Below are positions 1 to 64,000 of a DNA stretch of 64,000 nucleotides, piece by piece. The DNA is from Corynebacterium genitalium ATCC 33030. GTDB lineage: Bacteria; Actinomycetota; Actinomycetes; Mycobacteriales; Mycobacteriaceae. The notes beneath the pieces were generated by a model. The model was not told where the DNA came from, made no database searches, and was given only the letters and a program-made list of their open reading frames with translations. Position numbers and translations under genes: made by a program. Location of the stretch: assembly GCF_000143825.1 (NCBI RefSeq), contig NZ_CM000961.1, forward strand, positions 1,261,448 through 1,325,447, in the 5' to 3' direction. Every line of letters starts with the position of its first letter. Positions within the stretch are counted from its first letter, which is position 1.

Positions 1-1
1 C

Positions 2-646
2 TGGTCTGGCACATCTGCCGCAGACGCGCCGCGTACCCGTTTCGTGTTGCTTCGGCACGGTCAAACGGAACACTCCGCACGCAAGGCGTACAGCGGTTCC
101 TCGGATCCGGCTCTCACGGAGACCGGGCAGGAGCAGGCGCGCCGGGCAGCGGCAGCACTGGCCGAGATGGGCACGATCGACACGATCATCGCTTCCCCGG
201 CCACCCGCGCCCAGGAAACTGCAGCCGCCTGCGCGGAAGCTCTCGGTATGCCCGCCGAGAAGATCGAGACCGTCGAGGGGTTCAGGGAGGTCGATTTTGG
301 CTCCTTCGAGGGGCTGACTCGTGCGGAGGCCGAGAAGCAGTTCCCCGATGAATTCGCAGCCTGGATTGGGTCCGCCAACCAGGCACCGCCGGAGGGGGAG
401 TCCCTGGCCGGCTTGCACCGCCGGGTCACGCGGGCGCGCCTGAAGGTCCAGGAAAAGCACGAGGGGAAGACCGTGCTCGTGGTCACGCACATGACCCCGA
501 TCAAGTCTGTGATCAGGCAAGCGCTTTCCTCGGGGCCCGACACCTTCAAGCACATGTTCCTGGACTTGGCATCGATCTCCGTGGTCGAGTTCTATGGCGA
601 CATGGGTGTGCTGCGCTCTTTTAACGACGTCGCACACTTCCGCTAA
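2..646 (+). CDS. Bifunctional RNase H/acid phosphatase, C-terminal part (truncated by window start)
   Basis: The reading frame is open from base 2, so the gene starts upstream and only its C-terminal histidine-phosphatase domain is seen. The phosphatase signature LLRHGQTEHS comes directly after a short linker. The second catalytic histidine lies in VVTHMTPIKS. In Corynebacteriales this domain is fused behind an RNase HI domain (Rv2228c family), and the position just upstream of rnpB fits that family. The GTG at 44 is internal and not the true start. The RNase H half is inferred from family and context, because it lies outside the window. Confidence 0.85.
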   Translation, partial: WSGTSAADAPRTRFVLLRHGQTEHSARKAYSGSSDPALTETGQEQARRAAAALAEMGTIDTIIASPATRAQETAAACAEALGMPAEKIETVEGFREVDFGSFEGLTRAEAEKQFPDEFAAWIGSANQAPPEGESLAGLHRRVTRARLKVQEKHEGKTVLVVTHMTPIKSVIRQALSSGPDTFKHMFLDLASISVVEFYGDMGVLRSFNDVAHFR

Positions 647-664
647 AGCAACCCCTGTGGACCC

Positions 665-755
665 GGAATACTGCTGGGCGCTTTCCGGAATACTGCTCGG
701 GTAAACACCCTGGTCAAAAGCATGCGTTCTAGCGCATATGTCTGAGCGGTATTCC
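665..755. repeat. 91-bp dispersed intergenic repeat, copy A
   Basis: GGAATACTGCT occurs twice, 22 bases apart (665 and 687), and an inverted copy, GAGCGGTATTCC, closes the element at 744-755. The central part contains GGTCAAAAGCATGC. The whole 91 bases align without gaps to 28517-28607. This copy lies between the RNase H/phosphatase gene and rnpB. It could be a MITE-like element, a structured RNA or a terminator-like element. No coding frame is evident. Confidence 0.75.
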
Positions 756-816
756 AGCCCCACGGCCCCGGCCCCGCCTGCCTCAGGAGAACTTCCGCAA
801 ACTGCCCGCCCAGGGG

Positions 817-822
817 TACAGT
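817..822 (+). promoter_or_regulatory. -10 box of rnpB
   Basis: TACAGT sits 8 bases before base 831, where the P1 helix of RNase P RNA begins. This agrees with the expected transcription start. The -35 region is weak (TTCCGC at 793-798). Confidence 0.5.
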
Positions 823-830
823 TACGCCTT

Positions 831-1262
<432 letters not shown>

Positions 1263-1453
1263 CCTGTTTCTCACGCGGACGACTCGGCTAAGATTTAGTT
1301 TGCAGCGGGCTGGAATCGTATTCAGAAAAACACCAGGTCAGAATTCCTGGCCGGGACAAGCATGCAAACTATATCTGGAAAGCTGCGCGGCGTGTGCAAG
1401 ACACCGCAAGTGAACCCCGCGCTCAAGAGTGTTTTCTGCAACAATTGGCCGCT

Positions 1454-2851
1454 ATGAAGCTTTACGCCGCCCCTCTCGACTTCCGCGCGATTGCCGCTGA
1501 GTTCGACGTCCCCACGGAGTTCAGCCCCGAGTTGCACGAGGCTGCAGCCAACGCGACTGACCGGCATGCGGGGGAGCGTATCGACGCCCGCGACATCCCG
1601 CTAGTCACCATCGACCCGGCGGGGTCCATGGACCTGGATCAGGCGGTGTGCATCGAGAAGCATGGCTCCGGCTACCGCGTTTTCTACGCGATTGCGGATG
1701 TGGCGGCGTTCATTGAGCCGGGAAGCCCCCTGCACGAGGAGTCCCTGGTGCGCGGCCAGACGATCTACCTGCCCGATGAACCTGCCCGCCTCCACCCGGA
1801 GGAGCTCAGTGAGGGCAGTGCGTCGCTGCTTCCGGACGTCGATAGGCCAGCGGTGTTGTGGACGTTCGACCTTGACGCCAACGGCGAGCTCGCCAGCACG
1901 CACATCGAGCGGGCGGTGGTGCACTCCGTTGCGCGACTCGACTACGACGGGGTCCAGGCAGACCTCGACGCCGGCCGCGTTCACCCATCTATCGCGTTGT
2001 TGCCGGAGGTCGGCGAGCTGCGCGCAGCGTCGTCACTCCGACGCAGGGCGATCAACTTGCGCGTGCCGTCGGTCCGCGTCGTCGAGCTTGACGACGGTCA
2101 ATTCGAGCTGGTCATCGAACCTCGCCACAAAGTCATGGACTACAACTCGGAGATCTCCCTGCTCACGGGCATGGCAGCCGGAGAGATGATGCGTGAAGCA
2201 TCGGTGGGCTTCCTGCGCACGCTGCGTCCCGCAGAGGAATCGGCCGAGAGCACGTTTCGCACTGAAGCGCGTGCACTCGGCTATTCGCTTCCCGACGGCG
2301 CCAACATCGGCCTCTTCCTCCACACCGTCAACGCCGCCACGCCCCGGGGAATGGCCGTGATGCGCGAGGCCCAGAAGTTGCTGCGGGGTGCCGGGTATGT
2401 CGACCTGACCGAGAAGGAACCAGAGGTTCATGCTGGCATCGGCGGACACTACTCGCACGTCACCGCACCGCTGCGGCGTCTTATTGACCGTTACGCCACC
2501 GAGGTCTGCCTGGCCCTTTGCAAGGGCGAGCCGGTTCCGGAGTGGGTGGAGCAGGATGCCCCGCGCGTGATCAAAACCATGGGCCGGACCTCCCAGCTGG
2601 CGAACTCAGTGGACCGGGCGTGCCTCAACCTCACCGAGGCCACAGTGCTGCAGCCGTGGGTGGGTCACAACTTCAACGGCGTCATCCTGCGGACTGACCA
2701 GGAGAACGACGAGGCCAGGGTGTTCGTCATCGACCCGCCCGTGCTCGCCGATTGCCTCGGCCACCCCGATGAGCCCCGCGAGGCCACCATGTCCCTCATT
2801 CGTGCGGACGTCGAGGAACGCGAGGTCGTGTTCGCCTGGCCGGCGGACTAG
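1454..2851 (+). CDS. RNB-domain ribonuclease (RNase II/R family)
   Basis: This 465-residue protein has the RNB catalytic signature. DPAGSMDLDQAV carries the metal-binding aspartates, and GIGGHYSHVTAPLRRL with its nearby RYAD-type segment completes the active site. It is shorter than RNase R and lacks obvious full N-terminal cold-shock domains, as in the actinobacterial single-RNB proteins. The likely role is 3'-5' RNA degradation in the cytoplasm. I chose the ATG at 1454 (MKLYAAPLDFR) because family members begin with this block; an in-frame GTG at 1394 would add 20 unconserved residues. It converges on the downstream minus-strand gene with only 13 bases between them. Confidence 0.88.
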   Translation: MKLYAAPLDFRAIAAEFDVPTEFSPELHEAAANATDRHAGERIDARDIPLVTIDPAGSMDLDQAVCIEKHGSGYRVFYAIADVAAFIEPGSPLHEESLVRGQTIYLPDEPARLHPEELSEGSASLLPDVDRPAVLWTFDLDANGELASTHIERAVVHSVARLDYDGVQADLDAGRVHPSIALLPEVGELRAASSLRRRAINLRVPSVRVVELDDGQFELVIEPRHKVMDYNSEISLLTGMAAGEMMREASVGFLRTLRPAEESAESTFRTEARALGYSLPDGANIGLFLHTVNAATPRGMAVMREAQKLLRGAGYVDLTEKEPEVHAGIGGHYSHVTAPLRRLIDRYATEVCLALCKGEPVPEWVEQDAPRVIKTMGRTSQLANSVDRACLNLTEATVLQPWVGHNFNGVILRTDQENDEARVFVIDPPVLADCLGHPDEPREATMSLIRADVEEREVVFAWPAD

Positions 2852-2864
2852 CTTGCAGCCTGCG

Positions 2865-4073
2865 CTAGGATAAAACCTTCGCGGCCGAGCCCTGTTGCAC
2901 GTCCATCACGTCCAGCCCATCGTCGATAAGGTCGGCGATCGCGTTGCTCGCCTTCTCCGCCGGCACGTATGCGAGCACTGCCTGAGACATGCCGGCAGCA
3001 GCCGGGCGCGCGGCTGTGGCCCCGCGCAGCTCCAACAGCTGGATCAACTGGTCGGGCACCGAGAGGCCCGGGGTGGGGAGGGGCTGGTCGAGGACGGCGA
3101 AAAAGTCGTCGATACGCATGCTGCGTAAGGCCTTCGCTGCGGCAGCCGCTTGCTGCGTTTCCGCCTCGCTGAACGTCACCCACGCGCGCGCAGTTTCCGG
3201 GGTCGGGGCGGAGTCCGCACCGTAGACTTGGCGGCGCGCGTCGACCCACTCGACCACACGATCCACCGCTTCGGGGAGCTGGCGCAGGGAAGGTACACCG
3301 AAGTTGGCGCAGGCGTCGTCGATAAGCGTGCGACCTTCTGTGATTGCCTGATCGGCGAAAGACTCATCGGACGGAGCTGCGACCGAGAAAATTGCGACGC
3401 CCGCGCGGCTGGGGTGAGGCGCCTGGGTGAGCGAACCGTCCGAATAATCGATGACGCTCACCGATTCCTCCGCCCCGCGCAGCGCCGCCGAGTGGCGGGC
3501 ACGCAGCACCGGGACCGGCGAGAACGTCTTCGCGGATTGGCTGGCGATCTCCGCGATGCGGGTGCGCAGTGGGGCCGAGTCGATCTCTTCGTCGTCGGCG
3601 AGCAGGGCAAGCCCCAGCGCTGTATCGGCTGCGTGCAGCGCGCCAAGCCCCGACCCCAGCGGAATGTCACTGACCACGGTGATGTCCATGCCGGCGGTCT
3701 CACGCGACAGCATCTGCCTACCGACGAACGTGTGCACCAGCCCACCGAAGCGCACCGCGTAACGGCTATCCGTGTCCGGAGATTCTGTCAGCTCCGCGAC
3801 CTCCGACGTCGTGGCCGTGTCCTCAATGACCCTCGAAGCAAACTCGGCGTGGACTGAGATCGTGTCATCGGTGCGCGGGCTCACTGCCACGGCCGCCCGG
3901 TGCCAAGCCAGTCCGGCAATGGTGATCCCACCGAAGTGGTCCGCATTCTCACCCACCACGATGAACGTGCCTGGCGCATCCGCCGTGTGCTTCGGATCCC
4001 TGCTGGTGACTTCGCGGTGGACCTTGGCGATGCGCTTTGAGGCGGGGGTGAAGTCAGCAGTCCATTCGGCCAT
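2865..4073 (-). CDS. Galactokinase-like GHMP-family protein, probably degenerate
   Basis: This 402-residue protein has the layout of galactokinase, but the key motifs are altered. Motif 1 reads GENADHFGG at residues 41-49 where GEHTDYNGG is expected. The ATP loop is partly kept (DIPLGSGLGALHAAD, about 136-150). The catalytic xMDQ region appears to be RARH (191-194). The third glycine-rich motif is replaced by ARPAAAGMSQ (about 355-364). I infer a pseudo-kinase or an enzyme with another substrate. The start ATG has an AAAGGA ribosome site. There is no galactose operon nearby. Confidence 0.7.
   Translation of the reverse strand: MAEWTADFTPASKRIAKVHREVTSRDPKHTADAPGTFIVVGENADHFGGITIAGLAWHRAAVAVSPRTDDTISVHAEFASRVIEDTATTSEVAELTESPDTDSRYAVRFGGLVHTFVGRQMLSRETAGMDITVVSDIPLGSGLGALHAADTALGLALLADDEEIDSAPLRTRIAEIASQSAKTFSPVPVLRARHSAALRGAEESVSVIDYSDGSLTQAPHPSRAGVAIFSVAAPSDESFADQAITEGRTLIDDACANFGVPSLRQLPEAVDRVVEWVDARRQVYGADSAPTPETARAWVTFSEAETQQAAAAAKALRSMRIDDFFAVLDQPLPTPGLSVPDQLIQLLELRGATAARPAAAGMSQAVLAYVPAEKASNAIADLIDDGLDVMDVQQGSAAKVLS
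3317..3328 (+). repeat. CGTCGATAAGCR motif, copy 1
   Basis: The site lies inside the galactokinase-like gene on the opposite strand. Read in the gene direction it supplies the codons CTT ATC GAC GAC-type (Leu-Ile-Asp-Asp). Confidence 0.7.
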
Positions 4074-4201
4074 GACAGTCCTTTCCGAGGGGAGGATTTC
4101 TCACACAACAGTACCAACCGCGCATGTAGCCTTGAGGTGATCCCGGCGGCACGCCGGAAAGTGTTCGGCGCGAAGCCGGACAGATACTGAAAGGATCCCT
4201 T

Positions 4202-4408
4202 ATGAGCGACGAAAAGTTCTACTTCAACCCCTCCACCGGCGAAGTCACCCAGGGGAAAGTCGGCGGCTGGGATGACCGCATGGGCCCCTACGACACCCGC
4301 GAGGAAGCACAGCGCGCACTCGACACCGCCGCGGAGCGCAACAAGCGCGCCGAGGCCCAGGACGAGGCTGACGACAACTGGGGCGAGCCCGCGTCCTGGG
4401 AGAAGTAA
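4202..4408 (+). CDS. Small SPOR-like protein of actinobacteria
   Basis: This 68-residue acidic protein contains the pattern FYFNPSTGEVTQGK, then RMGPYDTREEAQRAL. The same arrangement occurs in short actinobacterial proteins often labelled SPOR-domain proteins. No signal peptide or membrane segment is visible. The function is unknown; the GPYxTREEA pattern recalls the tail of a SPOR repeat but proves nothing about peptidoglycan binding. The start is supported by an AAAGGA site 7 bases upstream. It is transcribed away from the galactokinase-like gene and toward the CYTH-CHAD gene. Confidence 0.75.
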   Translation: MSDEKFYFNPSTGEVTQGKVGGWDDRMGPYDTREEAQRALDTAAERNKRAEAQDEADDNWGEPASWEK

Positions 4409-4451
4409 GCGGTAAGGGGTGGTCCGGTCGGGTTGGCCTGGCCGGGCGGCG

Positions 4452-6173
4452 CTACTTCTTCTTGCCAGACTTGACCGGCTTGACCTTCTTGAACGCCTTC
4501 TTCACCTCAGAGATGGCGTCCGGGTACCCCTTGAGCGCCTCGTTGCCGCGGGAGATCTCCCGCTGGAAGAGCATGCCGTAGGCGAAGGTGTCCTCGCCAC
4601 GGGTGCGAGCCTCGCCGGCGATCTGCTGGATCCGGTCACGCGAGGTCACCGCGTCCTGGAAATCACCGAGGACCTCCTGGAGCTGCTTGCACGCCTTCGA
4701 CAGCTTTCCGGCGTTCAACCCACTGTCCTTGGCGGCGTTAGCGGAGTAGCGCAGCTTCTTAGCGGCTTTGCGCACGTCGTGGACGTACTCTTCACGGTCG
4801 TGAAGGGGCAGGGAGGTGTCCTGGTAATACTTCTCGGCCTTCTTCTGGCGCTTCATCAGCTTCTTGTAGCCGGTGGCGAGGTGGTCGTAGAGGATCTCCT
4901 CGGGCTCGGCGCCCTCAGACTCATCGGCTTCAGCCTCCACCTCGGGGAGCTCGAAGTCCGCGGCAGCGGAAGGGGATTCGGCGTCGAATTCGGCAGCGTC
5001 CGAACCCGGCAAGGCGTCCGGCGCTCCTGCGCCAGGCACCGGCTCCCCACCGAGTTCTGGCGACAGGGGTGGGTTGGCCAACAAGGCGTCGATGTCGTCG
5101 AGAAGCTGGAGGTAGCGGTCGGAGTCGAGGGTGCGCACGATGCGGCGGTGGGCGCGCTCGTACTCGCGGCGCATGTCGCCGCGGATGTGCTCGTCGGCAT
5201 CCGGGTCGACCATGCCGGTGTCGTCCGATTCGAGTAGGCCGACGAAGCGCTCCTCGACGACCTCGGCGTCGCGGGCGGTGCCCAGCAGGGAGGCCAGCTC
5301 CTTGAGCTCGGACTCAAGGTGGGACAGCTGCGGGCCGGCAAGGATGCCTTCGAAAGTCTCCATCAGGGAGCGAAGCTCACGGGTGGCTACGCGCATCTGG
5401 TGGACGGAATCCCATTCGTCGTTGCGGACGCGGGGATCCCACTCGACGAGCTTGTCACGTTGGGCGCGAAGCGAGTCGACGACGGCCTTAGCGGGGGAGT
5501 CGCTGGAAAGCGGCGTGACGGCGGGCGGAACCGGCGCGTTGTTCACGGAGGTGCCCAGGGCGGTGGCGAGCTTGGAAGCCGATGCGGACTTGCGTGCACC
5601 TGCGTTGATCAGCACCGTTGTGGCCTCGTGGATAAGTGCGCCGCCGTCTAGGGACTCGGCGAGGGCCGGGCCGAGCTCGACCTCCCACTCGCGCCAGGAG
5701 GTCTGCTGGCCACCGGGCAGCAAGGACCATGCGGTGACGCGGTCGTCGCAGAACTCGGCGACAACGCCGCCGTCCGCACCCAGCAGCTGTGTCTCGGCGC
5801 GGTTGTTATCGATCTGCGCGATCGGTGCGAGCGGCTCACGGCGGACAATAGCGCGCACGGCGGAGAGCAATTGAGCCGGCGGCGTGGACAGATCCTCCAG
5901 CGGCGCGTGCAGTTCCAAGCGGCCGTGGGCGGCGGGCAGCTTCAGGTGCCAGCCGTCGTCGTTGCCGCCCGAGCGCCGGCGCAGGGTGATCTTCGCGCGG
6001 GTGAGGCGCAGGTCCGCGGTGTCGTAGTAGATCGCGGACAGGCTGTGGTGCGCGGTGTGGCCGAGCCTGTCCACGCCACTCAGCGCGGACAGGTCCGGCG
6101 CTGCAACGGAATCGTCGACGGCGAATTTCGCCTCGACCTCAAGAAATGTCTCAGAACCCAGTCCAGAACTCAT
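4452..6173 (-). CDS. CYTH and CHAD domain protein (polyphosphate/triphosphate associated)
   Basis: This 573-residue protein has two domains. The N-terminal CYTH domain (about 8-200) starts with the metal/phosphate motif EVEAKFAV (E-x-E-x-K) and includes TLRRRSGG. The CHAD domain (about 235-570) has histidine- and arginine-rich helices such as VHQMRVATRELRSL and VHDVRKAAKKLRY. An acidic linker splits the CHAD part at about 365-420. Family knowledge: CYTH domains hydrolyse or bind triphosphates and CHAD domains bind polyphosphate. A GAAAGG site precedes the ATG. It is divergent from glnA2 with 114 bases between them. Confidence 0.88.
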   Translation of the reverse strand: MSSGLGSETFLEVEAKFAVDDSVAAPDLSALSGVDRLGHTAHHSLSAIYYDTADLRLTRAKITLRRRSGGNDDGWHLKLPAAHGRLELHAPLEDLSTPPAQLLSAVRAIVRREPLAPIAQIDNNRAETQLLGADGGVVAEFCDDRVTAWSLLPGGQQTSWREWEVELGPALAESLDGGALIHEATTVLINAGARKSASASKLATALGTSVNNAPVPPAVTPLSSDSPAKAVVDSLRAQRDKLVEWDPRVRNDEWDSVHQMRVATRELRSLMETFEGILAGPQLSHLESELKELASLLGTARDAEVVEERFVGLLESDDTGMVDPDADEHIRGDMRREYERAHRRIVRTLDSDRYLQLLDDIDALLANPPLSPELGGEPVPGAGAPDALPGSDAAEFDAESPSAAADFELPEVEAEADESEGAEPEEILYDHLATGYKKLMKRQKKAEKYYQDTSLPLHDREEYVHDVRKAAKKLRYSANAAKDSGLNAGKLSKACKQLQEVLGDFQDAVTSRDRIQQIAGEARTRGEDTFAYGMLFQREISRGNEALKGYPDAISEVKKAFKKVKPVKSGKKK

Positions 6174-6274
6174 GGTGATATCGCCTTTCGAGCAACTTTC
6201 GTGCGAACGGAGGAATTTACCTCCAGTTTACCTAAGGACCATGCGGCCCGGGGAAACCTAGCGCGCGTCCCCGC

Positions 6275-6280
6275 TACGCT
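6275..6280 (+). promoter_or_regulatory. -10 box, leaderless glnA2
   Basis: TACGCT lies exactly 7 bases before the ATG at 6288, so transcription probably starts at the start codon. No Shine-Dalgarno sequence is visible. Confidence 0.5.
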
Positions 6281-6287
6281 GGTTGCC

Positions 6288-7622
6288 ATGAACAGCCAAC
6301 AAGAAAACGTCCTGCGCGACGTCGAAGAACGCGACATCCGCTTCATCCGTTTGTGGTTCACGGACCTGTTCGGTTCGCTGAAGACAGTGATGATGTCGCC
6401 GGCGGAGTTGGAGACCGCATTCGACGAGGGCGTCGGCTTTGATGGCTCGTCCATCGAGGGCTTTTCGCGCATCTCCGAGTCGGACACGTTGCTGCTGCCG
6501 GATCCGTCGACATTTCAGCCGCTGCCGTTCGACATGGATGACGGAATGCAAACAGCCCGGATGTTCTGCGATATCTCCATGCCGGACGGCAGCCCGCTCT
6601 ACGCCGATCCGCGCCAGGTCCTGCGCCGGACACTGAACAAGGCTGCCGATGACGGTTTCGAGTGCGTGGCCAGCCCGGAGATCGAGTTCTTTGTGCTCAC
6701 CGAGGGCAGCGAGGACAAGGAGCCGAAGCCTGTCGATGACGGTGGTTACTTTGACCAAGCGAAGCGGAATGCGGCGCCGCAGTTTCGTCGACAAGCGATC
6801 TCCGCGCTTGAATACATGGGCATCGTGACGGAATTTTCGCACCACGAGGGCTCACCGGGGCAGCAGGAAATCGACCTGCGCCACACAGACGCGCTGACCA
6901 TGGCGGACAACATCATGAGCTTCCGCTACGTGGTGAAAACCGTCGGTGAGGCGAACAATGTGCTGGCCACTTTCATGCCGAAGCCGTTCCGCGAGCACAA
7001 CGGCTCGGCGATGCACACTCACCTGTCGCTGTTCGAGGGTGACTCGAACGCGTTCCACGACCCTGACGATGAATACTCGCTGTCGACGACCGCCCGCCAG
7101 TTCATCGCCGGCGTCGTCGAGCACGCCAGCGAGATCTCCGCGGTGACCAACCAGTGGGTGAACTCCTACAAGCGCCTCCAGTTCGGTTCGGAGGCGCCCA
7201 CGAGCGCGACGTGGGGAGTGTCCAACTCGTCCGCGATGGTGCGCGTGCCCACCTACCGCCTGCACAAAGAAGCTTCTCGACGCATCGAGGTCCGCACCGT
7301 CGACTCCGCCGCCAACCCCTACCTCGCGTTCGCCGCAGTGCTCGCGGCAGGGCTGGACGGCATCGATAAGGAGATGGAGCTGGGCGAGCCCGCCGTTGAT
7401 GACGTGTTCTCTCTGACCCGCCGCGAGCGCCGCGCGATGGGGTACAAGGACCTGCCCGGCTCCCTCGACGAGGCACTGCGCGAGCTGGAGAAGTCCGAGT
7501 TCATGGCAGAAGTCTTGGGCGAGCAGGTCTTCGAGTTCTTCCTCCGCTCCAAATGGGACGAGTGGCACCAGTATGAAGACCAGATCACGAAGTGGGAACT
7601 GCAGACCAATTTGAATCTCTGA
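6288..7622 (+). CDS. glnA2: Type I glutamine synthetase GlnA2
   Basis: This 444-residue protein is a GS-I family member with GFDGSSIEGF near the N-terminus, the substrate loop motif NGSAMHTHLSLF and the glutamate-binding block RRIEVRTVDSAANPY. It is shorter than GlnA elsewhere in this window. The region matching the adenylylation loop reads VFSLTRRER instead of LYELPPEEA, so the target tyrosine is missing. In C. glutamicum GlnA2 is dispensable and not adenylylated. It probably forms an operon with glnE, which starts 45 bases downstream. The start is set by homology and by the leaderless -10 box. Confidence 0.93.
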   Translation: MNSQQENVLRDVEERDIRFIRLWFTDLFGSLKTVMMSPAELETAFDEGVGFDGSSIEGFSRISESDTLLLPDPSTFQPLPFDMDDGMQTARMFCDISMPDGSPLYADPRQVLRRTLNKAADDGFECVASPEIEFFVLTEGSEDKEPKPVDDGGYFDQAKRNAAPQFRRQAISALEYMGIVTEFSHHEGSPGQQEIDLRHTDALTMADNIMSFRYVVKTVGEANNVLATFMPKPFREHNGSAMHTHLSLFEGDSNAFHDPDDEYSLSTTARQFIAGVVEHASEISAVTNQWVNSYKRLQFGSEAPTSATWGVSNSSAMVRVPTYRLHKEASRRIEVRTVDSAANPYLAFAAVLAAGLDGIDKEMELGEPAVDDVFSLTRRERRAMGYKDLPGSLDEALRELEKSEFMAEVLGEQVFEFFLRSKWDEWHQYEDQITKWELQTNLNL

Positions 7623-7667
7623 TCGCTCTGTTGCAGAGCTCCAGAGATCCAAAGGAGGTAAGAAGAA

Positions 7668-10600
7668 ATGGCCCGCAAGACCTCGCCGTCACCTGCGCAA
7701 CTATCCCTCAGCAGCAAGAACGCCGCCGAGGATCTGGAGCGGCTCGGCTGGATCGACAACGACGTGCTCTACACGCTCGGCGCGGCCGGTAGCCCCGACC
7801 TGACGCTCAACACGGCGTACCGTCTCGCGGAAGCGCTCGGTGATTCCTATGAGGAGCTGCGCCAATCGCTTATCGACGATAAAACCCTCCGTGTCCGGCT
7901 CTTCGCCCTCCTAGGAGGATCGACCGCGCTCGGCGACCACCTGGTAGCCCACCCCGAGGAGTGGAAACTCCTGGCGGAGCCGTTGCCGGACAGCAGGGAG
8001 ATCTTCCACGCCATGCTCTCTGCCGTGGATGCGGTACCGGAAGACGGCGACCCGACTGCGACGCAAGAGCTGGACGCGCCGGGCACCTACCGCGCTGCTG
8101 AGGCCGGCAACGACGCGAAGCGGGCACTGAAGGATGCCTACCGCACGCTGATGATGCGGGTCGCCGCCGCTGACTTGGCGGGAACCTTTTCCTCCTTCAA
8201 GGGCGTCGGCGGGGACCAGGAGGAGCTGACGTACCGGGAGGTCACGGAGCTGCTCACCGTCATTGCCGATGCTGCGCTGACCGCAGCCTTGGCGGTGGCG
8301 ATGCGCTCCGTCCACGACGACGAGAAGGCCGACGGCAAACTGGCCGTCATCGCGATGGGCAAGTGCGGCGCCCGGGAGCTGAACTACATCTCCGACGTGG
8401 ACGTCATCTTCGTGGCCGAACCGGCTGACGCGAAGGCGACGAAGGTGGCCAGCGAGTTCACAGCCATCGGCAATTCGGCATTCTTCGACGTCGACCCGAA
8501 CCTGCGGCCGGAAGGCAAGTCCGGTGCCCTGGTGCGCACCCTCGATTCCCACGAGGCGTATTACAAGCGCTGGGCGGACACGTGGGAATTCCAAGCCCTG
8601 CTCAAGGCCCGCCCGATGACGGGCGACATGGAGCTCGGCCAGGAGTACCAGGAACGGTTGCGGCCAATGGTGTGGGAGTCGAGCCAACGCGACTCCTTCG
8701 TCGAGGATGTCCAGGCCATGCGCCGCCGGGTGCTGTCCAACGTCCCGGAAGACATGCGCACCCGCGAGCTCAAGCTGGGTTCAGGCGGCCTGCGCGATGT
8801 CGAGTTCGCCGTGCAGCTCCTCCAACTCGTGCACGGGCGTATTGACGACACCTTGCGCACCCAGAACACCATCGAATCCATTGAGGCACTTTCCGCCGGC
8901 GGGTACATCGGCCGTGAAGACTCGGCCCGGCTCATCGAAGCCTATGAGTTCCTCCGCCTGCTCGAGCACCGTCTGCAGCTGCACCGCTTCCGTCGCACCC
9001 ACACGCTGCCCGCGGAGGATGACGCGAAGAACCGCCGCTGGCTCGCCCTGACCGCAGGGTTTGTCTCCTCCCCGAAGACACCGGCCGTTGAGGCGATGGA
9101 GAAGCACCTCAAAGGCGAGCGCAAGAATATCTCCGACCTGCACTCACGCCTGTTCTACCGTCCGCTGCTCAACGCCATTGCGGGGATGAGCATCGGTGAG
9201 GCGTCGCTGACCAAGGATGCTGCCGTCGCTCAGCTCAAAGCACTCGGCTACACCCACCCGTCGCGCGCGTACGAGCACCTCACCGCCTTGGCCAAGGGGA
9301 CGTCGCGCAAAGCGAAACTGCAGGCCATTCTGCTGCCGACTCTCATGACCTACCTCGGCGACACCGCCGACCCAGATGCCGGCCTGCTCAACTACCGCAA
9401 GCTTTCAGAGGCGGCGAACGACAGGTCGTGGTTCCTGCGGATGCTTCGCGACGAAGGCGTTGTCGGTGAACGCCTCATGCACATCTTGGGGACATCCCCT
9501 TACGCGGCGAATTTGATTATCAGTGCGCCGGACGTCGTCAAGCAGTTGGGCGACGGTGCCTCGAAACCGAAACTCTTGGACACGAACCCGGACCGTGTGT
9601 ACAAGTCGCTCATCGCGGCCACGAAGCGCCACGCCGACCCGGACAAAGCCGTCAACGTGGCGAGGTCGCTGCGGCGCGCGGAACTGGCGCGCATCGCGTC
9701 GGCCGATCTGCTGGGCATGATGAGTGTGCGCGAGGTGTGCGTGCAGCTGTCGTGGGTGTGGAACGCCGTGCTTGAGGCAGGGTTGCGGGCGGAGATCCGC
9801 GCCGACCTGATCGAGCGTGAGTTAGAAGAACCGCTGGCGCACATTGCCGTGATCGGCATGGGGCGCCTTGGCGGTGAAGAACTCGGGTACGGGTCCGACG
9901 CAGACGTCATGGTCGTTGCCGAACCGAGCGAGGGTGTCGCAGAGACAGACGCGTTGGCGTGGGCAAAGAAGATCATCGACCAGATGCGCAAACGCTTGGC
10001 CAAACCGTCCAGCGACCCGCCGCTCGAAGTCGATCTGGGGCTGCGCCCTGAGGGACGTTCCGGCCCGGTGGCGCGAACCATCGCCAGCTACGAGCGCTAC
10101 TACGACGAATGGGGCGCGGTCTGGGAGAAACAAGCCCTTTTGCGGGCCACCGTGTGCGCGGGAGATGTCGAGGTGGGAAAGAACTTTCTCACAGCCATCG
10201 ACAAGTTCCGTTACCCGGAAGGTGGGGCCAGCGACGCGGAAATCAAAGAGATCCGCCGCATCAAAGCGCGCGTGGACAACGAGCGGTTGCCGCGCGGCGC
10301 CGACCGCGCCACGCACACGAAGCTCGGCCGCGGCGCGCTGTCCGATATTGAATGGACAGTCCAGCTGCTCACGATGATGCACGCCGATGCGTACGAGGAG
10401 CTGCACAACACCTCCACTTTGGAAGTGCTCGACTTCCTGGTCACAGATGAGGCGAACGGCATTATTGAGAACACGCAGGCGCGGAAGCTCACAGATGCCT
10501 GGCTCATGGCCACCGCTGCACGCAATGCGTTGGTCCTGGTCACGGGCAAACGCATCGATCAGTTGCCCGGTCCGGGGGCGCAGCTCAACCAGGTTGCAGG

Positions 10601-10727
10601 TGCGGCAGGATATGACCCGCAGGACGCGCAAGCGTTCCTGGACCGCTACCTGAAGGTCACGCGCCGGGCCCACCGCGTGGTGGAGGAAGTTTTCTGGGGC
10701 GAAGAACCGTCCTTCGAGTTCGAGTAG
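7668..10727 (+). CDS. glnE: Bifunctional glutamine synthetase adenylyltransferase/deadenylylase
   Basis: This 1019-residue protein has the duplicated nucleotidyltransferase layout of GlnE. The N-terminal removase half carries GKCGARELNYISDVDVIF (about 228-245). The C-terminal transferase half carries GRLGGEELGYGSDADVMVV (about 731-749). Each half is followed by a helical GlnD/GlnE-type domain. It modifies the conserved tyrosine of GlnA according to nitrogen state. The start has an excellent AAAGGAGG site. It lies directly downstream of glnA2, whose own product seems not to be a target, so the expected partner is GlnA at 19198-20634. Confidence 0.96.
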   Translation: MARKTSPSPAQLSLSSKNAAEDLERLGWIDNDVLYTLGAAGSPDLTLNTAYRLAEALGDSYEELRQSLIDDKTLRVRLFALLGGSTALGDHLVAHPEEWKLLAEPLPDSREIFHAMLSAVDAVPEDGDPTATQELDAPGTYRAAEAGNDAKRALKDAYRTLMMRVAAADLAGTFSSFKGVGGDQEELTYREVTELLTVIADAALTAALAVAMRSVHDDEKADGKLAVIAMGKCGARELNYISDVDVIFVAEPADAKATKVASEFTAIGNSAFFDVDPNLRPEGKSGALVRTLDSHEAYYKRWADTWEFQALLKARPMTGDMELGQEYQERLRPMVWESSQRDSFVEDVQAMRRRVLSNVPEDMRTRELKLGSGGLRDVEFAVQLLQLVHGRIDDTLRTQNTIESIEALSAGGYIGREDSARLIEAYEFLRLLEHRLQLHRFRRTHTLPAEDDAKNRRWLALTAGFVSSPKTPAVEAMEKHLKGERKNISDLHSRLFYRPLLNAIAGMSIGEASLTKDAAVAQLKALGYTHPSRAYEHLTALAKGTSRKAKLQAILLPTLMTYLGDTADPDAGLLNYRKLSEAANDRSWFLRMLRDEGVVGERLMHILGTSPYAANLIISAPDVVKQLGDGASKPKLLDTNPDRVYKSLIAATKRHADPDKAVNVARSLRRAELARIASADLLGMMSVREVCVQLSWVWNAVLEAGLRAEIRADLIERELEEPLAHIAVIGMGRLGGEELGYGSDADVMVVAEPSEGVAETDALAWAKKIIDQMRKRLAKPSSDPPLEVDLGLRPEGRSGPVARTIASYERYYDEWGAVWEKQALLRATVCAGDVEVGKNFLTAIDKFRYPEGGASDAEIKEIRRIKARVDNERLPRGADRATHTKLGRGALSDIEWTVQLLTMMHADAYEELHNTSTLEVLDFLVTDEANGIIENTQARKLTDAWLMATAARNALVLVTGKRIDQLPGPGAQLNQVAGAAGYDPQDAQAFLDRYLKVTRRAHRVVEEVFWGEEPSFEFE
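7867..7878 (-). repeat. CGTCGATAAGCR motif, copy 2
   Basis: The site is within glnE. On the coding strand it reads GCT TAT CGAC shifted so that the codons are CTT ATC GAC GAT (Leu-Ile-Asp-Asp). Confidence 0.7.
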
Positions 10728-10730
10728 CGT
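10725..10730 (+). promoter_or_regulatory. -10 box, leaderless transcript of the 102-residue unknown protein
   Basis: TAGCGT overlaps the glnE stop codon and lies 7 bases before the ATG at 10738. Confidence 0.4.
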
Positions 10731-10737
10731 TGAGCCC

Positions 10738-11046
10738 ATGGCTATGAATCTCTCGATCGATCTGCAGGACGCGACCTTCGGCGACTTGGTCGCGCTCATC
10801 CGGGCGGCGCAGGCGGCGGGTGTGGACAACGCCACGAAGTTGGAACTGGAAGACACAACGCTGCTGGTGAACATCGTCGCCCCGGCAGTGGGTTCCGCGA
10901 ACCTTGCCACGGCTGAGGACTTTGGGGGTGCGGACGGACCGTCGGGCCGCCACTCGCGCGGACACGAACCGCTGCCAGTGCTGGGGGACAGCGCGATCCG
11001 CAGCGTCATCGACATCCTCACCGGCAGGCAGGAGCCTCCCCGCTAA
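10738..11046 (+). CDS. Conserved hypothetical protein, 102 residues
   Basis: I do not recognise this protein. It is soluble, with no signal peptide or membrane segment. The first 50 residues look like a small alpha/beta fold (DLQDATFGDLVALIRAAQAAG, then DTTLLVNIV), followed by a flexible Gly/Ser-rich part and a C-terminal helix (SAIRSVIDILTG). It begins 10 bases after glnE and ends 33 bases before thrC. The ATG at 10738 is favoured over the ATG two codons later by the 7-base spacing to TAGCGT. Confidence 0.65.
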   Translation: MAMNLSIDLQDATFGDLVALIRAAQAAGVDNATKLELEDTTLLVNIVAPAVGSANLATAEDFGGADGPSGRHSRGHEPLPVLGDSAIRSVIDILTGRQEPPR

Positions 11047-11065
11047 GCGTGTCCTGTGCGGCGGG

Positions 11066-11071
11066 TAAACT
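11066..11071 (+). promoter_or_regulatory. -10 box, leaderless thrC
   Basis: TAAACT lies 8 bases before the GTG at 11080, which is the start expected from homologues. Confidence 0.45.
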
Positions 11072-11079
11072 TCTTTAGC

Positions 11080-12546
11080 GTGGATTACATCTCAACGCGC
11101 GACACGTCGAAAACCCCGTACAAATTCACCGACATCCTGCTCGGTGGTCTCGCCCCGGACGGTGGCCTCTACGTGCCCGTCGCGTACCCGCGGATTACGC
11201 CCGAGCGTCTTGCGCAGTGGCGCACCCTGTTGGACGAGAAGGGTTACGCCGCTTTGGCCGCCGAAGTGGTCAAACTGTTCGTCTCCGACATCCCGCCGGT
11301 GAAGATCGAGGAGCTGACGGCCAACGCGTACCGCACCCCGGTCTTCGCCGATGAGGAAATCGTGCCGGTCACGTCGTTGGAAGACGGCATCTACCTGGCG
11401 CACCTGTCGGAGGGACCCACGGCCGCCTTCAAGGACATGGCGATGCAGCTGCTCGGCGAGTTCTTCGAGTTCGAGCTGGCGCGGCGCGAAGCCACCCTCA
11501 ATATTCTCGGCGCGACCTCCGGCGACACCGGTTCTTCTGCCGAGTACGCCATGCGCGGCCGCGACAATATCCGCGTGTTCATGCTCACTCCAGCAGGCCG
11601 CATGACCCCCTTCCAGCAAGCGCAAATGTTCGGCCTGGATGAGCCCAACATCTTCAACATCGCCCTCGACGGTGTCTTCGACGACTGTCAGGACGTAGTC
11701 AAGGAGGTCAACGCCGACGCCGCGTTCAAGGAGAAGTACTACATCGGCGCGGTGAACTCGATTAACTGGGCCCGCCTGCTCGCCCAGACGATCTACTACA
11801 TCTCCACCTACCTCAAGGTCACGGAGGCTCCAGGGGAGGGCCAGGAGCCGCAGCAGATTTCCTTCTGCGTTCCCACCGGGAACTTCGGCGATATCTGCGC
11901 AGGTCACATTACGAAGCAGATGGGGTTGCCCGTCGACAAGCTCATTGTGGCGACGAACGAGAACGATGTGCTCCACGAGTTCTTCACCACGGGCCAGTAC
12001 CGTCCGCGCTCTGCCGCGGAGACGCAGGCGACCTCCTCGCCGTCAATGGACATCTCCCGCGCATCCAACTTCGAACGCTTCATCTTCGATGTGCTCGAGC
12101 GCGACGCAGATCGCACGAGCGACCTATTCGCGGTGCAAGCGAAGGCTGACGGCTTCGAGCTCGATGACTACCTCATGGAGCAGATCCGCGCCGATTACGG
12201 GTTCCTGTCCGGAAAGTCCACGCACGCAGATCGCTTATCGACGATTCGTGCCACCCACACCGACCACGACGTCATGATCGATCCGCACACCGCAGACGGT
12301 GTCTTTGTCGCACGCGGTGTGGCGGACCGAGTGGACACCCCGATTGTCGTGCTGGAGACCGCGCTACCGGTGAAGTTCTCCGAGACCATCGTGGAAGCGA
12401 CTGGGGTGGAACCGGATGTACCGGAGCGCTTCGCGGAAATCATGCACGCGGACCGCCATGTCGTGGATATGCCGAACGACGCCGAGACCGTGAAGCAGTA
12501 CATCGCTACAATCGCCGACAGCAACGCAGCCGAGGACAACGAGTAG
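11080..12546 (+). CDS. thrC: Threonine synthase
   Basis: This 488-residue PLP enzyme converts O-phosphohomoserine to threonine. The N-terminus VDYISTRDTSKTPYKF matches the corynebacterial ThrC start. The PLP lysine is in GPTAAFKDMAMQL, and the phosphate-binding loop is GATSGDTGSSAEYA. C. glutamicum ThrC is about 481 residues. I chose GTG 11080 over the upstream GTG 11056, which would add eight residues not found in homologues. Unlike C. glutamicum hom-thrB, no other threonine gene is adjacent. A small gene follows 10 bases downstream and may be co-transcribed. Confidence 0.95.
   Translation: MDYISTRDTSKTPYKFTDILLGGLAPDGGLYVPVAYPRITPERLAQWRTLLDEKGYAALAAEVVKLFVSDIPPVKIEELTANAYRTPVFADEEIVPVTSLEDGIYLAHLSEGPTAAFKDMAMQLLGEFFEFELARREATLNILGATSGDTGSSAEYAMRGRDNIRVFMLTPAGRMTPFQQAQMFGLDEPNIFNIALDGVFDDCQDVVKEVNADAAFKEKYYIGAVNSINWARLLAQTIYYISTYLKVTEAPGEGQEPQQISFCVPTGNFGDICAGHITKQMGLPVDKLIVATNENDVLHEFFTTGQYRPRSAAETQATSSPSMDISRASNFERFIFDVLERDADRTSDLFAVQAKADGFELDDYLMEQIRADYGFLSGKSTHADRLSTIRATHTDHDVMIDPHTADGVFVARGVADRVDTPIVVLETALPVKFSETIVEATGVEPDVPERFAEIMHADRHVVDMPNDAETVKQYIATIADSNAAEDNE
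12232..12243 (-). repeat. CGTCGATAAGCR motif, copy 3
   Basis: The site is in thrC but in a different codon phase from the other coding copies: CGC TTA TCG ACG. It uses TTA, a rare leucine codon in this GC-rich sequence. Confidence 0.7.
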
Positions 12547-12556
12547 AGGAGCACCC

Positions 12557-12748
12557 ATGGCGCAGGAACAGTTCGCAGGCCCCGACCACTACACCGAGTT
12601 CGACCCGGAGAAGTTCGTCCGCGACCTGAAGGTCCAAAAGTCCGTGGATGAGGACGACAAAGGTGGAAAAGCTGCGAGCGAGAAAGATGCCGCTGGCATC
12701 GACGACACCGCCGCGAACGCCGATTCTGACTCCGCCGATCAGGTGTAA
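12557..12748 (+). CDS. Small acidic hypothetical protein, 63 residues
   Basis: I do not recognise this protein. It is very acidic and probably disordered after residue 30 (runs of Asp, Ala and Lys). It has no hydrophobic segment and no cysteines. The start is well supported: a GAGGAG site is 6 bases before the ATG, and thrC ends 10 bases upstream, so it is likely translated from the same message. The first 27 residues (QFAGPDHYTEFDPEKFVRDL) look more ordered and could bind a partner. Confidence 0.6.
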   Translation: MAQEQFAGPDHYTEFDPEKFVRDLKVQKSVDEDDKGGKAASEKDAAGIDDTAANADSDSADQV

Positions 12749-12769
12749 CCACCACGGGTTGACCCAACG

Positions 12770-13819
12770 GTGACGCAACCATCTATGCATCCGTCTGAGC
12801 CCCCGCGGGAGTACCCCGTGCAGGGGAGCGACGAGCTGCCCGTTCATTACCAGCTGCAGCCGCTGCCTCAGCCACAGCCGCATCCGCAGCGCCGGTCGAG
12901 CGACAGTAGTTTGACACTGTGGTCGGCGCTGATCGTCATCATGACGTTCGTTGTCGCCTCGGTGGTGTGGCTCGGCGTGAGCACCTCGGATTACCCGACT
13001 CTTACCGTCGAGGAGCGCCAGGCGCGCGAGGATGTCCGGACCCCCGGGGAGCCGGCGGCTGATGCACCCGTAGAGGAGCTGCCGGGGACCCCCGTCATCC
13101 AGCCGACGTTCGCTCTGTGGGCCCCGGGCACAAAGATCCAGTCCACGCAGCATTACCCCCAGCCAGGCGAAGTTTTCACGGCGCAGTCATGCACTGTCGC
13201 GTTCAGTTTCAGCGCCGACGACGGCCGCAACTTCGCCGTCACCGCGGGCCACTGCGGGCGCGAAGGCGACCTGGTGTGGCCGACGAACGCGGAGACGGTG
13301 CACGACTTTTCTGTTGAAGCGGGCCGTTATATTTACTCGGGGCTGTACAGCGATGAAAACGGTGACATCGATGTGGGGATCATTGAGATCACTGACCCGA
13401 ACCGCTTCATGGATCTCGTGGGTGACCCGATTGACACCGGCCTGTACGAAGGCAAGATGGAGCCCGGCGAGCGCATCTGCAAAACTGGCGGGACCACTGG
13501 CTTCACGTGTGGAGAGTTCAAGGCGACGGAGCGCATCCAGGTGATCCGCACGGAAGCGGATGTGGAGCGTGAAACCCACGGCGACATCGCCAACGTGTGC
13601 GCTCTGCCCGGTGATTCTGGCGGTCCGGTGTTCTACATCGTCGGTGACCGCGCCACGATCATCGGCGTGGTCTCGGGTACTGAAGCGGGCCGTGCGCACG
13701 AGGAGTGCGACATCCCCGGCGCAGAGACCAAGATGATGAGCTACTCCAACCTCAACCAGGTCATGGAAGTGATTCGTCGCGTTGTCCCCAACGCCACGTT
13801 TTCAGATCAGCGCTGGTGA
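12770..13819 (+). CDS. Membrane-anchored chymotrypsin-like serine protease
   Basis: This protein of 349 residues has an N-terminal Pro/Gln-rich cytoplasmic tail, one membrane segment at about 45-67 (LWSALIVIMTFVVASVVW), a short stalk and a trypsin-like domain. Catalytic residues are visible: His161 in VTAGHCG, Asp201 in GDIDVGII and Ser283 in PGDSGGPV. It is therefore a type II membrane protein with its protease domain outside the cell. The start is GTG 12770; an ATG five codons later is possible. The substrate is unknown. It ends 13 bases before the end of the convergent neighbour and overlaps its tail (13807-13819). Confidence 0.85.
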   Translation: MTQPSMHPSEPPREYPVQGSDELPVHYQLQPLPQPQPHPQRRSSDSSLTLWSALIVIMTFVVASVVWLGVSTSDYPTLTVEERQAREDVRTPGEPAADAPVEELPGTPVIQPTFALWAPGTKIQSTQHYPQPGEVFTAQSCTVAFSFSADDGRNFAVTAGHCGREGDLVWPTNAETVHDFSVEAGRYIYSGLYSDENGDIDVGIIEITDPNRFMDLVGDPIDTGLYEGKMEPGERICKTGGTTGFTCGEFKATERIQVIRTEADVERETHGDIANVCALPGDSGGPVFYIVGDRATIIGVVSGTEAGRAHEECDIPGAETKMMSYSNLNQVMEVIRRVVPNATFSDQRW

Positions 13820-14616
13820 GATTCCCCCGTGAGCTCTTCTGTCGTTGCGTAGTCGGGCTTCCCGCGGGATTTGACCACACGGTGCACTTCGATGGGGCTG
13901 TAGGTGTACAGGTTGATCTTTTCGATCGCGCGCGGCCGGCGCAGCGGGTTCCACGTCTCGTGGATCTTCTCGGCGGCGTCGTTAGAGTCGACGAACCAGT
14001 TCAAGGTCACAGCGTTCTTGTGGCCGCGGCTGGGGTGGTTGGCAAAGTCGATTGAGTCCGCTTTGCCGTCGAGAGCAAAGGTGAGCATGCGCTCGATCGT
14101 CTCCGGAGGCAGCGAGGTGTAGCAAAAGCCGTTGAAGGTCACGCGGGTGTTATCTGGGGTTTCCAGAGCCATTGCGTCCAGGCAATTCTGCTCGAGCAGC
14201 CGGCTGATATGCCCTGTTAGCTCCGGCATCATGCCGAGCGCTTCCTCGGACACAGTGCCGGTGACTGCGACGCCGGTGTAGGTGCGTGCCGTCGCGGCGT
14301 CCTGGATGAGGTAGGAGCGTATCGACGATTTCACCTGCTTCTCATCCGTGCCCGGGGGCGCCGGCTTGGGTTCTCGGGTGACAGCGACCTTGTCCTCCTC
14401 GCCCGGACCGGTCACCGTGGTCACCGGGGTGGTCGTGGACTCGGTGGTAGTGGTGCTGCTTCCACTCGTCCCCGTTGTCGCCGTAGCGGAAGCTGCACGT
14501 TCTTCGGCGCCGGACTCGTAATTGAACAGCCCAATGGTGAGGACCACGCAGATAACAAGCAGGGCACCGAACCCGACGATGAAGGCTGGGGTGGGCAGGC
14601 TGCGCAGGTCTCTCAT
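13807..14616 (-). CDS. Hypothetical membrane-anchored or secreted protein, 269 residues
   Basis: I do not recognise a named family. One N-terminal membrane segment (about 10-30, FIVGFGALLVICVVLTIGLF) is followed by a Ser/Thr-rich low-complexity stretch (about 40-75). The rest is an extracytoplasmic domain of about 190 residues. Two cysteines, in EQNCLDAM and NGFCYTSL, could form a disulfide. The true start is probably the ATG at 14616; a much longer open frame upstream would run antisense through the NUDIX gene. The start codon is preceded by GCACT, as in two other membrane protein genes here (18877 and 46135). Confidence 0.7.
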   Translation of the reverse strand: MRDLRSLPTPAFIVGFGALLVICVVLTIGLFNYESGAEERAASATATTGTSGSSTTTTESTTTPVTTVTGPGEEDKVAVTREPKPAPPGTDEKQVKSSIRSYLIQDAATARTYTGVAVTGTVSEEALGMMPELTGHISRLLEQNCLDAMALETPDNTRVTFNGFCYTSLPPETIERMLTFALDGKADSIDFANHPSRGHKNAVTLNWFVDSNDAAEKIHETWNPLRRPRAIEKINLYTYSPIEVHRVVKSRGKPDYATTEELTGESHQR

Positions 14617-14652
14617 AGTGCTTTTAAACTTTAGCGCCCTTTGCCCGCAACG

Positions 14653-14658
14653 TAGACT
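14653..14658 (+). promoter_or_regulatory. -10 box, leaderless NUDIX gene
   Basis: TAGACT lies exactly 7 bases before the ATG at 14666. Confidence 0.5.
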
Positions 14659-14665
14659 TGGCGGT

Positions 14666-15190
14666 ATGCCCATTCCAGATTTCATTGTGGAGACTCGCAA
14701 GAAGATCGGCCATGACCCCATGTGGATCCCCGCTGTGTCGGCGTTGGTCCTGCGGGATTCCACGGACGGTTCCGCATGGGCAGTGCCGGAAATTCTGCTG
14801 GTCAAAAGGGCAGACAACGGGAAGTGGACTCCAGTGACGGGGATTTGTGATCCCGGTGAGGAACCGCAGGACGCCGCTGTGCGCGAGGTCATGGAGGAAA
14901 CCGGTATCGAGGCTGCTCCCGCGGCGCTGATTGGTGCTGGTGCCATTGGCCCGATCACCCATGAGAACGGCGACCAGGCGAGCTACATGTCCATCGCGAT
15001 CCGCCTTGAGCCTGTCGACGCCGCCGCGGCCCCGCACGTCGCCGACGACGAATCGACGGAGGTCGGCTGGTTCTCTGTCGCCCATATGCCGGTCACGGAC
15101 CCAAAGTGGCGCCTTGTCATTGCCGACGCGATCGCCCAGCGCAAGCACCCGGCTAATTTCTCTCCGCGCATGGGATTCACCAAGCGGTGA
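14666..15190 (+). CDS. NUDIX hydrolase
   Basis: This 174-residue protein has a complete NUDIX box, G-x5-E-x7-REVMEETGI, beginning at GICDPGEEP. The preceding LVKRADNGKWTPVTG segment is typical of NUDIX strands. Family members hydrolyse nucleoside diphosphates linked to another group; the specific substrate cannot be told from sequence. The ATG at 14666 is supported by homologues of this length and by the leaderless -10 box. Its stop codon overlaps the GTG start of the GH25 gene (GTGA), so the two are translationally coupled. Confidence 0.9.
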   Translation: MPIPDFIVETRKKIGHDPMWIPAVSALVLRDSTDGSAWAVPEILLVKRADNGKWTPVTGICDPGEEPQDAAVREVMEETGIEAAPAALIGAGAIGPITHENGDQASYMSIAIRLEPVDAAAAPHVADDESTEVGWFSVAHMPVTDPKWRLVIADAIAQRKHPANFSPRMGFTKR

Positions 15191-15795
15191 CGGGTCCAGG
15201 CTCTCGCGTCCAGTTCGGGGTGGATGTCAGCGAGCACCAGGATGGCATCAGCCTCGTGCGTGCTGCAGCCGAAGGCATCGAGTTCGCGGTGGTGCGCACC
15301 ACGGATGGCACGTACAAAGACCGCACATACCGCTCGCATATCGACGATGCCTCCCACGCCGGCATCGCAGCCGAGTCCTACCACTACCTGCGTAACCCCT
15401 CGGAGGGCACCACGATCGCTCAGCAGGTCGAGGCATCCCTCGAGGTGATGTCAGACGCGCAGCGCCCGGTGTGGCTGGATTGTGAAACCCCTGCGGGACT
15501 CCACCTTGACCACATCCGCGAGGCGCGCGATCTTTTCTTGCAAGCGGGTGTTCCCGTGTGTGGCATCTATACGTACCCGCACTTTTGGCGGTGGCGGATG
15601 CTCGGTGCCGACACCCGGGAGTTCGGCCAGGTGTGGTTAGCCCAGTACGGACAAAACCCGGCCGGTCCGCCCGCGGAGATCTACACGGGGGAGTGGCCGG
15701 GTACCGTCGGCAAGCAAGCGCCCGCAATGTGGCAGTTCAGCTCGCGCGGTCACGTTGCTGGCTTCGAGGTCGACGTGAACGCGCGGACGAACTAG
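15187..15795 (+). CDS. GH25 lysozyme-like glycoside hydrolase without signal peptide
   Basis: This 202-residue protein matches the GH25 muramidase fold. It starts with FGVDVSEHQDGI, where Asp is on the first strand, and has the catalytic D-x-E pattern in PVWLDCETP. AMWQFSSRGHV and FEVDVNA form the usual C-terminal strand. GH25 enzymes cleave the beta-1,4 bonds of peptidoglycan. No signal peptide or cell-wall-binding domain is visible, so export is unclear. It overlaps the NUDIX gene by 4 bases, and its end (15795) overlaps the convergent gene by 4 bases. Confidence 0.85.
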   Translation: MTGPGSRVQFGVDVSEHQDGISLVRAAAEGIEFAVVRTTDGTYKDRTYRSHIDDASHAGIAAESYHYLRNPSEGTTIAQQVEASLEVMSDAQRPVWLDCETPAGLHLDHIREARDLFLQAGVPVCGIYTYPHFWRWRMLGADTREFGQVWLAQYGQNPAGPPAEIYTGEWPGTVGKQAPAMWQFSSRGHVAGFEVDVNARTN

Positions 15796-16991
15796 CGCGG
15801 GTTCTCCTCGGTACCGGTCGAGGAGTCAGTCTCCGGGGAAGGACCTGTCGATGTGCCGGCTGAAGTGCCGCCTGAGGTGTCACCCCACGTGGACTGGCCG
15901 CCAGAAGACGGGACGTCAGACGACGCGGTGCCAGAGGACGATACGTCCGTCGTGGACGAGGTGCTCGAAGGCTCGACGCGGTAGCTGGTGCTGCCGGACT
16001 GCTGGTTGCTCTGCTGCGGTGGCTGGAACCCCTGCTGGTCCTGCTGGTACGGCTGCTGGAAACCCTGCTGCGGCTGCTGGGCGGGCTGGCCGTATGGCTG
16101 CGGTTGCTGGAAGCCCTGGCCTGGCTGGCCTGGCTGCTGGAAACCCTGCTGGCCTTGCTGGCTCTGCTGCTGGAACTGCTGCTGCGCGTTGCGCTGCTGT
16201 GCCTGCTGGACGGAATTCTTCGCCTTGGCGAACTGGCCTTCAATGCCAGAACGGCCCTTGACAAGCAGGAAGATGCTCAACGCCAGAGCCAGGATGCCGA
16301 AGAGCAACCACATCCACCACCCGGCGCCGAGGGAGGTGTAATCGTCGCCGATCGAGCTAAAGAAGAAGAACAGGATGCCGGAGAGCTGCAGACCAGCAGC
16401 GATGATACCGAGAATGGCACCGAGCTTTTCCTTGCCCAGGAAGTAGAGAACCGTCGCCGCGATGTAGCAGCCCAGAGTCAGGACGGTTCCGATGCCGATG
16501 AGGAAGGTGCCCGTCACTTCATCCTTGAGCGCTGCCTCACCGAGACGGCCGAGGCCAGAACTTTCGACGCTGAAGGCACCCCACCAGTTGAGCGTTCCGC
16601 CGATGGAGCCCAATCCTTCAAAATCATCAAGGTCGACAATAGTCCTGGACACAGTCATGAAACTGGTCAGGAAGCTCAGCAGGAAGAACCCGAGCATTGC
16701 CCAGGTAGGCCATACCGGCATGACCTTCGGCGCCTGCATCGTGCCGCCGGGCTGGCCTGGCTGCGCGCCCCACTGCGGCTGGCCCTGCGGCTGGCCCGGT
16801 TGCGCGCCCCACTGCGGCTGGCCCTGCGGCTGATTCGGCTGATTCGGCTGCGCGCCCCACTGCGGCTGGCCCTGCGGCTGATTCGGCTGATTCGGCTGCG
16901 CACCCCATTGCGAGGGGTTTGGCTGGTGGCCGGGTTGCGGATTGCCCCACTGACCTGCGGAGTTAGAAGCGGGGTTGTTCGGTGTTGTCAT
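15792..16991 (-). CDS. Pro/Gln-rich four-helix membrane protein (LNWWG family, member 1)
   Basis: This 399-residue protein has three parts. Residues 1-85 are Pro/Gln/Asn-rich with tandem units such as QPNQPNQPQGQPQWGA. A membrane domain follows (about 95-265) with four predicted helices, for example AMLGFFLLSFLTSFMTV and WMWLLFGILALALSIFLL. The C-terminal tail is Gln- then Ser/Thr-rich. The extracellular loop after helix 1 carries GTLNWWGAF, shared with the protein at 18083-18877. The function is unknown. The ATG at 16991 has a GGAAAGG site. Confidence 0.75.
   Translation of the reverse strand: MTTPNNPASNSAGQWGNPQPGHQPNPSQWGAQPNQPNQPQGQPQWGAQPNQPNQPQGQPQWGAQPGQPQGQPQWGAQPGQPGGTMQAPKVMPVWPTWAMLGFFLLSFLTSFMTVSRTIVDLDDFEGLGSIGGTLNWWGAFSVESSGLGRLGEAALKDEVTGTFLIGIGTVLTLGCYIAATVLYFLGKEKLGAILGIIAAGLQLSGILFFFFSSIGDDYTSLGAGWWMWLLFGILALALSIFLLVKGRSGIEGQFAKAKNSVQQAQQRNAQQQFQQQSQQGQQGFQQPGQPGQGFQQPQPYGQPAQQPQQGFQQPYQQDQQGFQPPQQSNQQSGSTSYRVEPSSTSSTTDVSSSGTASSDVPSSGGQSTWGDTSGGTSAGTSTGPSPETDSSTGTEENPR
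16000..16215 (-). repeat. Gln-codon low-complexity tract
   Basis: Imperfect CTGCTGG-type repeats encode the Gln/Pro-rich C-terminal linker of the LNWWG membrane protein, with many QQ and FQQPGQ runs. Confidence 0.6.
16761..16906 (-). repeat. Tandem 48-bp/33-bp coding repeat
   Basis: Two full 48-base units encoding QPNQPNQPQGQPQWGA are followed by a shorter unit with QPGQPQGQPQWGA. The high identity at DNA level suggests recent expansion by slippage or unequal exchange, so copy number may vary between strains. Confidence 0.75.
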
Positions 16992-17088
16992 GGTGACCTT
17001 TCCAAAGATGAAGTTTTCGGTCTTTAGACTATCCGAAAAACTTCCAGCGGAAAGGATTAATCGGGGATTCAACCCCGGCCGCAGTTAA

Positions 17089-18024
17089 TTAGGCTCGGCC
17101 TTCCTTTACCCAGCCGATGAACCTGCTCGAACACAGCGACCAGTGAATGATGAGCAGAACGGGAATGCTCAAGGCAACAGTGTCGAGCCAGTTAGAGCCG
17201 TTGACCAATGCGACCTGGTGTCCGCCCATGCTCACCGTTCCCGGCGGGAACGTGCAGGCCCACCATGCGGGGGAGTAATCCACCCAGCGCACGACGTTCG
17301 GGTAGAACTTCACCATCGCGAAGATCGCAAGGGGAATGGCGATCACCAACGCAGTTAGTCCGTAGCCGATGGAGTAGTGGCCGGGGTAGAGGAGCTGAAT
17401 GGCTGTTGTCGATTGGCCGACAACGCCGAGCGGAACCCATGCTGTTGCCGAGTTGGCACCGCTGAGATCTACGTTGCCGCGCCACAATTGCCAGTAGACG
17501 TAAATGAAAATCGGCACGGCGGTGAAGAAGGACATCACGAAGAAAACGGTGCCCATCGTGTGGTAGAGCTGCCCGTAGTCGCGGGCGAGCCACGCACCCA
17601 CAGACGACGAAATCATCGGGCCGACGAGGGGGAGACCCCAGGTGAACTTTGGGGGTCCCTCAAAACGCGTGAGCTGAATTACCCACGTGATCACAGTGGC
17701 CGGCGCTCCGATCCAGAACCCGATCAGGCGGAAAACCGTGTGGCCCGTCAGCCCCGACATTGCCGCTCCCAGAGCGAGGATGCCGATGAAGAACATTGAC
17801 CACGCTGCCATGGATGTGCGGCGGAAACTCGGTTGGCGGTAACGCACGAAACCGACAATGAGAACGGCCAGGATCCCCCACGCGATCGCGGCAAAGATGC
17901 CGGAAGCGATCCTCAGGTCGAGTTCGACGAGGAGGCGGGAAACAATTGAGGTACCCATGAGACTGCCGCCCCATTCGGGTCCAGGGGGCGGCAGTTGGCG
18001 GAATTTGGCAGGCACTCTGGGCAT
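17089..18024 (-). CDS. TDT-family transporter (TehA/SLAC1-like)
   Basis: This integral membrane protein has 311 residues, and about ten hydrophobic helices can be traced. The N-terminal PEWGGSLMGTSIVSRLL matches the first helix of the tellurite-resistance/dicarboxylate transporter family. GLPLVGPMISSSVGAWLA and YPGHYSIGYGLTALVIAIPL are further family-like helices. The substrate is unknown; members move C4-dicarboxylates, sulfite or small anions. Both neighbours on the same strand are related Pro/Gln-rich membrane proteins, which suggests a functional set. The ATG at 18024 gives the expected N-terminus. Confidence 0.85.
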   Translation of the reverse strand: MPRVPAKFRQLPPPGPEWGGSLMGTSIVSRLLVELDLRIASGIFAAIAWGILAVLIVGFVRYRQPSFRRTSMAAWSMFFIGILALGAAMSGLTGHTVFRLIGFWIGAPATVITWVIQLTRFEGPPKFTWGLPLVGPMISSSVGAWLARDYGQLYHTMGTVFFVMSFFTAVPIFIYVYWQLWRGNVDLSGANSATAWVPLGVVGQSTTAIQLLYPGHYSIGYGLTALVIAIPLAIFAMVKFYPNVVRWVDYSPAWWACTFPPGTVSMGGHQVALVNGSNWLDTVALSIPVLLIIHWSLCSSRFIGWVKEGRA

Positions 18025-18082
18025 CGTAGTCCTCGGCTCGTGGAGTATCTACTCGGTTCGTCTCGTGCCCCCCAAACGGCCG

Positions 18083-18877
18083 TTAATAGGCAGAAGGATA
18101 GGGTGTACCGGCTTGAGGGGGTTGTACTGCGGGGTATTTCTTGCCGCCTGCAACGAGAACAACGATGTAGAAAATGAAGCCACCAACCGAGGCTGCGAGG
18201 AAGAGCCACAAACCAGTGCCCGGGGTGACCGTGAGGTTCTCTTCCATTTCGGGGGCAACGGATATGAAGAAGAAAATCAAGCCTGTGCCCGCCATCTGAG
18301 CAAGAGCGGCGAGGATGCCGGGTAAGGCAGATAGCCGGTTGTTGAACAACACGCATATCACGGCAAGTCCTGCCAACACGAGAACCACGATGACGCCGCC
18401 ACTGATCACGCTGATCAACGTCTGGAAGTCCTCGTCTTCAACGAGTTCCTGCCTTTGTTCCTCTTCGGCTGCCTCGATGTCGTAACCCAGCGCGTCTTCG
18501 TCGAAGCCGACGGCATCGAACTCCACGTGCCCCCACCAGTTCAGGGTCAACCCAACATAGCCATCGGCGTCCACTCCTTCTGGCAGCATCAGGGAGCTCA
18601 CCCCGTATTCGTTCGCAAGATCCTCCGTCGTCATTTTGGCGATCATCATCGGAAGGAACGTACTGCCAAGGATCAACAAGAAAAGGGCGATCACGCCGAG
18701 CTTTGGCCAAACGGGGGAACGACCCTCCAACCCGGCGTGGGGATTGTATGGTGCATACGCAGCGCTTGGCTGGGCGGCAGGGGTGTACTGTGGCTGGGGT
18801 TGCGGGGTGTATTGCGGGTAACCGCCTTGGGACGCATTCGGGGGCTGAGCTGAAAACGGGTTGTAGGGGGTACTCAT
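18083..18877 (-). CDS. Pro/Gln-rich four-helix membrane protein (LNWWG family, member 2)
   Basis: This 264-residue protein has a disordered N-terminal Pro/Gln/Tyr-rich tail (about 1-60, with QPQPQYTPAAQ) and a membrane domain with four hydrophobic helices. The first loop has LTLNWWGHVEF and is followed by a strongly acidic stretch (EAAEEEQRQELVEDEDF). It resembles the protein at 15792-16991 in helix pattern, loop motif and tail composition, so the two are probably paralogues. The function is unknown. The ATG at 18877 follows an AAAGGG site. Confidence 0.72.
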   Translation of the reverse strand: MSTPYNPFSAQPPNASQGGYPQYTPQPQPQYTPAAQPSAAYAPYNPHAGLEGRSPVWPKLGVIALFLLILGSTFLPMMIAKMTTEDLANEYGVSSLMLPEGVDADGYVGLTLNWWGHVEFDAVGFDEDALGYDIEAAEEEQRQELVEDEDFQTLISVISGGVIVVLVLAGLAVICVLFNNRLSALPGILAALAQMAGTGLIFFFISVAPEMEENLTVTPGTGLWLFLAASVGGFIFYIVVLVAGGKKYPAVQPPQAGTPYPSAY

Positions 18878-18965
18878 AGTGCGGGCCCTTTCGGACAGGT
18901 CAGGCAAGTTCGACAACGAAGCCTAACCCACAGACCGGGATCGTGAGGAGTGAGCCAGTCGCGGT

Positions 18966-19193
18966 CTACGAGGTCAATGCCAACGTGTTTCGCGTGACCA
19001 TTGCATGCGCGACAGCTGTCGCTGCCACGGTTGCCAGGAGAGAAATCGCGAGATCGCTTATCGACGCTACCGCCAGATCCACCCCGTTCACCCCGAAAGC
19101 CTCCGGCGCCTAGGCGAACATGTTGCCCACCGCGTGAACCGCTGTGGCTGCCTCAATTCCGCGGGTGGTGTAGGTGAGGAATGCCGTGCACAG
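18966..19193 (-). pseudogene. Remnant of a CPBP-family intramembrane protease (C-terminal fragment)
   Basis: Translation of the minus strand gives AFLTYTTRGIEAATAVHAVG, then NMFA, an in-frame TAG at 19110-19112, then APEAFGVNGVDLAVAS and a hydrophobic helix. The H-A-x-x-N block and the following Pro-rich loop are typical of the last part of CPBP (Abi) proteins. No N-terminal half, no EExxxR motif and no start are present before glnA. I infer a decayed gene. This also explains most of the 320-base space between the LNWWG gene and glnA. Confidence 0.5.
19055..19066 (-). repeat. CGTCGATAAGCR motif, copy 4
   Basis: The site lies in non-functional sequence, within the decayed CPBP fragment. It is intact although the gene around it is broken. 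Confidence 0.7.
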
Positions 19194-19197
19194 TGTT

Positions 19198-20634
19198 CTA
19201 GACGTCGAAGTACAGCTCGTACTCCAGCGGCGTCGGGCGCAGGCGGTTCGGCTCGATCTCGAGGTCGTATTTGAGCTTGATGTAGGTCTCGATGAGGTCC
19301 TCGGTGAACACGTCGCCCTCGGTGAGGAATTCGTGGTCCTCTTCCAGCGCGGCCAGGGAGGCCTCGAGGGAGGTCGGGGCCTGCGGGATGGACTTGGCCT
19401 CTTCCGGCGGCAGCTCGTAGAGGTCCTTGTCCACCGGCTCGTGCGGCTCGATGCGGTTCTTCACACCGTCCAGACCGGCGAGCATCATCGCCGCAAAGCC
19501 GAGGTACGGGTTGCCCGACGGGTCCGGAGCGCGGAACTCAATGCGCTTAGCCTTCGGGTTGGAGCCGGTGATCGGGATGCGGATCGCGGCGGAGCGGTTG
19601 CGCTGGGAGTACACGAGGTTGATCGGCGCTTCAAAGCCCGGAACCAGGCGGTGGTAGGAGTTCAGCGTCGGGTTGGTGAACGCCAGGACAGCACCAGCGT
19701 GGTGGAGGATGCCGCCGATGTAGAAGCGGGCGATGTCGGACAGGCCGCCGTAACCGGACTCGTCGTAGAACAGCGGCTCCCCGTCTTTCCACAGGGACTG
19801 GTGAGCATGCATGCCGGAGCCGTTGTCGCCGGCAATCGGCTTGGGCATGAACGTCGCGGTCTTGCCCCACTGGTGCGCGGTGTTCTTGATGATGTATTTG
19901 AAGGTCTGCAGGTCGTCGGCAGCGTGCAGCATCGTGTTGAACTTGTAGTTGATCTCCTGCTGGCCGCCGGTGCCCACCTCGTGGTGGAAACGCTCGATCT
20001 CAAACCCTGCGTTGGCCAGGTTGAGGGTCATGGCGTCGCGAATATCCATGGTCTGGTCGACCGGAGGGACCGGGAAGTAGCCGCCCTTCATCGGGGTCTT
20101 GTGGCCCAGGTTCTGCGAACCGTCGTGCTCTGCTTCGCGGGAGCGGTTCCACCAGCCCTCGATTGAGTCGACCTCGTAGAAGCTCTTGTTCGCTGCGGTG
20201 GAGTAGCGGACCTTGTCAAAGAGGTAGAACTCCGCTTCCGCTCCGAAGAAGCAGGTGTCGGCGATGCCGGTGGATTCCAGGTACTCCTCGGCCTTGCGCG
20301 CCACGTTGCGCGGATCGCGGGAGAATGCCTCGTGCGTGAACGGGTCGTTCACGAAGAACTTCACGTTCAGGGTCTTCGCCTTGCGGAAGGGGTCGATCTG
20401 CGCGGTTGCCAGGTCCGGCATGAGGATCATGTCGGACTCATCAATCGTCGTAAAGCCCTTGATGCTCGAACCGTCGAATGCGAGACCTTCTTCTACTGCA
20501 TCCTCGTCGAACATGGACGCGGGGATGGAGAAGTGGTGCTCGATGCCCGGAACATCCGTGAAGCGGACATCAACGAATTCCACCTCTTCGTCTTTGATGA
20601 ACTTCATTGTGTCCTGGATGTTGTCGAAGGCCAC
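19198..20634 (-). CDS. glnA: Glutamine synthetase type I (GlnA)
   Basis: This 478-residue GS-I beta enzyme makes glutamine from glutamate, ammonia and ATP. The motifs [23 protein letters not shown] and [17 protein letters not shown] are present. The adenylylation loop [13 protein letters not shown] is intact, with Tyr406 as the expected GlnE target. The GTG start at 20634 is preceded by AAGGAG. It is divergent from the RDD gene across 77 bases that hold a 9-bp inverted repeat. I could not find a clear AmtR consensus box, although AmtR or GlnR control would be expected. Confidence 0.97.
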
Positions 20635-20685
20635 GGGGAAAACTCCTTGATTGCGGATCAGTTACCCCATCGATCGTACCGAAAA

Positions 20686-20713
20686 ATAGATGTCCTCTAT
20701 CCTTGACATCTAT
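20686..20713. promoter_or_regulatory. Inverted repeat in the glnA/RDD divergent region
   Basis: ATAGATGTC (20686-20694) and GACATCTAT (20705-20713) are perfect 9-base arms with a 10-base spacer. The repeat covers the -10 box of the RDD gene and its start codon and lies about 50-80 bases upstream of the glnA start. Arm spacing of about two helical turns suits a dimeric repressor. The regulator is unknown. Confidence 0.5.
20698..20703 (+). promoter_or_regulatory. -10 box, leaderless RDD gene
   Basis: TATCCT lies 8 bases before the ATG at 20712. No ribosome-binding site is present. Confidence 0.45.
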
Positions 20714-21185
20714 GGCGAACCCCAAGAAAAACTGGCGCGACGGGCCCGAGCTCAACACCGGTGATGACTGGGCAGAACCCGGCGAATGGCCGGGGCAAAA
20801 CCTGGGCCTGCCGCAGGGCGGAACCGGAGCTCAAGCATCGGTCATGCGGCGCGCGGGCGGAGTGCTCATCGATTGGGTGATCTGCTGGATCATCGCCGCG
20901 TTCATCAACATGTACACGTCTGAGCTTGGCGACGTGCCCACGCTGAGGTATCTGCTGTGGATCGTGCTGGGCATTATCACCGGGTGGCTGTTCGCGCGGA
21001 CACCGGGCATGGCTGTGCTGGGCATGGGCGTTGCGCGTGTCGACGCTCCCGGTAACCCCGTTGGTCTGTGGCGCGCCGCTGTGCGCACCTTGCTCACCGC
21101 GTTCATCTTGCCTGCAGCGATGGTTGACGCTGACGGCCGCGGCCTGCACGACCGCGCAACTGGCACGACAGTCATCCTGAGCTAG
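20712..21185 (+). CDS. RDD-family membrane protein
   Basis: This 157-residue protein has a polar N-terminus (about 1-45), then MRRAGGVLIDWVICWIIAAF, which contains the Arg and Asp that name the RDD family, and two more membrane helices. Near the end VDADGRGLHDRATGTTVI matches the family C-terminus, including the second conserved aspartate. The same gene sits between glnA and the DUF4191 gene in other Corynebacteriales. The function is unknown; some RDD proteins affect ion tolerance. The ATG at 20712 is chosen over upstream in-frame codons because of the leaderless promoter. Confidence 0.85.
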   Translation: MANPKKNWRDGPELNTGDDWAEPGEWPGQNLGLPQGGTGAQASVMRRAGGVLIDWVICWIIAAFINMYTSELGDVPTLRYLLWIVLGIITGWLFARTPGMAVLGMGVARVDAPGNPVGLWRAAVRTLLTAFILPAAMVDADGRGLHDRATGTTVILS

Positions 21186-21300
21186 AACGTCTAAGCGTTG
21201 ATCGGGCGGGGAGTGCCGTCGAGCTTCCTGTTGAAATCGATGTAGCGCGAGGGATCTTATGGCGAACTAGGAGCGCCCGCAGTGCGAGCGCACAGGGTGC

Positions 21301-22086
21301 TTACTTGCCTTGACGCTGCTGCATACGGCGCATTTTGCGGTTCATACCCGACATGTTCTGCGCCTGGTGCGGCATCGGGCCCTTCGGCAGGCCCTGCTGC
21401 TGCCCGCCACGGACGTTATCCATCGCCTCCAGCTTGGCGTTCATAGAGTAGACCTCGTCCTTCTGGTAGTTCTTCGGCAGCTTCAGTAAGTGGCGTTGCA
21501 GCTTCTTCGGCTCGACCTGGCCCTCGCCGCTGCCGACGTACACCTCGTGGATGGGCACACCGCCGATGAGACGGTCCACGCGCTTACGCTCTTTGTCCAT
21601 GAGCGGCTTCAGCCGCCTCTCGTCGCCTTCACCAACCAAGACCACACCGGGGTTGCCCACCACGCGGTGGACAGCATCCATCTGGGGTGTCGCAGCGACA
21701 GCCTTCTTGGTCAGCCACACGATGCCCATCGTGTTCTTCATGTTGTCCAGCGTCCAACCGGCAGCGCCCGGCGTATCGCCGATCTCTTCGTACATGGAGC
21801 CTTCAAGACGGCGGGTGAAGATGAACATGGCCAGCACGAAACCGAACAAGAGGCCGAGCACCAGCAGGAACCACTTTCCGCCGGTCAGCATGCCCAGCAG
21901 GAAGAACGCCAACCCGACACCGAGGATCGCCAGCAGCATGTACGGGATGAGCTTCTTATCCCGCTTGCGCTGCATGTTGAACGCCTGCCACACCTGCGAA
22001 CGCGTCTGCTTGCGCTGGGAGCGCTTCGCGGTGCGTTGCTCTTTCTTCGCGGTCTTCGCTGCGGCTGCTTGCTTGTCTTTGGCCAT
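21301..22086 (-). CDS. DUF4191 membrane protein
   Basis: This 261-residue protein has a very basic N-terminus (Lys/Arg-rich, residues 1-45), two adjacent membrane helices (about 47-90, with LIPYMLLAILGVGLAFFLLG) and a cytoplasmic C-terminal domain containing RVVGNPGVVLVGEGDERR. This layout and the position between lipA and the RDD/glnA pair match the DUF4191 family (Rv2219). No function is established. The ATG at 22086 is supported by a TAGGCT box exactly 7 bases upstream; the longer frame adds eight residues. Confidence 0.87.
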   Translation of the reverse strand: MAKDKQAAAAKTAKKEQRTAKRSQRKQTRSQVWQAFNMQRKRDKKLIPYMLLAILGVGLAFFLLGMLTGGKWFLLVLGLLFGFVLAMFIFTRRLEGSMYEEIGDTPGAAGWTLDNMKNTMGIVWLTKKAVAATPQMDAVHRVVGNPGVVLVGEGDERRLKPLMDKERKRVDRLIGGVPIHEVYVGSGEGQVEPKKLQRHLLKLPKNYQKDEVYSMNAKLEAMDNVRGGQQQGLPKGPMPHQAQNMSGMNRKMRRMQQRQGK

Positions 22087-22093
22087 GGGGACA

Positions 22094-22099
22094 AGCCTA
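22094..22099 (-). promoter_or_regulatory. -10 box, leaderless DUF4191 gene
   Basis: TAGGCT on the minus strand lies 7 bases before the ATG at 22086. Confidence 0.45.
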
Positions 22100-22109
22100 T
22101 CAATCCGCA

Positions 22110-22121
22110 TGCTTATCGACG
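22110..22121 (-). repeat. CGTCGATAAGCR motif, copy 5
   Basis: Intergenic copy, near the expected -35 position of the DUF4191 gene. Confidence 0.7.
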
Positions 22122-22167
22122 TCCCCCACCCGCCACGTTCCTACCCCGCCCCATCCGGGACAACGAC

Positions 22168-22209
22168 AAACCCGCGGCCGCCACAAAGGGGGAGTGGGGC
22201 CGCGGGTTG
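22168..22209 (-). terminator. Hairpin downstream of the MaoC-hydratase gene
   Basis: AACCCGCGGCC (22169-22179) pairs with GGCCGCGGGTT (22198-22208). It lies 22 bases after the stop of the minus-strand MaoC gene. A weak T-rich run follows on the minus strand. Confidence 0.6.
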
Positions 22210-22210
22210 T

Positions 22211-22222
22211 CGTCGATAAGCG
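22211..22222 (+). repeat. CGTCGATAAGCR motif, copy 6
   Basis: Intergenic copy between the MaoC stop codon and its terminator hairpin. It is 90 bases from copy 5 and in opposite orientation. Confidence 0.7.
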
Positions 22223-22230
22223 GGCTTGGG

Positions 22231-23448
22231 CTAGAGCGCCTTGATCTCTGCGTTCAGGTGCAGCTTCTCCGGCTTGGAGGAACCGCGCAGCTGCAGCTCG
22301 TAAGAGCCGTCACCCTGCTCGATGGTCCACAGTGCCACCGAGGCCGGAATGACAACAGGCTTGACGAACTCGACGGAGTATCGCAGCGCGCCTGGCAGCT
22401 TGCCCTCGAGCGGAGCGAGGACCGCGGCAGCAGAGTACATGCCGTGCGCGATGACCGCCGGGAAGCCGAACAGCTTCGCACCCACGTTGGACGTGTGGAT
22501 CGGGTTGTGGTCGTTGGAAGCATCCACGTACGCGTTGACGTTGTCGCGGTTCCAGCGCCAGCGAGCATTCGGCTTGAACTCTGGTAGCTCCGGCTTCGGC
22601 AGAACCTTGCCGGTGTCCTCGCCGCGGGTAGTCACAGCCAGCTCGGCGTCTTTGGCGAACTTGGCACCCATTGCCAGGAAGCTCGAGGTCTGACGCCACA
22701 CCACATCGTTCTCACCCTCGGGGGTGACCTCGGTGATCATGTCCACGATCAGGCCGCGGCGGTGCGGGCGCAGGTTCTGGCCGTAGCAGCGGATGTTGTA
22801 GGTCTCATCAACCGTGAGGGTGCGGGACTGCTCAATCACATTGGACACGTGCACCGCACCGATTGCCGGAACCGGGAAGTCCGGGCGGGACATCAGGTCC
22901 ATGATCATCGGGAACGCCAGCACGAAGAAGTACGTCGGCGGGATCTCATTGCCCAAGCGCAGCCCAGTCGCGGAGGTGTACGCGGCGAGGTTGTTCTTGT
23001 CGATCTTCACTCCGTCGACCTGGATCGCCGACGTCGGATCACCCTTCGCCGAGCGGGTCTCGCCCACGACGGGCAGAGCGCCCATGAAGATCTTGCGGTT
23101 AATGGCCTTCAGATCCGGCACGGCCTTGAGCGTTTGAAAGTCGCGGGTCTTGCCGGACGCAATGCGCTCGTTGTGGGTCTCAGCGCCAGCGTTAGCGTCC
23201 GCATCTGCCTTGACCTCCTCCGCCTTGGCCTCTGCGTCGGCCTTGACTTCTTCTGCCGTGGCGGAGACCTTCTCCTGGGCGTCTTCGACTTTGTCGGCCA
23301 CGGTGTTCTTGACCTCTTCGGCCTTGGCGGCGGCTTTGTCGGCGGCCTGCTTTGCCTCCGCCTTGACCTCGGCAGCCTTTGCCTCAGCCTGCTGCTGTGC
23401 GTCGTCCTTGGGGTCCTTCTCCGGACCCTTACCTACTGCAGTGGTCAT
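22231..23448 (-). CDS. MaoC-family 3-hydroxyacyl dehydratase (HtdX-like) with helical N-terminal extension
   Basis: This 405-residue protein ends in a double-hotdog hydratase domain. The hydratase-2 motif ASNDHNPIHTSN places the catalytic pair at Asp313 and His318, followed by FPAVIAHGMYSAA. It should interconvert 3-hydroxyacyl and 2-enoyl thioesters. Residues 5-95 are an Ala/Lys/Glu-rich stretch with repeated AEEVKADA and AKAAEVKAEAK units, resembling LEA or apolipoprotein helices; this is not part of the usual HtdX fold. It lies 5 bases after the fabG4-like gene, the same pairing as Rv0242c-Rv0241c in M. tuberculosis. Confidence 0.88.
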   Translation of the reverse strand: MTTAVGKGPEKDPKDDAQQQAEAKAAEVKAEAKQAADKAAAKAEEVKNTVADKVEDAQEKVSATAEEVKADAEAKAEEVKADADANAGAETHNERIASGKTRDFQTLKAVPDLKAINRKIFMGALPVVGETRSAKGDPTSAIQVDGVKIDKNNLAAYTSATGLRLGNEIPPTYFFVLAFPMIMDLMSRPDFPVPAIGAVHVSNVIEQSRTLTVDETYNIRCYGQNLRPHRRGLIVDMITEVTPEGENDVVWRQTSSFLAMGAKFAKDAELAVTTRGEDTGKVLPKPELPEFKPNARWRWNRDNVNAYVDASNDHNPIHTSNVGAKLFGFPAVIAHGMYSAAAVLAPLEGKLPGALRYSVEFVKPVVIPASVALWTIEQGDGSYELQLRGSSKPEKLHLNAEIKAL

Positions 23449-23453
23449 GTTTT

Positions 23454-24788
23454 TTAAGCTCCAACCAGGTTTTGGCCGCAGACGCGGACGGTGTTGCCGT
23501 TGACGGAGGTCGACGACGGAGCGGAGAAGTACGCAACAGTCTCAGCAACGTCGAGTGGCTTACCGCCCTGGCTCAGGGTGTTCAGTCGGCGAGCCACCTC
23601 ACGAGTCGTGAACGGGATCGCGTCGGTCATCTCAGTCTCGATGAAGCCCGGAGCCACAGCGTTGATGGAGCCGCCCTTCTCAGCGATCTTGTCGGCAAGC
23701 GCATCGACGAAGCCGACCACGCCAGCCTTGGTGGTGCCGTAGTTAGTCTGGCCGCGGTTACCGGCGATACCAGAGGTGGAGGAGACACCGACGATGGCCG
23801 GCTTGTCAGCGAATGCATCAGCCTCGAGCAGAGCCTCGGTGATGCGCACCGGTGCGACCAGGTTGATGTTCTGGACCATGTTCCAGCGGCTGTCATCCAT
23901 GTTGACCAGCAGCTTGTCGCGGGTAACGCCAGCGTTGTGAACGATGGTGTCGATCTTGCGGCCGTAACGCTCCTGAGCGTGCTTAGCAATCTCTTCCGCA
24001 GCCTTCGGGTCCGTCACGTCGAGCGGCAAAGCGGTGCCCTTGACCTTGTTGGCGGTCTTGGCCAGGCCTTCACCAGCCTGCGGAATGTCCACGCAGATCA
24101 CCTTGGCACCGTCACGGGCCAGGGTCTCTGCGATAACGGCGCCGATGCCGCGGGCGGCACCGGTGACCACGGCGAGGCGGCCAGCCAGCGGCTTCTCCCA
24201 GTCTTCCGGCTGATCAACATCGGCCGGGGTGACGCGGATGACCTGGCCGTCGACAAACGCGGACTTGCCGGACAGCAGGAAGCGGAGGGTGGACTCCACC
24301 TTGGAGATCTGGCCGCCGTCGATGGAGGGGTCCACGTACACCAGCTGGACGGTGCCGCCCTTGCGCATCTCCTTTGCCAGCGAGCGGGTGAAACCTTCCA
24401 GCGAGCGCTGTGCAATGCGCTCATCTGGGCCGTCGACCAGCTCCGGGGTGGTGCCGATGACGATGATGCGGGCGTTGTCCAGCACCTTCTTCAGCTGCGG
24501 GTGGAAGAACTTGTGCAGGGCCTCGAGCTCCTCCGGCTTGGTCAGGCCGCTGGCATCGAACACGATGCCAGCACGCTTGGTGTCTGCTTCGGCCTTCAAC
24601 AGCTTGTAAGGGCCATCGAGAAGCTCGGCCAGAGCTGGAGTCAGACGGCCCTCACCGCCAACGACGACCGGACCGTGGAGCAGGGGCTCACCCTGCTTGT
24701 AACGACGCAGCGGGTAACCCTGGGGGACACCAGCCTTGGCAGCGAGAGGGGAGTTGATGAACTGTTCGAGGAGGCCTTGGGATGCCAC
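23454..24788 (-). CDS. 3-oxoacyl-thioester reductase, FabG4-like
   Basis: This 444-residue protein joins an N-terminal flavodoxin-like domain (about 1-200) to an SDR ketoreductase domain. The SDR part has the cofactor loop VVTGAARGIGAVIAE, the NAG motif, and the active-site Tyr350 and Lys354 in NYGTTKAG. The high-molecular-weight FabG4 type acts on CoA-bound substrates with the HtdX hydratase. I place the start at GTG 24788, because GAAGGAG lies 7 bases upstream; the ATG at 24803 sits inside that ribosome site. It is transcribed divergently from the thiolase gene. Confidence 0.9.
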   Translation of the reverse strand: MASQGLLEQFINSPLAAKAGVPQGYPLRRYKQGEPLLHGPVVVGGEGRLTPALAELLDGPYKLLKAEADTKRAGIVFDASGLTKPEELEALHKFFHPQLKKVLDNARIIVIGTTPELVDGPDERIAQRSLEGFTRSLAKEMRKGGTVQLVYVDPSIDGGQISKVESTLRFLLSGKSAFVDGQVIRVTPADVDQPEDWEKPLAGRLAVVTGAARGIGAVIAETLARDGAKVICVDIPQAGEGLAKTANKVKGTALPLDVTDPKAAEEIAKHAQERYGRKIDTIVHNAGVTRDKLLVNMDDSRWNMVQNINLVAPVRITEALLEADAFADKPAIVGVSSTSGIAGNRGQTNYGTTKAGVVGFVDALADKIAEKGGSINAVAPGFIETEMTDAIPFTTREVARRLNTLSQGGKPLDVAETVAYFSAPSSTSVNGNTVRVCGQNLVGA

Positions 24789-24862
24789 TATTTTCTCCTT
24801 CATATAGGCACGTACTGAGGCAAGGGCAACCGTGCGAAATCGGTGGCTCTGTGTCGGATACT

Positions 24863-24868
24863 ATTATA
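24863..24868 (-). promoter_or_regulatory. -10 box for the fabG4-like/MaoC operon
   Basis: A perfect TATAAT on the minus strand would start transcription near 24856, about 68 bases before the GTG at 24788. On the plus strand, overlapping TATTAT (24862-24867) could serve the thiolase gene. Confidence 0.5.
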
Positions 24869-24889
24869 AGATCACTATGGTGACGAACC

Positions 24890-24911
24890 TTACAAAGGAA
24901 TGACTTTGTAA
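24890..24911. promoter_or_regulatory. Perfect 22-bp palindromic operator candidate
   Basis: TTACAAAG (24890-24897), 6-base spacer GAATGA, CTTTGTAA (24904-24911). It lies in the control region shared by the reductase and thiolase genes, upstream of the TATAAT box of one and just downstream of the likely start of the other. A TetR- or GntR-type fatty-acid regulator is a reasonable guess. Confidence 0.6.
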
Positions 24912-24991
24912 AGTGCCAAACAAAAGTCCGGAGAAAATCGCAGGAAGATCCTGGGTTTCTCAACGCTTTTCACGGAAGTGCAGGAATAAGC

Positions 24992-26287
24992 ATGAATGAA
25001 CCTCGCAAGGTAGCCATCCTCGGCGGTAACCGCATCCCGTTCGCTCGGTCCAACAAGGAATACGCCAACGCATCCAATCAGGACATGCTCACCTCGGCCC
25101 TCAACGGCCTAGTGGCGCGTTACGGTCTGCAGGACCAGGAGATGGGTCTCGTCGTCGGTGGTGCTGTGCTCAAGCACGCACGCGACTTCAACCTCGTGCG
25201 CGAATCAGTGATCGGATCTGAGCTGGCATCCACCACTCCGGCCTTCGACCTGCAGCACGCCTGCGGCACCTCGCTGACCTCCGCGATCCAGGTCGCTGAC
25301 GCAATTGCTCTGGGCCGCATCGAGAACGGTATCGCCTGCGGCGCCGACACCACGTCGGACGCCCCGCTGGCTGTGAACGACACGCTGCGTAAGACGCTGA
25401 TCCGTCTGTCCAACGCCAAGTCCACCGCTGACCAGCTCAAGCTCGTCGGTTCCATCCGTCCGAGCCAGCTGGCTCCGGAGCAGCCGCAGAACGGCGAGCC
25501 GCGCACCGGCTTGTCCATGGGTGAGCACGCCGCCATCACCGCCCGCGAGATGGAAATCTCCCGCGAGGCCCAGGATGAGCTGGCAGCAACCTCCCACCAG
25601 AACCTGGCCAAGGCTTACGACGAGGGCTTCTTCAACGACCTGATGACCCCGTTCCTCGGCGTGCAGCGCGACACTAACCTGCGCCCGGACTCTTCCGTCG
25701 AAAAGCTTTCGAAGCTCAAGCCGGTCTTCGGCAAGAAGGACGCGGAGCAGCACGGCGGCACCGCAACGATGACCGCGGGTAACTCCACCCCGCTTACTGA
25801 CGGTGCAGCGGCTGTCCTCCTCTCCTCCGAGGAATGGGCAAAGGAGAACAACCTGCCGGTCCAGGCGTACATCGTCGACTCCGAGCTGGTAGCCGTTGAC
25901 TTCGTCTCAGGCAAGGACGGCCTGCTCATGGCTCCGACCTACGCTGTCCCGCGCATGCTCGAGCGCAACGGACTGACCCTGCAGGACTTCGACTACTACG
26001 AGATCCACGAGGCGTTCGCCTCCCAGGTGCTGGCCACCCTCAAGGCATGGGAAGACGAGACCTACTGCCGCGAGCGCCTCGGCCTGGACGCTCCGCTGGG
26101 CTCCATCGACCGTTCCAAGCTCAATGTCAAGGGCTCCTCTCTGGCAGCCGGCCACCCGTTCGCCGCGACCGGTGCACGCATCCTCGCTTCGGCTGCCAAG
26201 GTGCTGGAGCAAAACGGTGGCGGCCGCACCCTGGTTTCCGTCTGTGCAGCAGGCGGCCAGGGCGTCGTCGCGATCATTGAGCGCTAA
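24992..26287 (+). CDS. Acetyl-CoA C-acyltransferase (thiolase, FadA2-like)
   Basis: This 431-residue thiolase has the nucleophile Cys91 in LQHACGTSLTSA, His388 in AAGHPFAATGAR and the second active-site Cys418 in VSVCAAGGQGVV. It would carry out the last step of beta-oxidation, or the reverse condensation. It heads a two-gene plus-strand unit with the acyl-CoA oxidase-like gene 48 bases downstream. Divergence from the FabG4/HtdX pair reproduces the Rv0241c-Rv0243 arrangement of mycobacteria. Codon use is strongly biased to C/G endings, which suggests high expression. Confidence 0.93.
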   Translation: MNEPRKVAILGGNRIPFARSNKEYANASNQDMLTSALNGLVARYGLQDQEMGLVVGGAVLKHARDFNLVRESVIGSELASTTPAFDLQHACGTSLTSAIQVADAIALGRIENGIACGADTTSDAPLAVNDTLRKTLIRLSNAKSTADQLKLVGSIRPSQLAPEQPQNGEPRTGLSMGEHAAITAREMEISREAQDELAATSHQNLAKAYDEGFFNDLMTPFLGVQRDTNLRPDSSVEKLSKLKPVFGKKDAEQHGGTATMTAGNSTPLTDGAAAVLLSSEEWAKENNLPVQAYIVDSELVAVDFVSGKDGLLMAPTYAVPRMLERNGLTLQDFDYYEIHEAFASQVLATLKAWEDETYCRERLGLDAPLGSIDRSKLNVKGSSLAAGHPFAATGARILASAAKVLEQNGGGRTLVSVCAAGGQGVVAIIER

Positions 26288-26335
26288 AGCGCCAAGGCTT
26301 CACCTATTCACCACTCTCCGTAAAGGAACACAACC

Positions 26336-28432
26336 ATGACCTCTGTTGAGGAAAAGGAAGGCCGCAAGGCCAAGCCGGAATCCCGCCAACCGCAGACGCT
26401 GCCAGAAACCCCCGATGCAGCTGTCGCGGGGAAGCTGAAGGATCTGCTTGACGGCGCATGGGGCGAGCGCAAGGACGACATCCGCGAGCAGCTCAACCGG
26501 GAAGAAGCCCTCCCGATGATCGAAGGCTCGGTTGAGGACATCCGCGCCGCCCTGCTGGAAAAGGTCAAGATGGTGGCTGGCTCCGGCATGATGCAGACCG
26601 CTTTCTCCGAAGCTAACGGCGGCTCCGGCGAGGCCCACGTGGGCATCCTGGGCCTGGACCTGCTGGGTCAGTTCAACGGCTCCCTTGCGATTAAGTCCGG
26701 TGTGCAGTTCGGACTGTGGGGCGGCGCAGTCGACGTCCTGGGCACCGAGCGTCACCGCGAGTACGCGCAAGGTGCTATGGACCTGTCCATGCTCGGCTCC
26801 TACGGCATGACCGAGCGTGGCCACGGCTCCAACGTCCAGGACCTGGAGACCACCGCGACCTATGACCCGGAGACCCAGGAGTTCATCATCCACTCTCCGT
26901 CTCCGTCGGCGACCAAGGTTTACATCGGCAACACCGCCCGCGATGGCCGCTGGTCCGCAGTCTTCGCCCAGCTCTACACCCCGGGCGAGGAAGAGTCCCA
27001 CGGTGTGCACTGCTTCGTTGTGCGCATTCGCGAGGATGACGGCTCCCCGGTCGAGGGCGTCAAGATCGGCGACCACGGCCACAAGGGCGGCCTGCTCGGT
27101 GTTGACAACGGCACCCTGACCTTCGACAACGTCCGCATCCCGCGCGAAGCGCTGCTGAACCAGTTCGGCGATGTCGACGAGGCCGGTAACTACACCTCCC
27201 CGATCGAGTCGAAGAACCGCCGCTTTTTCACCATGCTGGGCACCCTAATCCGCGGCCGTATTGCCGTCGGTGCTGCCGGCGCAGGCGCGACCAAGTCCGC
27301 ACTGGCCATTGCCACGAAATACGCGCACCAGCGCCGCCAGTTCGACTACGGTGACGCCGGCCGTGAAGACAAGCTGATCGACTACCGTGCGCACCGCCGC
27401 CGTCTGATCATCCCGCTGGCCCGCACCTACGCTATCCAGCTGCTGCAGAATCAGCTGACCCAGCGTTACGCGGATCAGACCGCACGTCAGGCATCCGGCG
27501 AGTGGTCCGTGACCGACCCGACCAAGGCGCAGGCCCTGGCATCCCGCGAGATGGAGACCCTGGCTGCAGCGTTCAAGGCCGTCGCGACCGAGCACGCCAC
27601 CGACACCATCCAGGAGTGCCGCGAGGCGTGCGGTGGTGCCGGCTTCATGTCCGAGAACCTGCTGACCACCTTCCGCGCAGACACCGATGTGTACAACACG
27701 TTCGAGGGCGACAACACCGTTCTGCTGCAGCTGGCCGGCAAGAACCTGCTCACCGCGTACACCAGCGAGATGGCTAACCCGTCTGCGATGGACATTGTGA
27801 AGTACGCCGCCACCAACGTGACGGACATCTTCCGCTCCCGCGCTGGCCTGGGTGCCACCGTCCAGTCCGTGGTGGACACGTTCGCGAGCGAAGAAGCATC
27901 GCTTTTCGACGCTGACTACCAGCTCAAGGTGATCCAGCTGCGCGAGCAGCTGGTGATGCGTTCCCTGATCCGCCGCATCCAGGGCGCACGCAAGCTGTCG
28001 CGTGCCGAGGGCGCAAAGGTCATCGACAAGGCCCAGGACCACATGCTCAACGCCGCATGGGCATACATCGAGAACCTGATGGTCCAGGCCATGATCGAAG
28101 CAGAGCGTTCCCTGCCGGTCGGCTCCACCGAGCGTGCCGTATTCGAGCAGGTCCGCCACCTGTTCGTCTTCGACACCATCATCCGCAACGCTGGCTGGTA
28201 CCAGGAGCAAAACGTCATCTCCTCCGGCCGCGTCAAGGCAGCCCGCGCCGCCATCAACGACCTGGTCGACTCGCTTGGCCCCTGGTCTGAGGTTCTCGTG
28301 GACGCTTTCGCAGTCCCGTCCGTCGTGCTCGACCGTCCGATCTTCAAGGACGGCGGCACCGACGCCTCCCGCGACAACCCGGAGGCGTGGACGGTTGGGT
28401 CCAACATCCCGACCACGGCGAAAGAGAACTAG
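26336..28432 (+). CDS. Acyl-CoA oxidase/dehydrogenase family protein
   Basis: This 698-residue flavoprotein is longer than ordinary acyl-CoA dehydrogenases (about 380) and close to acyl-CoA oxidases. SMLGSYGMTERGHGSNV is the FAD/substrate loop. CREACGGAGFMSEN and VYNTFEGDNTVLLQLAGKNL are typical of the ACOX group, with the catalytic glutamate in FEGDN. It should oxidise acyl-CoA to 2-enoyl-CoA; whether electrons go to oxygen or ETF cannot be decided here. M. tuberculosis has fadE5 at this place, which belongs to another branch as far as I recall. The start ATG follows AAAGGA. Confidence 0.88.
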   Translation: MTSVEEKEGRKAKPESRQPQTLPETPDAAVAGKLKDLLDGAWGERKDDIREQLNREEALPMIEGSVEDIRAALLEKVKMVAGSGMMQTAFSEANGGSGEAHVGILGLDLLGQFNGSLAIKSGVQFGLWGGAVDVLGTERHREYAQGAMDLSMLGSYGMTERGHGSNVQDLETTATYDPETQEFIIHSPSPSATKVYIGNTARDGRWSAVFAQLYTPGEEESHGVHCFVVRIREDDGSPVEGVKIGDHGHKGGLLGVDNGTLTFDNVRIPREALLNQFGDVDEAGNYTSPIESKNRRFFTMLGTLIRGRIAVGAAGAGATKSALAIATKYAHQRRQFDYGDAGREDKLIDYRAHRRRLIIPLARTYAIQLLQNQLTQRYADQTARQASGEWSVTDPTKAQALASREMETLAAAFKAVATEHATDTIQECREACGGAGFMSENLLTTFRADTDVYNTFEGDNTVLLQLAGKNLLTAYTSEMANPSAMDIVKYAATNVTDIFRSRAGLGATVQSVVDTFASEEASLFDADYQLKVIQLREQLVMRSLIRRIQGARKLSRAEGAKVIDKAQDHMLNAAWAYIENLMVQAMIEAERSLPVGSTERAVFEQVRHLFVFDTIIRNAGWYQEQNVISSGRVKAARAAINDLVDSLGPWSEVLVDAFAVPSVVLDRPIFKDGGTDASRDNPEAWTVGSNIPTTAKEN

Positions 28433-28460
28433 CTCTACGTAGCTAGTCGCTTAGACGAGC

Positions 28461-28498
28461 AAGGCCTCCCGGATCACATCCGGGAGGCCTTAGCTTTT
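28461..28498. terminator. Terminator between acyl-CoA oxidase and lipA
   Basis: AAGGCCTCCCGGA (28461-28473) and TCCGGGAGGCCTT (28479-28491) form a perfect 13-base stem, followed by AGCTTTT. It closes the thiolase/oxidase unit and may work for both convergent genes. Confidence 0.85.
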
Positions 28499-28516
28499 CG
28501 AGTGCTTCTCAGCTCT

Positions 28517-28607
28517 AGAATACTACTCGCTGTTTTCTGGAATACTGCTCATCTGTAAACCCAGGTCAAAAGCATGCAGTTCCGCCTATATGTCCGAGCA
28601 GTATTCC
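28517..28607. repeat. 91-bp dispersed intergenic repeat, copy B
   Basis: This copy has the same architecture as 665-755: AGAATACTACT (28517) and GGAATACTGCTC (28539), 22 bases apart, central GGTCAAAAGCATGC, and closing CGAGCAGTATTCC (28595-28607). Total length is identical, with no gaps. It lies between the terminator of the lipid-oxidation genes and the 3' end of lipA. Confidence 0.75.
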
Positions 28608-28665
28608 ATCCGGCAGGCAAGGGGGCGGGACGACCTGAATGAGATCCCGGCCCCTGATGTAGCCG

Positions 28666-29760
28666 CTAAGCCGACGGCATAGACAGGCTCGGCATGCCCA
28701 GCGAGACAGACGGGTGGCCAGCAGAGACCACGGGAGTCTCCTGGGACGGGCCGTACTTGTTAAGCAGGGTAGAAGCTTCCTGGCCGGTCGCACCCTGGGA
28801 CGTCTGTGCGAGGTGCTTGAGGTTCTCCGGCAGTTCACGGCCGTGGAACTTCATAGCCTCAACGTAGAGTTTGCCAGCGCGGTAGGAGGAGCGAACGAGC
28901 GGGCCAGACATGACCGCAGCGAAGCCCATCTCGTATGCGGCGTCGCGGTACTCAATGAACTCCTCCGGCTTCACCCACCGCTCAATCGGGTGGAACTGCG
29001 GGCCGGGGCGGAGGTATTGGGTAATCGTGATGATGTCGGTGCCGGCTTCCTGCATGTCCTGCAGTGCCTCGAGCACCTCTTCGCGGGTCTCGCCCATACC
29101 CAGGATGAGGTTCGACTTGGTGATCAGCCCGTAGTCGCGTGCCGCCTGGATGACTTCCAGGGAACGGTCATAACGGAACGCCGGGCGGATGCGCTTGAAG
29201 ATGCGTGGCACCGTCTCCAGGTTGTGCGCGAAGACCTCCGGTTCAGCCTCGAACACCTGCTGGAGCAGGTCGGGCTTACCAGAGAAGTCAGGGGTAAGGT
29301 TCTCCACGCCGGTGTGCGGGTTGAGCTCGTGAATCTTGCGCACGACCTCGGCGTAGAGCCAAGCACCCTCGTCATCCAAGTCATCACGGGTCACGCCGGT
29401 GATGGTGGAGTAGTTCAGCTCCATCTCGCGCACAGACTCGGCGACGCGCAAGGGTTCTTCAGGGTCAAGCGGTTCCGGTTTCGCGGAATTGATCATGCAG
29501 AAATCGCAACGGCGGGAACAGTTCGCACCGCCGATGAGGAAGGTGGCCTCGCGCGATTCCCAGCACTCGTGAATGTTGGGGCAACCGGCCTCCTGGCACA
29601 CGGTGTGCAGCGACGCACCGAACACCTTGCGGCGCATGTCCTCGTACTCCGGACCCGTCTTCACCGCATTGCGGATCCACCGCGGCTTCGACTCGATGGG
29701 GGTTTGAGCGTTTCGCTTTTCGACGCGCCTTAGCTTGCGTCCTTCTTCTGCCACAGTCAC
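28666..29760 (-). CDS. lipA: Lipoyl synthase
   Basis: This 364-residue radical SAM enzyme inserts two sulfurs into octanoylated lipoyl domains. Auxiliary cluster cysteines are Cys55, Cys60 and Cys66 ([14 protein letters not shown]), and the radical SAM cysteines are Cys81, Cys85 and Cys88 (CSRRCDFC). The final RSSYRAGK segment of the family is also present. The GTG at 29760 has TAACCT exactly 7 bases upstream, suggesting a leaderless mRNA separate from lipB, which ends 59 bases upstream. Confidence 0.96.
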
Positions 29761-29767
29761 ACCATCC

Positions 29768-29773
29768 AGGTTA
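29768..29773 (-). promoter_or_regulatory. -10 box, leaderless lipA
   Basis: TAACCT on the minus strand lies 7 bases before the GTG at 29760. Confidence 0.45.
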
Positions 29774-29819
29774 GTGCTGCCTTACTAGCGTGTCGAATAT
29801 CTACGATGCGATTGCCCTA

Positions 29820-30557
29820 CTACGGGGTCGGTGCCGCACCAATCGTGTGGTCGGAGACGTGGAGTTCGCCGGAAAGGGCGCGGGAGAGAGCGTCGACAAG
29901 CGTGGGCGTGATGGCATCGGGGGTGATGTCGCGGCCGGTCTCGAGCGACAAGGTGGTCACATCCGCGTCGTTGATGCCGCAGGCGATGATGTGTCCGAAG
30001 TACTCGAGTGTGTTGTTGCAGTTCACTGCCAAGCCGTGCATAGTCACACCGCGCGTGACGCGGATGCCCAGCTGAGCGACTTTGCGGTCGCGGCGGAACG
30101 TGGCCGGGTCGGCCGGGACCCAGACACCGGAGCGGCCCTCGATCCGACCAGCATCGGCAACGCCGAACTCGCGCACAGCGAAGATCATCGCTTCTTCGAT
30201 GCGGCGCACGAAGTCGACCACGTCCACAGGATCGGCGAGCTTGATGATGGGATAGGTCACCAGCTGGCCCTCACCGTGCCAGGTGATGCGCCCGCCACGG
30301 TCGACCTTCACCACGGGCAGGCCGTTGTCAGGGAGGTCTTCCGGCTGGGTGCGCTTGCCGGCGGTATAGGTATTGGGGTGCTGCAGAACCAGCAGGGTAT
30401 CGCCGATCTCGTCGTTCGCGCGCTGGGTAGCGAGGTCCGCCTGCATGTGCCAGGTTTCTTCATAGTCCACAAGGCCGAGATTTCGCACGTCAAGAGGAGA
30501 ATTATCAGCGCGGATCGACTTGTCGGCGGGGAAGAACGGATCGCGGGGAGCAGTCAT
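29820..30557 (-). CDS. lipB: Octanoyl-[acyl-carrier protein]:protein N-octanoyltransferase
   Basis: This 245-residue LipB moves octanoate from ACP to lipoyl domains. The family motifs [19 protein letters not shown], the catalytic lysine Lys159 in RKVAQLGIR and the nucleophile Cys193 in IIACGI are all present. The ATG at 30557 follows a perfect 12-base palindrome. A three-codon frame, ATG AAC CCA TGA, immediately upstream overlaps the lipB start by ATGA. The expected targets, GcvH and the E2 protein, are encoded close by on the same strand. Confidence 0.95.
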
Positions 30558-30565
30558 GGGTTCAT

Positions 30566-30577
30566 GGTAGCGCTACC
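30566..30577. promoter_or_regulatory. Palindrome GGTAGCGCTACC before lipB
   Basis: This perfect 12-base palindrome ends 8 bases before the lipB start and covers the start point predicted from GATACT (30583-30588, minus strand). It is a good operator or attenuator candidate. Confidence 0.45.
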
Positions 30578-30661
30578 TTTTTAGTATCGCCCTTCAGCCT
30601 TTTCGGCGTGATCTCACCTGGGGAAACGTCGCGGAGATGGATCAGAAGGCGATACTAAAAA
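30578..30661. repeat. 84-bp element with 14-bp perfect inverted ends
   Basis: TTTTTAGTATCGCC (30578-30591) and GGCGATACTAAAAA (30648-30661) are perfect inverted copies separated by 56 bases. The element fills most of the lipB-gcvH space. The arms include GATACT promoter-like hexamers. It could be a small MITE, a paired operator or a large hairpin that separates the gcv and lip transcripts. Confidence 0.6.
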
Positions 30662-30687
30662 TGTATGAAGCTCCCGCCACCGGCGAA

Positions 30688-31083
30688 TTAGACGCCGTTG
30701 GCGGAAGCGTACTCGTCGGCGGTCATGAGCGGGCCGACCGCGGAAACCTTGACCTCGAAGAGCCACCCCTCGCCGAACGGGTCGTTGTTGATGGCCTCGT
30801 AGTTGTCCTCGATGGACTCGTTCACGGCCGTGACGGTGCCGGTGACGGGGGAGTACAGATCCGAGACCGACTTGGTGGACTCAACCTCACCGCAGGTCTC
30901 ACCGGCGGTGACGGTGTCGCCGACAGCAGGCAGCTCTGCGAAAACGATCTCCCCGAGGCGCTCGGTAGCCACGGAGGTGATGCCGATGCGCACAGTCTGG
31001 CCCTGAATGGCGTCAGCGGCAGCGTTGACCCACTCGTGGTCCTCGGAGTAAGAGAATTCCTGGGGCAGCGTGATGTCGGCCAT
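30688..31083 (-). CDS. gcvH: Glycine cleavage system H protein
   Basis: This 131-residue lipoyl carrier shuttles the aminomethyl group between GcvP and GcvT and electrons to the L protein. The lipoylated residue is Lys71 in EVESTKSVSDLYSP. HEWV near residues 16-19 and GWLFEVK near the end match the family. It starts 2 bases after gcvT ends, so it is the last gene of a gcvPTH operon. Its modifying enzymes LipB and LipA follow on the same strand. Confidence 0.96.
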   Translation of the reverse strand: MADITLPQEFSYSEDHEWVNAAADAIQGQTVRIGITSVATERLGEIVFAELPAVGDTVTAGETCGEVESTKSVSDLYSPVTGTVTAVNESIEDNYEAINNDPFGEGWLFEVKVSAVGPLMTADEYASANGV

Positions 31084-31085
31084 GG

Positions 31086-32174
31086 TTACTTGTCCTTTCG
31101 GGAGTAGAAGGGGGTTTCGCTGACCGTGTAGGCGTAGCGCTTACCCCGGATGTCCACCTCAACCTTAGTGCCTGGCTCGGCGTGATTTGGGTCAATGTGC
31201 GCCAAAGCAACGGGGTGACCCAGCGTGGGGGAGGGCTGGCCCGAAGTAACGGTGCCAATCTGGGTATCGGAGCCGTCAGCGAGGAAAACAGCAGCGCCTT
31301 CGCGGGCTGCGCGTCGTTCCTCCGAGGTCAACCCCGCGATGACGACGGTCGGCTCGCGGCCGGTCAGCGCCTGCTTGCCCACGAAGTCCGCCTCTTTCTT
31401 CGCAAACGCCCGTCCCATCCCAGCTTCCACCGGGGTGATGTCTGCGGTCAGTTCGTGGCCGTAGAGGGGCATGGAGGCCTCGAGGCGCAGGGAGTCGCGG
31501 GCGGCGAGGCCGCACGGGGTGCCTTTGTCGACGACCGCGTCCCATACCTTCTGCGCGTCCTCGCGCATGCAGAACAGCTCAAAGCCGTCTTCGCCTGTGT
31601 AGCCGGTGCGGGCGACGAAGACCTCAACAGGCGAGTCCTCGGACTTCAGGCGCATCCACTCGCCCGAGTAGTAGGCGAGGTCGCCGGGGGTGCCGTCGAT
31701 AAGCGGCTCGAGCACCTCGAGCGCACGCGGACCCTGGACTGCGACCAAGGCGACCGCTTCGGAATCGTTGCGGATCTCCACGTCGAAGTCGCCGACGCGG
31801 GCCTCGAACGCCGCCCAGACTGCGCCGGTGTTGCCGGCGTTGGGCACGACCATGAAGTGATCGTCAGCAAATTTGTACGTGATCAAATCGTCGATGATGC
31901 CGCCATCGTCATTCACGATCATCGAGTACTTCGCCTTGCCCACCTTGAGGGCGGAAAGCGAGCTGATGAGAACGTAGTCGAGGTACGCACCGGCGTCGGG
32001 GCCTTTCACGTCGATCTCGCCCATGTGCGACAGGTCGAAGATCCCCACGTCGTTGCGCACGGCGCGGTGTTCCTCGAGCTCGCTGCCATATTTCAGAGGC
32101 ATGGTCCAGCCACCGAAGTCGGTGAAGGTGGCGTTCAACGCCTCGTGGGCAGAGTGCAGTGGTGTTTGGGGCAT
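31086..32174 (-). CDS. gcvT: Glycine cleavage system T protein (aminomethyltransferase)
   Basis: This 362-residue folate-dependent enzyme has the family N-terminus (TPLHSAHEALNATFTDFGGW, DLSHMGEIDVKGPDA), the central ARTGYTGEDGFELF folate-binding segment and a C-terminal barrel with GTVTSGQPSPTLG. It releases ammonia from the H-protein intermediate and makes methylenetetrahydrofolate. It is tightly packed: 3 bases after gcvP and 2 bases before gcvH. Confidence 0.95.
   Translation of the reverse strand: MPQTPLHSAHEALNATFTDFGGWTMPLKYGSELEEHRAVRNDVGIFDLSHMGEIDVKGPDAGAYLDYVLISSLSALKVGKAKYSMIVNDDGGIIDDLITYKFADDHFMVVPNAGNTGAVWAAFEARVGDFDVEIRNDSEAVALVAVQGPRALEVLEPLIDGTPGDLAYYSGEWMRLKSEDSPVEVFVARTGYTGEDGFELFCMREDAQKVWDAVVDKGTPCGLAARDSLRLEASMPLYGHELTADITPVEAGMGRAFAKKEADFVGKQALTGREPTVVIAGLTSEERRAAREGAAVFLADGSDTQIGTVTSGQPSPTLGHPVALAHIDPNHAEPGTKVEVDIRGKRYAYTVSETPFYSRKDK
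31694..31705 (+). repeat. CGTCGATAAGCR motif, copy 7
   Basis: Inside gcvT on the opposite strand. The gene codons are CTT ATC GAC GGC (Leu-Ile-Asp-Gly). Confidence 0.7.
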
Positions 32175-32177
32175 GAC

Positions 32178-35072
<2,895 letters not shown>

Positions 35073-35132
35073 GGTTCTCCTTTAGTTTCCGGGGTGATTC
35101 AGTTGGTCTCCCACAAGTTTAAGTGAGGGGTT

Positions 35133-36890
35133 TTAGAACTCGTCCACAGCTGCTTCGCCGAACAGCCACGTAACGGCAATCGCGCCGGGGTCGGGCACAT
35201 CGGAGGCGGATTCGCCCAGGTAAGAGGCGCGTCCCTTCTTCGCTGCCATGCCGCGGGTCGACTTCGCGCCCTTGACTGCCGGCTCGAAAACGCGCTCCAG
35301 AACCTCATCGATGGATTCGGCGCTGGTGATGTCGGAGGCGGCCTTGGCGGCGGGAGCCAAAGCGTCGATAAGCGTGTTGTCTCCCTCCTTGGCGCCGCCG
35401 AGCTCCGTGATCGCCTCGACACCGTTGTTCAGGCCCGTCGCCAGCGTCTTCGCAAAGGCTCCCGCGCCCGCGTCGCGCGAGTCCACGCCGGTTTCAGCGA
35501 AGGCGTCGCTCATTTCGCGGAAGAACGTGCCCAGGACCGCGCCTGAGGTGCCGCCGGCACGCACGAGCATGCGGTGGGCGAAGAACTCGAGCGCTTGCTC
35601 GTCGGAGCACTTCAGCGGGGTCGTGATGTCGCCGAAAGCGGCTTCCATGTTCTGGCCGAAGTCGCCGTCGCCGGCAATGCGGTCGAGCTCGGTGAGGTCG
35701 TCGAAAGCGCCAGAGAGGCGGTCGACAAACGCGCTGAGCCACTTGTTCTTCTTGCCGTTGACCGGCTGTTCAAAATCATCCTCCATCGCAGCAAGGGCGA
35801 ACTTCGGGTTGACGGCAGCGGCGGGCCAGGCAGGGGCAGATGTCTCGGCATCGAGCAGCTCCAGCATTTCTCGGTTGACCTTCGTCAACGTCAGCGAGAC
35901 ACCGGCCATGTTCAGAGAAGTCACCAATGAGCCGCGGTAGCCGCGCTTGACCTTGATGCCCTTTTCCTCGAGCTGCTTGCACGCCTCGCCGAAAACGAGG
36001 TCGAGCTCCAGCTCGCTCGTGCCGCCCAGCCCGTTGACCAGAAGAACAACATCGGTGTTCTCCTTGACCGTGACATCGGCCTTGTTGAGGGAAGTGATGA
36101 TCCCGTCGAGCAGTTCCTCAACAAGGTTGGCTGCCGTCGGCTTCTTCACACCCGGTTTTTGCTTGCGGCGCTCAACACCAGGCTCGCCGTGGATGCCCAC
36201 ACCGATCTCGATCTCCTTCTCCTCAAGGTCGAAGGTTTGGCGGTCGCTGGTGGGCAAGTGGCCTGCCTGAAGCGCCACGGCCATGCTGCGGGACTGGTCG
36301 GCGGCCTTCTGCCCCCACTTGACCACATCTTTCAACTCATCACCGCGGGCAGCAGAAGCTCCGGCAATCTTCTCCACGATGATGGTCGCGCCGGTACCGC
36401 GCCGGCCGGGGGAGTGATCGTTGTCGATTTCAGTGGCGACATCGTCCGCCACGATGATCTGGCCAACTTCCCCCTCGACGGTGTTCGCCGCCACGGTGAA
36501 GTTCATGACGTCGCCCGTGTAGTTCTTCACCACATGGACCACACCCTTGCCGCGGTCAGCCCACTCGGTGGCGGCGATGACCTGGACGGCGTTCGGGGAG
36601 GTGAACACCAGACCTGGGCAGGCCGCGTCCAGCATGCCCTCCCCAATGAAACCGGCGTGCATCGGCTCGTGGCCGGAACCGCCGCCGGAAATCACGCCGA
36701 CCTTGCCGCGCTGATTGCTCTCTTCCTGTGTGCGTTTGCGGCCGATGAACCCTTCGCTGTGCCACTCGGCGTCCGGGTGTGCAGCAACCAGGCCACCGAT
36801 CGCCTCCTCGATGAAATCTGCCGCATCGTTTCGGAAGGATTTGAAGGTCTCGGTCTTCTTCTTTTTCGCGCTGTCCTGTGCCTTTGTCAT
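35133..36890 (-). CDS. Dihydroxyacetone kinase family protein (fused DhaK-DhaL)
   Basis: This 585-residue protein has an N-terminal DhaK domain with ISGGGSGHEPMHAGF and the substrate-binding histidine His234 in GIHGEPGVE. The C-terminal DhaL ATP domain carries the DRIAGDGDFGQNM metal/ATP motif and RAGGTSGAVLGTF. The fused form is the ATP-dependent type of the Citrobacter/eukaryotic group. The expected reaction makes dihydroxyacetone phosphate. The N-terminus is Lys-rich. It is probably co-transcribed with gcvPTH, although the metabolic link is unclear. Confidence 0.92.
   Translation of the reverse strand: MTKAQDSAKKKKTETFKSFRNDAADFIEEAIGGLVAAHPDAEWHSEGFIGRKRTQEESNQRGKVGVISGGGSGHEPMHAGFIGEGMLDAACPGLVFTSPNAVQVIAATEWADRGKGVVHVVKNYTGDVMNFTVAANTVEGEVGQIIVADDVATEIDNDHSPGRRGTGATIIVEKIAGASAARGDELKDVVKWGQKAADQSRSMAVALQAGHLPTSDRQTFDLEEKEIEIGVGIHGEPGVERRKQKPGVKKPTAANLVEELLDGIITSLNKADVTVKENTDVVLLVNGLGGTSELELDLVFGEACKQLEEKGIKVKRGYRGSLVTSLNMAGVSLTLTKVNREMLELLDAETSAPAWPAAAVNPKFALAAMEDDFEQPVNGKKNKWLSAFVDRLSGAFDDLTELDRIAGDGDFGQNMEAAFGDITTPLKCSDEQALEFFAHRMLVRAGGTSGAVLGTFFREMSDAFAETGVDSRDAGAGAFAKTLATGLNNGVEAITELGGAKEGDNTLIDALAPAAKAASDITSAESIDEVLERVFEPAVKGAKSTRGMAAKKGRASYLGESASDVPDPGAIAVTWLFGEAAVDEF
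35363..35374 (+). repeat. CGTCGATAAGCR motif, copy 9
   Basis: In the DhaL part of the kinase gene, opposite strand. The gene codons are CTT ATC GAC GCT (Leu-Ile-Asp-Ala). Confidence 0.7.
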
Positions 36891-36987
36891 ACCTCCAGTC
36901 TAGAGGGATCGGCGAGGTGGCGTGCCCGGTTCGCAACCCGCACAGGGGTTGCACATCCGCGGTGTCGATGGGATCTGGGAAAGCTGA

Positions 36988-37017
36988 AACCCGGCCCCAG
37001 CCGAAGCTGGTACCGGG
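36988..37017 (-). terminator. Terminator of the lipoyl E2 gene
   Basis: On the minus strand CCCGG and CCAGC pair with GCTGG and CCGGG around a TTCG tetraloop, followed by TTTC. It begins 24 bases after the E2 stop codon and separates E2 from the kinase-gcv genes. Confidence 0.65.
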
Positions 37018-37040
37018 CTCAGTGCGCGGAGACTGGGGGA

Positions 37041-39239
37041 TTAGATGTCCAAGTCGTCCTGGAAGTCGCCGGCCTCGATGCGGTCCACGATGGTGGAGAC
37101 GAAGCGGCCAGCGTCAGCACCGTCGACCAGCTGGTGGTCGTAGGTGAACGGCAGGAAGCACATCTGGCGGATCGCGATGGAGTCGATGCCGTCCTCGGTG
37201 ACAATGACCGGGCGCTTCTGGATCGCCGCGGTGCCCAGGATGCCGGCCTGTGGCGGGGTGAGGATCGGGGTATCCAGCAGTGCACCCTCGGAGCCGATGT
37301 TGGACACCGTGAAGGTGGCCCCCGACAGGTCATCCGGGCGCAGCTTCTTGTTGCGTGCGCGCTCGGCGACATCAGCCACGCCCTTGGCAATGTCAGCCAG
37401 GGTCATGTCCTGAACGTTCTTCAGCACCGGCACGAGCAGACCCTGCGGGGTGTCCACCGCGACGCCAATGTTGACGGTGTCGTGGTAGGTGATCTCCTTG
37501 GTCTCAGCGTTGTAGGACGCGTTGACGTTCGGGTGGGAAACCAGAGCCTCTGCGGCGGCCTTGATGAAGAAGTGCAGGTACGTGATGTTCACGCCGTGCT
37601 TATCGACGAACGCCGGCTTCGCAGCCTTACGCAGCTCTGCAACGCGCGTGACGTCGGCCTCCTGGACGTGGGTGAGCTGTGCAGTGATCTGCAGGGACTC
37701 GACCATCTTGGCGGCCGTGATTTCGCGGATGCGGTTGACCTTCTGGGTCGTGCCGATCAGCTCGGACTTCGCCGGGTCCACAGACTTCGTGGACCAGCGG
37801 GAGCGCGGGCCAGCGTCCTTCTGCTCAGCGGCAGCAGCCTGGGTCGACTCAGCGGAGTCGGCGGAGCCACCCTGCGCAGCAGCCAGGACATCCTGCTTGC
37901 GGATGCGGCCGCCGACACCAGTGCCCTCGATGGAGTTGAGGTCCACACCGTGCTTGTCAGCCAGCTTGCGCACCAGCGGGGTCACGTACGGCACCTTGCC
38001 GCCGTTGTCGACCTTCGCCGAGGTGTTGGTGGACTCAGCGGAGTCACCTGCAGGCTTCTCGTCCTTCTTCGGTGCCTCGGACTTCGGCTTCTCGTCCTTG
38101 GCTGCCTGCTTCTCTTCCTTGACCTCAGGCTCAGCGGGCTTCTCCTCCTTTGCAGGGGGCTCGGAAGCAGAGGTGCCAGAGTCGTCGGAACCGGAATCGT
38201 CAGCAGCCGCCTCAGCGTCACCGACGCGGGCAATGACCTCGCCGACCTCGACGGTGTCGTCCTCTTCTGCGAGGATTTCCAGCAGAGTGCCCTCCACCGG
38301 GGACGGGATTTCGGTGTCGACCTTGTCGGTGGAGACCTCGAGCAGCGGCTCGTCGACCTCGACCATGTCGCCGACGGACTTCAGCCACGTGGTGATGGTG
38401 CCTTCGGTGACAGACTCACCCAGTTCCGGCATCTCCACGTCGGTGGACTCACCAGAGCCCTTCTTGTTGGTGGAGGACTTGTTCTCGGAGTCCTTCTTCG
38501 GTGCGTCAGCCGGGTTGTCGCCTTCGCCTTGTGCCGAGTTGTCGTCGTCGACCTCTTCGTCAGCGTCAGCAACATCGTCCTCGCCGCGGTTGGTCTGCTC
38601 CGGCTCGTCGGAAGCACCCGCTGCGTCAGCGTCACCAACACGGGCGATGACTTCGCCGACCTCAACGGTGTCATCCTCTTCCGCGAGGATCTCGACCAGG
38701 GTGCCGGCCACCGGGGACGGGATCTCGGTGTCGACCTTGTCGGTGGAAACCTCGAGCAGCGGCTCGTCGACCTCAACCTCGTCGCCGACGGACTTCAGCC
38801 ACGTGGTGATGGTGCCCTCGGTGACAGACTCACCCAGCTCCGGCATTTCAACATCGGTGGCGCTTCCGGAGCCGCCGGACTTCTTCGGCGCGGACTCCTC
38901 CTGCGCCGGCTTCTCGTCGGTCTCTTCCTTCTCTGCCTCTGCAGAGTCGTCCGAGTCAGCCGCGTCAGAGCCGGAGCCGGAATCACCGGACGGCTCTTCG
39001 CCCTCGTCGCCGACGACAGCGATGACTTCGCCGACCTCGACAGTGTCGTCCTCCTCAGCCTTGATCTCCAGCAGCACGCCAGCGACCGGGGACGGGATCT
39101 CGGTGTCGACCTTGTCGGTGGAGACCTCGAGCAATGGCTCGTCGACCTCGACGGTGTCGCCGACCTCCTTGAGCCACGTCGTGATGGTGCCTTCGGTGAC
39201 CGATTCGCCCAGCTCGGGCATCTCTACAGAGTGAGCCAT
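37041..39239 (-). CDS. sucB: Dihydrolipoyl acyltransferase E2 with three lipoyl domains (AceF/SucB type)
   Basis: This 732-residue E2 has three lipoyl domains (about 1-80, 125-205, 258-338), each with VSTDKVDTEIPSP; the first lipoyl lysine is Lys43. Ala/Glu/Lys/Ser-rich linkers follow, then a peripheral-subunit-binding domain (PYVTPLVRKLADKHGV) and a catalytic domain ending in the HxxxDG motif YDHQLVDGADAGRF. It is annotated as SucB in many genomes. In C. glutamicum the equivalent acts as AceF, the pyruvate dehydrogenase E2 in a complex shared with OdhA. The ATG at 39239 follows AGGAGA. Confidence 0.93.
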   Translation of the reverse strand: MAHSVEMPELGESVTEGTITTWLKEVGDTVEVDEPLLEVSTDKVDTEIPSPVAGVLLEIKAEEDDTVEVGEVIAVVGDEGEEPSGDSGSGSDAADSDDSAEAEKEETDEKPAQEESAPKKSGGSGSATDVEMPELGESVTEGTITTWLKSVGDEVEVDEPLLEVSTDKVDTEIPSPVAGTLVEILAEEDDTVEVGEVIARVGDADAAGASDEPEQTNRGEDDVADADEEVDDDNSAQGEGDNPADAPKKDSENKSSTNKKGSGESTDVEMPELGESVTEGTITTWLKSVGDMVEVDEPLLEVSTDKVDTEIPSPVEGTLLEILAEEDDTVEVGEVIARVGDAEAAADDSGSDDSGTSASEPPAKEEKPAEPEVKEEKQAAKDEKPKSEAPKKDEKPAGDSAESTNTSAKVDNGGKVPYVTPLVRKLADKHGVDLNSIEGTGVGGRIRKQDVLAAAQGGSADSAESTQAAAAEQKDAGPRSRWSTKSVDPAKSELIGTTQKVNRIREITAAKMVESLQITAQLTHVQEADVTRVAELRKAAKPAFVDKHGVNITYLHFFIKAAAEALVSHPNVNASYNAETKEITYHDTVNIGVAVDTPQGLLVPVLKNVQDMTLADIAKGVADVAERARNKKLRPDDLSGATFTVSNIGSEGALLDTPILTPPQAGILGTAAIQKRPVIVTEDGIDSIAIRQMCFLPFTYDHQLVDGADAGRFVSTIVDRIEAGDFQDDLDI
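37597..37608 (-). repeat. CGTCGATAAGCR motif, copy 10
   Basis: In the E2 gene on its coding strand: GTC GAT AAG CAC (Val-Asp-Lys-His). Confidence 0.7.
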
Positions 39240-39362
39240 GGTTGTGTGTGTCTCCTATAAAAGTTTGCAGACGTTGAATCTCTTCCCAGAGTACTCGCTT
39301 CCCAGGCATCGCGTCCGCAAGTGTGATGTCCGCCAAATACGGGGGGTGCGACAGGGGAGGCC

Positions 39363-39368
39363 TACAAT
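39363..39368 (+). promoter_or_regulatory. -10 box, leaderless gene at 39376
   Basis: TACAAT, a near-perfect box, lies exactly 7 bases before the GTG at 39376. Confidence 0.55.
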
Positions 39369-39375
39369 ATTGACC

Positions 39376-39771
39376 GTGTTCAATCTGTTCGGCTCACGCA
39401 AGAAGAATTCCCCGTTCAAGCCGCCGCGCGGCCCGGGGGAGACTGTGCGGCCGGAAGATGCCCAGTATCTCAAGCAGTGGGCGGAGCGGCATGGGTTCGT
39501 CGAGGGCTTCGTCGAGCCGGAAACGATGGTCAACGAAATGTCAGTCGTGCTCGTTGCGGACAATGGCGAGTACACGCGCCGCAACATTGGGGGACCCACG
39601 GGCATTGACGCGGTGAGCAAGATGCTGGGCATTTCGCTTTACGACGTTGAAGAGACCGGATACCCAGACCGCATGCGGAAACGGATGGAGCAGGAACGGA
39701 TCCTGCGTAAGCGCGCCGAACAAAAAGAACGCCGCGCCAAGTTCGAGCGCGGCGAAGACCCTAACGTCTAG
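39376..39771 (+). CDS. Conserved hypothetical protein, 131 residues
   Basis: I do not recognise a named family. The protein is soluble and charged. Residues 25-110 form a compact domain (YLKQWAERHGFVEGFVEP, VVLVADNGEYTRRNIG). The last 25 residues are a highly basic/acidic helix (RMRKRMEQERILRKRAEQK). There is no signal peptide. The GTG at 39376 is preferred over upstream in-frame codons because it matches the leaderless box and avoids overlap with the E2 promoter region. It converges on pepA with 19 bases between the ends. Confidence 0.7.
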   Translation: MFNLFGSRKKNSPFKPPRGPGETVRPEDAQYLKQWAERHGFVEGFVEPETMVNEMSVVLVADNGEYTRRNIGGPTGIDAVSKMLGISLYDVEETGYPDRMRKRMEQERILRKRAEQKERRAKFERGEDPNV

Positions 39772-39790
39772 GCGACGGAGCCCTTAAACG

Positions 39791-41350
39791 TTAGGAGCAG
39801 ATCGAACGAATCGTCTCCACGATGGTGCGCACCGGCACACCGGTCGCCCGGGCGGGAATGAATCCGTAGGGGCCGCCGGTGTTCCAAGCGGGGGAGGCGA
39901 CGTCGATATGCGCCCAGGGGATCTCCTCGCCGTCGGCGGTCTCGCCCACGAACTTGGATAGGTAGGTGGCGGCGAATTCCATGCCGCCGAAGCGGTCCGA
40001 GTTGGCGTTTTTGATGTCGGCCACCTTGGAGGCGATTTCCTCGTCGTGTTCTTCCAGCATCGGCATGGCCCAGCCGGGTTCATCGATCTCGCGTGCCGTT
40101 TCGGCGATCTGGTCGCGCAGTTCGTCTGAACCCATGATGCCGAAGGTGCGCTTGCCCAGCGCCACCATCTGCGCGCCGGTCAAGGTGGATGTTTCGATGA
40201 GGTAGTCGGGGTGGTCCTCGCTGGCGCGGGCAATTGCGTCGGCAAGCACGAGGCGGCCCTCGGCGTCAGTGTTGATCACCTCGGATGTCATGCCGCCGTA
40301 GTGGGTGATCACGTCGCCAGGGCGTTGCGCCGTACCGGATGGCATGTTTTCTGCCAGGGGAAGCCATGCGTCGACACGCGCAGGTAGCTCGAGCGCAGCG
40401 ATCGCGGAGGTAGCCGCGAGCACAGCTGCGGAACCTCCCATGTCCATCACCATCTGCTCCATCCCGGCGGCAGGTTTGATGGAGATGCCGCCGGTGTCGA
40501 AGGTGATGCCTTTACCGACGAGCGCCACGGAGGTGCCCGCGTTCTCTGACGCCCAGGAGAGGTGGACGAGACGCGGCGGACGCTCAGAACCCTGACCAAC
40601 GGCGGTGATACCGCCGAAACCCTGCTCGCGGAGCTGATCGTGGTCGAGTACCTCCACGGTGAGACCGCACCGACCGGCGACCGCAGTAGCGATGTCGGCG
40701 TAGTTGGCGGGGTAGAGCAGGTTCGACGGCGTGTTCACCAGGTCACGGGCGAGGGCGACCGCGTTGGCAACGGTGACGGCGGCATCGAACTGGTCGCGGT
40801 CGGCCTCATCGCCGATGACAGTGACCAAGGGGCGCCGCGCCGGGGTGTCGCTGTACCCCTCGACCTCGGCAGTTTTCTCTCCTTCGGCGGTGTCCGGGGT
40901 GGCCTTGTCCGCACTCTTGAGGCCGTTGTAGGCGTAGCCGCCGAGAAGCAGTCCCTCCACAGTCGCGCGGATACCGTAGCTGCCCAGAACGACTGCGTTC
41001 GTGGAGTCCTTCAGCGCCCGCGCAGCCGCACCCATCGCGCGGCGCAGAGCGGTCTCGTCCAAACCGTCCTCACCAACACCGACGGCAACGTAGAGCACAC
41101 CGTCGCTGACGAGCTTCGTGATTTCCCCCAACTTGCCCGTCGCCCCGAGGGACTCGAGCTGACGGTAAACCTCAGCACTGGTCAGAGGTGACGTAGGCAT
41201 AACCAGCTCCCCATCCTCCTGCAGGACGGGGATGATCCTCGTGTTCGCTGACTCGGCTCTAGCAATGTCGGCGGCGAACTCCAGCTGCGGCATGGTGCCG
41301 TGCGCTGGTAGTAGATCGGAGAAGTGGGGGAGTTTCGCATGAGTGGACAT
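39791..41350 (-). CDS. pepA: Leucyl aminopeptidase (M17)
   Basis: This 519-residue cytosolic aminopeptidase has the M17 signature NTDAEGRLVLADAI and the metal/lysine block VALVGKGITFDTGGISIKP. It removes N-terminal residues from peptides with two bound metal ions. The ATG at 41350 is the start by homology and by TAGGAT exactly 7 bases upstream. An open frame runs much further upstream antisense to ilvE but has no support. It is divergent from ilvE with 99 bases between the starts. Confidence 0.94.
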   Translation of the reverse strand: MSTHAKLPHFSDLLPAHGTMPQLEFAADIARAESANTRIIPVLQEDGELVMPTSPLTSAEVYRQLESLGATGKLGEITKLVSDGVLYVAVGVGEDGLDETALRRAMGAAARALKDSTNAVVLGSYGIRATVEGLLLGGYAYNGLKSADKATPDTAEGEKTAEVEGYSDTPARRPLVTVIGDEADRDQFDAAVTVANAVALARDLVNTPSNLLYPANYADIATAVAGRCGLTVEVLDHDQLREQGFGGITAVGQGSERPPRLVHLSWASENAGTSVALVGKGITFDTGGISIKPAAGMEQMVMDMGGSAAVLAATSAIAALELPARVDAWLPLAENMPSGTAQRPGDVITHYGGMTSEVINTDAEGRLVLADAIARASEDHPDYLIETSTLTGAQMVALGKRTFGIMGSDELRDQIAETAREIDEPGWAMPMLEEHDEEIASKVADIKNANSDRFGGMEFAATYLSKFVGETADGEEIPWAHIDVASPAWNTGGPYGFIPARATGVPVRTIVETIRSICS

Positions 41351-41357
41351 GCCAGCG

Positions 41358-41363
41358 ATCCTA
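41358..41363 (-). promoter_or_regulatory. -10 box, leaderless pepA
   Basis: TAGGAT on the minus strand lies 7 bases before the ATG at 41350. Confidence 0.5.
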
Positions 41364-41436
41364 CTGGCCTCGTTGACTACGGATAACCCCCGGTCTGGAC
41401 TATGGCAGCGCGGTCGGGGGCGGTCGGGGGCGGGAG

Positions 41437-41442
41437 TATGAT
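41437..41442 (+). promoter_or_regulatory. -10 box, leaderless ilvE
   Basis: TATGAT lies 7 bases before the ATG at 41450. A tandem GGTCGGGGGC repeat (about 41412-41431) is in the -35 area. Confidence 0.55.
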
Positions 41443-41449
41443 TCCGGGT

Positions 41450-42571
41450 ATGACGAACCACAACCTCCCTGAATTCACCGTTACAAAGAACGAGAATCCG
41501 AAGAGTGCGCAGGAGCGCGCGGAGATTCTGGAAAACCCAATGTTCGGTAAGAAATTCACCGACCACATGGTTTCCATCGATTGGACTAAGGATCAGGGGT
41601 GGCACAACGCGCAGGTGCGCCCGTACGAGAATGTCTCCTTCGATCCGGCATCGATGGTTTTCCACTACGGTCAGGCCATCTTTGAGGGGTTGAAGGCCTA
41701 CCGTCACGCCGACGGCACCATCGTCACTTTCCGGCCGGAACAGAACGCGCGCCGTATGCAGAACTCGGCGGAACGTCTGGCTATGCCGGAGATTCCGGAG
41801 GAGCTGTTCATTGAGTCGCTGCGCCAGCTGGTTGATATTGACCACGAGTGGGTCCCGGAGGCCGGGGGTGAGGCGGCGCTGTACCTGCGCCCATTCATGA
41901 TCTCCACGCAGGTCGGGTTAGGCGTGCACCCGGCTGACTCCTACACTTTCTTCGTCATCGCGTCCCCGGCTGGCTCCTATTTCTCCGGTGGCGTGAACCC
42001 GGTCAAGGTCTGGATTAGCGACGATTATGTCCGCGCCGCGCCAGGCGGTACCGGCGCAGCCAAGTTCGCGGGCAACTACGCCGCGTCTCTGCTGGCCCAG
42101 GCGCAAGCCGAAGAGAAGGGCTGCGACCAGGTGGTGTGGCTTGACGCTATCGAGCGGACCTACATCGAAGAGATGGGCGGCATGAACCTCATGTTCGTTT
42201 ATGGCTCCGGTGACAGCGCCAGGGTGGTCACCCCGGAACTGTCTGGTTCGCTGCTTCCTGGCATTACGCGCGACTCACTGTTGCAGGTCGCACGCGACCT
42301 TGGCTTTACGACGGAGGAAGTGCGCATCACAGTCGACGACTGGCGCAACGGTGCCGAATCGGGGGAAATCACCGAAACCATGGCATGCGGCACCGCGGCT
42401 GTGATCACCCCGGTCGGCCACGTCGTGGGCAATGACGTTGACTTCACCGTCAACGGCAATGAAGCCGGTGATGTCACGATGGCAATGCGCGATCGTCTCA
42501 CCGCGATCCAGCGCGGAGAGCATGAGGACACCCACGGCTGGCTGCACACCCTGGTGCAGGGCGGGAACTAA
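41450..42571 (+). CDS. ilvE: Branched-chain amino acid aminotransferase
   Basis: This 373-residue class IV PLP aminotransferase carries out the last step of leucine, isoleucine and valine synthesis. [20 protein letters not shown] and [16 protein letters not shown] match the corynebacterial IlvE N-terminus. The PLP lysine is in [16 protein letters not shown], and the downstream [12 protein letters not shown] glutamate contacts PLP. The ATG at 41450 fits the homologues and the leaderless box; an in-frame ATG four codons upstream overlaps the -10. It converges on cobT, overlapping its stop by 4 bases. Confidence 0.95.
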
Positions 42572-43605
42572 AGCACCGGGTCGCCGCTGGCGGCTTGGTT
42601 GTCAGCCTGCTGGCTGGCCTGGGCGCGCATCTCGTCGCGCACCAAGTCCACGGCAGCTTTGACCAAGGGAAGGGTGGCGGCTCCGCCAGTTGCTTGTCCC
42701 GTGGACATGTCCAGGGCAGCCACCGGCGTGAGATCAAGTGCTTGGAGGCAGACCATGTGGCACGGTTCCGGACTCAACTGGCCGGCGAGGAGCCATTCTT
42801 TCGTCCCCGGAGCGAGGCGCTCGGCGGTGTAGGCCGCAACGGCGGTGTATGCGCCGTCGATAAGCACTGGCGTACGCCGCACCGCGCATTGCGCAATGAA
42901 CGCAGTGAGCGCAACGAAGTCCGGGGCCGAGATTCTCCGCAGCACTTCGAGGACATCCTCGCGCTGGTCGCGGACGCGGAACATGGCATCGCGCACCGCG
43001 GCGACTTTAGTCTTCCACACTTCGTCATTAATCCCGCTGCCGCGCCCAACGGCGACAGCCGGTTCCGTGAAGGTGAACGTGCCCATGACGGCAGCAGCGA
43101 CGGTGGTGTTCCCCACGCCGAGGTCACCGAGCACGATCAGATCGCTGCCCGAATCGATCTCGTGATCCGCAGCGGACTTGCCCAATTGTGCGGCGCGCTC
43201 GAACTCGTCCGGGCTCATGGCGTCGTCGACATCGATGGGGCCGGACGGGGCGTCCACGTTGACGTCGATAAGGCGCACGGATGCCCCAGCATTCCGAGCG
43301 AGCGCACACACTGGTGCCGCACCGGATTGAATTTCCTGCGCTTGCACCGCCGACGCATCGGGAGTGAACGCAGAGACGCCGCGCTGCGCAATGCCGTGGC
43401 TAGCGGCGAACACGACCACTCGCACCGTGCCCAGGGGCCTCGGTGGAGCCTCGCCTTGCCGTCCAGCCACCCACGCACCGATGCCTGCCAAGCGGCCAAA
43501 AGACAGCCCGCGCGGATTCTGTGTCAACGCTGACTGGACTGCAGCCTCCGCAGACGCGTCAGGGGCGGGGACCGGATCGAACGCGAGCGAAAGAGGAGTA
43601 GACAC
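42568..43605 (-). CDS. cobT: CobT-like nicotinate-nucleotide-dimethylbenzimidazole phosphoribosyltransferase
   Basis: This 345-residue protein has the CobT fold, including [30 protein letters not shown] and the C-terminal [11 protein letters not shown] block. The segment that normally reads GEGTGA, with the catalytic glutamate, is GQATGG here (Gln304), and SAEPGH is changed to SPEPCH. The reaction, making alpha-ribazole phosphate, may therefore be altered or lost. It starts with GTG after GAAGGGG, 14 bases downstream of the DUF3043 gene, as in mycobacteria (Rv2206-Rv2207). No cobS or cobU is adjacent. Confidence 0.85.
42855..42866 (+). repeat. CGTCGATAAGCR motif, copy 11
   Basis: In cobT, opposite strand. 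The gene codons are CTT ATC GAC GGC (Leu-Ile-Asp-Gly). Confidence 0.7.
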
Positions 43606-43619
43606 GGCGCGGGCCCCTT

Positions 43620-44369
43620 CTACACCTTGGAACCGAGAGCGACCTGCGGCTTGGGCGTGCGCCAGTTGCGTGGCTGTGACGCGCGGGAGAAGGCGTACAT
43701 GCCCAGGCCAAAGCCGGTGTCGTTCTCCTCAGGGAACTTTTCCTTGACGGCCTTGTTGGCCTTGCGGCCGATGATGAACGCCTCCGCCAGCACCGTCGCG
43801 ATGAAAATCATCGACAACGTCGACAGCACCGCAGCCATCTGCGGCACGAACTGGCCGATGAGCATAATCAGCAACATCACGAACGCCGCCGGCATGATGT
43901 AGTTGGAGATGAAACGGCGCGAATCCACCCAATCGCGGACGTACTTGCGCACCTTTCCCTTGTCGCGGTCCATGAGGTACGCCTCTTCACCGGCGTCCAT
44001 CTTGGCTTGCAATTCCTTGTTCTGTGCGCGGCGCTGCGCGCGCTCCTGCTTCTTGTAGTCCTTCCACTCTTCCTTGGACATGGACTTCTTCAGCTCTTTG
44101 CGCTTCTGCGCAGCCTGCGGAGTGGACATCGCGTTCGGGTCGCGGATCACACCGCGCTTGACCTCCTGGTCGTGGCGCTTCGGCGTGGGGCGCCCCTTCG
44201 GCGGAGTGTAGCCCTTGGGCAGTTTCTTCTCTGGGGCATTTTTAGCGCCGTCCGTGCTTGCCGTGCTGGTCGTGCTGGTCACCTCGGACTTGTGTTCAGC
44301 AAGATCGACTTTGGTGGAGCCGCCGGCCGCGGCATCGGTCGCGTCAGTTTTCTGCCAGGGAAGTTTCAC
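43620..44369 (-). CDS. DUF3043 membrane protein
   Basis: This 249-residue protein has a long polar N-terminus rich in Lys, Arg and Glu (about 45-140, with RGVIRDPNAMSTPQAAQKRK), then two membrane helices (about 160-205, YIMPAAFVMLLIMLIGQFV and VLSTLSMIFIATVLAEAF) and a short tail. This matches the DUF3043 family found beside cobT and the Fe-S carrier gene in Corynebacteriales (Rv2206). The function is unknown. GTG 44369 (VKLPWQKTD) is chosen; TAGCCT lies 7 bases upstream. It is followed by cobT. Confidence 0.85.
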   Translation of the reverse strand: MKLPWQKTDATDAAAGGSTKVDLAEHKSEVTSTTSTASTDGAKNAPEKKLPKGYTPPKGRPTPKRHDQEVKRGVIRDPNAMSTPQAAQKRKELKKSMSKEEWKDYKKQERAQRRAQNKELQAKMDAGEEAYLMDRDKGKVRKYVRDWVDSRRFISNYIMPAAFVMLLIMLIGQFVPQMAAVLSTLSMIFIATVLAEAFIIGRKANKAVKEKFPEENDTGFGLGMYAFSRASQPRNWRTPKPQVALGSKV

Positions 44370-44376
44370 GCTCTCT

Positions 44377-44382
44377 AGGCTA
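44377..44382 (-). promoter_or_regulatory. -10 box, leaderless DUF3043 gene
   Basis: TAGCCT on the minus strand lies 7 bases before the GTG at 44369. Confidence 0.45.
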
Positions 44383-44614
44383 CAAGGCCGGTTTCTGTTA
44401 CAGCCACACAGGGTCGACGGGTTCGTGCAGCTTGACGGCCGTGGCAGTGCGCCGGTTTCTGCTCCTGGAATGCAGTTCGCATCGTGGGTGTTGGACACGG
44501 TAGAAGTCCGCTCCTTCGCTCCAAGTTAGGGTGCACTAGCATCCGTTCCGGCTCGGGGAGTAGGCTCGGACCCCGAAACTGCAACACGGCCTCAATTGGC
44601 CAAGGAGATGTTTT

Positions 44615-44959
44615 ATGACTGCACCGACTTCCACTACCGGCGTCAAGCTGACCGACGCAGCTGCAGCTAAGGCAAAGGCGCTGCTGGATCAGGAAGGCCG
44701 CAACGACCTGTCTCTGCGCATCGCTGTGCAGCCGGGTGGCTGCGCTGGTCTGCGCTACCAGCTCTACTTCGACGACCGCGACCTCGACGGCGACAAGGCC
44801 GATGTCGTCGGCGGTGTGCGCCTCGTCGTGGACAAGATGTCTGTTCCGTACCTCATGGGCGCAGAGATCGACTTCGCAGACACGATTGAGCAGCAGGGCT
44901 TCACCATTGATAACCCGAACGCCGGTGGCTCCTGCGCCTGCGGCGACTCTTTCAACTAA
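44615..44959 (+). CDS. erpA: A-type iron-sulfur carrier (HesB/ErpA family)
   Basis: This 114-residue protein has the three conserved cysteines of A-type Fe-S carriers: one in VQPGGCAGLRY and two in GGSCACGDSF at the C-terminus. It would deliver Fe-S clusters to apo-enzymes such as LipA, the Rieske protein or others. Single copies of this family occur at this place in Corynebacteriales (Rv2204c). The ATG has an AAGGAG site. A strong terminator follows the stop. Confidence 0.92.
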   Translation: MTAPTSTTGVKLTDAAAAKAKALLDQEGRNDLSLRIAVQPGGCAGLRYQLYFDDRDLDGDKADVVGGVRLVVDKMSVPYLMGAEIDFADTIEQQGFTIDNPNAGGSCACGDSFN

Positions 44960-44987
44960 GACGAACGCTCCGCTGAGAGCGAGGATT

Positions 44988-45020
44988 GAATTAAGCGCCC
45001 CTCGGGGCGCTTAATTCTTT
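44988..45020 (+). terminator. Terminator after the Fe-S carrier gene
   Basis: GAATTAAGCGCCCC (44988-45001) pairs perfectly with GGGGCGCTTAATTC (45004-45017), followed by TTT. The stem is nearly symmetrical and may also stop the convergent S41 peptidase transcript. Confidence 0.85.
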
Positions 45021-45056
45021 AGGTTGAGTACCGGTGCCAGCCGGTGCCCTAGCATC

Positions 45057-45092
45057 TATTCGCAGCCGTGCTCCTATTCGCAGCCGTGCTCC
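45057..45092. repeat. 18-bp exact tandem duplication across a stop codon
   Basis: TATTCGCAGCCGTGCTCC occurs twice back to back. On the minus strand it duplicates the last five codons and the TAG of the S41 peptidase gene, so a second copy of the tail lies just beyond the stop. Confidence 0.85.
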
Positions 45093-46135
45093 TCGCGAAG
45101 CCATGTCTTGGCCGCTGCCAAAGCAGCGTCGCTCGAATCAGTCTTTGTGTCGGGTTCGATTGGATCCTCCGCGTAGGTTTGGCCGGTACGGTCGCGGTTC
45201 CTGGCTGTGGTGAGCATCAGCTCGCTGCCGTCGGGGAATTCATAGACATTATTCGCCGAGGCGAACCCAGCGGTCGGCGTGCCGAAGCTGCGGGAATTGT
45301 CCAGACCGCGGAAGGACAGCATGGTCGCCTCACCGGAAGACGCGGTCGCGTCACTGACGAGCACAGCCGTCGGCGCATCCCATTTGCCACCGGTGGTTGA
45401 GAGGGGAGTGCCGCCGCCGCTGACTGAATTCCCCTCGACCTTCACCGGCATCGCATTGCCGGAAGCGACGAACTCGATCGCAGTGCCGTCGGGGATGATG
45501 GGAGAGAGACCCGCCAGCATAGGGCCCATGTCGCCGCCGTCGTTGGTCTGTAGATCCACGATTGCGCCGCATGCGCCGTTATCGCGGGCCTGCGTCAGGC
45601 CGTTCGACAGCTCGTCAGCGTAGCTCTGCACGTCGTCGTCGCGGTGGATACCGGGAACCGTGGCGATGGCGACGGCACTCTCCACGTTGACGGTGGGTTC
45701 GGATGCGCCGTCTTCGGCGTTTTCGTCATCAACGCGCTGCTGCTTTTCATCGGGGGAGATCAGGCGCGAGTGCTTACCGCCCGCGGCGCGAACCGCGTTG
45801 TTGAGATCTTCGCGCACTTCGTCGACAGAATCCGCCTTCTTGGCCACATCTTTGGCGTGCTCGCTCGCGGCCGAGAATTCCTCCGAGTCGCTGTAGATAC
45901 CTTGCTCGGCCAGCTGAAGTACCGTCGAGGTGTAGCGTTTCGGTGAGTCCGTGCCCACAAAACGTGCCGTCCCCGTAGTCATCGCGGTGACGGCCGGGCC
46001 GTAAAAGTACACGGCTACTGCAGCGACTATCACCACGGCGAGGGCTAGCGCCCCGATCACGGTCCAGACTTTCCTTCGGTTTGTCTTGGTCTCGGACTTT
46101 CGCTGTAACTGCTGGTTGCTCTGCGCGTTGGTCAT
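45074..46135 (-). CDS. Membrane-anchored S41-family peptidase, NSR-like
   Basis: This 353-residue protein has a short polar N-terminus, one membrane helix (about 23-46) and an extracytoplasmic S41 domain. The catalytic serine is in VSDATASSGEAT (Ser266 or Ser267), and the likely catalytic histidine is His122 in AGGKHSRL. The segment SFGTPTAGFASANN is characteristic of the nisin-resistance-protein branch of S41. These enzymes lack the PDZ domain of tail-specific proteases, and none is seen here. The substrate is unknown. The ATG at 46135 is preceded by GCACT. Confidence 0.8.
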   Translation of the reverse strand: MTNAQSNQQLQRKSETKTNRRKVWTVIGALALAVVIVAAVAVYFYGPAVTAMTTGTARFVGTDSPKRYTSTVLQLAEQGIYSDSEEFSAASEHAKDVAKKADSVDEVREDLNNAVRAAGGKHSRLISPDEKQQRVDDENAEDGASEPTVNVESAVAIATVPGIHRDDDVQSYADELSNGLTQARDNGACGAIVDLQTNDGGDMGPMLAGLSPIIPDGTAIEFVASGNAMPVKVEGNSVSGGGTPLSTTGGKWDAPTAVLVSDATASSGEATMLSFRGLDNSRSFGTPTAGFASANNVYEFPDGSELMLTTARNRDRTGQTYAEDPIEPDTKTDSSDAALAAAKTWLREEHGCE

Positions 46136-46271
46136 AGTGCGAATTGAACCGACAGAAGCACGAAAATTCAGTAACCCTGCTTATCCAATCGGGGTAGAGC
46201 CAGCACTACCCCGTCCACCGGCGTGTGTGGTGCCGACGAGCGGGGTAGTGGGGCAGGGAGAGTGGTGAGCC

Positions 46272-48194
46272 TTAGAGCTTCACCGGATAATCGCGCTGCT
46301 CAATGCCGGGATCGATGCGGTGCTCGACGAAAATGCCGTGCCAGACCATGAACGCCAGCACGGTCCACAGACGACGCGAGTGGTCGGAGACACCGTCGCG
46401 GTGCTCCTTGAGCATCTCTTCGACTTCGTGCTTGTTGAAGATGTCGTCGGTCTGGGAGTCGCGGATGGTCTGCTGGGCCCAACCGTAGAGCTCGTCGCCG
46501 GCGAGCCAGTGGCGCATAGGCACGGGGAAGCCGAGCTTCTTGCGGTGCAGGACGTGCGGCGGGACGATCTGCTCCATGGCCTTGCGCAGGGCGTATTTGG
46601 TTGTTCCGTCCGCGATCTTCAGATCGTGAGGGATGGTCTCCGCGACAGCGAAGACCTCCTTATCCAGGAACGGCACGCGCAGCTCGAGGGAGTGCGCCAT
46701 GTTGATCTTGTCAGCCTTGACCAGGATGTCGCCGCGCATCCACGTGAACAGGTCCAAGTGCTGCATGCGTGCGACCGGGTCCATGTCGACGGACTCGGCG
46801 TAAATCGGTGCGGTGACCTCGCGGTGGTCCCACTCGCGCTTGGCCCACGGAAGCACTCGGCGCAGCTGGTCGTAGTTGAAGGAGCGCGCGTTACCGTAGT
46901 AGCGATCCTCCATCGGCATCGTTCCGCGCTCAAGCAGTGACTTACCCTTCATTCCCTCAGGCAGAATGTGGCTTAACCGATTGAGGCCCTTGAGCAGGGG
47001 GTCCGGCATCTTCTCGAACGGCGCGAGAGACAGGGGCTCCTTATAGATGGTGTAGCCGCCGAAGAGCTCGTCCGCGCCCTCACCGGACAGGACCACCTTG
47101 ACGTGCTTCCGAGCCTCTTGCGCCACGAAGAAGAGCGGGACGAGCGACGGGTCAGCCACCGGGTCGTCGAGGTACCACATGATCTTCGGGATGGACTCGG
47201 CGTATTCCTCCGGAGAGACGATCTTGACTATGTGTTCAACGCCGATCGCTTCCGCGGACTCAGCCGCGACATCGACCTCGGAGTAACCCTGGCGTTCAAA
47301 ACCGGTGGTGAACGTCAGCAAGTTCGGGTTGTGCCGCTTAGCCAATGTCGCAATAGCGGTCGAGTCAATACCGCCGGAGAGGAAGGAGCCGACGGTCACG
47401 TCTGCGCGCATGTGCTTTGCGACGGAATCTTCCAGGGCGGCGGCAATAGCGTCGAAAAGCTTTTGTTCTTCGCCTTTGATCACCGGCGTGACATTGAACT
47501 GGGGCCGGAAGTAGCGCTCCGCGACGACCTCACCGCCGGGGGTCAGCGTGGCGGTGCATCCAGATTCGAGCCGGCGGATGGCCGCGTGGAGAGATTCCGG
47601 CTCCGGGACGTACTGCAGGTCCACATAATGCTCGATGGCGCGCTTATCCAGGCTCAGATCCAGCCCGAGCTCCGGCGCCATCTCCAGGATGGACTTCTTC
47701 TCCGAGGAGAAGACGGTGCCTGCGTCAGTTGTGGCGTAGTAGAGGGGCTTGATTCCGAACTGGTCGCGGGCAGCGAACACGACCCGGTCCTGGGTGTCCC
47801 AGATGGTGAAGGCGAACATGCCTCGGAGGTGGTTCACCACGTCCTTGCCCCAGTGGTGGTAGCCCACCACGATGGTTTCGGAATCACCGTGCGTGTTGAA
47901 GGTGTAGCCGAGGGCGGACAGCTCATCGCGCAGTTCTATGTAGTTGTAGATCTCACCGTTGAACGTCAGTGCGTAGCGCTGCGGGTTGTCTTCCGGCCCC
48001 CAGCGCAACGGCTGGTGGGAGTGCTCGAGGTCAATGATGGACAGGCGGTTGAAGCCGAAAACTGCGTCATCGTCGTTCCACGTCCCGGCGGCATCTGGGC
48101 CGCGGTGGTGGAAACATGGCAGGGCACGCTCGGTGGCCGCGACGAAGCGGGCAGCGTCCGAATTGCTGCTGAGCATTGCGAGAAGACCGCACAT
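46272..48194 (-). CDS. asnB: Asparagine synthase (glutamine-hydrolysing), LtsA/AsnB type
   Basis: This 640-residue protein has an Ntn glutaminase domain starting at the nucleophile Cys2 (MCGLLAML), with HRGPDAAGTW and FNGEIYNYIELRDEL, and a synthetase domain with the PP-loop GSFLSGGIDSTAIAT. The length equals C. glutamicum LtsA, whose loss makes cells lysozyme-sensitive, so a role in amidating cell-wall or envelope substrates is possible besides asparagine supply. I chose ATG 48194 because Cys must follow Met; AAGGAG lies about 11 bases upstream. It is divergent from ctaC. Confidence 0.93.
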   Translation of the reverse strand: MCGLLAMLSSNSDAARFVAATERALPCFHHRGPDAAGTWNDDDAVFGFNRLSIIDLEHSHQPLRWGPEDNPQRYALTFNGEIYNYIELRDELSALGYTFNTHGDSETIVVGYHHWGKDVVNHLRGMFAFTIWDTQDRVVFAARDQFGIKPLYYATTDAGTVFSSEKKSILEMAPELGLDLSLDKRAIEHYVDLQYVPEPESLHAAIRRLESGCTATLTPGGEVVAERYFRPQFNVTPVIKGEEQKLFDAIAAALEDSVAKHMRADVTVGSFLSGGIDSTAIATLAKRHNPNLLTFTTGFERQGYSEVDVAAESAEAIGVEHIVKIVSPEEYAESIPKIMWYLDDPVADPSLVPLFFVAQEARKHVKVVLSGEGADELFGGYTIYKEPLSLAPFEKMPDPLLKGLNRLSHILPEGMKGKSLLERGTMPMEDRYYGNARSFNYDQLRRVLPWAKREWDHREVTAPIYAESVDMDPVARMQHLDLFTWMRGDILVKADKINMAHSLELRVPFLDKEVFAVAETIPHDLKIADGTTKYALRKAMEQIVPPHVLHRKKLGFPVPMRHWLAGDELYGWAQQTIRDSQTDDIFNKHEVEEMLKEHRDGVSDHSRRLWTVLAFMVWHGIFVEHRIDPGIEQRDYPVKL

Positions 48195-48554
48195 AAGTGG
48201 GTGGCTCCTTAGAAAGAGTTGAGTAAAACTAGCTCCACCCACAATAGATCTGCGGGGCGCCGCTGAGTCTATTGGTGTCGCACCACCTTTAGCCCGTCCC
48301 CGTTAGGGGTGCAACTTCCGATTGATATTCTGCAAGATAAGTGTGACCGCAATTACGCCTGTGGGAAATCTGTGGCGGATCTGCGCACAGTGACTGCAGG
48401 TGACCGGCTAGGACAGCGCCTCTTTGGGGGCTCTGCGTAGGCCGTGGCTCTGCGTCGCCGAAAACGCGGGAGCCGTGCAGGTTAAACATGTGGCGCTGAT
48501 CCTCTATTCTGACTGGGTAGGAATATTCTGTGTGGATAGGAAGGCTTTACACAC
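48195..48554. other. 360-bp control region between asnB and ctaC
   Basis: No gene is apparent. A degenerate CRP/GlxR-like site, TGTGACCGCAATTACG (48342-48357), has two mismatches in the right arm. TAGGAAGG precedes the ctaC GTG. No strong terminator or riboswitch is seen. Confidence 0.4.
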
Positions 48555-49646
48555 GTGGATACGGCAAAGAACCGTGGCCTTGCCAAGAAGCTCTGCTTCG
48601 CAGGGATTATCGCCCTGAGCGGCTTGGGCCTGACGGGCTGTGAGGTCGCACCGCCGAGCGCACTCGGCAACCTGCTGGACATGGGCTGGCCTGACCCGGT
48701 CACCCCTGAAGGTGCCAGCATGTACAACTTCTGGGTCTGGGTCTGGCTCGTTGCCTGGATCATCGGCATCATCATGTGGGCCATCTTCATCTACGCGGTC
48801 TTCGCGTGGAACAGCAAGCGCCGTCAGAAGCAGGGCCACGGTGAGTTCCCGAAGCAGCTGCAGTACAACATCCCGCTCGAGCTGGCGCTGACCATTGTGC
48901 CGATCCTGATCGTCATGGTCCTGTTCTTCTTCACGGTCCAGGCGCAGACCAAGGTTGTGGCCCTGGATAAAGAGCCTGATGTGACTGTCGATGTCACGGC
49001 GTTCCAGTGGAACTGGAAGTTCGGCTACGCGGAGGTCAAGGGAGACCTGTCGCCGGTCGGCGGGGACTATGACGGTAGCGATCTGGAGCGCCAGAAGCTG
49101 GCCGACGAGACCAAGATCGACGACGAGAACATGGTCAACGGCAACCCGATCCACGGCCAGTCTTCGAACGACCAGTCCTACCTCAACTACAACCTGATTG
49201 AGACTGTCGGTTCCACCGAGGAAGTTCCGGTTCTGGTTCTGCCGACCGACACAGCGATCGAGTTCCGTCTCGCATCCAGCGATGTGAGCCACGCCTTCTG
49301 GGTTCCGGAGTTCCTGTTCAAGCGCGATGCTTACTCTCACCCGGAGATGAACCAGCAGGAGCGCAGCTTCCAGATCGAGGAGATCACCGAGACCGGTTCC
49401 TTCGTCGGCCGCTGTGCTGAGATGTGCGGTACCTACCACGCAATGATGAACTTCGAAATCCGTGCGGTCACGCCGGATCAGTTCCGCGAGTACATGGACT
49501 TCCGCCACAACAACCCCGAAGCATCCAACTCCGAGGCTCTCGAGGCCATCGGCGAGGAGCCGTTCGCTACGTCCACCCGCCCGTTCAACTCCGACCGCAC
49601 CGGCACGCGCGACGGAAACAACGCCGTCGACAACGTCGGCATCTAA
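48555..49646 (+). CDS. ctaC: Cytochrome c oxidase subunit II
   Basis: This 363-residue lipoprotein subunit of the aa3 oxidase has a lipobox LGLTGC, giving a lipidated Cys29. Two membrane helices follow (about 57-80 and 100-125), then the CuA domain with ligands Cys287, Cys291 and His295 in GRCAEMCGTYHAMM and an upstream His in DVSHAFWVPEF. The large insert between the second helix and the CuA domain is typical of actinobacterial bc1-aa3 supercomplexes. The GTG start follows AAGG. It forms a unit with ctaF, 19 bases downstream. Confidence 0.95.
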   Translation: MDTAKNRGLAKKLCFAGIIALSGLGLTGCEVAPPSALGNLLDMGWPDPVTPEGASMYNFWVWVWLVAWIIGIIMWAIFIYAVFAWNSKRRQKQGHGEFPKQLQYNIPLELALTIVPILIVMVLFFFTVQAQTKVVALDKEPDVTVDVTAFQWNWKFGYAEVKGDLSPVGGDYDGSDLERQKLADETKIDDENMVNGNPIHGQSSNDQSYLNYNLIETVGSTEEVPVLVLPTDTAIEFRLASSDVSHAFWVPEFLFKRDAYSHPEMNQQERSFQIEEITETGSFVGRCAEMCGTYHAMMNFEIRAVTPDQFREYMDFRHNNPEASNSEALEAIGEEPFATSTRPFNSDRTGTRDGNNAVDNVGI

Positions 49647-49665
49647 GAGAGGCTAGGTACACATC

Positions 49666-50097
49666 ATGGGTGCAGGATCAAAGGTCTTCTACGGAATCGG
49701 CGTCTTCATCGCGGTCATTGCGGTGCTCTACGCCCTGGGCACTAACTTCGTCGGCGACGACGCGTACATGGGCGGCTACGAATGGGCCGGCGGTGTGGCC
49801 CTGGTTCTCGCAGCTGCTTTCTCCTTCATGCTCGGCGGTTACCTTCACTTCACCGAACGTCGCATCGATATCCTCCCGGAGGACTGGGAGGAAGCAGAGG
49901 TTGAGGACGGCGCTGGTGTTTTGGGCTTCTTCTCCCCGAACTCCGTCTGGCCGATGGTGATGACTGGTGGCATTACCCTCATGGCTTTCGGGATCTGCTT
50001 CTGGCAGCTGTGGCTTCTGGCCCTTGGTGTCGTCGTGCTCATCTGGGGCGTGACGATGCTGAACCTGCAGTACGGTATCCCCCGCGAGAAGCACTAA
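49666..50097 (+). CDS. ctaF: Cytochrome c oxidase subunit 4 (actinobacterial type)
   Basis: This 143-residue small subunit of the aa3 oxidase has four membrane helices (about 8-28, 41-60, 92-110, 112-130). RRIDILPEDWEEAEVEDGAGVLGFF and SPNSVWPM are characteristic of the actinobacterial CtaF loop. It follows ctaC in all Corynebacteriales. The start has GAGAGG upstream, and a strong terminator follows the stop. Confidence 0.93.
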   Translation: MGAGSKVFYGIGVFIAVIAVLYALGTNFVGDDAYMGGYEWAGGVALVLAAAFSFMLGGYLHFTERRIDILPEDWEEAEVEDGAGVLGFFSPNSVWPMVMTGGITLMAFGICFWQLWLLALGVVVLIWGVTMLNLQYGIPREKH

Positions 50098-50128
50098 GAC
50101 TTCGCCGCAAAGGCGAACGTAACTTCCG

Positions 50129-50168
50129 CCCCCACGCCCCGTGGCGTGGGGGTTTCCATTTTTCTATT
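50129..50168 (+). terminator. Terminator after ctaC-ctaF
   Basis: CCCCCACGCC (50129-50138) pairs with GGCGTGGGGG (50143-50152), followed by TTTCCATTTTTC. Confidence 0.85.
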
Positions 50169-50248
50169 GGGGCAGACCAACCTTTCGGTCGATGGGGTGA
50201 GGGGTCATCCGAAAGTTGATGGGGGTGCACGTTTCTGCAGGCCGAATG

Positions 50249-50264
50249 TGTGAATCCAGTCACA
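50249..50264. promoter_or_regulatory. GlxR (CRP-type) binding site candidate upstream of ctaE
   Basis: TGTGAATCCAGTCACA has two perfect TGTGA/TCACA arms with a 6-base spacer. It lies 270 bases upstream of the ctaE start. GlxR is reported to control cytochrome oxidase genes in C. glutamicum. Confidence 0.65.
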
Positions 50265-50434
50265 CGCGGGAACTAAGACGTTCGTGGCGCACGTTCGCTT
50301 AGCGGCGTTCCCGCAGTGGGGTGAGAATGGTGCCGCGTTAGGGGAATCGCGGCTCAAGCTATGACCTGCACGGATGACCGTCGTAAAGCACCGCGAAATA
50401 GTTCCCGGACGGATGCGTGGCTGCGACACGCGGA

Positions 50435-50475
50435 ATGTGAGCAGAAATACGGGCAGGTCCGTGAACTGCTCACAT
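50435..50475. promoter_or_regulatory. 10-bp inverted repeat in the ctaE control region
   Basis: ATGTGAGCAG (50435-50444) and CTGCTCACAT (50466-50475) are perfect inverted arms, 31 bases centre to centre, lying about 60-100 bases before the predicted ctaE transcript start. The arms contain TGTGA and TCACA halves. Confidence 0.5.
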
Positions 50476-50520
50476 GAAAAACTCGGGGGTAAACAAGGTG
50501 ACTTTAGGGTTCAAAAGCGG

Positions 50521-50526
50521 GATACT
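50521..50526 (+). promoter_or_regulatory. -10 box, leaderless ctaE
   Basis: GATACT lies 7 bases before the GTG at 50534. It is a one-base departure from a TANNNT box at the first position. Confidence 0.4.
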
Positions 50527-50533
50527 AATACGC

Positions 50534-51154
50534 GTGACGACTGCAACAACGAACCCAGGTATGGCGACTTCGCCCGACCGTTTGCCGGTGCTGAACCGAC
50601 CGAACATGGTCAGCGTCGGAACGATCGTGTTCCTCGCCCAAGAATTGATGTTCTTCGCCGGCTTGTTCGCGATGTACTTCACCTCGCGTGCAAACGGCAT
50701 GAAAACTGGTGATTGGGCTGTTCAAACCGATCACCTCAACGTTCTCTTCGGAACGATCATCACCATTGTGCTGGTGACCTCCTCGGTCACCTCGCAGCTT
50801 GGTGTGTTCGCCGCAGAGAAGGGTGATGTCTTCGGGCTGCGCAAGTGGTTCACCGTGACCATCGCCCTGGGCGTGATCTTCCTGGGTCTGGTCGCCTACG
50901 AGTGGGCTGAGATGGTCATGCACGGCGTGACCCCGCAGTCCAGCGTCTACGGGTCGGTGTTCTACATCATCACCGGCTTCCACATGGCGCACGTGACCGC
51001 GGGCATCATCGCGTTCTGCATTGTCATGGCCCGCGTGGCCAAGTCGAAGTTCACCCCGGCGCAGGCAACTGCGGCCATGGTGACCTCCTACTACTGGCAC
51101 TTCGTCGACGTCATTTGGATCGGCGTGTTCGTTACTCTCTACCTCGTTCAGTAG
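50534..51154 (+). CDS. ctaE: Cytochrome c oxidase subunit III
   Basis: This 206-residue protein has five predicted membrane helices. RPNMVSVGTIVFLAQELMFF, TSSVTSQLGVFAAEKGDVFG and VTSYYWHFVDVIWIG are conserved blocks of subunit III. GTG 50534 (VTTATTNPGM) is chosen because homologues begin here and the leaderless promoter fits; upstream in-frame codons would add about 20 unconserved residues. It is the first gene of the ctaE-qcrCAB cluster, with qcrC 69 bases downstream. Confidence 0.94.
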   Translation: MTTATTNPGMATSPDRLPVLNRPNMVSVGTIVFLAQELMFFAGLFAMYFTSRANGMKTGDWAVQTDHLNVLFGTIITIVLVTSSVTSQLGVFAAEKGDVFGLRKWFTVTIALGVIFLGLVAYEWAEMVMHGVTPQSSVYGSVFYIITGFHMAHVTAGIIAFCIVMARVAKSKFTPAQATAAMVTSYYWHFVDVIWIGVFVTLYLVQ

Positions 51155-51223
51155 CTGCCCACACGGGCACTCGCTCGCACGCAGCACGCTGATTGAAAAT
51201 CTGATTTCGCTAAAGGGAACAAC

Positions 51224-52072
51224 ATGGATAACACCCCCAAGAAGGCGCGTAACCGCCGCAAGCTGCGCAGGTCCGCTGCCGGCGCGATGGCGTTGACGTT
51301 TGGTCTCACGGGTGCCGGCCTGCTTGCGTCCGCCCTGACTCCGGACGCACAGGTCGCCACCGCCCAGCGCGACGACCAGGCAATGATCCAAGAGGGCAAG
51401 GACCTCTACGACGTTGCTTGCATCACCTGCCACGGCGCTAACCTCCAGGGCGTCAAGGACCGCGGTCCGTCCCTGATCGGTACCGGTGAAGGTGCCGTGT
51501 ACTTCCAGGTGCACTCCGGCCGCATGCCGATGATGTCGAATGACGCTCAGGCTGAGCGTAAGAAGCCGCGCTACACCGAGGCGCAGACCCTCGCCATCGC
51601 CGCGTATGTTGCAGCAAACGGTGGCGGCCCGGAGCTGGTCTACAACGAGGACGGCTCTGTCGCTATGGAGGAGCTGCGCGGTAAGAACTACGACGGACAG
51701 ATTCAGGCTGACGACGTTGCACGCGGATCGGAGCTGTTCCGCCTCAACTGTGCGTCCTGCCACAACTTCACTGGCCGTGGTGGCGCGCTGTCCTCCGGTA
51801 AGTACGCGCCGGTCCTGGACCCTGCCAACGAGCAGGAGATTTACCAGGCAATGCTGACTGGTCCGCAGAACATGCCGAAGTTCTCTGACCGCCAGCTCAC
51901 CGCGGACGAGAAGAAGGACATCATCGCCTTCATCAAGTCCGCCAAGGAGACCCCGAGCCCCTCGGGTTGGTCGCTTGGCGGTATCGGCCCCGTTTCTGAG
52001 GGCCTTGCAATGTGGATCATCGGTGTCACCCTGGTCGGCGCCGCTGCAATGTGGATTGGATCGCGCTCATGA
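51224..52072 (+). CDS. qcrC: Cytochrome bc1 complex dihaem cytochrome c subunit
   Basis: This 282-residue cytochrome cc has an N-terminal membrane/signal helix (about 17-40), two CXXCH haem sites at Cys66-His70 (CITCH) and Cys176-His180 (CASCH), and a C-terminal membrane anchor (about 257-280). It passes electrons directly from the bc1 complex to subunit II of the oxidase, replacing a soluble cytochrome c. The stop overlaps the ATG of qcrA by ATGA. Confidence 0.96.
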
Positions 52073-53292
52073 GCAATGAAGTGAAGAAGGATTACACAGA
52101 CAAAGAGCTCGATCGCATGAGCAATGCCGAGCTGGCTGCCCTGGGCACCGAGCTCGACGACGTGACGGTCGCGTACCGCAAGGAACGCTGGCCGATTGAG
52201 GATGACCCGGCAGAGAAGCGCGCTGCGCGCGGCATCATGGTCTGGCTGATCATCTCGATCGTCATGGGCCTGGCATTCCTGGGCGTTTACCTCTTCTGGC
52301 CGTGGGAGCCCCGCTTCCACGGTGACGAAGGCCTGTGGATGTACACCATGTACACCCCTTTGCTCGGCCTGACCTCTGGCCTGGCGCTTGCATCTCTGGG
52401 CTTCGCTGTCGTCCAGTACGTCAAGAAGTTCATCCCGGAAGAAATCGCGGTACAGCGTCGCCACGACGGCCGCTCCTCCGAGCTGGACCGCCGCACGACC
52501 ACTGCGCTTCTTAACGATGCATGGCAGACCTCCACCCTTGGTCGCCGCAAGGTGATGCAGGGTCTCCTCGGTGGTGCTGGCCTGCTTGCTGGCCTGGCCA
52601 TCATCGCCCCGCTCGGCGGCGTGATCAAGAACCCGTGGCGTCCCCGCCACGCCATGAACTACGAAGGCGACGGCACCTTGTGGACCCAGGGTTGGTCCAT
52701 GGCGCGTGAAGGCAAGAAGCTTTACCTGGGCCGCGACACCGGTGCGATCGCCGAGCTGCACGACAGTGACGCCGGCAAGCACTACACCACGGCTGGTGTG
52801 TCCCGCCTGGTGCGCATGCGCCCCGAGGACTTGGACGCAGCTTCCATGGAGACGGTCTTCCCGCTCCTGGAGCAGGACGTTAACGACGGCGATGACTACA
52901 ACCCGGACCTGGACGTGTACGAGAACCACATGCACTCCATCCACGGCCCGCGCAATGCGGTCATGCTGATCCGCCTGCGTTCCTCCGACGCTGCCGCAGT
53001 GGTGGAGCGCCAAGGTCAGGAAGACTTCCACTACGGCGATTACTACGCCTACTCCAAGATCTGTACGCACATCGGTTGCCCGACCTCCTTGTACGAGGCT
53101 CAGACCAACCGCATCCTGTGCCCGTGCCACCAGTCGCAGTTCGATGCACTGCAGCACGGCAAGCCGATCTTCGGTCCAGCTGCGCGCGCTCTGCCGCAGC
53201 TGCCGATTGAGATCGACGAAGATGGTTACCTCATCGCCCGCGGGGACTTCATTGAGCCCGTCGGCCCGGCATTCTGGGAGCGTAAGTCCTAA
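52069..53292 (+). CDS. qcrA: Cytochrome bc1 complex Rieske iron-sulfur subunit
   Basis: This 407-residue protein has three N-terminal membrane helices (about 55-78, 90-115, 165-190) and a C-terminal Rieske domain. The cluster ligands are Cys332 and His334 in CTHIGC, and Cys351 and His354 in CPCHQSQF. Three helices instead of one are typical of actinobacterial QcrA. Start ATG 52069 overlaps the qcrC stop. The stop shares one base with the qcrB ATG (TAATG). All three qcr genes are therefore translationally coupled. Confidence 0.96.
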
Positions 53293-54923
53293 TGAGCACT
53301 AAACTCAGTCAAGCTGCTGACAATATTGATTCGCGCTACACGATCTCGGGTGTCCTGCGCCCGCAGCTGAACAAGGTCTTTCCGACGCACTGGTCCTTCA
53401 TGCTCGGCGAGATGGCCTTGTACAGCTTCATCATCCTGCTGCTGACAGGTGTGTACCTGGCGCTCTTCTTCGACCCGTCGATCACGAAGGTGATCTACGA
53501 CGGCGGGTACCTCCCGCTCAACGGCGTGGAGATGTCGCGTGCATACGCGACTGCCCTGGACATTTCCTTCGAGGTCCGCGGTGGTCTGTTCATCCGCCAG
53601 ATGCACCACTGGGCTGCGCTCATGTTCATGATGGCGATGTTCGCCCACATGCTGCGCATCTTCTTCACCGGTGCATTCCGTCGCCCGCGCGAAGCCAACT
53701 GGATCATCGGTGTTGTCCTGATTCTGCTGGGCATGATCGAGGGCTTCCTCGGTTACTCCCTGCCGGATGACCTGCTTTCCGGTGTCGGTCTGCGCATTAT
53801 GTCCGCGATCATCGTGGGCCTGCCGATCATCGGCACCTGGATCCACTGGGCAATCTTCGGCGGCGACTTCCCGTCCGACCTCATGCTGGACCGCTTCTAC
53901 ATCATGCACGTGCTGATCCTGCCGGGCATCATCCTCGCGCTGATTGCCGGACACCTGCTGATGGTCTGGTTCCAGAAGCACACCCAGTTCCCTGGCCCGG
54001 GCCGCACCGAGAACAACGTTGTGGGTATCCGCATTCTGCCGGTCTTCGCAGTTAAGGCTGTCGGTTTCGGCCTGCTGGTCTTCGGTGTCCTCGCGCTGAT
54101 GGCCGGTGTCACTACCATTAACGCGATTTGGAACCTCGGCCCCTACAACCCGTCGCAGGTGTCCGCTGGTTCTCAGCCTGACGTCTACATGCTGTGGACG
54201 GATGGTGCCGCCCGTGTCATGCCGGCGTGGGAGCTCTACTTGGGTAACTACACCATCCCGGGCGTGTTCTGGGTGGCACTGATGGCAGGCCTCATGGTGG
54301 TGCTGTTGCTGCTGTATCCTTTCCTGGAGAAGAAGATGCTTGGCGACGACGCGCACCACAACCTCTTGCAGCGTCCCCGCGACGTTCCTGTCCGCACCGG
54401 TATCGGTGTCATGGGCATCACCTTCTTCCTGCTGCTGACATTGTCCGGTGGTAACGACCTGTTTGCTTACCACTTCCAGATCTCGCTTAACGCGATGACC
54501 TGGGTTGGCCGTATAGGTTTGATCGTGCTGCCGCCGCTGGCGTACTTCATCACCTACCGCATTTGCGTCGGTCTCCAGCGCTCTGACCGTGAGGTCCTGG
54601 AGCACGGTATTGAGACCGGTGTGATCAAGAAGCTGCCGAATGGTGCCTTCGTCGAGGTTCACCAGCCGATTGGCCCGGTGGACGAGCACGGCCACCAGAT
54701 CCCGCTCGAGTACGCGGGCGCTGTTGTTCCGAAGCAGATGAACCAGCTCGGTTACGCCGACTCGGAGACCTCCGGCACGTTCAGCCCGGATGATCCGGCG
54801 ATCACTGCGCGCCGCAACGAGATCGCGCGCCAGAACCACCACGAAGAGGTGGAGACGCTGCGTGCGCTGGAGGCAGAGAAGAACTCTGTCGACCGCGACG
54901 CCGGTACTAAGAGCAAGCGTTAG
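53292..54923 (+). CDS. qcrB: Cytochrome bc1 complex cytochrome b subunit
   Basis: This 543-residue cytochrome b has eight or more membrane helices. Haem-binding histidines lie in [17 protein letters not shown] and [12 protein letters not shown]. The segment [13 protein letters not shown] is close to the Qo site, and the PEWYFLxY-type region is represented by [12 protein letters not shown]. The C-terminal 110 residues form a polar cytoplasmic extension typical of actinobacteria. It is the target class of the anti-tubercular drug Q203. A terminator follows. Confidence 0.95.
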
Positions 54924-54940
54924 AGCCATTAGCGCATAAC

Positions 54941-54992
54941 GCCGAGGCCCCTCTGACTGCCCAAAAGCGGGTGGGGGAGGGGCCTTTGGCTT
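54941..54992 (+). terminator. Terminator after qcrB
   Basis: GAGGCCCCTC (54944-54953) pairs with GAGGGGCCTT (54977-54986) around a larger loop, followed by TTGGCTTG. It ends the ctaE-qcrCAB transcript. Confidence 0.7.
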
Positions 54993-55017
54993 GTAACAAA
55001 ACCATAAAGACATCTAC

Positions 55018-55033
55018 TGTGAGCAGGATCACA
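55018..55033. promoter_or_regulatory. GlxR (CRP-type) binding site candidate upstream of the NlpC/P60 gene
   Basis: TGTGAGCAGGATCACA has perfect TGTGA/TCACA arms and a 6-base spacer. It lies about 230 bases before the start of the riboswitch and is the only other perfect site of this type seen in the window. Confidence 0.6.
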
Positions 55034-55267
55034 TTAGAAAGTTTTGGCGTCAATCATCGCTTTCTGCCGGCCTTGGACGTAACGTCATTCCGCAGCAAAC
55101 GTGCTGGTGACAGGCCCGCAGTAGGCCGTCACACGCTAAAGCAGGTTGGCATGGAGGGGCTCGAGGCGTCGGTTTTTCGGGGCGCCGGGGAAAATAACGA
55201 AAAAATAACGGGCGCGCCGTTGGACAATGCTTGTGTCCGTTTCGTAACCTAGCTGAGACCTTGTAGC

Positions 55268-55443
55268 CACGAAGGCGCAAGCGACATTTGAACCACATAG
55301 AGCCGAGTTCTAGGACCCCTATGGTCCGGAAGCCGGGGAACCATGACTTCCCTGGGGTGAACGGGGCGCAAGGAGCGCGCAAGCGCAGGAGCGTCCTAGA
55401 GGTGACTTCCCGCACCGAACCCGACAGCTAACCCGGTAGGCGC
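55268..55443 (+). ncRNA. c-di-AMP riboswitch (ydaO/yuaA class)
   Basis: The leader of the first NlpC/P60 gene contains the conserved pieces of the ydaO class: AGCCGAGTTC (55301-55310), GGGGAACCAT, GGGGTGAACGGGG and, near the 3' end, CCGAACCCGACAGCTAACC followed by CGGTAGGCGC. The 3' end lies 23 bases before the GTG start. In actinobacteria this class controls cell-wall hydrolase genes. The 5' limit is approximate. A promoter with TTGGAC and TAACCT (55220-55250) would produce a transcript containing the full element. Confidence 0.88.
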
Positions 55444-55466
55444 AACTGGAGATATGGAGTTTATAA

Positions 55467-56210
55467 GTGGCTAAGCACCGCCGCCAGGCAAACGGTACCA
55501 AGCGCACCGTTGCAACCGCGTCCGCCGTTCTCGCCGGCGCAACCCTGATCGCCCCGACTACCGCTGACGCTGCCGAGGTTCGCGTTCCTAACACGAACAT
55601 CTCTGCGGAGATCCCGGGCATTGAGAACACCCCTGGCATCGCAAGCATCCCGGGCATCGAGCAGTGGATCCCGTCCCTGGCCGGTAAGGCCGACCGCGAC
55701 GCTGACATCCGTTCTGCTATCGCGGCCGTGAAGGCTGTTCCGGGCGTTGCTAACGTTCCGGGGTTCAACGACTGGATCAACGGCGTCGAGAAGAAGTACG
55801 CTAGCGCCCCTGTCGCTAACCGCCAGCCGCAGGCTGCTGCCGCACCGGCTCCGGTGCGCCAGCCGTCCCAGGGTGAGCGCATCGTGTCCATCGCAAAGTC
55901 CAAGATCGGCTCCCCGTACGTCTACGGCGCTGCCGGCCCGAACGCGTTCGACTGCTCTGGCTTCACCTCCTGGGTTCACGCTCAGGCAGGCAAGCAGATT
56001 CCGCGTACCTCGCAGGCTCAGGCCAACGCTGGCCGTAAGGTCGCCATTTCTGACCTGCAGCCGGGTGACATCGTCGTCTACTACGGTGGCGCATCCCACG
56101 TTGCTATTTACGCCGGTAACGGCCAGATCATCGACGCGCTGAACTCCGGCACCCCGGTGGGCTACCGCCCGCTGAACATGATGCCGATTCACTCTGCAGT
56201 CCGCTTCTAG
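55467..56210 (+). CDS. Secreted NlpC/P60 peptidoglycan endopeptidase
   Basis: This 247-residue protein has a Sec signal peptide (basic start, hydrophobic 15-30, cut near ADAAEV), a linker rich in NVPG/IPGI repeats (about 36-110), an Ala/Pro hinge, and a C-terminal NlpC/P60 domain. Cys163 (FDCSGFTSW) and His211 (ASHVAIYAG) are catalytic. The usual third-position histidine block reads IDALNSG. It is expected to cut stem peptides during cell separation. The start GTG follows GGAG. Expression is probably gated by the c-di-AMP riboswitch and GlxR. Confidence 0.92.
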   Translation: MAKHRRQANGTKRTVATASAVLAGATLIAPTTADAAEVRVPNTNISAEIPGIENTPGIASIPGIEQWIPSLAGKADRDADIRSAIAAVKAVPGVANVPGFNDWINGVEKKYASAPVANRQPQAAAAPAPVRQPSQGERIVSIAKSKIGSPYVYGAAGPNAFDCSGFTSWVHAQAGKQIPRTSQAQANAGRKVAISDLQPGDIVVYYGGASHVAIYAGNGQIIDALNSGTPVGYRPLNMMPIHSAVRF

Positions 56211-56246
56211 CGCAGCACCTGCCGCAGGAACTTCCGCGGCGTACCT

Positions 56247-56292
56247 AAAACCGGTCTGGAGCCTCGGGGCTCGGGCCGGTTTTGGCTCTTTA
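56247..56292 (+). terminator. Terminator after the first NlpC/P60 gene
   Basis: AAAACCGG (56247-56254) pairs with CCGGTTTT (56276-56283), with an inner AGCC/GGCT stem, followed by GGCTCTTT. Confidence 0.75.
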
Positions 56293-56435
56293 TCGCACAA
56301 TTGTCACAACAGTAACAGAGTGGAGCTTTTTGGCACTTTAGTCTGTCCAAAGTGTTTGACCGGCGCGGGCGGACGCTATAGCTTTGTTACAGGTTTGTCA
56401 TCTTTTCCTTCATGTTCTTTCAGAAAGAGGTCCTC

Positions 56436-57464
56436 GTGGGCAAGCACCGCGCTTCCTCCCGTCGCACGTCGCGTCCGATCGTTGCAGCTGGCGTACTTAC
56501 AGCCGTCGCAGCTGCGGGTTCTACCGCCCCGGCTTATGCCGAGGACGTTGAGACCATGATCAAGGAGATGGAAGATGTCTCCCACCAGGCCACCGAGAAG
56601 GCCGAAGAGGTCAAGGAGATCGAGGACCAGATCGTCAAAGGCGATAAGGAAGTCAAGACGCTGCAGAGGCAAGCTGATGACGCAAAGCGTGAAGCAGAAC
56701 GCGCGGTAGGCGCTCGGTCCGGCGCGCAGCAAGAGGTCGACGGCCACGCGCGTACGCAGTACCGCAACGTCTCTAACGACGCGCGACTTAATGCCCTCGA
56801 TGCAATGAATCCGCAGGAGGCTATTGACCGCGCTTCCTACCTCGGTTCTCTGAGCCGCTCCGCGCAGCGCACCCTGGATAACTCCACCCAGTTGAACAAG
56901 CAAGCAGCCCAGCGGGCCACCGACGCTAACATTGCCGTGGCTGTGGCCAACTACCGCAAGGCGGAGCTGGAGGGCAAGCGCGACAAGCTGGAGAAGGAGC
57001 GCAAAGACCTGGACGCCAAGGTCAAGGAAGTCGAGCGTCGCGTGGATGCGTTCACCCCGGAGCAGCGCGCCGCGTGGGAGGCGAAGAACGGACCGGTAGC
57101 TCTCAACGTCCCGGCATCCGCCCATGGTGACGGCGTGGTGGGTGCAGCCTTGTCCAAGATTGGTTCACCGTACGGCTGGGGCGCAGCTGGCCCGAACCAG
57201 TTCGATTGCTCCGGCTTGATGTACTGGTCCTACGCTCAGAACGGCAAGACCATCCCGCGCACCTCACAGGCGCAGCTGGCTGGCGGCACGCCGGTGCCTT
57301 TGTCTGAGCTGCAGCCGGGCGACATCATCGGTTACTACCCGGGAATTACTCACGTGGGCATGTACATCGGTGACGGCCAGGTTGTGCACGCCTCCGATTA
57401 CGGTATTCCGGTCCAGGTCGTGCCGTTGAACTCGATGCCTGTTCAGGGCGCTGTCCGCTACTAA
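56436..57464 (+). CDS. Secreted NlpC/P60 endopeptidase with coiled coil (RipA/RipC-like)
   Basis: This 342-residue protein has a signal peptide ending near APAYAED, an N-terminal coiled-coil region (about 35-215, rich in Glu/Lys heptads such as EKAEEVKEIEDQIVK) and a C-terminal NlpC/P60 domain with Cys258 (FDCSGLMYW), His306 (ITHVGMYIG) and VVHASDYG. The coiled coil in such proteins usually regulates activity or binds FtsX. I choose GTG 56436 (VGKHRASSRR), which follows GAAAGAGG and mirrors the start of the preceding paralogue; ATG 56412 would begin inside the leader. Confidence 0.88.
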   Translation: MGKHRASSRRTSRPIVAAGVLTAVAAAGSTAPAYAEDVETMIKEMEDVSHQATEKAEEVKEIEDQIVKGDKEVKTLQRQADDAKREAERAVGARSGAQQEVDGHARTQYRNVSNDARLNALDAMNPQEAIDRASYLGSLSRSAQRTLDNSTQLNKQAAQRATDANIAVAVANYRKAELEGKRDKLEKERKDLDAKVKEVERRVDAFTPEQRAAWEAKNGPVALNVPASAHGDGVVGAALSKIGSPYGWGAAGPNQFDCSGLMYWSYAQNGKTIPRTSQAQLAGGTPVPLSELQPGDIIGYYPGITHVGMYIGDGQVVHASDYGIPVQVVPLNSMPVQGAVRY

Positions 57465-57483
57465 GCGCTAAGGCATCTGCGCC

Positions 57484-58626
57484 ATTAAGGTTCTCCTGGT
57501 CACCAACGACTTCCCGCCTACTTTCGGCGGGATTCAGTCGTATTTGCGGGATTTCACCGACGCTGTCGCTGCTACCTGCGGTGCGGAGTCCATCGTTGTT
57601 TTCGCATCGACACAGGATCATGAGCAAGCATCGCTTTACGACGCTTCTTCTGCCATCCCCATCTTTCGCTGGCCGAAGCAGGTCATGCTCCCTACCCCTC
57701 GAACCGCTGAACGCATGAGCCAGATCATTCGAGAACAGGGCATTGACACCGTGTGGTTCGGCGCCGCCGCCCCGTTGGGGTTGATGGCCGGGGTCGCGCG
57801 CAAGGCGGGTGCGAAGAGAATTGTCGCAAGCACCCACGGCCATGAAGTCGGGTGGTCGATGCTCCCAGGGCCGCGCCAGGCACTACGGCGGATTGGAAAC
57901 TCCTCCGACGTGGTGACTTACGTGTCGGACTACACCCGCAGGAGGTTCTCACGCGCCTTCGGGAAGCACCCGGAGTATGTCGCGTTGCCGTCGGGCGTGG
58001 ATACGGACTTCTTCCGCCCAGCTTCAGAGTCGCAGCGGCGCTCAGCACGGCAGCGTTACGGCTACGGGGCAGACCCGTTGGTGGTTGTTCCGTCTCGGCT
58101 CGTCGCGCGCAAAGGACAGGACATGTTGATTCGCGTTTGGCCAAGTATCCGGCAGGTCTTTCCGGATGCGAAGCTCGCGATCATCGGGCAGGGACCTTAT
58201 GAAGACACGCTGCGCAAGCTGGCCGATAGAAACGCCGTCACAGACTCAGTGCGTTTCCATGGCCGCCTGGAGCGTGAGGACATGCGTGATCTTCTCGCTG
58301 CGGCCGACGTCATGGCAATGCCGGCCCGGACACGCGGCTGGGGGCTAGACGTCGAAGGCTTAGGCATCGTCTACCTGGAAGCCCAAGCGTGCGGTATCCC
58401 CGTTGTGGCGGGGGACTCTGGCGGAGCGCCGGAGACGGTGACACCGGAGAGCGGCATTGTCGTGGACGGGCATTCAGAGAAAGAGATCACCACGGCCGTG
58501 CTCACTTTGCTTGCGGACCCGGAAAGGCGTCGACGCATGGGGCGCGCAGGCCGCGAGCACGTAAGCCAGGCTTTCTCGTGGGAGATGCTGACGAGCAGGC
58601 TCGTCCGTGTGTTGGGTCTAGAATGA
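57484..58626 (+). CDS. pimB: GDP-mannose-dependent mannosyltransferase PimB' (GT4), with apparent ATT start
   Basis: This glycosyltransferase of about 380 residues has the N-terminal strand and donor loop KVLLVTNDFPPTFGGIQSYL, the GT-B C-terminal nucleotide site VVPSRLVARKGQDMLI, and the E-x7-E motif in EGLGIVYLEAQACGIPVV. It adds the second mannose in phosphatidylinositol mannoside synthesis. The frame is closed by TAA at 57469-57471, and no ATG, GTG or TTG occurs before TTG 57544, which would delete the essential GGIQ loop. ATT 57484 aligns with the Met of homologues and has AAGG 10 bases upstream. Confidence 0.85.
   Translation: MKVLLVTNDFPPTFGGIQSYLRDFTDAVAATCGAESIVVFASTQDHEQASLYDASSAIPIFRWPKQVMLPTPRTAERMSQIIREQGIDTVWFGAAAPLGLMAGVARKAGAKRIVASTHGHEVGWSMLPGPRQALRRIGNSSDVVTYVSDYTRRRFSRAFGKHPEYVALPSGVDTDFFRPASESQRRSARQRYGYGADPLVVVPSRLVARKGQDMLIRVWPSIRQVFPDAKLAIIGQGPYEDTLRKLADRNAVTDSVRFHGRLEREDMRDLLAAADVMAMPARTRGWGLDVEGLGIVYLEAQACGIPVVAGDSGGAPETVTPESGIVVDGHSEKEITTAVLTLLADPERRRRMGRAGREHVSQAFSWEMLTSRLVRVLGLE
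58619..58624 (+). promoter_or_regulatory. -10 box, leaderless glk
   Basis: TAGAAT overlaps the pimB' stop region and lies 8 bases before the ATG at 58633. Confidence 0.5.
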
Positions 58627-58632
58627 TCTGTC

Positions 58633-59571
58633 ATGGTCACAATCGGATTCGACATTGGCGGGACGAATACGCGCGCTGGTGTCGTCGATAAGCACGGCGA
58701 CATCGTGGACGTGGAGGAAACTCATACTCCCCACGACGCGGACGGACTGACTCACGCCATCGTCGAACTGGTGGAAGTTTTGCGCCGCAGGCATTCCATC
58801 GGCGCTGTCGGTCTCGCCGTCGCCGGTTTCTTGGATCCGGACTGTGAAGTGGTCCGTTTCGCTCCGCACCTACCGTGGCAGGACAACGCGCCAGTGAAGC
58901 AGCTGCTGGAAGAAGAGCTGGAGTTGCCGGTATGCCTGGAGCATGATGCGAACGCCGCGGCGTGGGGCGAATACCGCTACGGTGCCGCCCAGGACGCAGA
59001 CACGTGGGTGTTCTTTGCCGTGGGTACAGGCATTGGTGCAACACTCATGCATCACGGTGAGATCTACCGCGGTTCTTTTGGTACCGCACCCGAATTCGGT
59101 CACATCACCGTCGTCCAAGGTGGGCGTGCATGCTCCTGCGGGAAACAAGGGTGCTTGGAGCGCTATGCCTCTGGCACTGCGCTGGTGGACACCGCCGTTG
59201 AGATTGCTACGAAGGGTGGATTTGAACCCTGCACGCTGTACCGCAGGGCCGTCGATAAGCGCGCGACTGGCAACGATGTTGTCGCTGCCGCACGCAACGG
59301 CGATGCGCTGGCGCTAGCAACAATGGATGACTTTGCGTGCTGGCTCGGACAGGGTCTTTCCATCGTGAGCGACGTGCTCGACCCGGAGTTGATCGTGCTG
59401 GGCGGGGGAGTGAGCGCGGATGCTGACCTGTTCCTCGATGCTGCGCACGAAGCCATGCGTCGCAACATGGTCGGATCCGGCTTCCGCCCGATTCCACGTC
59501 TGCAAACTGCGGACCTTGGACCGCAGGCAGGTATGATTGGCGTTGCTGATTTGGCCCGCAAACTTCTTTAG
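58633..59571 (+). CDS. glk: ROK-family glucokinase
   Basis: This 312-residue sugar kinase has the ATP motif IGFDIGGTNTRAGVVD, the substrate motif EHDANAAAWGE, FGTAPEFGHITV and the ROK zinc motif CSCGKQGCLE. It phosphorylates glucose with ATP. It lies 6 bases after pimB', so it may also be co-transcribed. C. glutamicum has glk at the same place. It contains two copies of the CGTCGATAAGCR motif. Confidence 0.92.
   Translation: MVTIGFDIGGTNTRAGVVDKHGDIVDVEETHTPHDADGLTHAIVELVEVLRRRHSIGAVGLAVAGFLDPDCEVVRFAPHLPWQDNAPVKQLLEEELELPVCLEHDANAAAWGEYRYGAAQDADTWVFFAVGTGIGATLMHHGEIYRGSFGTAPEFGHITVVQGGRACSCGKQGCLERYASGTALVDTAVEIATKGGFEPCTLYRRAVDKRATGNDVVAAARNGDALALATMDDFACWLGQGLSIVSDVLDPELIVLGGGVSADADLFLDAAHEAMRRNMVGSGFRPIPRLQTADLGPQAGMIGVADLARKLL
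58683..58694 (+). repeat. CGTCGATAAGCR motif, copy 12
   Basis: In glk on the coding strand: GTC GAT AAG CAC (Val-Asp-Lys-His). Confidence 0.7.
59250..59261 (+). repeat. CGTCGATAAGCR motif, copy 13
   Basis: In glk on the coding strand: GTC GAT AAG CGC (Val-Asp-Lys-Arg), 567 bases after copy 12. Confidence 0.7.
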
Positions 59572-59579
59572 GGGAAAAC

Positions 59580-60332
59580 ATGAACAACAAGTGGTACAAG
59601 TTTTTCAAGTACATCTTGATTGGTCCCTGGCTGCGGTTGTGGAACCGGCCTGAAACGCACGGCCTGGACAACATTCCGCCCGAAGGAACTCCCGCGCTAA
59701 TGGTGTCCAACCACCAGGCCGTGATGGACTCCTTCTACTTTCCCCTGGTGTGCCCGCGCCAGCTGGTGCACCCCGCAAAGAAGGAGTACTTTACCGCTCC
59801 GGGATTGGTCGGGCGCATCCAGAAATTCTTCTTCACTTCCGTGGGACAGGTTCCCATCGACCGATCTGCGAAAGATGCCGGCGACAACTTGCTCAAAGTG
59901 ACCAAGGAAGTCTTCGACAACGGCGACCTGTTCTGCATCTACCCGGAGGGCACTCGTTCCCCGGACGGCCGCATTTACAAGGGCAAGACTGGCATGGCGC
60001 GAATCGCGATGGAAACTGGTGTGCCTTGCATCCCAGTGGCCATGATTGACACCCGTGAGGCAAACCCGATTGGCACCTGGATTCCGCGTCCGGTCAAGGT
60101 GACCATCAAAGTCGGTGAGCCCATCGACCCGCACCAGTGGGCCCGCGACAACGGCTACGACCCGTCTGACTCCGCCGTGTGGCGCCCGTTCACGGACTTC
60201 TTCATGGAGCAACTCGAGGAACTGTCCGGCTACCCCTACTGCGACGCCTACGCGGCGGCCGTGAAGAAGTCGCTCGAAGCTGGCAACGGGTACCCGGAGG
60301 GCACCGAGCCGCCGTGGGGTTGGCTGCAGTAA
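59580..60332 (+). CDS. 1-acyl-sn-glycerol-3-phosphate acyltransferase (PlsC family)
   Basis: This 250-residue acyltransferase has the HX4D motif (His45, Asp50 in SNHQAVMDSF), the substrate-binding block YPEGTRSPDG and the following TGMARIAMETGVPCIPVAM. It transfers an acyl chain to lysophosphatidate or a related acceptor at the inner membrane. It is the homologue of Rv2182c by position and motifs. Its ATG follows AGGGGA and begins 8 bases after glk. It is possibly in the same transcript as pimB', glk and the RNase AS gene. Confidence 0.92.
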   Translation: MNNKWYKFFKYILIGPWLRLWNRPETHGLDNIPPEGTPALMVSNHQAVMDSFYFPLVCPRQLVHPAKKEYFTAPGLVGRIQKFFFTSVGQVPIDRSAKDAGDNLLKVTKEVFDNGDLFCIYPEGTRSPDGRIYKGKTGMARIAMETGVPCIPVAMIDTREANPIGTWIPRPVKVTIKVGEPIDPHQWARDNGYDPSDSAVWRPFTDFFMEQLEELSGYPYCDAYAAAVKKSLEAGNGYPEGTEPPWGWLQ

Positions 60333-60335
60333 AGC

Positions 60336-60851
60336 GTGCGGTACTTCTATGACACGGAGTTCATCGAAGATGGCTCCACCATCGAACTGATCTCCATCGG
60401 CATCGTGGCTGAGGACGGACGCGAGTATTACGCAGTGTCCACGGATTTCAACGGTTCACGCGCCAACCCTTGGGTGCGTGAGAACGTTCTAGAGAAACTC
60501 CCGAACCCGTCCAGTCCGGAATGGAAGCCTCTGGCGCGCATCCGTGAAGAAGTGCATGCCTTTCTCACCCCAAACGGCACGAGGCCTGAGCTGTGGGCGT
60601 GGGTGGGTGCCTATGATCATGTGGTTTTCGCGCAGATGTGGGGCGACATGACGAAGCTGCCTAAGGACTTGCCGCGGTTCACCCGCGAGCTCAAGCAGTA
60701 CTGGGAGATGGCTGGCCGCCCGAAGATTCCTCCTGCTCCGAAAGATGCCCACGACGCGCTTGTGGACGCTCGACACAACCTGATCAAGTTCCGCGCCTGC
60801 AACGACGTTCTGCCATTGGACCGCCGTGGAAGAATTACCCGCCCTGAGTAG
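60336..60851 (+). CDS. 3'-5' exoribonuclease, RNase AS type
   Basis: This 171-residue DEDDh-type nuclease begins at GTG with MRYFYDTEFIEDG, which carries the first acidic pair (Asp and Glu). Further acidic/His positions are in ELWAWVGAYDHVVFAQM and DAHDALVDARHNLIKF. It matches the Rv2179c family, which trims adenylate-containing RNA. The start is 3 bases after the plsC stop, so translation is probably coupled. Confidence 0.9.
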   Translation: MRYFYDTEFIEDGSTIELISIGIVAEDGREYYAVSTDFNGSRANPWVRENVLEKLPNPSSPEWKPLARIREEVHAFLTPNGTRPELWAWVGAYDHVVFAQMWGDMTKLPKDLPRFTRELKQYWEMAGRPKIPPAPKDAHDALVDARHNLIKFRACNDVLPLDRRGRITRPE

Positions 60852-62273
<1,422 letters not shown>

Positions 62274-62280
62274 GTTGCGC

Positions 62281-63591
62281 TTAGTAGTACTCCGGCATCC
62301 GGATGATCTCGGGGATCTCCCCGTACCATCCGGAGCCGTACCACCAGCCACCGACGGCGACAGCCGCGGTGGCTGTAATCATGAGTAGCACCATGACGGC
62401 TGTTGCCGCTGCGGAGCGGTTCGTCTCCGGTTCGGGGATGCGCGGAGCTTCAGGTTCGCGCACCGGTGCCTGTGCTGGAACGGGCGGGTGCGCAGGTGCA
62501 TGCGCTGGCACTGGCGCAGGGGCTTGCGGCCGATACGGCTGCTGGTGGTCCTGGTGATACAGCGCAGGCGATGGTTCGCGTACTGGTTCTTGCAGGTGCT
62601 CGCGCTCTGGTTCGTATACCGGCTGGTGGTCAAAGCGCGTTTCGGGCGCAAGCTCGGGTTCCTCTGCCCCGTCCTGTTCGATCTGCGTCACCCCGGTCGG
62701 AATGGCGGCCACACGGTGGGCGGCCGACTGGGTCGGTGCCGGAACGGTGAAGTCGGGCAAGTCCAAGTCGGCGGAAACGTCTTCGAGGGCGTCGAGGAAT
62801 TCGTCTGCGTCAGCGAAGCGGTCGCGGGGGTGGCGGGCAGTGGCGGTGGCCACGAGCTCGTCGAAAAGCATGGGCACCCCCGCGATGCGTGAGGATGGCG
62901 GCGGCACATCCCTGTGCAACCGCGCCATCGCGTGCGCCAGTGAGGTGTCGCCGGAAAACGGCTGGGTACCGGTGAGCAGTTCAAAGAGCACGATGCCGGC
63001 GGAGTAGACGTCCGAAGCTTGGGTGAGCTCGGAACCGTCGACTTGCTCCGGGGAGAGATAGGCGACGGTGCCCACGATCTGGTCGGTGGAACGCTGGGAT
63101 TCGCTGGCTGCGCGAACCAAGCCGAAGTCTGCGAGCTTCACCGAATTGTCGCCGTTAATGAGGATGTTGTCCGGTTTGATGTCGCGATGGACCAACCCGC
63201 GGCGGTGCGCCACAGACAGCCCGGTGAGCATCGAACGCATGACTTCAGCAGCGGCATGCGGGGGCATGGGACCTCGCTCGGCCAAAAGCTCGCGCAGCGT
63301 GCCGCCGGTGATGAGCTCCATGATGAGGAAGACATCCTCGCCGTGGGACGAGAAGTCGTAGACGTTGACTAAGTTCGGGTGGCTCATCTGCGCCATGGCG
63401 CGAGCTTCGCGTTGGAAGCGGTCGAGAAACAGCGGATCGTCGACATAGCGCGGGTGCATGACCTTGGCGGCGACTTCGCGGTCGAGACGAGTATCCAGGC
63501 AGCGGTAGACCGTGGACATGCCACCGCGGGCAATGGGGCGGTCCACGGCGTAACGTCCTTCCAATACGTCGCCAGCTGCAAGGTCACTCAT
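62281..63591 (-). CDS. pknL: Serine/threonine protein kinase PknL
   Basis: This 436-residue receptor-type kinase has ATP-binding IARGGMSTVYR and Lys43, the catalytic loop HRDIKPDN (Asp136), DFG at 154-156 and the activation segment ending YLSPEQ. A Pro/Glu/Ala-rich juxtamembrane tail (about 300-395) follows. One membrane helix lies near 398-418, then only about 18 residues outside, so there are no PASTA repeats. The start is ATG 63591. The divergent neighbour encodes the homologue of its known mycobacterial substrate. Confidence 0.94.
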   Translation of the reverse strand: MSDLAAGDVLEGRYAVDRPIARGGMSTVYRCLDTRLDREVAAKVMHPRYVDDPLFLDRFQREARAMAQMSHPNLVNVYDFSSHGEDVFLIMELITGGTLRELLAERGPMPPHAAAEVMRSMLTGLSVAHRRGLVHRDIKPDNILINGDNSVKLADFGLVRAASESQRSTDQIVGTVAYLSPEQVDGSELTQASDVYSAGIVLFELLTGTQPFSGDTSLAHAMARLHRDVPPPSSRIAGVPMLFDELVATATARHPRDRFADADEFLDALEDVSADLDLPDFTVPAPTQSAAHRVAAIPTGVTQIEQDGAEEPELAPETRFDHQPVYEPEREHLQEPVREPSPALYHQDHQQPYRPQAPAPVPAHAPAHPPVPAQAPVREPEAPRIPEPETNRSAAATAVMVLLMITATAAVAVGGWWYGSGWYGEIPEIIRMPEYY

Positions 63592-63639
63592 GGCATATAA
63601 GTATGGCCGACGAGGCTGGGGAAGTGCTAGCAGCGCGCG

Positions 63640-63645
63640 TACAGT
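63640..63645 (+). promoter_or_regulatory. -10 box, leaderless gene at 63653
   Basis: TACAGT lies exactly 7 bases before the GTG at 63653. Confidence 0.5.
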
Positions 63646-63652
63646 GAAGAGC

Positions 63653-64000
63653 GTGAGCGATATCGAATATGACCTTGACACCCTTCTTGAGGGCGAAACG
63701 CTGCTGTCTTTCCCTGAGGTGGCGGACCGTCTCGGTGTCCCAGTGACCAAGGTCCACGATTACGTTGGTGCGGGAAAACTCGTTGCGCACAAGGCTGACG
63801 GTGTGAAGTACATTCCAGAGGCGCTTCTGAGCGGTGATGAGCTATCCAAGTTCGTTGGTGGCGCGATCACGGTGCTTCTCGACGGCGGATACCGCCCCGA
63901 CGAAATCCTCGCCTACCTCTTCACTGACGACGACAGTCTGCCTGGCCGCCCCATCGATGCGTTGCATGGGCATGGTGCCCGCGAAGTAATCAGGCGCGCG
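63653..64000 (+). CDS. Rv2175c-like winged-helix DNA-binding protein (truncated by window end)
   Basis: The frame is open for 116 codons from GTG 63653 to the window end without a stop. It includes a helix-turn-helix-like segment, LLSFPEVADRLGVPVTKVH, followed by AGKLVAHKADGVKYIP and a C-terminal domain with TVLLDGGYRPDEILAYLF. This matches Rv2175c, a DNA-binding substrate of PknL in M. tuberculosis, and the divergent pknL supports it. Homologues are about 120-145 residues, so only a short tail is missing. Confidence 0.85.
   Translation, partial: MSDIEYDLDTLLEGETLLSFPEVADRLGVPVTKVHDYVGAGKLVAHKADGVKYIPEALLSGDELSKFVGGAITVLLDGGYRPDEILAYLFTDDDSLPGRPIDALHGHGAREVIRRA

What the first reader, a model, noticed from the sequence alone, without database searches (positions are those of the whole stretch)
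3317..59261. A 12-mer, CGTCGATAAGCR, is scattered through the window far above chance
Thirteen exact copies occur, at 3317+, 7867-, 12232-, 19055-, 22110-, 22211+, 31694+, 33983-, 35363+, 37597-, 42855+, 58683+ and 59250+ (starts; sign is strand). The 10-base core alone is expected about 0.1 times in 64 kb at this composition. All copies are preceded by C and followed by A or G. Coding copies use at least four codon phases or senses (CTT ATC GAC, CGC TTA TCG, TCG ATA AGC, GTC GAT AAG), including the rare codons TTA and ATA. Three lie in non-coding sequence, one inside a decayed gene. Two CGTCGATAAGG near-copies are at 2931 and 43263. This points to selection on DNA: a chromosome-organising protein site, a DNA-uptake-like sequence or another genome-wide signal. 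Mixed orientation argues against a KOPS-like polar motif.
Basis: partly seen in the sequence, partly recalled or inferred. Interest (0 to 1): 0.75.

Follow-up and report, generated by a model that had tools for sequence, protein, structure and literature searches.

The report
Genus-wide repeated DNA tag in Corynebacterium
Many Corynebacterium genomes carry hundreds to over a thousand copies of one short, directional DNA tag, conserved at the DNA level and existing in species 'dialects', which looks most like the self-recognition tags some other bacteria use when taking up DNA, although that function is untested here.

Summary
All 13 copies stand (0.01 expected); the whole genome holds 389 CGTCGATAAGCR, 527 CGTCGATAAGC and 1165 CGTCGRNAAGC (reversed controls 0, 0, 29). 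CGTCGATAAGC is iterated in 103 of 151 Corynebacterium genomes. Eight genomes use a predicted, then confirmed dialect, CATCGRNAAGC (566-850 copies); about 41 show neither. The 140 genomes sampled from 30 other genera of the family have at most ~61 per Mb (here 496). Most synonymous codons in the motif are over-conserved, but not at its free or dialect positions. No strand polarity over the 1.11 Mb mapped; sparse in the two phages and three plasmids tested; RecC absent from 151 of 151 genomes. Best reading: a DNA-uptake-sequence-like self tag (0.47). Against it, comEC and tad genes also occur where the motif is missing, two motif-rich drafts lack a clear tad ATPase, and no receptor was found. 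Chi-like (AdnAB) and chromosome-organising roles stay open. The named searches found no earlier report.

The parts
3275..3328 (+). 42-nt G-rich tract (3275-3316) + CGTCGATAAGCG
   Evidence: G19/C9
7867..7920 (-). CGTCGATAAGCG with tract 7879-7920
   Evidence: G15/C9
12232..12285 (-). CGTCGATAAGCG with tract 12244-12285
   Evidence: G17/C8
19055..19108 (-). CGTCGATAAGCG with tract 19067-19108; outside called genes
   Evidence: G21/C8
22110..22163 (-). CGTCGATAAGCA with tract 22122-22163; outside called genes
   Evidence: G24/C6
22169..22222 (+). tract 22169-22210 + CGTCGATAAGCG; outside called genes
   Evidence: G19/C12
31652..31705 (+). tract 31652-31693 + CGTCGATAAGCG
   Evidence: G17/C13
33983..34036 (-). 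CGTCGATAAGCA with tract 33995-34036
   Evidence: G20/C7
35321..35374 (+). tract 35321-35362 + CGTCGATAAGCG
   Evidence: G20/C10
37597..37650 (-). CGTCGATAAGCA with tract 37609-37650
   Evidence: G16/C12
42813..42866 (+). tract 42813-42854 + CGTCGATAAGCA
   Evidence: G19/C12
58641..58694 (+). tract 58641-58682 + CGTCGATAAGCA
   Evidence: G15/C9
59208..59261 (+). tract 59208-59249 + CGTCGATAAGCG
   Evidence: G14/C11
2921..2931 (+). CGTCGATAAGG near-copy WITHOUT the G tract (G10/C18): perhaps a bystander
43263..43273 (+). CGTCGATAAGG near-copy with weak tract (G17/C12)
2287..2297 (-). variant CGTCGGGAAGC, tract 2298-2339 (G21/C7)
5096..5106 (+). variant CGTCGAGAAGC, tract G18/C8
6786..6796 (+). 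variant CGTCGACAAGC, tract G14/C10
7272..7282 (-). variant CGTCGAGAAGC, tract G21/C8
11931..11941 (+). variant CGTCGACAAGC, tract G13/C10
15705..15715 (+). variant CGTCGGCAAGC, tract G18/C13
25696..25706 (+). variant CGTCGAAAAGC, no tract (G11/C18): perhaps chance
27901..27911 (-). variant CGTCGAAAAGC, no tract (G13/C13): perhaps chance
29715..29725 (-). variant CGTCGAAAAGC, tract G18/C6
29891..29901 (+). variant CGTCGACAAGC, tract G22/C7
40237..40247 (+). variant CGTCGGCAAGC, tract G19/C9
47450..47460 (+). variant CGTCGAAAAGC, tract G15/C10
62859..62869 (+). variant CGTCGAAAAGC, tract G23/C10
63874..63884 (-). variant CGTCGAGAAGC, tract G18/C8
1651..1661 (+). CATCGAGAAGC, the other dialect's form (G17/C12); only 37 CATCGRNAAGC in this genome
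24614..24624 (+). CATCGAGAAGC, no tract (G12/C12): perhaps chance
34976..34986 (+). CATCGACAAGC, tract G17/C7

Best explanation
The element is a polar, bipartite ~53-bp DNA signal: about 42 nt that are G-rich and C-poor on one strand, followed 3' by CGTCGATAAGC(R), with loosened consensus CRTCGRNAAGC. It is kept in hundreds to more than a thousand copies across the chromosomes of most Corynebacterium species sampled. SHOWN by the calls: iteration, tract, DNA-level conservation, no strand polarity over the 1.11 Mb mapped, dialect switches, repeated absence, rarity in the few phages and plasmids tested. INFERRED: it is a self-recognition tag of the DNA-uptake-sequence (DUS/USS) kind. A surface or envelope DNA receptor of a tad-pilus/ComEA/ComEC uptake machine would bind the tag in incoming DNA in either orientation, favour DNA of the same dialect, and thereby let tags spread by biased uptake and recombination. 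The G-rich arm would be an extra contact or shape determinant, as flanking tracts are in Pasteurellaceae USS (recalled).
For: Density 1165 CGTCGRNAAGC in 2.35 Mb, of the order reported for Neisseria DUS (about 1900 in 2.2-2.3 Mb; PMC3630211, passages). Random orientation over 1.11 Mb. Both senses and non-coding, same tract. Codon conservation. Dialect CATCGRNAAGC predicted from 80 kb of one genome and found at 566-850 copies in 8 of 151 genomes; at least 4 changes of this dialect on a ComEC tree. Not seen in 140 genomes of 30 other genera of the family. Rare in phages BFK20 and phi673 (1 in 87.5 kb) and plasmids pTET3 and pCG4 (4 in 56 kb); on pTP10, 3 of 4 copies lie in its chromosomal-type pyrD-uppP-mshC segment. 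ComEC core in 151 of 151 genomes; T2SSE (tad-type) ATPase over the cut-off in 145 of 151. Pfam confirms ComEA (SLBB + HhH), the ComEC core, T2SSE, T2SSF and DUF4244 in this genome; the TadF-like frame is below cut-off and the TadE-like frame has no match. In the actinobacterium Micrococcus luteus, ComEA and Tad ATPases are described as competence-related (PMC6667448, passages).
Against: com and tad genes do not track the motif. They are present in motif-less genomes, including zg-331, the motif-poor sister of C. lowii and C. oculi. Conversely, motif-rich drafts G021 (251 copies) and G075 (586 copies) show only a sub-cut-off T2SSE match, and the incomplete motif-rich draft G119 none. No residue of ComEA's DNA-binding domain cleanly separates the dialects, and no protein of the tad or comEC loci is an outlier between sister dialect clades, so no receptor is identified. 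My searches found no report of natural transformation in Corynebacterium, though the library is partial. Close pairs as in neisserial terminators are not enriched (gaps <500 bp: 10 against 17 expected). The tract is weak in some genomes (G149, G111, G056, G013). A 42-nt strand-asymmetric tract has no counterpart in DUS that I know of.
Confidence: 0.47

Rival explanations
1. Chi-like self tag: a directional site read by the AdnAB helicase-nuclease (or another end-processing enzyme), which stops degrading and loads RecA on the strand 5' of the site, where the G-rich tract lies.
For: Polar element; the tract lies on the side where RecA would load after a Chi-type switch (recalled); rare in the phages and plasmids tested. 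Neighbouring PDDEXK_1 frames of about 1050-1100 aa, AdnAB-like by inference, exist in this genome at C1:17512-21556. RecA's preference for GT-rich DNA is recalled, not tested.
Against: RecC has no match in 151 of 151 genomes, so no RecBCD-Chi. PDDEXK_1 matches occur in 35 of 35 genomes tested, motif-less ones included. No strand bias over 1.11 Mb (excursion p 0.48), whereas known Chi sites are usually biased (recalled). Known Chi sites are 5-8 nt (recalled).
Confidence: 0.18
2. Chromosome-organising or nucleoid site: a DNA-binding protein occupies the tags and shapes, segregates or marks host DNA against foreign DNA.
For: Genome-wide, near-random spacing (CV 1.04 over 1.11 Mb), strong DNA-level conservation, rarity in mobile DNA.
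Against: Known sites of this kind (parS, matS, Noc sites) are palindromic and regionally placed, and KOPS is strand-polarised (recalled); this motif is asymmetric and shows neither pattern. Near-loss and dialect switches among close relatives are odd for a housekeeping organiser.
Confidence: 0.16
3. RNA-level signal (for example Rho utilisation on the C-rich complementary strand, or a regulatory motif).
For: The complementary strand is GCTTATCGACG followed by a C-rich, G-poor stretch, rut-like in composition. Antisense copies outnumber sense ones (571 + 20 + 13 against 207 + 55 + 6).
Against: The same tract is found at sense, antisense and non-coding sites (G .45/.44/.45), and orientation to genes is mixed: 51 coding copies, 31 antisense and 20 sense.
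Confidence: 0.03
4. Residue of a mobile element, codon bias or mutational hotspot, without function.
For: High copy number; most coding copies use two frames (VDK sense, LID antisense).
Against: Beyond the tract I saw no shared flanking sequence. Non-preferred codons are kept mainly inside the motif (CTT 74% vs 27%, TCG 89% vs 42%), while GAT, whose third base is the free position, is not (32% vs 45%). Reversed-pattern control 0.
Confidence: 0.03

Closest known systems
Neisserial DNA uptake sequence (DUS) and its dialects
   Same: Short motif in about a thousand copies or more, inside genes and between them; eight dialects described, each conserved within its species; a ComP tree largely congruent with dialects (Frye 2013, PMC3630211: abstract and passages). 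Atypical DUS distribution has been used to find integrated mobile elements (PMC7371117, abstract).
   Different: Actinobacterial host with tad-type pilus genes; a 42-nt G-rich arm; no enrichment of close pairs; no ComP-like receptor found; no uptake assay.
Pasteurellaceae uptake signal sequence (USS) (recalled, not read)
   Same: Short core plus flanking compositional tracts on one side, so an extended bipartite signal.
   Different: USS flanks are AT-rich and helically spaced; here the tract is G-rich, about 42 nt, and nearly continuous.
Chi sites of RecBCD/AddAB (recalled)
   Same: Polar self tag of the host chromosome.
   Different: No RecC in the genus sample; no strand bias over 1.11 Mb; far longer signal; dialects within one genus.
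KOPS / parS / matS / HIP1-type genome motifs (recalled)
   Same: Iterated chromosomal motifs selected at DNA level.
   Different: Here neither strand-polarised nor palindromic, and accompanied by a long asymmetric tract.

Membership tests
DNA uptake sequence (DUS/USS) | Short motif iterated far above chance over the whole genome | tested here: met
   1165 CGTCGRNAAGC vs 29 control; 527 exact 11-mers vs 0
DNA uptake sequence (DUS/USS) | Asymmetric motif in both orientations, no replication polarity | tested here: met
   194/195 genome-wide; excursion p 0.48 over the 1.11 Mb mapped
DNA uptake sequence (DUS/USS) | Selection on DNA, independent of coding sense | tested here: met
   (locus pairs not independent)
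DNA uptake sequence (DUS/USS) | Depleted in mobile, foreign DNA | tested here: met
   small sample: 2 phages and 3 plasmids; hosts' own chromosomes were proxied by C. gallinarum and C. striatum ATCC 6940; GC content of these records is lower
DNA uptake sequence (DUS/USS) | Host has a DNA-uptake machine | tested here: inconclusive
   comEC 151 of 151, T2SSE over cut-off 145 of 151, but also in motif-less genomes, and two motif-rich drafts lack a clear T2SSE; competence itself unknown
DNA uptake sequence (DUS/USS) | Tag raises uptake or transformation | not testable with these tools
   needs an uptake assay
DNA uptake sequence (DUS/USS) | Dedicated receptor (ComP-like) that co-varies with dialect | tested here: inconclusive
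   ComEA and tad proteins show no clean covariation; other proteins not examined
Chi site (RecBCD) | RecBCD present | tested here: not met
   RecC 0 of 151
Chi-like site (AdnAB) | Enzyme present where the motif is and absent or altered where it is not | tested here: inconclusive
   PDDEXK_1 matches in 35 of 35, with and without motif; sequence differences not studied
KOPS | Strand bias relative to replication | tested here: not met
   (1.11 Mb; no origin needed for the excursion test)
parS/matS/Noc-type organiser | Palindromic, regionally clustered site | tested here: not met
   asymmetric; spacing CV 1.04 over 1.11 Mb

The most novel reading that the evidence does not exclude
Corynebacterium has its own DNA self-recognition system: a dialect-forming, bipartite 53-bp tag with a strand-asymmetric G-rich arm, read by an unidentified receptor unlike ComP. 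It would evolve by repeated dialect switches and losses and partition gene exchange among skin, environmental and industrial species. It would be the first uptake-type signal outside the proteobacterial groups where such signals are known (that last comparison is recalled).
Probability: 0.4. Interest if true: 0.92.

Novelty: new variant of a known kind. Interest (0 to 1): 0.83.

Why it matters
If it is an uptake tag, Corynebacterium would have natural transformation with species-specific gating. That would give a way to make non-model strains transformable and to predict which species exchange genes. If it is instead an AdnAB or nucleoid signal, it would be the first known genome-wide recognition sequence for that machinery in actinobacteria (recalled). 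Either way, a signal present here at about one copy per 2 kb, with dialects across much of a well-studied genus, deserves a protein. Motif-poor zg-331 beside motif-rich C. lowii and C. oculi, and the sister clades of the C. tuberculostearicum complex with different dialects, are ready-made comparisons for finding it.

Tried and rejected
Long versus short ComEC. Motif-poor genomes more often have a long ComEC frame (>=640 aa 12 rich/30 poor; <640 aa 90/18; n=150, G001 dropped because its row was not in the printed list). I first took this for a nuclease domain. Pfam shows no metallo-beta-lactamase domain in the one short and two long forms tested, and the association follows clades, so it is dropped.

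ComEA residues (K/S and A/K columns) first looked dialect-linked in 8 A and 11 G genomes. A 102-row alignment removed this (the C. tuberculostearicum 'G' dialect has the 'A' residue).

Outlier proteins of the tad and comEC loci between sister dialect clades: none; identities of the A-clade reference to the G clade 66-96%.

Triplet code in the G tract: the 3-nt rhythm follows the codon register (sense1 and anti1 sites shift it), so I read it as codon structure. The 130 'non-coding' sites keep the rhythm too (G .35/.53/.36 upstream.29/.39/.29 downstream), which I put down to genes my caller missed; not proven.

Loss of tad or com in zg-331: not seen.

Samples in which no related word led: G014, G132, G084, G030; in G148 CGTCGATAA is raised (9 copies) without a tract.

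Literature: exact-letter search found 3 unrelated papers (listing only). Other searches: (listings). Read: PMC3630211 (abstract, passages), PMC7371117 (abstract), PMC6667448 (passages).

Limits: the gene calls are my own crude ones (coding 74.6%, 82.8%). Sites were collapsed to distinct flanks. Locus pairs are not independent. Dialect labels on the tree mix whole-genome and local counts, and it is a one-gene tree.
Full report
Observation. In an order-3 Markov comparison of words with 6 or more copies, the motif's words have the highest observed/expected ratio at every length from 8 to 12. The window lies at C1:1261448-1325447 of a single-contig 2,349,853-bp genome holding 194 + 195 CGTCGATAAGCR; the same letters read backwards occur 0 times. 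CGTCGATAAGC occurs 265 + 262 times and CGTCGRNAAGC 558 + 607 times, control 29. A single-mismatch count in 264 kb shows which positions are rigid: positions 0-4, 9 and 10 almost never vary (0-4 substituted copies each against 66 exact), positions 5 and 7 little (3 and 5), position 8 has 13 (10 of them C), and position 6 takes any base (T 66, A 16, C 14, G 12).

The missed half. Aligning 112 distinct sites shows that the stretch from -1 to about -42 on the motif strand is G-rich and C-poor, returning to background downstream. In a scan of G000 8-mers (8-300 copies, at most 4 Gs) for upstream G-C skew, the motif's words lead at t = 17.6. The tract is the same at 29 antisense, 18 sense and 18 non-coding or edge sites (G .44/.45/.45, C .20/.19/.21). 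Pooled over 71 loci it is shared by the dialects (CGTCGATAAGC n=144, CATCGRNAAGC n=88, other CGTCGR[ACG]AAGC n=245), but it is weak in some genomes (skew z 1.1 in G149 for exact copies, 0.3-0.7 in G013 and G056). Over 1040 distinct sites G is 0.71 at -2, dips at -6 to -10, is 0.69 at -11, and is 0.50-0.69 at every third base from -11 to -35. The rhythm follows the reading frame where the frame is known. In the window all 13 exact copies have more G than C in the 42 nt; the near-copy at 2921 does not (G10/C18), which suggests a bystander.

Selection on DNA. In homologous comEC regions of 72 loci, CRTCGRNAAGC windows are identical in 1088 of 2085 comparisons at 80-85% identity against 16% of background 11-mers; the excess is small below 75% identity (8.2% vs 4.9% at 70-75%). 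Given a conserved amino acid, motif codons are identical in 79.8% at 80-85% identity against 51.3% expected from the same codons elsewhere (65.1% vs 46.7% at 75-80%). By codon at 75-90% identity: CTT 74% vs 27%, GTC 82% vs 55%, TCG 89% vs 42%, AGC 100% vs 58%, ATA 5 of 5 vs 33%, AAG 99% vs 91%. No excess: ATC 81% vs 80%, GAC 77% vs 77% (its third base is the G/A dialect position), GAT 32% vs 45% (its third base is the free position, a built-in control). The pairs share ancestry, so the totals are not independent observations.

Distribution. Among 151 genomes of the genus, 103 have 20 or more CGTCGATAAGC (up to 686) and 48 have fewer than 15, with none between. A word seen in 80 kb of one poor genome, G006 (CATCGGCAAGC, 7 copies), predicted a dialect CATCGRNAAGC. 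Genome-wide it has 566-850 copies in 8 of 151 genomes (G006, G053, G094, G105, G111, G138, G143, G144), 97-145 in G073, G074, G084 and G036, and 10-93 in the other 139. Seven of the 8 were among the 48 poor genomes, leaving 41 low for both words. Further variants lead in samples: CGTCGGCAAGC in G056, CGTCGRYAA in G013, CGTCGNNAAKC in G048; none in G014, G132, G084, G030. Named species, CRTCGRNAAGC totals (37 genomes): C. pilosum 1344, C. stercoris 1252, C. gottingense 1158, C. glaucum 1099, C. gallinarum 1044, C. minutissimum 879, C. sp. KPL1814 829, C. tuberculostearicum 760, C. striatum 741, C. macginleyi 397. Intermediate: C. sp. HMSC04H06 191. Low: C. marambiense 140, C. meridianum 121, C. 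uropygiale 119, C. pygosceleis 116, C. sp. 13CS0277 84, C. sp. SN15 68, C. phocae 59, C. spheniscorum 43; Arthrobacter bussei 90 and a Micrococcaceae MAG 59 for comparison. The 16 other genomes of that call have 521-1029. In the family draw, 7 of 11 Corynebacterium genomes have 660 or more CGTCGRNAAGC and 4 have 40 or fewer. None of 140 genomes of 30 other genera exceeds about 61 per Mb (G250: 276, control 52), against 496 per Mb here. Beyond the family only those two genomes were looked at. On a ComEC tree of 60 rows the A dialect needs at least 4 changes, and absence 8 by parsimony (4 forced by well-supported branches). C. sp. zg-331 has 4 CRTCGRNAAGC in 101 kb, where C. lowii (627 in 2.4 Mb) and C. 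oculi (521 in 2.4 Mb) would predict about 22-26.

Orientation and placement. Over the first 1.11 Mb there are 99 forward and 100 reverse CGTCGATAAGCR. The cumulative strand excursion is ordinary (17, permutation p 0.48), spacing is near random (CV 1.04), and close pairs are not enriched (10 gaps under 500 bp against 17 expected). Of 66 exact 11-mers in 264 kb, 31 are antisense, 20 sense and 15 outside my gene calls.

Foreign DNA. Phage BFK20 has 1 CRTCGRNAAGC in 43.0 kb, phi673 0 in 44.5 kb; pTET3 3 in 27 kb, pCG4 1 in 29 kb, pTP10 4 in 50 kb, three of these inside its chromosomal-type pyrD-uppP-mshC segment. At the density of C. gallinarum the two phages would hold about 29 and pTET3 + pCG4 about 19. 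C. glutamicum itself was not counted, and these records are lower in GC.

Mechanism. The pattern (asymmetric, orientation-free, genic, DNA-selected, dialect-forming, rare in foreign DNA) resembles DNA uptake sequences (PMC3630211: abstract and passages). The gene kit exists: the ComEC core in 151 of 151, a T2SSE ATPase over the cut-off in 145 of 151, a ComEA frame in all 20 comEC regions examined, with domains confirmed here. In Micrococcus luteus ComEA and Tad ATPases are described as competence-related (PMC6667448, passages). Against it: the same genes persist where the motif is absent or nearly lost; motif-rich drafts G021 and G075 have only sub-cut-off T2SSE matches and incomplete G119 none; and no protein examined co-varies with dialect. 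The receptor is unknown, and a Chi-like role with AdnAB and an organiser role stay open. RecBCD-Chi is excluded in so far as RecC has no match in 151 of 151. PDDEXK_1 (AdnAB-type) matches occur in 35 of 35 genomes regardless of the motif.

Verdict. A real signal across much of the genus, unreported as far as the named searches go. It works most like a DNA uptake sequence. I do not file it as a member of that family, because its effect on uptake and its receptor are untested.

Noticed in passing
window 836-1261 (+): RNase P RNA class A.
   Followed up: no
window 55291-55457 (+): c-di-AMP (ydaO/yuaA) riboswitch.
   Followed up: no
L112-L115 (G133): A motif-poor Corynebacterium iterates a different word, the palindrome TGCACGTGCA within GATGCACGTGCATC (17 TGCACGTGCAT in 80 kb, z 148): perhaps another genome-wide signal.
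   Followed up: no
L104-L107, L071 (G128): Palindrome CAGGTACCTG iterated (10 CAGGTACCTGA in 97 kb).
   Followed up: no
L088-L091, L077 (G062, C. marambiense): Words repeated 76-78 times in 97 kb, perhaps a long CRISPR-like array.
   Followed up: no
L189 and L232 (C. phoceense): ComEA and ComEC look fragmentary (116-aa and 285-aa frames) although 606 motif copies remain: recent loss or assembly error.
   Followed up: partly
L045-L048 (G029): Repeat family with AGTTGTTAGGAAGT-type words, 6 copies in 80 kb.
   Followed up: no
L242 8609-13582 (pTP10): Resistance plasmid pTP10 carries a chromosomal-type pyrD-uppP-mshC segment holding 3 of its 4 tags: tag density may help trace inserts.
   Followed up: partly
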